IMG/VR virus record: IMGVR_UViG_3300009149_004527 | Span: 1-27,763 of that record | Source: a virus | Length of the DNA stretch: 27,763 nucleotides | Reading direction: 5' to 3' (one strand) | Part shown: piece by piece, positions 1-27,763 of the stretch | Position numbering within the stretch: the first letter of the stretch is position 1 | Layout: each line of letters starts with the position of its first letter | Notes under the pieces: model-generated | Database searches by the model: none | Seen by the model: the letters and a program-made list of their open reading frames with translations, nothing else | What the model was told of the DNA's origin: nothing | Program-made: the position numbers and the translations under genes

Positions 1-384
1 AACAAGATCACCTGAGAAATGTAGAGCCGCTTCCATCCTGGCAGCGTAGCTAGCTACCCTCTGGAGGATAGCTGTCTTATCTTTTATATCTTTTACAGTA
101 GCTAGAGAATTTGCATAAGGTGTAAGTTTATCTTCCTTAAGGGCGCCTACTATACGCATCCTGTCAGAGTTAGCAGCTGTAGAGAACCTACGTGCCCAAG
201 CCAGCATACCTTCTAACGTCTCTTCCGGACGTTGGTTGTACTCACTGGAGAAGTCCAGGTCTGCCGGCTTCTTTCCAACAGGAGACGAGGACTTCATCTG
301 GTGTAGATTGTTCTCTCTATAGTATTCTATCAAAGCTTTTCTATACTGCTGTATCTTCATATCAACTGGAAAATGCTTAGCCAT
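1..384 (-). CDS. Unrecognised phage protein, N-terminal 128 residues (3' end outside window)
   Basis: The reading frame is open from the ATG at 384 to the window edge, giving 128 codons with no stop. The protein begins MAKHFPVDMKIQQYRKAL and is mixed charged and helical-looking, with no signal peptide or membrane segment. The start is supported by a GAGGTGG SD-like stretch and by an 8-base overlap with the end of the 661-aa baseplate-like gene (ATGGCTAA), which suggests translational coupling. I do not recognise a family. Being last in a tail/baseplate gene run, it is probably another virion or tail-assembly component, but that is only context. The C-terminus is missing, so its true length is unknown. 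Confidence 0.75.
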   Translation of the reverse strand, partial: MAKHFPVDMKIQQYRKALIEYYRENNLHQMKSSSPVGKKPADLDFSSEYNQRPEETLEGMLAWARRFSTAANSDRMRIVGALKEDKLTPYANSLATVKDIKDKTAILQRVASYAARMEAALHFSGDLV

Positions 385-2362
385 GCGCAACCACCTCACT
401 TATTTCTACATAACAAGTATCATCATCATAGGTATTGTCAGGGTGAAGGTCATAGACACATCCGTTATTGTACTCAGCGTGTCTTATCCTTTTTAGTATT
501 ATACCCTCACCTATAATGAACTCGTCCCCTTCTCCGTAAGAGTTGGATCCATTATAGTCAATTCCTTCATCATACAAGAGCTTTTTGATTATATGATAAC
601 CAGTAGTCTTTACTATCTCCCTAATTTCAAATACGTTACAGAAGTTTGAGTTCTTTATAGGATCATCAAACCTAGGGAGACTATCAAAGAAAAGACCCCT
701 ATCATGCTGAAGGGACTCAGTCCAGTGAGTTGTGTCAAAGACCATACCTTCATCAAATCCATACATCTCATCATGGTAGTAAGGAACTTCCTGGCCCTTT
801 AGAAAATCATATACTAAGAAGTCATACCTCTCAGACGCATCATACTGAGCGTACGGGCATTTAATTCTAGTCTTACCATAAGAGTATATCTTCTCTTCTA
901 GGTAGAACGTATCCCATGGGTCCTTAAGTATGTTAGCTGTAGATATTACCAGAGGCCTGGCTCTGTATGGTTTAATAAAGCTAATAGCTTCTTTAAGAAC
1001 ATCAATGTCAATCCTTGGATTAAGATTAAAATATAAACCTGTGGCTGCTACAAAGTAAGACTGCAGATCCATTAGGAGCGTGTCAGCTGTTTCTATTGCT
1101 TTTCCTTCTACGATCTTCTGAGCAATAAAAACATAAAATGGTTCATTAATAGAACGTAGCTCTGGTCCTACCTTGTTGACTACGTTATCTACAATTCTGT
1201 AGTTTCCCTCAGAAGTGAACGTACTGATGAATTCATTAAGCTTAGTCTTCCTAGTCCTATACTCAGAAGCCTCAATGTTTCCTACCAGATCGTTATACTC
1301 AGTAATGATTATAGAAAATGCTGAGTTGTAGTCTTCAATAGTCTTTGTATAGTCTATCTTTCTAACTGGGTACTGATCAACTAGCTGCTCATCATGAACA
1401 GCCTGGCCGTCATCATATTCAATAGAGCCATCGCCAAACACATGAGCTGGGCCTCCAGAAGTGGCAGCCTGCTCAGGAATCTTTGTGGCATCCCATCCAT
1501 ACCCATACTCCCAGCATAATGTATGTGCCAGAATAATTTCAGTAAATGAAAGGTTCTGTTCCCACATCTCTGAATAGATAGGCTTAGAAGAGATACTACC
1601 TGTGTTCTCAAGCTCAGCTAGCTCTGAGGACACGAGGGAGGCTATGAATGCAGACACTCTACTTGATGTTCCAAAGACATCATAGTCTGCCAATACAGAG
1701 AAGTACGGAGTCTTTGCTGGAAGCTTCCATGGCTCTGTTGCTTCGAGAGCTGCTATTTCAGAGGACGTTAATCTCCATAGAGGATCATCTTGGATAATAG
1801 GATCATCTACAAAGAAGGTAAGGGCAGATGCGGCTGTGGACGAACCGCCGTAAGCAACCTTAGACGTAATAAGATAATCACCACCAACTACCTCAACCCA
1901 GTGCTCAAGTATTCGAACACTCGGGAACCCCAGAAGCTTCACTATGTCAGCAACACCCTGGACAGTTCCCATGGACTTATAGATATTGAATAGGTCAGCT
2001 AGGATATATCTCCTGGTTCCATTATCAAACAGATGAAAGATATCAAACCCATATGACTTTAAGAACTCAGCCACGGCCTCATCCGGAATAACAAATGGAT
2101 TGGAGATAGATCTCCTGAGGACTGCAATGGTCCTCAGCGTTGCAAATATCTCAAGCAAAGTAAGAAACAGCTTGGCTGTCTCCTCATTATAAATATTTGG
2201 TTGAATAAGAACTTTTTCTATAAAGTCCTTCATGTCTTTATAAGACTGGTTAGCAATACTTAGCAGAGCAGGCTTTCCGGTGATTCCTACCTGTGACAGA
2301 TAAGTGTCGTCACCTGTCCGATAGTAACTAAGTATATTTTGAAATAAATCGGTTACCTGCAT
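377..2362 (-). CDS. Putative baseplate/tail structural protein (661 aa)
   Basis: A long acidic protein without signal peptide or obvious membrane segment. Around residues 120-150 it carries an aromatic and hydrophobic stretch ending in a GT..G....LLGF pattern (G132-T133 to about F146). This resembles the GT-x-x-G-hhhhLLG element in baseplate-wedge-type tail proteins such as the P2 gpI family; I infer a similar role from that and from its place downstream of the tape measure gene. The rest is rich in D, Y and F, as is common in virion proteins. The start has ATGGAGTG upstream and lies 10 bases after the preceding metallopeptidase stop; the end overlaps the next gene by 8 bases. It could also be another baseplate or neck component. 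The coding call is sure, the function is not. Confidence 0.6.
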   Translation of the reverse strand: MQVTDLFQNILSYYRTGDDTYLSQVGITGKPALLSIANQSYKDMKDFIEKVLIQPNIYNEETAKLFLTLLEIFATLRTIAVLRRSISNPFVIPDEAVAEFLKSYGFDIFHLFDNGTRRYILADLFNIYKSMGTVQGVADIVKLLGFPSVRILEHWVEVVGGDYLITSKVAYGGSSTAASALTFFVDDPIIQDDPLWRLTSSEIAALEATEPWKLPAKTPYFSVLADYDVFGTSSRVSAFIASLVSSELAELENTGSISSKPIYSEMWEQNLSFTEIILAHTLCWEYGYGWDATKIPEQAATSGGPAHVFGDGSIEYDDGQAVHDEQLVDQYPVRKIDYTKTIEDYNSAFSIIITEYNDLVGNIEASEYRTRKTKLNEFISTFTSEGNYRIVDNVVNKVGPELRSINEPFYVFIAQKIVEGKAIETADTLLMDLQSYFVAATGLYFNLNPRIDIDVLKEAISFIKPYRARPLVISTANILKDPWDTFYLEEKIYSYGKTRIKCPYAQYDASERYDFLVYDFLKGQEVPYYHDEMYGFDEGMVFDTTHWTESLQHDRGLFFDSLPRFDDPIKNSNFCNVFEIREIVKTTGYHIIKKLLYDEGIDYNGSNSYGEGDEFIIGEGIILKRIRHAEYNNGCVYDLHPDNTYDDDTCYVEISEVVAHG

Positions 2363-2372
2363 TTACACTCCA

Positions 2373-3503
2373 TTACCCAGGGTATCCAATAATTGGGATA
2401 GCCTTGGCAGCCTTAGCGTCTACCCTTGTGAGGGTATCGCTGATTTTGTTAATAACCTTATAGATAGTTTCTTCCTTAATAGAAGCCAGCAGTTCCATGT
2501 CTTCATCAGTTATACCAGGAGGTCTATCTTGCTGTCCTACTGCAACTGACTCAAGGTTAGCAAGCCTGCGCTTAATGGCAGGGTGTGCTCGCAAGGGAAT
2601 GAACTTGTCGATCAGTGACCTCAGCTCATCAGCTTCATCAAGAAGATCTTTTGTGGCTATCTCCTGGTCCTTAGCAACTGGAACACCTCTATACTTTGCC
2701 GTGATCCGCTTTAATCCAGATCTTAATGGATCATTATATCCAACATCCTTAACAAAGTTGTCAGCGTTCCACTCCCCAGCCTGAGAATAGAAGTTTGATA
2801 TATAAAACAGTGATGTACACAGACCGTACAGTATAGCTGTCTTTGGAGTAAGTGCATCAATCTTCTTCATATGGCCTTCTGGAACAAACTTTCTTATTTT
2901 ATGCTTAAGGTTAGTAATAAGCTCAGGCATAGGTTCTCTTTCTTTCTTCCCCCTAGAATAATCGAATTCAAGCTTAAGGCTAACAATAGCAGCCAATGCC
3001 ATTACTGCAAAGATTGTATTGTGTGGGAAGAGTGGTTTATACCCAACCCAGTGACCTATCTCATGTAAACAGACTGCCAGGACCTCTTCTTCTGATAGAA
3101 GATCAGTAAGCCCTGTTGTAACAGTCATCATGATTTTGAATCCTGGAGGAGCTGTAAAATGGATCTTCCCATCAGATCCTTTTTTCCCTTCTAGGCCTTT
3201 GTTATGAAGTTTGGCAGTCATTAGTAATGACTGTATAATTGCGTTAAGCACAGGGAGGGGAAGAGAAGCTACCTGGTAAAGACTCTTTGATGTTGCTCCG
3301 GGGATAGTCCATGCGTTTGGGACTGATATAGGTGCCTTAAGGACCTGGATTTCAATCCCAGTAGTCTTATCTTTGAGCATGTTACCAACTTCAGTATAGT
3401 CGCTAAGTAGCCCTGGAGTTATTGAAGATAGCAGCATCTCCGGATCCAACGATGTTATCTTTGGGAACAATGTAGAGAGGATTACTTTTTCTCTATTAGC
3501 CAT
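2373..3503 (-). CDS. M48-like zinc metallopeptidase, membrane-associated (downstream copy of tandem pair)
   Basis: The elements of the M48 (HtpX/Ste24-like) family occur in order: VPNAWTIPG at about 61-69 (compare the family NAFxxPG), HEIGH at 147-151 giving two zinc-binding histidines and the catalytic Glu148, a probable third ligand E244 in GEWNAD (family ExxAD), and AHPAIKRRLANL at about 306-317, matching the C-terminal THP...R...L element. Hydrophobic stretches at about 163-178 and 221-239 could sit in a membrane, as in HtpX. It lies 3 bases after the stop of a clear paralogue and shares its architecture, including the MxxLxPPxF-like segment before the active site. It would cleave proteins, probably at the membrane; the substrate is unknown. 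An M48 enzyme in a virion gene cluster is unusual. Confidence 0.8.
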   Translation of the reverse strand: MANREKVILSTLFPKITSLDPEMLLSSITPGLLSDYTEVGNMLKDKTTGIEIQVLKAPISVPNAWTIPGATSKSLYQVASLPLPVLNAIIQSLLMTAKLHNKGLEGKKGSDGKIHFTAPPGFKIMMTVTTGLTDLLSEEEVLAVCLHEIGHWVGYKPLFPHNTIFAVMALAAIVSLKLEFDYSRGKKEREPMPELITNLKHKIRKFVPEGHMKKIDALTPKTAILYGLCTSLFYISNFYSQAGEWNADNFVKDVGYNDPLRSGLKRITAKYRGVPVAKDQEIATKDLLDEADELRSLIDKFIPLRAHPAIKRRLANLESVAVGQQDRPPGITDEDMELLASIKEETIYKVINKISDTLTRVDAKAAKAIPIIGYPG

Positions 3504-3505
3504 AG

Positions 3506-4576
3506 TTAGCTTCCTTTAGTAATAAAAATTTTACCGAGAGCTGCCAGACCTGCATCTATTTTTCCCATAACAACTTTAACCAGGTCTTTAGCTTTTTCCA
3601 TAACAAAGATCTTGATGTCACTCAGGTCTTCGGTCATCGTTTCCTCATTAGTGGAAGCAAGGGCTTTCATTCTCTTAATCAAACTTGGATGGGTGGCAAG
3701 TGGAATAATACTATCCATCAGCTCCTCTATCTGTGATGACATTGCTTCTATCTTTTGACGAGCACGTCCGTAACCACTGCTAGGAATTTTGTTTCTATAA
3801 GGATGACCAAGGTCATCAAATACCTTGAAGGCGCCAATTAAATTGTCAGCATGGCCAACAGACTTAACAAATTCGTCTGCCTGCATCTCCGCAGTCCTTG
3901 AGGCTAGTGCTCCAAGAACCGAGCTACTGAAGAATATTACTCCAAGCAACGATCCATAAACAGCCAATCTAATCTTTAAAGGAATTTCTTCCATCCCTGC
4001 AGGAAGATGGCTTTGTAGAGGGTCATCTGCCATAATTGCTGGGAATGCCAGTAAACTAAGTAGTGACAACATGGACCATCCACGGGAAGACATTATCTTT
4101 GGATACTCTACCCAATGACCTATTTCATGAAGCTGAACACCAAATCTCTGCTCAGGTGTTAGTTTTGACTTTAGACCTTTTGTCTGAACCATCATAAGAC
4201 TAAACCGGGGCGGTGAAGAAAATATAACACGGCCATTCTTCCCGGCACGACCACTCAAAGATGCTGAGTATAGCTTTTTCATCATCATAAGAGATATGAG
4301 GTTACCTGCTATAAGCCCACCACCAGGAATTAAATTAGTCAATACCTGAAGCTGTGCCATCCCCGTTGTACTTACACCAGGGTATGTATAGGCATTAGGT
4401 ACAGACATGGAGTTAAGTCTGATATCAGTCTTAAGTCCGGATGTCTTACGTGCAAATGCCTTGGTATCTCCTTCGTCTTTCCCAAGAAGCATTGGAAAAA
4501 TCATTTGAGCAATTCCGCTTGCGTCTCCTAAGAATTGTGGGAAGAACTTTGCTAAGAAATCAACATTAGTGTTCAT
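3506..4576 (-). CDS. M48-like zinc metallopeptidase, membrane-associated (upstream copy of tandem pair)
   Basis: The same architecture as the next gene: VPNAYTYPG at about 59-67, HEIGHW at 150-155 with catalytic Glu151, a probable third zinc ligand E230 in AEMQADEFVKSVG, and IPLATHPSLIKRMKAL at about 291-306. Hydrophobic stretches near 166-182 and 204-224 are candidate membrane segments. All expected M48 zinc and catalytic residues are present, so it is probably active. It is the first gene after the 15-bp promoter-like motif at 4611-4625, with the start 35 bases downstream behind AAGGAG, so the pair probably forms its own transcription unit. Divergence between copies is high outside the motifs, pointing to an old duplication. 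The substrate is unknown: virion proteins, host membrane proteins or a peptidoglycan-associated target are all possible. Confidence 0.8.
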   Translation of the reverse strand: MNTNVDFLAKFFPQFLGDASGIAQMIFPMLLGKDEGDTKAFARKTSGLKTDIRLNSMSVPNAYTYPGVSTTGMAQLQVLTNLIPGGGLIAGNLISLMMMKKLYSASLSGRAGKNGRVIFSSPPRFSLMMVQTKGLKSKLTPEQRFGVQLHEIGHWVEYPKIMSSRGWSMLSLLSLLAFPAIMADDPLQSHLPAGMEEIPLKIRLAVYGSLLGVIFFSSSVLGALASRTAEMQADEFVKSVGHADNLIGAFKVFDDLGHPYRNKIPSSGYGRARQKIEAMSSQIEELMDSIIPLATHPSLIKRMKALASTNEETMTEDLSDIKIFVMEKAKDLVKVVMGKIDAGLAALGKIFITKGS

Positions 4577-4610
4577 GAAATAATCTCCTTTTATGTATTT
4601 TAAATTACAT

Positions 4611-4625
4611 TCAATTATTGTGTTT
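4611..4625 (-). promoter_or_regulatory. Candidate phage promoter motif, copy 1
   Basis: The minus strand reads AAACACAATAATTGA, identical over the core to copies at 18402, 21845 and (one mismatch) 24026. It sits in the 54-base gap between the 396-aa gene and the tandem metallopeptidases, pointing toward them. The following leader is AT-rich and contains the AAGGAG ribosome site. Conservation across four unrelated gene boundaries indicates a regulatory role; the promoter assignment is inference. Confidence 0.6.
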
Positions 4626-4630
4626 CTGCT

Positions 4631-5821
4631 TTATAGCCCTGTAACCTTATTTGCAATAGCATAATCACAAACTTTCCTAAAGAATCCGAACTCCATTACG
4701 GCTTCCAGGAGATTTCCGGACCTCTGTGTGTACCCAGCTGGGATGGTACCACCTGCTTCAAAGGCGACAGTATCATTGATTATTTGTGCTAGTGGAACTG
4801 CTGATGTAGATGGAGTGTACCCTGTACCTTGTCTAAAGCTGAAGAACTGAGCTACAGCTGCTTCAGCCTCAACTAAGTCTGATCCTGTATACCATGCAGC
4901 TAACCCATTAATAAAACTGGCTCCAGTGCCACCCTTATACACAGATATCCCTACCAAAGGCTTATACCTATTAAAGAAAGTATCAGACATATCTTCTTCT
5001 GGGTATGATGTCATTGATACATCATAACTACCAGACGTAAACGCGCTCTCAAACAAAAGGGAGAACATAGAGTTAACCTCATATGACTGATAATCTGGTT
5101 GTGCCAAGTTGAAGAATGGAGTCTTCTTTTGTACAGGAAACTCATCTGAGTTCTTTTGTAGATAGTAGTTCAGCTCTAGACTGACCACGTTATTATCCAT
5201 AACACAGTCCAGAGGTCTGAAGAAGAAAGTGTTTCTGATGTATTCATCAATCTTTGGGATGGCTTCTGTTATACTAAGCAATGGAATCCCAACAGTCTCA
5301 GCGTTTACAATGTCCAGGTAATCATTATAGATATATCTGTTTGAAACTACTGCCTCAAGATCTGCTATTTCATGATGTGCCGCAGTCAATTGTAACTTAA
5401 ATGCCGCTCTATTATTAGGCATTGTATAGTCCAGATTGATTGTTTCATATAGCAAGGTTTCCCCATTGAGGTTTGTGAACAAGACGTACTCTCCTAGTTT
5501 TGGCTCAAAGTAGGATGTCCTGGGAATAACTATGGTTGGACGGATAGACTCTACCCGGGTAGTTCCCTTCTCATTCCCAACAAGGGATGGAGGAGCACCT
5601 TCTCCAAAGAAGGTAGGTACCAGGGATATCTTATTGAACCGTCTTCCTGATAGCACCCCGATATCCTGGTAGGATGCCACATAGTTTTCATCCCATATAC
5701 TGTTAGGGATATCTAAGGAGTAGTATGTGCAAAATACCGCAGGAGGGCTTTTGCTGTATACATCATGAGTAAGGGTAATGAATTCTTCCAGGTATCCGTA
5801 ATAGTGTTTTACCAAACTCAT
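4631..5821 (-). CDS. Putative virion/tail protein of unknown function (396 aa)
   Basis: A soluble-looking protein rich in Y, F, N and P without signal peptide, membrane segment or catalytic motif that I recognise. The beta-rich composition and the place directly after the tape measure gene fit a tail or baseplate component. Its ATG shares one base with the tape measure stop codon (TAATG), implying translational coupling and similar timing of expression. It ends just before the promoter-like motif at 4611-4625 and so is the last gene of the tape-measure run. The C-terminal third, rich in G, A and S with AWYTGSDLVEAEAAV, looks like a structural domain. No specific T4 counterpart can be named by eye. 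Confidence 0.6.
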   Translation of the reverse strand: MSLVKHYYGYLEEFITLTHDVYSKSPPAVFCTYYSLDIPNSIWDENYVASYQDIGVLSGRRFNKISLVPTFFGEGAPPSLVGNEKGTTRVESIRPTIVIPRTSYFEPKLGEYVLFTNLNGETLLYETINLDYTMPNNRAAFKLQLTAAHHEIADLEAVVSNRYIYNDYLDIVNAETVGIPLLSITEAIPKIDEYIRNTFFFRPLDCVMDNNVVSLELNYYLQKNSDEFPVQKKTPFFNLAQPDYQSYEVNSMFSLLFESAFTSGSYDVSMTSYPEEDMSDTFFNRYKPLVGISVYKGGTGASFINGLAAWYTGSDLVEAEAAVAQFFSFRQGTGYTPSTSAVPLAQIINDTVAFEAGGTIPAGYTQRSGNLLEAVMEFGFFRKVCDYAIANKVTGL

Positions 5822-8800
5822 TAGCTTATTCCTTTCGCCAGCTGGACTAGAGTCATATCATAAGGTGTAATTGGCGTGTTATTTACGGTACTACTTGATG
5901 AGGAGCTAGTATTATTCGATGGTGAGTTTGTGTTAACAGATGTTATAGAAGTCATCACTTTCTTGAACTGACCATTCTGTACTCTAGCAGAATCCTCTTG
6001 TCTCTGCATAAGAGTTTCAGCTTCTTTCTTTCTCTTTGCATCTTCTGCAGCCTGTGCGGCCTCTCTTTCTTTATCAAAAGTTGGGAATTCCTTAACCTTT
6101 CCTTGGGAGGTTTCCATAAAGCCTGAAAGTGCTTCCTGTACCCCTGGCAGCTTATCTAATTGTAAAGTAGAGACCATCTTCTTAGCCATACCAAGTTCTG
6201 CACTAAGGACTTTCTTTATTGATGATGTCACACCCGGAACTGCTCCAAGAACAGAAGCATTCTTTTTAACCATCTGCACGAATGATCCAACCATCTTTGA
6301 CTGAAGAAGTTGCTGGATCTCAGGACTAGAGGATAATTCCCCTTTAAGACCACTAAAAAGTTTTCCGGCCAGTCTTCCCATTAAAGCACCAGCTGCACTC
6401 ATTGGTAGCACTTCAACATTTGTCTTAGGCATAACTATTTCAGGACCACGCTCACCTACCATAGAAACCTGATTAAGTGGTGGAATGCCTCCTATGGCAT
6501 AGCCTTTAACGCCACCAGAGCTACTACCAAAGCCACCTTCTTCTTCTTTTGCTTCGCCTAAAAACAATCTACCAAAATAATATTTACGTATACCGGAAGT
6601 AATCATATCCAGAAGCTTTCCAGGAAGATCCCTGAAGAATCCAACTACAGAATCCCAAACATTTCCAGCAGACTCCTTAAGAAATTCCCATATTCGTTTG
6701 GGAATCCCCATAATATTTTTCCAAATGTTCTCCATACCTACACTAAGGTAACTAAAGAAGTTACCAATACCCTTTACAATATCTGTCACTCCACCAATAA
6801 ATCCCTTTATTTTATTAAAGGCAGGCTTAATAAACTGCTTGTTAAACTTGGCAGCTTCTACCTTAACATCACCTAACCACTTCTTAAAGCCTTTCCACCA
6901 TATGCCACCAAGCCATTTAAGTGGAGTAAGGAGCCACGAAATAAGACCACCTATTAATTTTAATCCGCCCCAGACAATGCCAAGCCACATTTTTGTTGGT
7001 TTAAGCAGAAGTTTAACACCCTCCCATAGGGTTCCTACAATAGCTTTATCAAGTTCCCATATTAAGGACACTACTCCTTTTATCCCATCCCATATAGTTC
7101 CGATAAGATTTTTGATGGCATCTGTTGCTGGAGAGATGAGCTTAAAAAATCCACCTATGAAATCTGACATCTTCTTGAAAGGAGCTATGAGCATATCGTT
7201 AAGGGCTGTTCCGGCTTTTGTCATAGCATCACCTACCCAACCCATAAATCCAGAGATCTTTTGCATTATCCAAACAGTCCCTTCTAGGACTTTATTAATA
7301 GCACCAAACACTAATTTAAGCCCTCCCCATACCAGTATTACCATAGGAAGGATACCAGGTATCATAATAGTGATGAGTGGTTTCATAATAGCCTTAATAA
7401 TTTTCCATCCAGCCATTAGTGTATCCTTTATCAACACAAGGAAGGTTGATAGTACGTTTCCGACTAAGGCGACTGTTTTCTTAATTGAGGCTAGTGTGCC
7501 GTCAATAAGTTTCTGAACAGACTTTGGCATGTATTTTTTGAAGATAAGCCCTACGGCAACACCTACACCAACTACTACTAAAGCTATGAGAACTGCGGGA
7601 TTAAACAAGTTAAGCAATGTAAAGATGGCTGGCTGCAGAGTACCTGCCCAGAAGTTTGCACCCCATACCTGGATTCCTTCTATGGCATACATCAAAGACC
7701 CTTTTTGGTTCTTTGGTCCAAAAACGAACTTAAATCCTTTGACAACATACCCAATACCAGAAGCTAGGGCCCTTCCCCATTTCCCCCAATCATTTAGCCA
7801 TGCTTGAAGTTTGCCTAATGTTCCTAGCTTAACTGTATTCTCTGCAGTCTGTTCTGTTGCCTGAACTATCCTGTGCATGTCCATAGCTGCATCTGCTTTC
7901 CTACCTTCTTCTACAGATTCACTTGTAACTTCTTGAGCTGCTACATCTACTGCACCACTATTAGAAAGATCAACAGTAGGCGCATCTTTTGCAAAAGTCT
8001 GTAAGTAGTCTGGGCCTGGTACTCCAGCTAGGTTTTTATTAGTAGACGTTATTACCATATACTGGTCCCTAACAAAGTCCTTCATAGAGTCGATCATGCC
8101 ACTAATCCAGCCCTTCTGCCCTTCAGTTTGCTTTTTAGCCTCAGCAGTACCTTTTTCTATGGCGTTAGTTGTCTTATTAGCTTCAGCTTTCCGTACTTCC
8201 ACTGCTTTTGTGAACTCCTCTTTAAAAGTAGCAGTGGTGTTTTGTACTGCATCTGGGATAGTCTTAGCTACATTTAACACCTTTTCCATTAGAGAAGTAT
8301 CTTTACTGTTAGTATTTTCTGCCACCACAGCTGCTAGCTGTTGTCCATCGACCATAGCAGTCATACCAGGGCACATGCACTCTAGCAGCTTAGTCATAAT
8401 ATCAACCATTAATGTTGAGTTTTTAGCAATAAGTGTAATCTCTGGTGATTTAACACTGGTAGCCGCGCTTCCAAGCGCAATGGATAACCAGTCAATCTCA
8501 CCAGTCTCAACCTTCTTAAATAGGTCTTTCATACTAGCTCCAAGAGCCTTACCTGCTTGGTTAAACGCACCGCCAGCTATAGCCATAGACGCGCCCCACA
8601 AACCTTGGTCGCTTGCTCCTGGGATCTTCTTCTTTAATGTTTGGTAGATAGCCTCGGCTCCGCCCATAAAAACGTTACCAGCGTCTCGCATCCACTTAGT
8701 AGCCGCCTTACCGGCCTTAGAGTCCAAGAAGTCTTCATAAGTGTCTGCAGCCTTCTGCCAGTATGGTGTAATGACATCATTAACTTTGTCATGCATCTGC

Positions 8801-11211
8801 TTATACCCTTTGTATGCAACATCAACGCTTGCCACAAAAGAGTCAAACATGAACTCATATGCTGTTAAAAGTTTATCAGCCATGCTTTCATTTTCATCTG
8901 CCACAAATTCCCAAAACTTAAACGCATGGTCACCAATACCACCAAGGAATCCAGTAACTCCTCTATAATAAGGTTCCATCTTACCTGCAAAAGGATCCCA
9001 ATACTTCTTCTTAAAGTCTCCCCAGTCATTATTAAGTTCAGCTGTTTGTTCTTTTAGCTGTTCTCCAAGATTATTAAGAACACCTGAGAACGACTCTGTG
9101 TTAGCCTGTTTTAGCTTAAGAAGATCTTCTATGGTAGACCCAGCCATTCTTTCAAATAGTGCATCTGGGTTTGTTGCAATCTCCCAAAGAGCGCCCATTT
9201 TAGTCTTGCCTTCTTTTTGGGCCTGCTCAAGGGCTATCTTAATTCGTTGTCCTTCTGTTAAACCCTCTTGCATACTTTCAACAAGCTTCTTCTTAAAGTC
9301 CTCTAACTGCTCGACATCCATAGACTGAAGATCTTTAAGGTTCATAATAAATCCGTGCTCTACTGACTCCAGACCCTTAGCCCATAACTTAGCTAGCGGT
9401 CCACGCTGTTGTTGTAGAAGCTCTGCAATCTTTTCTTCTGTTTCAGTAGCATAGGTATCAGCAGAAAATGTTCCGACTTTCCCCTTTTTCTCAAGCCTTC
9501 TTCTTTCCCTGGCTTCTTTTATCTTATCTACAGTTTCTTTATCACCAGTTAGGATGGCCTTTCCATAAGAGAGAGACTCTTTTGCTCCAGCCACTTGTTT
9601 CTTTAGCCTACCCATGAAGGACTTATCAGGATCGTCTTTATTCTTCTTATATATCTTTTTGAGCCAGCCGACCACGCCACGCATACCTGCACTTATAGCA
9701 AAGATCCATGTAAAAGGGTTCAGCATCTTAATAATAGCCTTAGCAGCTAGTGTAAAAGGTAAGAACTTGAACTTGATGAATTTCTTCAGAGCAAACCCTA
9801 GGATGCCTAAAGGACCACCCATAACCGCATCCTTGAACTCAAGTAGGAACCCACCTGTATTCTTAGCAATCGTCTGTAACCCAGATCCTAAGATCTTTCT
9901 AGTCTTTATTAGGCCCGGTTTCATCTCTTCAAACTTGTCTTTAATTACCTGTCCTGTGTCTAGAGCCTTTTGCTTATAGTCCATGTGTAGAAGCTCGCTA
10001 CCCTTATCTTTCAGCTCTACAAACTTCTCACTAGCCAGAGCTGCACCTTTTGCAAGTAAGCCTCTATACTGAGCCGGCACGAATCGCATGGCTGCAGTAA
10101 ACATAGCTGCTCTCTTTCTAGGATCTTTTAGTGCGAATGCACCCCATACACCACCAACTATAAGGAGACCCCCTAGCGCTTTAATTAGCATTCCAACTAA
10201 AGATGCTATAAAACCACCAAATAGCTTTGGCCCCGCAAATACTGCAGAGAGTGAATTAGTTATCATACTAGTAGCGAACTTTCCAAGATTACCAAATAAT
10301 CCGCCGCTAGATTTCTCTTTTTGCTTATCTGACTTTTTAGAGTTCTTCTCTATAACTCTAAGGGATTTTAGTGTGCCGTACCCAATGTCAAACATCTCAT
10401 CGCCTTTCTTTCCAGAGAACATACTAAAAGGCGTGGTGAGTATATTTCCAAGCATGTTAGCCCCATATCTATAGAAGGCGCCAACCATACTTTTATATCC
10501 TTTAGTGAACATCTTCCATAGTGTTCCTACAGGGGATAGTGCTACGTTAAGAACCTGATAGGATCCTTTGAGTATCGGGTGAAGATTTATTAAGCCTGAG
10601 GCAATAGCCTCTAGTCTTTTTCCTGTTACGGTTTCTAGCGCAGTGCTAAATCCGCTACCAACTGATTTTCCATACTCTGTCATCTTCCCAGTTATCTGAT
10701 CAAGACGATAAGGTACTGCTCTAAGTAGGCCTTCAGCCATGGTATTTGCCTGAGAAGAGAGGTAACCACCGTGGTATGTTATTTCTGAACCAATCTCTTT
10801 GAGGTCCCTGCCTAGAGTACCACTAAGGTCAGATATGCTTTTTGTTGTAGCACCAGAAACTTTAACTATGGTTCTAGGTATAAACCCCATGTCCTTACTC
10901 ATAGATCTAGAGCACTTATAGCTTTCTTCAGCAGAGTCAGCTGCACTAGACATATCTATTGATACTTTAAGTAGTATGTTTTTAATATCTAAAATTTGTT
11001 TTTTAGTTTCTTTAGAAATAAGTGGAGAGTTTGCAAACTTAGTTATCGTGTTGTTTATTTCTGAGATTTCTTTATTAGTATACTTCGTTTTCTTAGCTAA
11101 CTCTTCTATACGATTCGCAGTCTGCTGGCCTATTTTCGCAGTTATCTCATTGCCTAAGCCATGGAGTATAGCTTGAAAATCATTTAGTTGTTCTTTTGTA
11201 AAACCGGCCAT
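5821..11211 (-). CDS. Tail tape measure protein (1796 aa)
   Basis: By far the longest gene. The protein is largely helical, with charged N-terminal heptad-like segments, several long hydrophobic stretches (for example around 325-355 and near 1200-1225, ALVVVGVGVAVGLIF), and many Trp/Gly-rich segments such as WGGLKLI. Near residue 1585 is GERGPEIVMP, within a YAIGGIPPL...GERGPEIVMP context that is a common C-terminal signature of tape measure proteins. The C-terminal tail is S/N/T-rich. No lysozyme or peptidase motif was seen. Tape measure proteins fill the tail tube, set tail length and pass into the host envelope. At the usual rule of about 1.5 A per residue this predicts a tail near 270 nm. 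The start is behind AGGAGAG, two bases after the previous stop. Confidence 0.9.
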   Translation of the reverse strand: MAGFTKEQLNDFQAILHGLGNEITAKIGQQTANRIEELAKKTKYTNKEISEINNTITKFANSPLISKETKKQILDIKNILLKVSIDMSSAADSAEESYKCSRSMSKDMGFIPRTIVKVSGATTKSISDLSGTLGRDLKEIGSEITYHGGYLSSQANTMAEGLLRAVPYRLDQITGKMTEYGKSVGSGFSTALETVTGKRLEAIASGLINLHPILKGSYQVLNVALSPVGTLWKMFTKGYKSMVGAFYRYGANMLGNILTTPFSMFSGKKGDEMFDIGYGTLKSLRVIEKNSKKSDKQKEKSSGGLFGNLGKFATSMITNSLSAVFAGPKLFGGFIASLVGMLIKALGGLLIVGGVWGAFALKDPRKRAAMFTAAMRFVPAQYRGLLAKGAALASEKFVELKDKGSELLHMDYKQKALDTGQVIKDKFEEMKPGLIKTRKILGSGLQTIAKNTGGFLLEFKDAVMGGPLGILGFALKKFIKFKFLPFTLAAKAIIKMLNPFTWIFAISAGMRGVVGWLKKIYKKNKDDPDKSFMGRLKKQVAGAKESLSYGKAILTGDKETVDKIKEARERRRLEKKGKVGTFSADTYATETEEKIAELLQQQRGPLAKLWAKGLESVEHGFIMNLKDLQSMDVEQLEDFKKKLVESMQEGLTEGQRIKIALEQAQKEGKTKMGALWEIATNPDALFERMAGSTIEDLLKLKQANTESFSGVLNNLGEQLKEQTAELNNDWGDFKKKYWDPFAGKMEPYYRGVTGFLGGIGDHAFKFWEFVADENESMADKLLTAYEFMFDSFVASVDVAYKGYKQMHDKVNDVITPYWQKAADTYEDFLDSKAGKAATKWMRDAGNVFMGGAEAIYQTLKKKIPGASDQGLWGASMAIAGGAFNQAGKALGASMKDLFKKVETGEIDWLSIALGSAATSVKSPEITLIAKNSTLMVDIMTKLLECMCPGMTAMVDGQQLAAVVAENTNSKDTSLMEKVLNVAKTIPDAVQNTTATFKEEFTKAVEVRKAEANKTTNAIEKGTAEAKKQTEGQKGWISGMIDSMKDFVRDQYMVITSTNKNLAGVPGPDYLQTFAKDAPTVDLSNSGAVDVAAQEVTSESVEEGRKADAAMDMHRIVQATEQTAENTVKLGTLGKLQAWLNDWGKWGRALASGIGYVVKGFKFVFGPKNQKGSLMYAIEGIQVWGANFWAGTLQPAIFTLLNLFNPAVLIALVVVGVGVAVGLIFKKYMPKSVQKLIDGTLASIKKTVALVGNVLSTFLVLIKDTLMAGWKIIKAIMKPLITIMIPGILPMVILVWGGLKLVFGAINKVLEGTVWIMQKISGFMGWVGDAMTKAGTALNDMLIAPFKKMSDFIGGFFKLISPATDAIKNLIGTIWDGIKGVVSLIWELDKAIVGTLWEGVKLLLKPTKMWLGIVWGGLKLIGGLISWLLTPLKWLGGIWWKGFKKWLGDVKVEAAKFNKQFIKPAFNKIKGFIGGVTDIVKGIGNFFSYLSVGMENIWKNIMGIPKRIWEFLKESAGNVWDSVVGFFRDLPGKLLDMITSGIRKYYFGRLFLGEAKEEEGGFGSSSGGVKGYAIGGIPPLNQVSMVGERGPEIVMPKTNVEVLPMSAAGALMGRLAGKLFSGLKGELSSSPEIQQLLQSKMVGSFVQMVKKNASVLGAVPGVTSSIKKVLSAELGMAKKMVSTLQLDKLPGVQEALSGFMETSQGKVKEFPTFDKEREAAQAAEDAKRKKEAETLMQRQEDSARVQNGQFKKVMTSITSVNTNSPSNNTSSSSSSTVNNTPITPYDMTLVQLAKGIS

Positions 11212-11212
11212 T

Positions 11213-12535
11213 CTACTCTCCTAGTCCTTTCAATCCGTTATAGCTCTGTTTTGCTTGTGCGAGTGATACTGGGCTTTTCCGGGTAGGCCCAGGTCGGTCT
11301 GAGTTAATAGGGACGGATGACGCAGTACTATCCGTAGATTCTCGTGAAGAAGGGGTACCGTCTAGCCCCGTCTCGTGGATTTCCTCAATCTTTGTTTTCT
11401 TTGCTGACACTGTTGGCCATAACGTTTCAAAATCCTCTATCCTCTTTGCAGTGTTTGGGAAATCCGCATACTGAGATACCGTATTTGCCTGGTCGTCGGC
11501 CTGTTCTTTTAACTTAGCCGCTCCAACAGGAACACCCATAGCTGCAGCCATGTCTGCAAAAGCGCCGAGCCCATACTGTCCTAAAATAGAACTCGTCTTC
11601 TTAGCAGGGTAGCTTATTATTGTCGGAACGACATGCCTAATAGGCTCAAATACTAAGTTAACGTTTGCTGCAAGTGGGAGCTGATCAGGAGTAAACGCAC
11701 CCTTATCACCGCCCCATTCAATTTGCATTGATTTCAGCCCTGTCAACTTATCGTCGAGTAGTGTAGGGAACTGAATATGAACCCATGGAGGCTGGAAGTA
11801 GATATCTCCTCCATCCTCTGATATAGGGGCAGCTAAGCACCTTAATATAAAAATAGGAATAATTACCCACTCCATAACGTCATCTTTAGATGCTGTCGGT
11901 GAGAATAGTTTTATCTGGACAGTACTATCAAACCCCCATGAGGAGCTTTGCCACAGCTTTGGAAGATCTACCTTACCGCCCTGGAGCATACCAGACACCA
12001 TGCCTCCGATACTCTTTTTTTCAGCAGAGTCCTTAAGCCATTCAGAAAGCTTGCCTTGGGCAGCCTTAATTAGGCCTTTGTCTTCTCCTTTACCATCTTC
12101 TGCGCCAGCTTCTTTGGTAAGGTCTATGGCTTGGGATGCCCCAAACATCTGTCTCCTTGATGCTAAATAGCTTGTTGAGTCACTTTGGAAAGCACTACCC
12201 TGCTGTGAGTAGAAGCTCTCTCCATAGGAGTTGTCATACGTTTCTGTAAATGATCTTTGCTGTATTGCAAATACGAAAGGAGGCCTATACCCAGTTGACT
12301 CTCTAATATATTGTATGATCTGAGTATGGTCTGTTGATGTAACTTTCCGAGGAGACAATAGCTTTGTATTACCAGAGTTCTCGTTGGCTTTCATAAGTTT
12401 TGGAGTAAGCCTAATAATAAAGAAACTATTCTGAATGTATTGTGATAGGACTGGATCATCGTTTGGAAAGATTGGAGATAAGCCGAAAACTGATGTGTTG
12501 TCGGACGCGGATCTTGGGAGTGGTACTGCTGACAT
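11213..12535 (-). CDS. Putative baseplate hub / tail-tube junction protein (440 aa)
   Basis: The N-terminal half has long polar linkers (S/T/Q-rich at about 85-175). Residues near 200-320 look globular: repeated Trp-containing strands, WVIIPIFILRCLAAP, then FQPPWVHIQFP and MQIEWGGDKGAFTPDQLPLAANVNLVFEPI-type sequence (only partly quoted). An aromatic strand followed by a 'P-A-NVNLVF' ending resembles the C-terminal part of T4 gp48/gp54-type tube-baseplate proteins and similar LysM-adjacent tail proteins; this is pattern resemblance only. It lies between terminase and tape measure genes, a place consistent with a tail-tube initiator. The stop is TAG. The start follows GGAGGG right after the terminase stop. 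Confidence 0.5.
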   Translation of the reverse strand: MSAVPLPRSASDNTSVFGLSPIFPNDDPVLSQYIQNSFFIIRLTPKLMKANENSGNTKLLSPRKVTSTDHTQIIQYIRESTGYRPPFVFAIQQRSFTETYDNSYGESFYSQQGSAFQSDSTSYLASRRQMFGASQAIDLTKEAGAEDGKGEDKGLIKAAQGKLSEWLKDSAEKKSIGGMVSGMLQGGKVDLPKLWQSSSWGFDSTVQIKLFSPTASKDDVMEWVIIPIFILRCLAAPISEDGGDIYFQPPWVHIQFPTLLDDKLTGLKSMQIEWGGDKGAFTPDQLPLAANVNLVFEPIRHVVPTIISYPAKKTSSILGQYGLGAFADMAAAMGVPVGAAKLKEQADDQANTVSQYADFPNTAKRIEDFETLWPTVSAKKTKIEEIHETGLDGTPSSRESTDSTASSVPINSDRPGPTRKSPVSLAQAKQSYNGLKGLGE

Positions 12536-12547
12536 TATAAAGCCCTC

Positions 12548-14284
12548 CTACTGTGGTTTAATCCTTTTAAGTAATTCTTGTAAATACTTAGGATCAAGAC
12601 CAGAAACCCTTTTCGGGTTTCCAAATTTATCTACATCTCCAGGAAGATTTTGAAATTCTTTCGGAATAGATGGGTCGACACCCTGTGTACTCTTGTTCAT
12701 GTTCCATATAGTAAGAATAGAGTCATTAGTTTGCTTCGTAACAACAGACCTTTGAGCAGGTATGTTACAGACCCTGTTTCGTATAACATAGGCTTGGGCC
12801 ATGGCTAAGACAGCATCATCGTTCTGAGTACTGCCACTTGAGACTTTCCCACCTTTTCCTGTAGTTAAGCTGCCAATCTCTTTTATAAGACGTGATGATC
12901 TAATACCATCTGGTCTCTCACTAATAACTGTGTACAGTTCTTCGAATAGTTGCTTTCTTGAAACAGGAGTAATTTTGTATCCCCATCTGGATCCACCAAT
13001 CTTATCCTGGTATAGCCTTCCTCTAAGCTTATTATTGTACGGTAGCTTTTCCTCAAGAGAGTTACCAACACCAGCACGCTCAAAGGAGATGATAGAATTC
13101 TGATACATGTCGGCTATCAGCTCTATCATCTGAACAAGGCAATAGTCTCCAGACAATGATTCTATCGGAAGCTTATCAATAAATTCAGCTACTTGGTCCA
13201 TTGACTCAAGGTCAATTACCTGGATAGCTGAGAAGTCTTTCCCGAATGCGGTAGCCACATCGACCGCAATAACATATTGTTTATCCATCATAGGCTCTTC
13301 CCATACCCAGATCTTCCCTTCTTTCCGGATAGGAACCTTACTTTGGAACTTAACTAGGGTGTCATCATCAAGCCAGGTATCCTCACCACCAATAAATGAG
13401 AGGTCATACTCCTGATGGAACTCCCTAATCCTAGATTTACCAAACTGACGTTTCTGTTCTTCATACCAGACTTCATCATAGAATGGTAGATCACTCCAAT
13501 GGATCTTAAATGACCTAAAAGAAGAACGTTTAAGTATGGTAGGATCTTTTTTAAGCTCAGCTTCTTCCCTGGCATCCTCTGCTTCAGTCCACATCTTAAA
13601 GAATCTTTCTCCAACATGAGTCTTTCCATTAGGAGTTGTTGTCAAAAATATACCATAAGGCATTCTCTTCTGTTCAGCTACAATAAAACGCTGAGCTGTA
13701 GTAGGAAGCAAGGCAGTAAGCAGTGGGCTCAGAGTCTTAAGGAATGCAGATTCGTCTATCCATACAATATGAGAACGAAGACCGCGACCCTTAGACTCTG
13801 GATTGGAGAGAACGGACTCAACAGCTATTGTTGATCCAGTCTCAACCACTGTCTTCTTAGTTGTCTGATTAGGCATTAAAGTAGGGCGTAGGAAATCTGG
13901 GAGATGCTCAAAGATAACTTCGATATCCACCATTTGTTCCTTAGCCTGTTCCTGTTTTCTAGAGATGAATGTTATAGATAGTCCTCTGTAGAACAACATA
14001 GCCCATGCACAAAAACAAACCATAAGGGTAGTCTTACCGGTCTGACGTGACCCTAGTATAAGAAGCTTATGCTCGTGTATCATTCTACGGCACATTTCTT
14101 TCTGCTTAGCAGCAAGTGCAAGTAGTTCGTATCCTGAGCCAGTATTTACAAAGCAGTAATTTTCTACAAAGTAAACAAAGTCAGACTTACATTTCCATAC
14201 CTCAAGCGCTTTCTCTTTGTCAGATAAGTCAGTAACCAGTATCCACTTTCCGTTAATACATACTTTATGATGTGATGGCGTCAT
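12548..14284 (-). CDS. terL: Terminase large subunit (DNA-packaging ATPase/nuclease)
   Basis: Both terminase domains are visible. The ATPase has Walker A GSRQTGKTT at 78-86, Walker B IVWIDE at 173-178 with catalytic E178, and coupling motif TTTPNG at 215-220. The RNase H-like nuclease has D342 in VIAVDVATAFGKD, E402 in ISFERAG and D489/D490 in NDDAVLAMA, so all three acidic metal-binding positions are present. At 578 aa it is close to T4 gp17 (610 aa) and lacks any obvious intein or insertion. It packages DNA through the portal into proheads and cuts the concatemer. The start is behind AGGAGA overlapping the end of the preceding gene. Its position between tail genes rather than beside portal is unusual, and no small terminase was recognised in the window. 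Confidence 0.95.
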   Translation of the reverse strand: MTPSHHKVCINGKWILVTDLSDKEKALEVWKCKSDFVYFVENYCFVNTGSGYELLALAAKQKEMCRRMIHEHKLLILGSRQTGKTTLMVCFCAWAMLFYRGLSITFISRKQEQAKEQMVDIEVIFEHLPDFLRPTLMPNQTTKKTVVETGSTIAVESVLSNPESKGRGLRSHIVWIDESAFLKTLSPLLTALLPTTAQRFIVAEQKRMPYGIFLTTTPNGKTHVGERFFKMWTEAEDAREEAELKKDPTILKRSSFRSFKIHWSDLPFYDEVWYEEQKRQFGKSRIREFHQEYDLSFIGGEDTWLDDDTLVKFQSKVPIRKEGKIWVWEEPMMDKQYVIAVDVATAFGKDFSAIQVIDLESMDQVAEFIDKLPIESLSGDYCLVQMIELIADMYQNSIISFERAGVGNSLEEKLPYNNKLRGRLYQDKIGGSRWGYKITPVSRKQLFEELYTVISERPDGIRSSRLIKEIGSLTTGKGGKVSSGSTQNDDAVLAMAQAYVIRNRVCNIPAQRSVVTKQTNDSILTIWNMNKSTQGVDPSIPKEFQNLPGDVDKFGNPKRVSGLDPKYLQELLKRIKPQ

Positions 14285-14286
14285 AC

Positions 14287-15675
14287 TTATCTCCTAGATA
14301 GCCCGAAGTCTGGAACAGCCTTCCATACATCTGTTTGTCCTACAAGACGAACAAACTCAAAGGTTGTTTCTACTATTAGGTACTTACCACCTATCCTTTC
14401 CTCAAACAGAGTAGATCCAGGGGCTTCTAGGGTTGCTGCGGCAGGAGTAGCTAATTCATCTATAGGAAAGAAAAAGTCCATCCTAAAAGGAATCTTACGA
14501 AGATCATTTATCCTGTCACAAAAGTATGTTCTGTGGGCAAGGTACTTGTCCTCCATCCCAGTTTCTTTCTCCTTCTTACCCTTATTGGCTGACAACTGAT
14601 CGCCTGCCATGAAACCACGACTGCATTCTTGTTTTCCTTCTGTAGTTCCAGCAGGGTCAAGAAAGGTAGTAGTCATTAGTGGTTTTTCATTGTCAAGATG
14701 CTCAGGAAAGGTTCCTTTCTCAAGGATACCGGGGTCCATGCCACCTGTTTTTGCTTCCTTCATAACGTCAATGATATTATACTTAAAGTGCTTAAACAGC
14801 GTGTCTCTATCCCAAACTAGGTAGTTAACATCTGAGTTAATCCTCATTATAGTGGTAGGACCATTATCTTGTTCATTAACAGCCTTATAGATAGGAAACT
14901 CATTTTCCTTAAATTCAGTAGTCTCTTCAGAGGGTTTGAATATAAAGTTAAGGACATCTGAGTCTTTTTGTTTCTCCATGGCTTTTTCTAAGCTAGTTAC
15001 AACAATTTTAACTTCTGATCCACTGTCTTTTGGAAAGTCCCAGAATATAATAGGGCCGCTCTTGTAAATACCAAACCTTTGAAAAAGGTATCTAAGGTAA
15101 TCAATAAGAGTTGTTTTATGAACAAGAAGCTTCCTAAACTTAGGATTGTAATCAAACTCAGCAATATCATCAAGGCCTTCTGCATTCTTAAAGACCTTAC
15201 CTAGAAGGTCCTTGACAATATCCTGAAGTGTCATGTTTTCATATAGCTCACAAACGTTAGTGGTAACCTTATTAAAGAATGTAGGGAAGCACATAAGGTT
15301 CATAGGGCTTCGTTCTTCGAGGTCGGTATCTACTTCATCACGCTCTCTATGTAAGACAAAGTCAAACTCCACAGGAAATACAGTAAACTCTAGCCAAGTA
15401 GACTTTCCAGAGCCACCGCCACCTGGGCTGGCTCCACTACCAGTTCCTTCAGAAACCCACTTATCAATCTTGATATCAATGGTACCATACGCATTAATCT
15501 TTTCTCTAAGAATTCCACGGACTGTTGGATCAAAGTCAAGAAGAATAATAGGAGTAAGGGCACGCAAAGTCTTACTGATAACTATTCTAGTAACATACGT
15601 AGAAATATCAACAGGCTCTGCGTCCTGAGGATTCCACTTTATGTCTAGTGAATAAAAATCTCTTTTTACGGCCAT
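14287..15675 (-). CDS. Putative baseplate hub protein (gp27/VgrG-like position)
   Basis: The 462-aa protein begins with a beta-rich domain (SLDIKWNPQ...VTRIVISKTLRAL, about 8-45) followed by a strand pair ending IDIKIDKW near 70-77, then a GGGGSGKST loop at about 86-95. That loop is probably a flexible linker rather than a P-loop, as no Walker B follows. Mid-protein it reads LIDYLRYLFQRFGIYKSGPIIFWDF, which resembles the 'late-acting hub' segment of gp27/gpD-type tail hub proteins. The order gp26-like, second-frame ORF, this gene and then tape measure parallels T4 26-51-27-29, so a gp27-like hub is the best guess. The start TAAATG touches the upstream stop and uses the GGAGGT inside that gene's Gly-rich end. 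Confidence 0.5.
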   Translation of the reverse strand: MAVKRDFYSLDIKWNPQDAEPVDISTYVTRIVISKTLRALTPIILLDFDPTVRGILREKINAYGTIDIKIDKWVSEGTGSGASPGGGGSGKSTWLEFTVFPVEFDFVLHRERDEVDTDLEERSPMNLMCFPTFFNKVTTNVCELYENMTLQDIVKDLLGKVFKNAEGLDDIAEFDYNPKFRKLLVHKTTLIDYLRYLFQRFGIYKSGPIIFWDFPKDSGSEVKIVVTSLEKAMEKQKDSDVLNFIFKPSEETTEFKENEFPIYKAVNEQDNGPTTIMRINSDVNYLVWDRDTLFKHFKYNIIDVMKEAKTGGMDPGILEKGTFPEHLDNEKPLMTTTFLDPAGTTEGKQECSRGFMAGDQLSANKGKKEKETGMEDKYLAHRTYFCDRINDLRKIPFRMDFFFPIDELATPAAATLEAPGSTLFEERIGGKYLIVETTFEFVRLVGQTDVWKAVPDFGLSRR

Positions 15676-15918
15676 TTACTTCTTACCTCCACCCAGTGCT
15701 GACATCAAAGTTCCACCTGCCATAGGTAGAAACATAGAAGCCATTGCTTTCATCTTCTCAGCTTCAAGTTCCGACAGCCTTGTTACGGCTACACCCAAAT
15801 AGGTTACAGGCATTACAAAGATATCTGCATATGGGGCCTTTGAAAAGAACTGATACGTGGATATTGCTTCATCGATATCCTTAAGATACTTACCTGGTTT
15901 ATCACTCAAGAACCAGGC
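15676..15918 (-). CDS. Second-frame extension of the gp26-like gene, probably made by +1 frameshift (80 aa)
   Basis: This frame is open from about 15999 to the TAA at 15676, but its only early start is a TTG at 15999 with no ribosome site, deep inside the upstream gene. The coordinates given are the part expected after a +1 shift at 15919-15925: AWFLSDKPGK onward, 80 residues. It contains a hydrophobic/amphipathic stretch (YADIFVMPVTYLGVAVTRL) and ends SALGGGKK. A shift would fuse it to 246 residues of the gp26-like protein, giving 326 aa. It sits where gene 51 sits in T4, and the overlap resembles tail assembly chaperone pairs such as lambda G/GT. An independent start at TTG 15912, served weakly by the same GGAGG, is the alternative. 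Confidence 0.7.
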   Translation of the reverse strand, partial: AWFLSDKPGKYLKDIDEAISTYQFFSKAPYADIFVMPVTYLGVAVTRLSELEAEKMKAMASMFLPMAGGTLMSALGGGKK

Positions 15919-16657
15919 GAAAAAACACCTCCATGAAATCGATGTCGATTTCACTTTCTCCTTTACAAAAAGAACATACAGCTGTGGCTTTGACCTCAAC
16001 AGTATACTGAGAAAATGTTTCTTTGTATGCCTTCCATATCAGCTTCTTATCACGAACAGGTAGCTTGGTATAGATAGTGAGCTTCTCAGCAATGTCTGTC
16101 CATTCTTTTGCACCCATTGTGAATTTCTGAACTAGTACCAGATCGTCAATAGAATCTTTCTGGTAAGGCAGTGACTGGGATGTCTTAAGTGTTATAATCT
16201 CATCCCTGATGGTTGGCTGTTTCACAAAAGCTTTTAGCTTTGTAATAGGAAGATCTACCTCAACAATCTTTGTCAGCAACGATTCTTCGCCTTCATAGTT
16301 TGTGATTTTAGCCAGAGACTCGGTTGTAAACGTATTTTTGAAGTCCTGTCCACAGTGACTACACTTAATTGGGAAGTCAGTTACTTCACCGTAAGACACA
16401 TGGAAAAGACCAAACAACAAAGCCTGTCTATCATGCGTAGTAGTATACATGATAAAGTCTTCATAGGTTTTGATGTCTTCTGGTTTTTCGACAATACAGT
16501 CGAATAGAGCTGATGTGACATGCTCAGTGATTTTGTCTGGAGTAATGAGAGACCCTTTGAGTTTCTTTTCCTCTGCAACAGTTAGTGTCCTGAGCTGATA
16601 CCGTTTACCCGTTTGTGGGGTAATTACCGTGTAGACTGGATAAGCCTGTTCAAACAT
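15902..16657 (-). CDS. T4 gp26-like baseplate/tail assembly protein with zinc-ribbon cysteines (251 aa)
   Basis: The N-terminus (YPVYTVITPQTGKRYQLRTL then TVAEEKKLK, about 6-35) resembles the start of T4 gp26-type baseplate proteins, where a short strand pair is followed by LTV-EEK. Two CxxC pairs, CSHC at 99-102 and CSFC at 228-231, could bind one zinc. The gene ends at TGA 15902, but just before, at residues 244-246, an SD-like GGAGGTG runs straight into TTTTTTC, where a +1 shift would add 80 residues. The start is behind AAGGAGG with 8-base spacing. It precedes the hub-like gene as in T4. Family assignment is by resemblance and order; a tape measure chaperone role is an inference. Confidence 0.7.
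   Translation of the reverse strand: MFEQAYPVYTVITPQTGKRYQLRTLTVAEEKKLKGSLITPDKITEHVTSALFDCIVEKPEDIKTYEDFIMYTTTHDRQALLFGLFHVSYGEVTDFPIKCSHCGQDFKNTFTTESLAKITNYEGEESLLTKIVEVDLPITKLKAFVKQPTIRDEIITLKTSQSLPYQKDSIDDLVLVQKFTMGAKEWTDIAEKLTIYTKLPVRDKKLIWKAYKETFSQYTVEVKATAVCSFCKGESEIDIDFMEVFFRLVLE
15916..15933 (-). other. Candidate programmed +1 ribosomal frameshift site
   Basis: The minus strand reads GGAGGTG followed at once by TTTTTTC and GCC. In the zero frame the codons are GAG GTG TTT TTT CGC; phenylalanine tRNA can move from TTT to TTC one base forward, entering the open second frame (GCC TGG TTC). An SD-like element one to four bases before the slip codons is the arrangement that stimulates +1 shifting in bacterial prfB. 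The zero-frame stop TGA is five codons downstream. Confidence 0.6.
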
Positions 16658-16689
16658 AAACGTAATCCTCCTTGGGAGATATTAATTAG

Positions 16690-16710
16690 GTGACCTCACT
16701 TTAAGGTCAC
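16690..16710 (-). repeat. Small inverted repeat between the 538-aa and gp26-like genes
   Basis: GTGACC and GGTCAC form a 6-bp perfect stem around a 9-base loop in the 72-base gap between genes. No U-run follows on the minus strand, so it is not a standard terminator. It might tune mRNA processing or readthrough; it may also be chance. Confidence 0.3.
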
Positions 16711-16729
16711 TAGTAACCAAACTTAAAGT

Positions 16730-18346
16730 TTACTGGATAGCCTGATTATTCTTTCCCCAGAACTCTTCACGCTCTTCCTTCTCTGGAAGAAAGTCCTCTG
16801 GGGACGTGTTAGCTATCGCTGGAAGGTACATCTTAGCTTCCATATGTGTCCTGTTAAGAAGAGCCCTTAAGGCTTTATATTCAGGACCCTTGATGCTTTC
16901 TTTTGTTATATCACGATCGTGGGTAAAATAAACAGTTGCATAGAAAGCAGCAAAGGCTGGAACAACCTTAAGTGCCATCCTACGCATAAGTTCTAATGGT
17001 CTATTATCCGGACCCTCATACACCTTAGAGCCAAGACCACCAAGTCCTTTCCACTTTACCAGAACGTCCAGCTTTTTCTTTTCTGGCTCATCCCTGTTAT
17101 CCTGTGGATCAGACAGGGTCTTACTTAACCCGTAAGTAATAAAGAAGTTCGTTACTCCACCAATACCGAAGGTAGCCTTTTCCTTAGGGTCCGCATCTAA
17201 CCACTTCTGTATTTGTTCCTGAACAAATGCTTTCGTATTAGAAGGCTTGTTAAACTCAGATCTTAGATTCCTTTCGGAAAGATCTTTGTTTACGGCCTGC
17301 TTTGTGACCTGGGAGAAGTAGGGAATGGCATCCCCTACCTTGTCCGCTAAGTTTAGCATCGAATTAAAAAAGACAGCGGTTAGTACGTTACCACCCATCT
17401 TTCCTGGCTTCTCTTCTGATAGTTCTAGAGCTTCTGGAGGAAGGCTAGTCACAGATGACATGTCAGCCGGAACTGCGTTCTTCCAGGAAGCTACAATATA
17501 TTGCTCAAATAGTCCGCTTATTAGTACAGACTCAGAGACTTTCGTAGATTCGTTGTCGACGATAGAAGGATCATACTTAATATTAAAGGAACTAGGATTA
17601 ACCTTAATCTGTGGAAGCAGCCTGTGCAGCATAGTGACAGTCAGCTCCATGCCCGATGTTACAGCAGAGACGTTTGGTCTTTGTATAAATCTTTCTGGGC
17701 TAGTATCAAAAATACGTCTGATCGTAATAGCATACAGGAGTAGCCTGGCTAGAAAAGGTAAGCCAATAATAATAAAGTTACTAAGGAAATTAATATCTTC
17801 ATTATCTGGATGAGTGTTTTCTACGTTAGTCAGAACCCACCCTGCAGGCACCCATTCTGCTCCAAGTCTTAGTTGCTTGAAGAACCTATTGACCCCACCA
17901 ACAACTTTAGCAGATATAATACTGCATGGCTCATCGCCACCACCCCTCGTTACCATCATACGTGCTAAGGCCTTCCTAACTCTGCTATTAATATCACCGG
18001 ACTGTGCATCAGCTACGGTACCAAACTGGGCAAAGAACTTATTTTTACTGGCGACGTCTCTTTCAATGTCTTTAACAAAGCTATGGACTCGCGCCGTATA
18101 TACCTTCTGAGCCTTACTATCTTTTGATATAGTGTTGACAACAGCAGGAATCTCTTTACGCATAAGAGCTATTAGCGCTGCTTGGATAAGAGCCAGTCCT
18201 TCCTTTGCTTCCGGATCTTTATCGTATTCCGCTAATTTATTTTTTATGGCAGCAGGCTGAGCTATGTACTTACTTCCTGTACGAGGCGCAATTGCATTAA
18301 TTGCGTAAGCACAAGCAGCATCCTCCATTAGGGAAGTCCAAAGCAT
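16730..18346 (-). CDS. Unknown 538-aa protein with membrane segments
   Basis: No family is recognised. The N-terminal 130 residues are helical and charged. A convincing hydrophobic segment lies at about 187-208 (FLSNFIIIGLPFLARLLLYAIT), and weaker ones near 340-355 and 455-470 (VVPAFAAFYATVYF). There is no HExxH, so it is not a fourth metallopeptidase. It follows the promoter-like motif at 18402-18416, 56 bases before its ATG, and has GGAGG at the start, so it probably leads the transcription unit that continues through the gp26-like gene, hub and terminase. It could be an injected inner virion protein or a membrane-remodelling protein; the sequence alone does not decide. Its neighbours (membrane metallopeptidase, speD) suggest an accessory island inside the structural cluster. 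Confidence 0.65.
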   Translation of the reverse strand: MLWTSLMEDAACAYAINAIAPRTGSKYIAQPAAIKNKLAEYDKDPEAKEGLALIQAALIALMRKEIPAVVNTISKDSKAQKVYTARVHSFVKDIERDVASKNKFFAQFGTVADAQSGDINSRVRKALARMMVTRGGGDEPCSIISAKVVGGVNRFFKQLRLGAEWVPAGWVLTNVENTHPDNEDINFLSNFIIIGLPFLARLLLYAITIRRIFDTSPERFIQRPNVSAVTSGMELTVTMLHRLLPQIKVNPSSFNIKYDPSIVDNESTKVSESVLISGLFEQYIVASWKNAVPADMSSVTSLPPEALELSEEKPGKMGGNVLTAVFFNSMLNLADKVGDAIPYFSQVTKQAVNKDLSERNLRSEFNKPSNTKAFVQEQIQKWLDADPKEKATFGIGGVTNFFITYGLSKTLSDPQDNRDEPEKKKLDVLVKWKGLGGLGSKVYEGPDNRPLELMRRMALKVVPAFAAFYATVYFTHDRDITKESIKGPEYKALRALLNRTHMEAKMYLPAIANTSPEDFLPEKEEREEFWGKNNQAIQ

Positions 18347-18401
18347 AAAAGTTCCTCCATATTATATGAAACTTATTTAGTGACTTGCTATTATAGCACG
18401 T

Positions 18402-18416
18402 TCAATTATTGTGTTT
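18402..18416 (-). promoter_or_regulatory. Candidate phage promoter motif, copy 2
   Basis: The minus strand reads AAACACAATAATTGA, followed by ACGTGCTATAATAGC. The motif contains the TAA stop of speD and so overlaps its last codons. It points to the 538-aa gene, whose ATG is 56 bases away. The adjacent TATAAT lies only 4 bases past TTGAAC, so it is not a normal sigma-70 pair. Confidence 0.6.
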
Positions 18417-18789
18417 GCACGAGGTGGGCTGAATCAGAGAAGTTGAAAGACTCCCCTCTTTGAAATAAAGTAGCCTCCGCTATAGTTCCGCCAAGACGCT
18501 TAGCTAGATGTTCTATAGCTTTTCCAGGGTCAGTGTGCTCACCACAAGTAAAGGCGTCCACACAAGCTATTCCCAATTCAGGCCATGTATGGATGGTAAT
18601 GTGGGATTCAGCAAGTACTGATACTCCAGTTACCCCAATAGGATCAAACTGGCGAGTGTACGTAAATAGTTCAGTAGCACCAGCAGCTACTACAGATTCC
18701 TGAAGCAGTTCTTTGATCTTATCCTTGTCATTAAGGATATCAAAGTTACACATAGTGATGTCAGCTACAACATGTCTTCCAAGTGCCAT
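18406..18789 (-). CDS. speD: S-adenosylmethionine decarboxylase proenzyme, SpeD class 1b (127 aa)
   Basis: SpeD makes decarboxylated AdoMet, the aminopropyl donor for spermidine synthesis. The proenzyme cleaves itself and converts a serine to the pyruvoyl cofactor. Here the cleavage motif LAESHITIHTWPE is intact, giving cleavage between E61 and S62, with catalytic H67 and C82 (in DAFTCGEH). These match Ser63, His68 and Cys83 of the Thermotoga maritima enzyme, as does the N-terminal LGRHVVADI. The length is normal for class 1b. It is downstream of a metallopeptidase gene with AAGGAG between them. No spermidine synthase or arginine/ornithine decarboxylase is in the window. Some phage SpeD homologues are reported to act on arginine or ornithine instead, so substrate is uncertain. 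The stop lies inside the promoter-like motif. Confidence 0.93.
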   Translation of the reverse strand: MALGRHVVADITMCNFDILNDKDKIKELLQESVVAAGATELFTYTRQFDPIGVTGVSVLAESHITIHTWPELGIACVDAFTCGEHTDPGKAIEHLAKRLGGTIAEATLFQRGESFNFSDSAHLVQTQ

Positions 18790-18805
18790 TGCATGAAGGT
18801 CTCCT

Positions 18806-19675
18806 TTATTTTAAACTTCTGAGTATCTGGACTGCATCCGGGTGGGTCTTAAACAAACGGTTAACTTCATTTATCATTTTCTGAAGCAGTTTTGTAAGAT
18901 CCCTGCTAGTGGTATCTTCTCTCGAGGAGCTTTGCATACTCTGGAGATAGCTCTTCAAAGGTTGTTCCTTAATCTTTATTGCTTGCTGATACGCAACCAT
19001 CTCTCCCCTTCGGGAAAAATATGAAACAGCAAGCATCTCAGCTATAGTGTAGGTCACCGCAATAACAACGATTAAAAGAAAAAGCATGTCTTTTTGCTTA
19101 TCACTAAGATTAGCTGAGGCGGCTTTCTTTTCTATAGTGCTGATCGCAAACTTAGTCAATAGATGCTTACCTGCTAATCCAATAATTGCAGGTAGTACTC
19201 TTCTAACATACGTAGTAACAGCTGACTCTCCACCAGTCATCAAATGACCGTACTCATGAAGAAGGATAGCTCTCTTAACATCGTCTTTAGCCAAACCAGT
19301 TTTCCTACTTTCCTTTTCTACTAGGCCATCAAGTTTATCAGAGTTTATAAAGATGACTCCCGGATGTCCTGGTGCGACAAACGCAGGAGGATCTTTCGGG
19401 TCTTTAACACTTCTAACAGCAATCGGTTGCATCCCAATCATGGCTTTAAGCTCATTGTCAAGGAATTCATTAATGGGGGCCTCATCTAGTCTTTTCCGTA
19501 CATAACGGATGTTATGCTCGTAGGATAAGGCGTAGCTAATACCAAGAGCTCCATATACGCCCTTCATTAAACGATCGAAGAAGGAGACGGCCTTGGTATG
19601 ACCTGACTCCATTAAGGCGTCTCTGATAGCGTATAGTGAAGCCAGCGTTGTGCTGACTTGGATCAGTTTAATCAT
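18806..19675 (-). CDS. M48-like zinc metallopeptidase, membrane-associated (third paralogue)
   Basis: HEYGH at 140-144 supplies two zinc histidines and catalytic Glu141. A Glu at 225 (SRRGEMVAYQ) follows a strong hydrophobic segment at about 197-220 and is the probable third ligand, as in M48 ExxAD although AD is replaced. The C-terminal LFKTHPDAVQILRSL (about 274-288) matches the M48 THP...R..L element. VIFINSDKLDGL at about 107-118 fits the strand and helix before the active site. The spacing and membrane-segment layout resemble HtpX, but the N-terminal NAFxxPG motif is not clear. It is only about 37 bases after the terminator following the capsid gene, and precedes speD. The target is unknown. 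Confidence 0.78.
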   Translation of the reverse strand: MIKLIQVSTTLASLYAIRDALMESGHTKAVSFFDRLMKGVYGALGISYALSYEHNIRYVRKRLDEAPINEFLDNELKAMIGMQPIAVRSVKDPKDPPAFVAPGHPGVIFINSDKLDGLVEKESRKTGLAKDDVKRAILLHEYGHLMTGGESAVTTYVRRVLPAIIGLAGKHLLTKFAISTIEKKAASANLSDKQKDMLFLLIVVIAVTYTIAEMLAVSYFSRRGEMVAYQQAIKIKEQPLKSYLQSMQSSSREDTTSRDLTKLLQKMINEVNRLFKTHPDAVQILRSLK

Positions 19676-19711
19676 GCTTATCCCCTTGTATAGTCAAACT
19701 AAAATGTTAAC

Positions 19712-19742
19712 AAAAAAAGGGCCTCGGTCGAAACCGAGACCC
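19712..19742 (-). terminator. Intrinsic terminator after the major capsid gene
   Basis: On the minus strand GGGTCTCGGT, loop TTCG and ACCGAGGCCC form a 10-bp stem with one G-T pair, followed by seven T. It is 33 bases past the capsid stop codon. The plus strand has only four T after the stem, so its main direction is that of the capsid gene. Confidence 0.93.
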
Positions 19743-19774
19743 TTTTATAGTCGTTACGCCAAGCGTCGTTAAGG

Positions 19775-21217
19775 TTAGACCCTAACAACGTTAAGGAGAG
19801 CCATACCCTTAGGTCTGACAACTGCCTTGGCATAGCGAGTCATCAGTGTCATGGCAGGCATGCTGCCAAGTGGGAATGGGTAGATGGTTACTGGAATGTA
19901 TGGGCAGTAGAAGTATACTGCTGCTCTTTCTTCAGCTGGTTTGAGCATCATCAGCATTTTGCCTGCAGGCATAACTGGAGTTACGATTATTCTCCATTTA
20001 CCAGCTTCCAGAGTACCCACTCTATAAGTGTGTTCTGTTCCGGAATAGCCGTCGCCTACATACTGGTAGCGGTTCATGGACTCAAGGATCGAAGCTTCCA
20101 GTGGGTTACAGATAACGATGTTGGCCGGTGCGATGTTTGTGTCAGTGTAAATAGTCTGGCTTAGATCGTTCATCTTAGGGATGATGTTCTCATACCAAGC
20201 TTTTTCACCGAGGGCGAAACCGAATGGTACGTTTTTGTTGAAAGTGTCGATTGCTGTTGGATGCAGGAACTGCACTGTGCTAAGAAGCTCAGTGAGGATT
20301 TCCTTATCGATTTCTACAGCGATCTGGTTACTCATGATGGACACGAGCTCAGCCTGGGCATCAAGGTTGAACAGAGCTTTAGTATCCTGTTCAAACTCTA
20401 CTGACCAATGGGCACTAAGCTTTCTGGTCTGAGCTTCGAATAGGATCTTTTCTGTTTTGAACTCAATGCTGGTATTGATTGTGTTCTGCTCGAGAGACAC
20501 AATTGCGTAGATGTCTACGGACACAGTACCGGCTGCTGGGTTGGCAACACTAAGGTTGACAAGACCATTTCTGAAGTCAACACTACCCTGGATAACATCG
20601 GTTAGACCGGATGTTGGGTATGTTACTGATCCAGAGAAATTACCATCAATGTCGTTCTCGATAGCGATGTCAATGGAATCAACACCATCAGTTGCTTTTA
20701 CGATTCTGAAGTTCCTGGAAACGGATGCCACTGAAGGATCCAGTGAAAGTGTTCCAAGAAGATCGTAACCAATCTGAGGTACTGCTACAGTTGAAGTCAC
20801 AGGAACCTGAGGACCCTGAGACACGTTCTGGTTGTATTCAGGAAGTTCATATGATTTGTCATCATATGTTTTTGCGTAAGGTCTGATGAAGTACCTTACT
20901 GCAGACGGGCTGTTCATTGGGGAAATAGTTACTGCTTCTTTTACGGAAAGGCGTGGCCAGAACTTTCTGAGAAGTGGAAGCACAAGAACTGCATATGGGT
21001 TGTATCCAAAAATGGAGTTCTCAAGCAGGTTCTCACGAGTGTTGTTGGCAAGCTGCAGGAACTGTTTCTTTGTAGGATCATCAAGACCCTCAGCTAATCC
21101 ATTGATATATGTTTCGAAAAGATATGGCTCAGTCACGATGCGCTGCATCTCTGTGACCATATTTACACCATGCTCTTTGTCAAGCCTGGTTCTGGTTTCT
21201 AAAAGAATTTCCTTCAT
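19775..21217 (-). CDS. Major capsid protein, T4 gp23-like
   Basis: At 480 aa it is near T4 gp23 (521 aa). It lies downstream of portal, prohead protease and candidate scaffold genes, in the T4 order 20-21-22-23. Residues 1-66 are helical and charged, as expected for a removable delta region. The middle holds typical HK97-fold strands, and the C-terminal segment FYCPYIPVTIYPFPLG then LMTRYAKAV.RP.G resembles the gp23 C-terminal TRYG element. NLLE (63-66) before NSIFGYNP is a good candidate for prohead protease cleavage, since T4 gp21 cuts after (L/I)xE and gp23 is cut after E65. The start has AGGAGG. The strong terminator behind it suits a very highly expressed gene. Confidence 0.9.
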   Translation of the reverse strand: MKEILLETRTRLDKEHGVNMVTEMQRIVTEPYLFETYINGLAEGLDDPTKKQFLQLANNTRENLLENSIFGYNPYAVLVLPLLRKFWPRLSVKEAVTISPMNSPSAVRYFIRPYAKTYDDKSYELPEYNQNVSQGPQVPVTSTVAVPQIGYDLLGTLSLDPSVASVSRNFRIVKATDGVDSIDIAIENDIDGNFSGSVTYPTSGLTDVIQGSVDFRNGLVNLSVANPAAGTVSVDIYAIVSLEQNTINTSIEFKTEKILFEAQTRKLSAHWSVEFEQDTKALFNLDAQAELVSIMSNQIAVEIDKEILTELLSTVQFLHPTAIDTFNKNVPFGFALGEKAWYENIIPKMNDLSQTIYTDTNIAPANIVICNPLEASILESMNRYQYVGDGYSGTEHTYRVGTLEAGKWRIIVTPVMPAGKMLMMLKPAEERAAVYFYCPYIPVTIYPFPLGSMPAMTLMTRYAKAVVRPKGMALLNVVRV

Positions 21218-21274
21218 TTGTTACATTCCTCCTGTATTGAATGTTCTAGCTTAAGAATTTTACTTAGCTTTATA

Positions 21275-21556
21275 CTATGACTGGTTCGTCAGCTCTTCAG
21301 CCTGATCATGTTCTATTGACGTTTTAGCTTCACTCAATCTTCGTTCTTTTTTTGCTATCAACGCTTCTAACATAACCTTGTGCTTGTTAAGCCTGACCAA
21401 AGAAGACCGTTTCTTTAAGATGGCGTTTTCGAGTTTTTCAATCTTTTCTTTCTTCTCTCGTGCGTCCTGCGCCACTTCTTCAAGAACAGTTTTCACTAGT
21501 TTCTCGTTTAAAGTTACATCGTACTGAGTTTTCTTAACGAATGGGATGACTTTCAT
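21275..21556 (-). CDS. Small coiled-coil protein before the capsid gene (93 aa)
   Basis: A highly charged protein. Residues 12-80 form an almost unbroken K/E/L-rich predicted coiled coil (KEKIEKLENAILKK, ALIAKKERRLSEAK). It has no signal peptide or cysteines. Its ATGA overlaps the stop of the preceding small gene, so the two are translationally coupled. The place just upstream of the capsid gene and the helical nature would fit a scaffold, capsid-assembly chaperone or short core protein. That is inference from context; no family is recognised. Confidence 0.75.
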   Translation of the reverse strand: MKVIPFVKKTQYDVTLNEKLVKTVLEEVAQDAREKKEKIEKLENAILKKRSSLVRLNKHKVMLEALIAKKERRLSEAKTSIEHDQAEELTNQS

Positions 21557-21810
21557 GAGACCTTCCCAACTGTACTCAGGTACTGTTCCGCTTCTGTATC
21601 ATATTGGTCACACAGCTGTTGCATCTCTTGTATTTCATTCTTCACTCGCTGCAAGCTGTTTGTAATCTTTGTGTTTGAACTACGAAGACTCTGTAGTTTC
21701 CGTCTGTGTCCTTTATTGGCACCTTTGATTATCTTCTCTTTTATTTTGTTGATCATTTCTACATCAAGAATGATCTCTGGTTCTCTTTGCATAAAACCAC
21801 GAATTTCCAT
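21553..21810 (-). CDS. Small coiled-coil protein, first gene after promoter motif (85 aa)
   Basis: I place the start at the ATG at 21810 (MEIRGFMQREPE), which has GGAGG with 8-base spacing at 21819-21823. A longer frame from a TTG at 21825 would put the SD inside the coding region and is unlikely. Residues 20-80 are helical and charged, with heptad-like IKEKI, LQSLRSS and VKNEIQEMQQL, consistent with a coiled coil. It overlaps the next gene by ATGA. Only about 35 bases separate its start from promoter-like motif copy 3, so it leads the capsid transcription unit. The function is unknown; a scaffold or capsid chaperone is plausible. Confidence 0.75.
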   Translation of the reverse strand: MEIRGFMQREPEIILDVEMINKIKEKIIKGANKGHRRKLQSLRSSNTKITNSLQRVKNEIQEMQQLCDQYDTEAEQYLSTVGKVS

Positions 21811-21844
21811 TAAGTATTCCTCCAAAGGAAAGTAACACTACCTT

Positions 21845-21859
21845 TCAATTATTGTGTTA
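21845..21859 (-). promoter_or_regulatory. Candidate phage promoter motif, copy 3
   Basis: The minus strand reads TAACACAATAATTGA, identical to copies 1 and 2 except for its first base. It begins the unit of two coiled-coil genes and the major capsid gene, the genes expected to be most strongly expressed late. The leader to the ATG is about 35 bases. Confidence 0.65.
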
Positions 21860-21899
21860 GAACGAAACCTACCGAAGTGGTTGTCTAGGAATGAAACCT
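21860..21899 (-). repeat. Imperfect direct repeat upstream of promoter motif copy 3
   Basis: GAACGAAACCT at 21860-21870 and GAATGAAACCT at 21889-21899 (plus-strand reading) share 10 of 11 bases at 29-base spacing, just upstream of the promoter-like motif. They might be an activator site; chance is possible. Confidence 0.3.
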
Positions 21900-21900
21900 C

Positions 21901-21927
21901 AAGCGCTACATTAGAAACGTAGCGCTT
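21901..21927 (-). other. Strong stem-loop in the 139-bp gap before the capsid unit
   Basis: AAGCGCTAC and GTAGCGCTT form a 9-bp perfect stem, extendable by two pairs, with a 5- to 9-base loop. No T-run follows on either strand, so it is not a classical intrinsic terminator. It could protect or process the 3' end of the upstream mRNA, slow polymerase, or act as a protein site. The flanking gap codes for nothing evident. Confidence 0.65.
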
Positions 21928-21964
21928 CAGATATCATACAACATGTTCTGATACAACGTAATTA

Positions 21965-23107
21965 TTATATACTAGCCCAGCGGCCAAGGATCTCATTTGC
22001 CTTAGGCACAGAGATGAGCTGACTAGTCATTTCGTTTATTGCTTCTGAAACCCGATACAGCTCTTTTCCTGTCTTATCTTGAATAAGAAGGGTGATAGTG
22101 CCTCTGCTCTTATCACAGATTATCAAAATTAGGTTGTCTTCCATAAGACGCATTTGCTTTTTCATCTCTTTAGAAAAGATGGATATAGCTTTTGTTCCAA
22201 TATCAGTTGCTTCCGTCTTTGCGGCGTCATCATAGATAACAACAGAGTCTCCAACAGGGATATTTTTGTTATTGTAGCCACTTGCACTAACTTGTCCATT
22301 TCCTTGACCCTCTCTCATATCAAAAGAAAGAACGATCTTATCTACCCCTCCTTTCTTTGACAAGGTGTTAACAACAGCTATGCATCTAGCAGCAAGCTCC
22401 CTTTCTGTCCCTGCTTTCCAGTCTCCGTATGTTCTATGTTCAGGTACTTCTGGTTCTATCATCCCTGGAACAGGAAGACGTTCTTCAAGTACATCTTCAA
22501 ATAGGGGGCTGGCTGAGATCATTACTGTCTTGCCCTTCCCATCAGTTGCTCTCCAGGAGAATGCACATGAGGTCTTACTAGACTCCTGTGCCCCATCTTG
22601 GCCTTCTTTCAGGAAAGTAGGGCCAGCATCTTTAATAAACACATCCTTACCATCCCTTGCTCTTACCTTGTCGCCCTGTCCAGCAACTCCATGGCTTCTT
22701 GAGTTCTTCTCAAGCCACCTAAGTCCAAGAGTAGCTATTGCTACCTGGTAAGGTGTAGAGAACCTGCAAACAAGCTCGGAGCTTCCATCAGGAAGAACCC
22801 TGGCTACACCCATGTCTAATACTTCTTTTACATAAGAGGCATTAACTGTTGGTTCTTTAGCCTTACCTCTGTATCCTGACTGAGGCAGCCATTCTGGGAA
22901 GTCCTTAAGGAAACTAGCATCTATCCTTGGGGCTAAAGACTCATCACCTCTAGATAGCACACCTATGATATCACCAAAACTCATTTCATCCAGTATGTCA
23001 CTTTTTTCTGCATAGAAGCGTACACCCAGAACTTTTGCTCTACGTGGATCAGTGGATCCTACAAACGAAGCCATCTGTTCCTTTGTTTTTTCAACGTTTG
23101 TTGCCAT
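21965..23107 (-). CDS. Unknown 380-aa protein in the scaffold (gp22) position
   Basis: It lies between the protease and capsid genes, where T4 has its scaffold gene 22, but it does not look like a coiled-coil scaffold. Residues 1-120 hold FGDIIGVLSRGDESLAP-type and Trp-containing globular sequence. The middle is G/D/K-rich, and the C-terminal third (about 270-370) is strand-rich (KIVLSFDMREG, NLILIICDKSRGTITLLIQD). No catalytic motif or membrane segment is evident. The stop is TAG; the start has GGAGG-like TGGAGGATAC. Candidate roles are capsid decoration, vertex or internal head protein. No family was recognised. Confidence 0.65.
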   Translation of the reverse strand: MATNVEKTKEQMASFVGSTDPRRAKVLGVRFYAEKSDILDEMSFGDIIGVLSRGDESLAPRIDASFLKDFPEWLPQSGYRGKAKEPTVNASYVKEVLDMGVARVLPDGSSELVCRFSTPYQVAIATLGLRWLEKNSRSHGVAGQGDKVRARDGKDVFIKDAGPTFLKEGQDGAQESSKTSCAFSWRATDGKGKTVMISASPLFEDVLEERLPVPGMIEPEVPEHRTYGDWKAGTERELAARCIAVVNTLSKKGGVDKIVLSFDMREGQGNGQVSASGYNNKNIPVGDSVVIYDDAAKTEATDIGTKAISIFSKEMKKQMRLMEDNLILIICDKSRGTITLLIQDKTGKELYRVSEAINEMTSQLISVPKANEILGRWASI

Positions 23108-23123
23108 TGTATCCTCCAGTAAC

Positions 23124-23807
23124 TTATAAAAGGTTTAACATTTTGTAAGCACAGTCTCTTACCTCTGCTTCGATATAGCGTTCGATAAGGGGAGTAAGTG
23201 TCTTACTTTCAGCTAGGTACTTTTCTTTAACACAATTAGTTGCTTCTTCTAGTACTTCTTCAACAAACGCAGATTCATTAGAAGGGTTGATAACAGCGTC
23301 ATATGTTACAAACTTGAATGGTTCGGTAACATAAGACACGTCATTCTGAACTGCAACTCTTCCAGTGGACCTTAAGGAGAAACCAATACCCATTCTTCTT
23401 CTAATAAAAGAAGCTAATGTGTATCCCCAAGTTGTAGGAGTGGTCTCTATGACGGCTCTGATAACTCCATGGCCCGGGTCCTTATCAATCCATAGTTTAT
23501 TAAAGCAATGAGAAGCGTTCTGCATGCGTACAGCCATGATTCGGTGTACTGGAGAGTCAGCGTCCGGATGGTCCGCTTCACCAAATAACCTTCGTTTGGA
23601 GATTTGAGGCTGAGCAAGTTGGATGTGCCTGTCCATCAGCTCTGTAGGATAAATCCTGCGGTTAGCGTTCATGACATCGCACACCTGCATAACGGCACGA
23701 CAGATGACACTATTGTCACTCTTTAGTTTTTCAATTGTAAGATCACTCTCGCAAAGAGTGGTAAGGTCATACATTGCGTAAAAGCCGTTCTTGTTCACGC
23801 GTCTCAT
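23124..23807 (-). CDS. Prohead core protease, T4 gp21-like (serine protease)
   Basis: This is the maturation protease that cleaves scaffold and capsid proteins inside the prohead. NANRRIYP at about 47-54 matches the common N.N.R.YP element, GEADHP at 76-81 carries the catalytic histidine H80, and GIGFSLRSTGRV at about 140-151 has the catalytic serine S144, in the order and spacing of gp21-type (U9/S78-like) prohead proteases. At 227 aa it is near T4 gp21 (212 aa). The start has GGGAGGTAATAAC before ATG. It follows a 62-aa gene and precedes the unknown scaffold-slot protein. The expected cleavage specificity is after (L/I)xE, and candidate sites occur in the capsid protein. Confidence 0.92.
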   Translation of the reverse strand: MRRVNKNGFYAMYDLTTLCESDLTIEKLKSDNSVICRAVMQVCDVMNANRRIYPTELMDRHIQLAQPQISKRRLFGEADHPDADSPVHRIMAVRMQNASHCFNKLWIDKDPGHGVIRAVIETTPTTWGYTLASFIRRRMGIGFSLRSTGRVAVQNDVSYVTEPFKFVTYDAVINPSNESAFVEEVLEEATNCVKEKYLAESKTLTPLIERYIEAEVRDCAYKMLNLL

Positions 23808-23811
23808 GTTA

Positions 23812-24000
23812 TTACCTCCCGGGGTGCTTGTTTGCTTGTTCCCAGAGCATCAGTGCCTCTAGAACATTTTTCTGTGAATAGGTAAAGAATCCAGGCCCAT
23901 GCCCGCTTTGTTCAAAATCATTCCATTTAACGAGCAAAGTGATCTGCTCATGAATTTTCCTAACGAAAATAGGTCTTCCTGGTTTTGGTCCTACTGCCAT
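23812..24000 (-). CDS. Small unknown protein (62 aa)
   Basis: A well-spaced GGAGG ribosome site and a position 26 bases after promoter-like motif copy 4 make this a credible gene despite its length. It is basic and aromatic (KIHEQITLLVKWNDFEQSGHG), with no cysteine pairs, membrane segment or recognised motif. Its stop is 4 bases before the protease start. In T4 a small gene, 68, lies between 67 and 21 and belongs to the prohead core; the place is similar, but there is no visible sequence likeness. Confidence 0.75.
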   Translation of the reverse strand: MAVGPKPGRPIFVRKIHEQITLLVKWNDFEQSGHGPGFFTYSQKNVLEALMLWEQANKHPGR

Positions 24001-24025
24001 AATTCCTCCAATGTATAGTTACGTA

Positions 24026-24040
24026 TCATTTATTGTGTTT
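24026..24040 (-). promoter_or_regulatory. Candidate phage promoter motif, copy 4
   Basis: The minus strand reads AAACACAATAAATGA, one mismatch from the other copies. It contains the TAA stop of the acidic 223-aa gene and lies 26 bases before the 62-aa gene ATG. It would drive the 62-aa, protease and 380-aa genes. Confidence 0.6.
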
Positions 24041-24701
24041 GGCTTTTATCAGATGGATTAGGCTTAGTCTGTTTTTCATTTTCCTTTTCTTCCATCTTTT
24101 TTATTTGCTCAAGTAACTTAGTAAAGTCAGCATCAAGATTACTAGCACACTTCTTCATCATAGCAATTACAGTCTTTTTGTCCTCAATGTTATCCCAGTA
24201 CTCAATGATCTCTTGAATAGTCTCTTTGAACTCACTAACTTTTCTCTGAAACTTAAGAAGTCCAGGATGAAACCAGGTTCTCATAAGAAGATCTAAGACA
24301 ACGGTCTGGTCATTAACTGCACTAAGCATAGAACTAACAAAGTTCCAGGTCTTAAGGTCGCTAAGACCATCTTTGTCTTTATCGTCATCACCCTCTTCGG
24401 CACCGTCATCCTTGCCAGCACTCTCGTCGTTACCACCTAGTAAGTCACCGTCTGCTTTGTCATCCTTAGCAGCAGGATCTTTTTCTTTAGCATCTTTAGG
24501 TTTTGGTTTTTCCTTAGGAGGGTCTTCCTTAGGAGGGTCTTCCTTAGGCTTCTTCTCTGCAGGCTTCTTCTCTTTCTTTTCGGTGAGAGGCTCTTCTGCA
24601 TCCTCTTGAGTAGTAACTACTTCTTCCTCATCTTCCTTTAGAAAAGGAAAGTCATCTATTGCCTTATCCTCAAAAAGAGTATTCATGAACTTGTCAATCA
24701 T
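24030..24701 (-). CDS. Acidic low-complexity protein, candidate prohead core/scaffold (223 aa)
   Basis: Residues 20-115 are extremely rich in D, E, K and P, with PPKEDPPKEKPKPKD-type repeats and a GDDDKDKDG acidic patch. The C-terminal half (about 115-205) is helical (EFKETIQEIIEYW, DFTKLLEQIKKMEEKE). It directly follows the portal gene, where T4 has the acidic core protein gp67, so a prohead core or scaffold role is the best guess. LTE at about 39-41 could be a protease site. The start is 3 bases past the portal stop (TAAGCCATG). The end, SQTQ then TAA, overlaps promoter-like motif copy 4, and the C-terminal QTQ is shared with SpeD for that reason. Confidence 0.75.
   Translation of the reverse strand: MIDKFMNTLFEDKAIDDFPFLKEDEEEVVTTQEDAEEPLTEKKEKKPAEKKPKEDPPKEDPPKEKPKPKDAKEKDPAAKDDKADGDLLGGNDESAGKDDGAEEGDDDKDKDGLSDLKTWNFVSSMLSAVNDQTVVLDLLMRTWFHPGLLKFQRKVSEFKETIQEIIEYWDNIEDKKTVIAMMKKCASNLDADFTKLLEQIKKMEEKENEKQTKPNPSDKSQTQ
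24511..24555 (-). repeat. 15-bp tandem repeat within the acidic core-like gene
   Basis: TCCTTAGGAGGGTCT (plus reading) occurs at 24511-24525 and 24526-24540, and a third, degenerate unit begins at 24541. It encodes repeated PKEDP. Phase is kept at five codons, so copy-number change would not break the frame. Confidence 0.75.
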
Positions 24702-24704
24702 GGC

Positions 24705-26849
24705 TTACCATCCTCCTCCGGATTTGCCTCCGCTGCCTCCGCCTTCACCTTCTTCACCTTCCTCCTCAGCAGATTTCAGTATCTTCTTCTTAGCCTTTTC
24801 TTCTATACGCTGTCTTTCGATAGTGTCAGGATCAAATAGATCACCGATGAAGTACTGAATAAGTTTTTCTTTCGGGAAGCCTAGGTTACTGAAGGTTTCG
24901 GACATCTTCTCAACACCCTCAACTAGCTCAGCTAGTCTCTCAACCATAAGAGATCTTGGTGGTTTAAGGGCAGCTGCAGTTGTAAGCTTACAAACATTAA
25001 GAAGACTGGGCTTAGTCATACGAACAATCTTATAATAAAGATTACTTAACGAATGAGAGAACGTCTTTTGAATCTGGATAATAGCCCTAGCGAACTTAAC
25101 GTTCTGCTGAGCAAGCGTGGCTTTACTTTCTATGTCTTGTTCATATCCCAGCAGTGCTGGAGGAATGCCCATACCAGAAATCAGCTCTTTTAGGATTAGA
25201 TTAACGTCCTCAACCTTATCAGTAAGCTGACCACCCTGCTGAGTATCCATTCTCACCCATTCTTTTCCATGTGTCATAGGCAGATAAATAGATTCAAACG
25301 TAGATAGAATAGTAGAGATAGAGTCAATAGTGCCTATCTTATCTACAGTTATCTCTCGTCTATCCATTTCAGTCTTTACCATTTCTATTAATTGTGCTGC
25401 ATCTCTGTTAAGCCCCGTCTCAATCTGGAACACACGCTTTTCAGGTGCACGGGAAAGACGGTAGATAACAAGAGACACGCGCATAGCTGTCATAAGACGT
25501 GCTACAAACAACACTGGATCAAAGATTGTCTCACCGTATGGTTTGTACTTAGAAGGCATGTTCTTAAAGTGCTCCATGCTTCCTGGTGAAACAAACCTAG
25601 TGGTAAGCTCATTATACTGAATCTTATTCTTCTTCAGAATGTGATAGATTAAGTTAAGAGCCTCTGGATCATTCCTAAGGGATGGTATCTGAACAATCTC
25701 ACTAGCCTGAGTAAGGATCCGTTGTGCTAACGTTCTAACGATGTCAGCAAGTCCTGGTGATCCAGTTGCAGTTGCTTGTTCAGCAAGCCTGTTCTCAAGA
25801 ACGAGGTAGCCAATAACTAGATCCCCATCTCTTAGAAGGAGAACAAATTTAGGCTCATGGACTATTAACCTAAGATCATCAAGTGATGCCGTAGGCTTAA
25901 GAGCGTCAGCTTCAGCAGCATCTTTTTTCTTCTCACCCTCTGTACTTTCCTTCTTATTAAGGCCTACAGAATCTTTTATCTTGTCACCAAGAATCTCAGG
26001 AGTTGCCCCCTCTCTTTCAAAGTCAATGAGCTGCTCAGTAAGGATTCTAACACTTCTTTTAGCATTCCTTTCTTCTTCAACATACTTGTCTAAGAAAGGC
26101 CTGATGTTTAGTTCTGGTGGTCCGGGCTTGTCATCGCCGGATCCTTCAACTAGCACCTTAGGCTCTTGTGATACACATAGGTGTTTCTCTGCTTGAAATC
26201 TGTAGTTGATGCCTTCCTTTTCTGGTAACGTTGGCGCCTCTTTCCTAAGGGCCTCCGGAATCGTTTCTTCCTGGAGAATACCGTACGATACGAGCTCAGC
26301 CCTAGGGTTGCTTACCTCAACAAAGCAATCACCGTACTTAAGAGCAAGAGTTACTATTTCAGTAATGTTATCTTCTACGTCCATAACCTTCTGAAGTGTT
26401 TCCATGTAACGCTTTGCCTGTTCGTATACGATGGTATCTTCTACCTGAGGCAGAATACAGACGATCCCAACTGCAAGTTTAGTAAAGAAGTCAGGCGATA
26501 GTACGTTCTCTACGTACACCTTAAGGGCCTGAGCCAGCTCTGGGTTATTGGTAAGGATATAATCAACTTGTTGATATCTACCAGACCGATCACCTTCAAC
26601 AGTAAAGGACTCTCGACCTAGGTCTCTCTGGAGCAAAGACATTGCGTCTTTCTGCCCATCTAGTCCCGGACTATTATCCTTAGCTCCATCTTTTACTATC
26701 TTGTTTACCAACTCTACAACAGTGGTTGTCTTTAATTTCCGTTTTGTCAGGATTTCCTTAGTTACGTCTTCAATAGCGTCCTCAACTGAGTCAATGCCTG
26801 AACCAAAGACTAGTTCTCTAAGGTCCTTTAGAGAATTTTGAAATCCCAT
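24705..26849 (-). CDS. Portal protein, T4 gp20-like (714 aa)
   Basis: The portal is the 12-fold ring at the head vertex through which DNA enters and leaves. The segment near 545-585, ISGMGIPPALLGYEQ followed by ATLAQQNVKFARAI, resembles the gp20-type region near the portal stem and clip. The Met/Trp-rich stretch just before it (MTHGKEWVRMDTQQGG) fits portal proteins of this class. It is longer than T4 gp20 (524 aa); the extra length includes a charged insert at about 265-330 (KDSVGLNKKESTEGEKKKD) and a Gly/Glu-rich tail ending GGKSGGGW. It is directly upstream of the core-like and protease genes, as in T4. The start is behind GGGGAGATAGTA. Confidence 0.88.
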   Translation of the reverse strand: MGFQNSLKDLRELVFGSGIDSVEDAIEDVTKEILTKRKLKTTTVVELVNKIVKDGAKDNSPGLDGQKDAMSLLQRDLGRESFTVEGDRSGRYQQVDYILTNNPELAQALKVYVENVLSPDFFTKLAVGIVCILPQVEDTIVYEQAKRYMETLQKVMDVEDNITEIVTLALKYGDCFVEVSNPRAELVSYGILQEETIPEALRKEAPTLPEKEGINYRFQAEKHLCVSQEPKVLVEGSGDDKPGPPELNIRPFLDKYVEEERNAKRSVRILTEQLIDFEREGATPEILGDKIKDSVGLNKKESTEGEKKKDAAEADALKPTASLDDLRLIVHEPKFVLLLRDGDLVIGYLVLENRLAEQATATGSPGLADIVRTLAQRILTQASEIVQIPSLRNDPEALNLIYHILKKNKIQYNELTTRFVSPGSMEHFKNMPSKYKPYGETIFDPVLFVARLMTAMRVSLVIYRLSRAPEKRVFQIETGLNRDAAQLIEMVKTEMDRREITVDKIGTIDSISTILSTFESIYLPMTHGKEWVRMDTQQGGQLTDKVEDVNLILKELISGMGIPPALLGYEQDIESKATLAQQNVKFARAIIQIQKTFSHSLSNLYYKIVRMTKPSLLNVCKLTTAAALKPPRSLMVERLAELVEGVEKMSETFSNLGFPKEKLIQYFIGDLFDPDTIERQRIEEKAKKKILKSAEEEGEEGEGGGSGGKSGGGW

Positions 26850-26851
26850 TA

Positions 26852-27364
26852 CTATCTCCCCGTCTCATTTTCATTTTTATCTGCCTTCCTCAAATGTTTA
26901 AGGAATTCGCCAGACAGTGTATCTTCCATTGATTTTCCATTTGTCAGCATGTCCCCAAGAATGGAACTTGGTCCTATTGTCCTTGATGACACGAGTTTGA
27001 CTTCATAGAAACTTGACACAAATCTAAAAAAGCATCGTATGTCGCCAAAGTAAAATGTAGCTAACTTAATAAGCTCGGGGCCCATTGAGTCGGCAACCAT
27101 CTTATAGAACGATTTCCTCATAGACTCGTACTCTAGCTCACTAAACGGCTCTCTAATAAGATTACTGGGAACTAGATAGAGTTCTGAATGAAGGGTGTAC
27201 GCCCGCTGACAAAAGAATTCTGTGATAGCCAAAAAGGACCTTAGCTCAACCAAGTGTCCTGTAACACGTGGCAGCCTAGTCTCACGTTTTACCGTTACAA
27301 ACCAGACCAACCCTGTTATTGCTACACCACCTATTAGCCCTACAACCAATAATACTAGGTTCAT
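26852..27364 (-). CDS. Small protein with N-terminal membrane anchor (170 aa)
   Basis: Residues 3-24 (LVLLVVGLIGGVAITGLVWF) are one strong membrane segment followed by basic residues (TVKRETR), giving an anchored protein with a mostly cytoplasmic C-terminal domain if the usual positive-inside rule holds. The remainder is helical with aromatic-rich segments (FYFGDIRCFFRFVSSFYE). The start has AAGGAG, and the gene ends 3 bases before the portal ATG. No family was recognised. A membrane anchor next to the portal is suggestive of prohead assembly at the membrane, as T4 proheads use gp40 and the inner membrane, but this is a guess. Confidence 0.65.
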   Translation of the reverse strand: MNLVLLVVGLIGGVAITGLVWFVTVKRETRLPRVTGHLVELRSFLAITEFFCQRAYTLHSELYLVPSNLIREPFSELEYESMRKSFYKMVADSMGPELIKLATFYFGDIRCFFRFVSSFYEVKLVSSRTIGPSSILGDMLTNGKSMEDTLSGEFLKHLRKADKNENETGR

Positions 27365-27373
27365 AGGTTCTCC

Positions 27374-27607
27374 TTAAGCTGATGCAGCTTTGTGTTTGTC
27401 TCGATCTCCAATCATGATGGCTGCAATTTCCTCAGTAGACACTAGGATTTGCTCATCAACATTATCCACAATAATGTATTTGTGGCTATCCTTAATATCA
27501 TTTAGGATCCCTTGAAAAACTTCCTTAAGCTCTTCTTCAGAATCCCTGGTCGTAAGTACAACTGTCCTGCCATTTCTCAAGATAACAACTAATTTGTTGC
27601 TTTTCAT
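27374..27607 (-). CDS. Small unknown protein (77 aa)
   Basis: A compact alpha/beta-looking protein: strand KLVVILRNGRTVVLTT, helix EEELKEVFQGILND, strand YIIVDNVDEQILVSTEEIAAI. This pattern is often seen in small single-domain phage proteins with no assigned function. An AGGAGG ribosome site at 10-base spacing supports the ATG at 27607. It lies between the repeat-rich protein and the membrane-anchored gene. No motif points to a reaction or partner. Confidence 0.7.
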   Translation of the reverse strand: MKSNKLVVILRNGRTVVLTTRDSEEELKEVFQGILNDIKDSHKYIIVDNVDEQILVSTEEIAAIMIGDRDKHKAASA

Positions 27608-27636
27608 AATAAAGTAATCCTCCTGGATTTATCGAC

Positions 27637-27763
27637 TTACTTAGATTTCTTTGATTTTTTCGACTTATTAGCCTTTTCAGGCTGTTCTTCTACAGGCTGT
27701 TCTTCTACAGGCTGTTCTTCTACAGGCTGTTCTTCTACAGGCTGTTCTTCTACAGGCTGTTCT
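27637..27763 (-). CDS. C-terminal end of a protein with EEQPV repeats and a lysine-rich tail (partial)
   Basis: The frame is open from the window edge to TAA at 27637-27639, 41 whole codons. It consists of at least five EEQPV units, then EEQPEKANKSKKSKKSK. The acidic/proline repeat would be extended and unstructured; the basic tail could bind nucleic acid or a membrane. The gene continues beyond the window, so function and length are unknown. It is followed after 29 bases by the 77-aa gene. Confidence 0.85.
   Translation of the reverse strand, partial: EQPVEEQPVEEQPVEEQPVEEQPVEEQPEKANKSKKSKKSK
27678..27763 (-). repeat. 15-bp tandem repeat, about six copies, running off the window end
   Basis: CAGGCTGTTCTTCTA (plus reading) starts at 27678, 27693, 27708, 27723, 27738 and 27753; the last is cut by the window edge. 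Units are identical, which indicates recent expansion by slippage or recombination. It encodes EEQPV on the minus strand. Confidence 0.92.

Follow-up and report, generated by a model that had tools for sequence, protein, structure and literature searches.

A 15-bp motif that recurs at gene boundaries in a genome fragment of an uncultured phage is probably a late promoter of a jumbo phage, read by the phage's own non-virion RNA polymerase (nvRNAP) together with a specificity subunit of the AR9 gp226 type, with transcription starting at a conserved purine. We favor a phage-polymerase start signal, on comparative sequence grounds, because the signal recurs at the same gene boundaries in a close relative that also carries RNA polymerase genes and a gp226-type subunit.

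A motif repeated at gene boundaries

The stretch of DNA analyzed here (the "window") is the whole of IMG/VR record IMGVR_UViG_3300009149_004527, a sequence of 27,763 bases with linear ends. The minus strand is the coding strand for every recognized gene, and these include genes for a portal, head protease, major capsid protein, terminase and tape measure, baseplate-type genes, speD, and three M48 peptidases. The terminase large subunit gene is at 12548..14284 (minus strand; PF03237, PHROG 2) and the portal protein gene at 24705..26849 (minus strand; PHROG 213). No RNA polymerase genes occur within the 27,763-base fragment. A 15-bp tandem repeat is present at the right end of the window, where the record breaks off.

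The motif, AAACACAATAATTGA, occurs four times in the window at zero or one mismatch, only on the coding strand and only at gene boundaries. Copy 1 (4611..4625, minus strand) is exact and lies between g4631-5821 and an M48 peptidase gene (3506..4576, minus strand; Pfam M48), the ATG of which (4576) is 35 nt downstream. Copy 2 (18402..18416, minus strand), also exact, overlaps the stop codon of speD (S-adenosylmethionine decarboxylase; 18406..18789, minus strand; PF02675, E=2.5e-33), so that part of it is inside the 3' end of that gene, and is followed 56 nt downstream by the ATG (18346) of g16730-18346 (16730..18346, minus strand). Copy 3 (21845..21859, minus strand) reads TAACACAATAATTGA, with T at base 1 as its single mismatch, and is 35 nt ahead of ATG 21810. 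Copy 4 (24026..24040, minus strand) reads AAACACAATAAATGA, with A at base 12 as its single mismatch; it is downstream of the portal gene, overlaps the stop of g24030-24701, and is 26 nt ahead of ATG 24000. These positions, the strand, and the mismatch counts (0, 0, 1, and 1) are as given in the initial annotation, which had also placed the copies at gene boundaries roughly 25 to 60 bases before a start; our re-measurement gave 26-56 nt, with all four at boundaries.

Copy 3 precedes a small gene (21553-21810), then g21275 and the major capsid protein gene (19775..21217, minus strand; PHROG 20655, E=9e-50), which is in its putative unit. It should be noted that the small gene starts at ATG 21810, which has a Shine-Dalgarno sequence (GGAGG), and not at the program-called TTG 21825. 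Directly 3' of the capsid gene is an M48 metallopeptidase gene (18806..19675, minus strand; Pfam M48). A strong intrinsic terminator (19715..19746, minus strand), consisting of a 14-bp stem and a T run with a fold z of -4.6, is located 3' of the capsid gene. Just after it is a weak, off-spacing candidate fifth site, AACATTTTAGTTTGA (19694..19708, minus strand; AACA-N8-TG), possibly owing to chance. Just upstream of copy 3 is a 12-bp hairpin (21898..21930, minus strand; fold z = -3.7) that is without a long T run and possibly marks the end of the preceding transcription unit. Small inverted repeats are found behind some copies of the motif.

All four copies have the form AACA-N7-TG. Copies 2 and 4 share their last 11 nt with the upstream gene, TAA stop included, and as a consequence the two upstream proteins both end in ...QTQ. 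Copies 1 and 3 are wholly non-coding, however, and the conservation extends beyond the stop codon, so the motif belongs to the DNA and not to the protein.

When families of 15-mers related by one mismatch were compared with those in 40 dinucleotide shuffles of the window coding strand, the largest family in a shuffle had at most two members (35 shuffles) or three (five shuffles), whereas the real strand has a single four-member family, the AAACACAATAATTGA motif. Bit scores are 22.5-23.9 for these four and 10.7 for the runner-up anywhere in the window. A scan at three mismatches is, by itself, unremarkable (four found vs. 1.6 expected, with at least four in 5 of 100 shuffles). Placement is far from random: non-coding DNA accounts for 2% of the window, and each of the four copies touches it (p about 4e-7 under random placement), so that none is entirely inside coding sequence.

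The same motif in a close relative

A search with two aligned M48 paralogues of the window recovered two large contigs, G001 (IMGVR_UViG_3300028886_000031; 321,650 bp) and G002 (IMGVR_UViG_3300005910_000004; 141,546 bp). The former encodes a capsid protein 37% identical to that of the window (E=1e-101), plus the terminase, portal, protease, and others. An alignment of the window and G001 capsid proteins in turn yielded a much closer relative, G003 (IMGVR_UViG_3300009149_000023; 73,096 bp), in which the gene order is the same as in the window and protein identity is 72% for the capsid, 67% for the protease, 51% for the terminase (orthologue E=1e-175), and 45% for the portal.

G003 has seven sites within one mismatch of AAACACAAYAATTR (vs. 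0.2 expected), at 16735 (minus strand), 19753, 32998, 42776, 49908, 53011, and 65115. Enrichment ahead of genes, which the initial annotation had proposed as a check, is evident here: all seven near-perfect copies are intergenic and ahead of starts of genes on the same strand, and three are at boundaries syntenic with those of the window. Site 65115 corresponds to copy 1 and follows the orthologue of g4631; site 53011 corresponds to copy 2 and precedes the orthologue of g16730 (E=1e-9); and site 49908 corresponds to copy 3 and precedes the orthologue of g21553. For the 62-aa gene downstream of copy 4, an orthologue was not detected in the G003 fragment. A two-mismatch copy is found ahead of G003 speD. 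Unseeded k-mer enrichment in G003 gave AAACACAACA as the top signal (five regions vs. 0).

Across 12 sites in the window and G003 the consensus is AAACACAAYAATTRR. AACACA and a later AA do not vary, T immediately precedes the putative start in 11 of the 12, and the putative start itself is A or G in every one.

RNA polymerase genes and a gp226-type subunit

The initial annotation had also suggested looking for a phage RNA polymerase, and G003 proved to have one of the multisubunit type, with adjacent genes for beta' (21696-24569) and beta (24579-28430). It further encodes a 454-aa homologue of AR9 gp226 (8247-9611, minus strand; phmmer E=7.5e-10), in agreement with its assignment to PHROG 25005, "RNA polymerase." The sole PDB match of this protein is AR9 gp226 (7s01, 7um0, 7um1; E=3.6e-7), and a profile built from three gp226 homologues matches the same structure at E=1.5e-8. 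The beta/beta' pair on the 73-kb G003 fragment is closer to the virion-type pair of G001, and the non-virion pair would sit outside the fragment. G001 and G002 each have two beta genes with beta' adjoining each, all unsplit, and each encodes a gp226 homologue. RNA polymerase genes were found in four of five contigs checked among the relatives of the window.

A reading as a phage-specific promoter, put forward in the initial annotation, thus gains support from the syntenic conservation and from the polymerase genes in G003; promoter function itself we infer. The phage would belong to a clade of phages with multisubunit RNA polymerases of their own. The non-virion enzyme, guided by the gp226-type subunit, would recognize AACA (TTGT on the template strand, or UUGU in AR9) and initiate on the conserved purine, which lies 12 bases downstream of the first A in AACA. 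A transcription unit of genes for the head or tail would begin at each copy of the motif. Here too, we infer the reading by the nvRNAP, the use of the template strand, and the start base.

Comparison with AR9 and other characterized phages

The AR9 late promoter has the consensus AACA-(6N)-T(A/G), in which the purine is the start (PMC5312081). The phage polymerase with gp226 reads UUGU on the template strand, and valine 206 of gp226 is needed for rejecting thymine (PMC9209446). As a positive control, we counted AACA-N6-TR in upstream regions and found an excess in AR9 (12 vs. 2.4 expected), LPJP1 (8 vs. 2.0), and BpSp (11 vs. 1.6), and none in the T4-like contigs tested alongside.

The likeness to AR9 noted in the initial annotation holds for the most part. 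The AACA element is present in all 12 window and G003 sites, a fixed spacer leads to T and then a purine, the sites are at gene boundaries ahead of virion genes, and relatives of the window encode a gp226 homologue. AR9-group phages are the best isolate matches of the window capsid and portal (AR9/PBS1 for the latter), and an M48 gene follows the capsid gene in the window just as gp117, likewise assigned to Pfam M48, follows gp116 in AR9. The detail that did not stand is the form AACA-N6-TW: the AR9 consensus ends in TR, and the spacer in the window lineage is seven bases rather than the six of AR9. Strict AR9 spacing therefore fails (at spacer 6 the window pair reads TT or AT), whereas AACA-N7-T(A/G) describes 11 of the 12 sites. 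Also unlike AR9, where AACA and TR make up the signal, the window lineage has a 13-base core that is far better conserved and exceeds what the AR9 nvRNAP needs.

The column of AR9 gp226 V206 is valine in five AR9-group phages but proline in G003 and phenylalanine in G001 and G002. This suggests that the uracil test of AR9 is not applied in an identical form in this lineage, and, because V206 is not conserved, AR9-type recognition may exist in thymine DNA. The AR9 uracil-DNA-glycosylase inhibitor had no match in the relatives, a weak negative given that most of them are fragments.

The late promoters of phiKZ (TATG, read by an nvRNAP with gp68; PMC7598289) are also those of a jumbo phage with two polymerases. 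However, the window and G003 motif is without the TATG overlapping the start, and capsid or portal similarity between phiKZ and the window was not detectable. Late promoters of T4 (TATAAATA, read with gp55) similarly precede T4-type head genes and have a short 5' leader, but the window motif differs in sequence. The relatives of the window fit the description of mReC, the Caudovirales that encode multisubunit RNA polymerases: these are jumbo phages from metagenomes, and their beta and beta' genes have sufficient length to be unsplit (PMC7481178). Promoters go unmentioned in that paper, and we did not find promoters of such metagenomic phages described in the literature.

Alternative explanations

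The motif could instead be read by the host RNA polymerase, either diverted by a phage-encoded sigma factor of the T4 gp55 type or using a host sigma, with AATAAT/AATAAA serving as the -10 box and transcription beginning 6-7 bases beyond it. We consider this unlikely. AATAAT does share five of six bases with TATAAT, the window copies have a G 6-7 bases beyond it, and the head genes of the window are of T4 type. However, the third base of the box is C in five of eight G003 sites and A in one, and a box that is mostly AACAAT-like weakens a sigma-type -10 reading; copy 4 is also without the final T. The initial annotation saw no resemblance to sigma-70 or T4 late promoters, and our scans agree: at the motif sites they found neither -35 nor -10 hexamers on the minus strand, and TATAAATA is absent from the window coding strand. 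A phmmer search of six relatives, mostly fragments, gave no match to T4 gp55, and the relatives have a polymerase of their own. Another candidate reader is the virion RNA polymerase, the motif being then an early-type promoter of the kind with long, AT-rich conserved boxes in phiKZ/AR9-like phages. Both the length and conservation of the box resemble virion RNA polymerase promoters (PMC7598289), and the pair of polymerase genes on the G003 fragment is the virion-like one. Against this, head, tail, and other virion-type genes follow the copies, and in AR9 such genes are late; the motif is without the alternating TATATAT block that is a feature of AR9 early promoters (PMC5312081); and G001 has a separate signal, CTATATATA, that fits the early-promoter role. 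A virion polymerase promoter seems improbable.

It is very improbable that the motif is not a promoter at all but an RNA-level element in the 5' leader, such as a processing site or a translation control. Its placement between the stop codon and the Shine-Dalgarno sequence would suit such an element, as would the inverted repeats after some copies, but the leaders fold no better than shuffles (z of +0.03, -0.8, -0.7, and +1.0), the strong hairpin near copy 3 precedes the motif and is plausibly the end of the unit before it, and the downstream hairpins differ both between copies and between phages. A late promoter for the nvRNAP remains the reading that we prefer.

More distant relatives

In trees without the relatives, the window falls between AR9-like and T4-like phages on long branches. 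In a capsid tree of 18 rows, the window, G003, G001, and other contigs, the majority of which bear RNA polymerase genes, grouped with the AR9 group, apart from T4-likes, with the split at 100/100. The AAACACAAYAATTR-type motif is at chance level in the more distant polymerase-bearing relatives G004, G006, and G007, and more distant relatives carry other boundary motifs. AAYA-N6-AA, with a GAAYAAA core, is enriched before genes in G001 (21 vs. 1.2 expected) and G002 (13 vs. 1.1). We considered direct homology of the window and G001 motifs, using three alignments, but do not propose it. Because the G001 matrix gives the window sites no high scores, the only likeness that we claim is one of architecture (AAYA and a fixed spacer).

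Other searches were uninformative. Scanning viral contigs for the exact motif plus GGAG returned 45 loci, none related and at chance level; single-protein scans with the terminase, capsid, and portal gave nothing usable; and the portal alignment search returned ordinary T4-likes only. The speD scan found unrelated loci only, a further capsid scan added no new close relative, and a search of genome contigs found no relative.

Implications

The promoter class, a late promoter of a phage nvRNAP, is already known from AR9 and phiKZ. What is new is the lineage itself, its spacer of seven bases, the length of its conserved core, and the lack of the uracil-selecting residue. One tentative scenario, to which we give somewhat less than even weight, is that template-strand recognition of AACA-type promoters via a gp226-like subunit was already present in the ancestor of a broad clade of RNA polymerase-encoding phages and operates on ordinary thymine DNA. 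The V206 uracil requirement would then be a later specialization, and the spacer would have shifted, being six in AR9 and in G001 and G002 and seven here.

The motif would be a late-type promoter of an uncultured lineage that is recognizable directly in the sequence and is linked to a homologue of the AR9 specificity subunit, the structure of which has been solved. The putative promoter-polymerase pair, being outside the AR9 group, may serve as a test case for the need for uracil in template-strand recognition, and such signals may help to delimit transcription units in jumbo phages from metagenomes.

RNA polymerase and specificity subunits of related phages

Each of two relatives of the window phage, G001 (IMGVR_UViG_3300028886_000031) and G002 (IMGVR_UViG_3300005910_000004), carries two complete pairs of adjacent beta' and beta genes, at 48567-55970 and 83950-90243 in G001 (loci L155-L171) and at 19310-26512 and 105057-112254 in G002 (loci L176-L183). 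These genes are unsplit, whereas AR9 and phiKZ encode beta and beta' as split halves. The uracil-selecting valine of AR9 gp226 is missing from the gp226-type promoter-specificity subunits, all on the minus strand, of the close relative G003 (IMGVR_UViG_3300009149_000023, L197:8247-9611), G001 (L157:6573-8003) and G002 (L176:13290-14720), being replaced by P, F and F, respectively.

Other features of the window and upstream repeats

The window's head and tail region holds three M48 metallopeptidase genes (2373-4576 and 18806-19675) and, as in AR9, one of them lies directly behind the capsid gene. A strong terminator behind the capsid gene is followed immediately by AACATTTTAGTTTGA (19694-19708), possibly a divergent promoter serving the M48-speD unit. 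The contig breaks off inside a 15-bp tandem repeat (27663-27763).

Upstream repeats also occur in more distant relatives. In IMGVR_UViG_3300026488_000036 (G004, L210-L211, 31133-37263, plus strand), TATAAATAAT occurs seven times ahead of small genes, each copy followed by a CCAAAA-like block; the letters resemble the T4 late promoter, and this phage bears an RNA polymerase. Genes of IMGVR_UViG_3300005573_000071 (G006, L201-L205, 89234-92879, plus strand) are preceded by recurring TTCGTAACAATGTTTGTGTAATTGTA. Gene-upstream regions of G001 are enriched in CTATATATA (10 vs. 1.0), a candidate early promoter for the virion polymerase.
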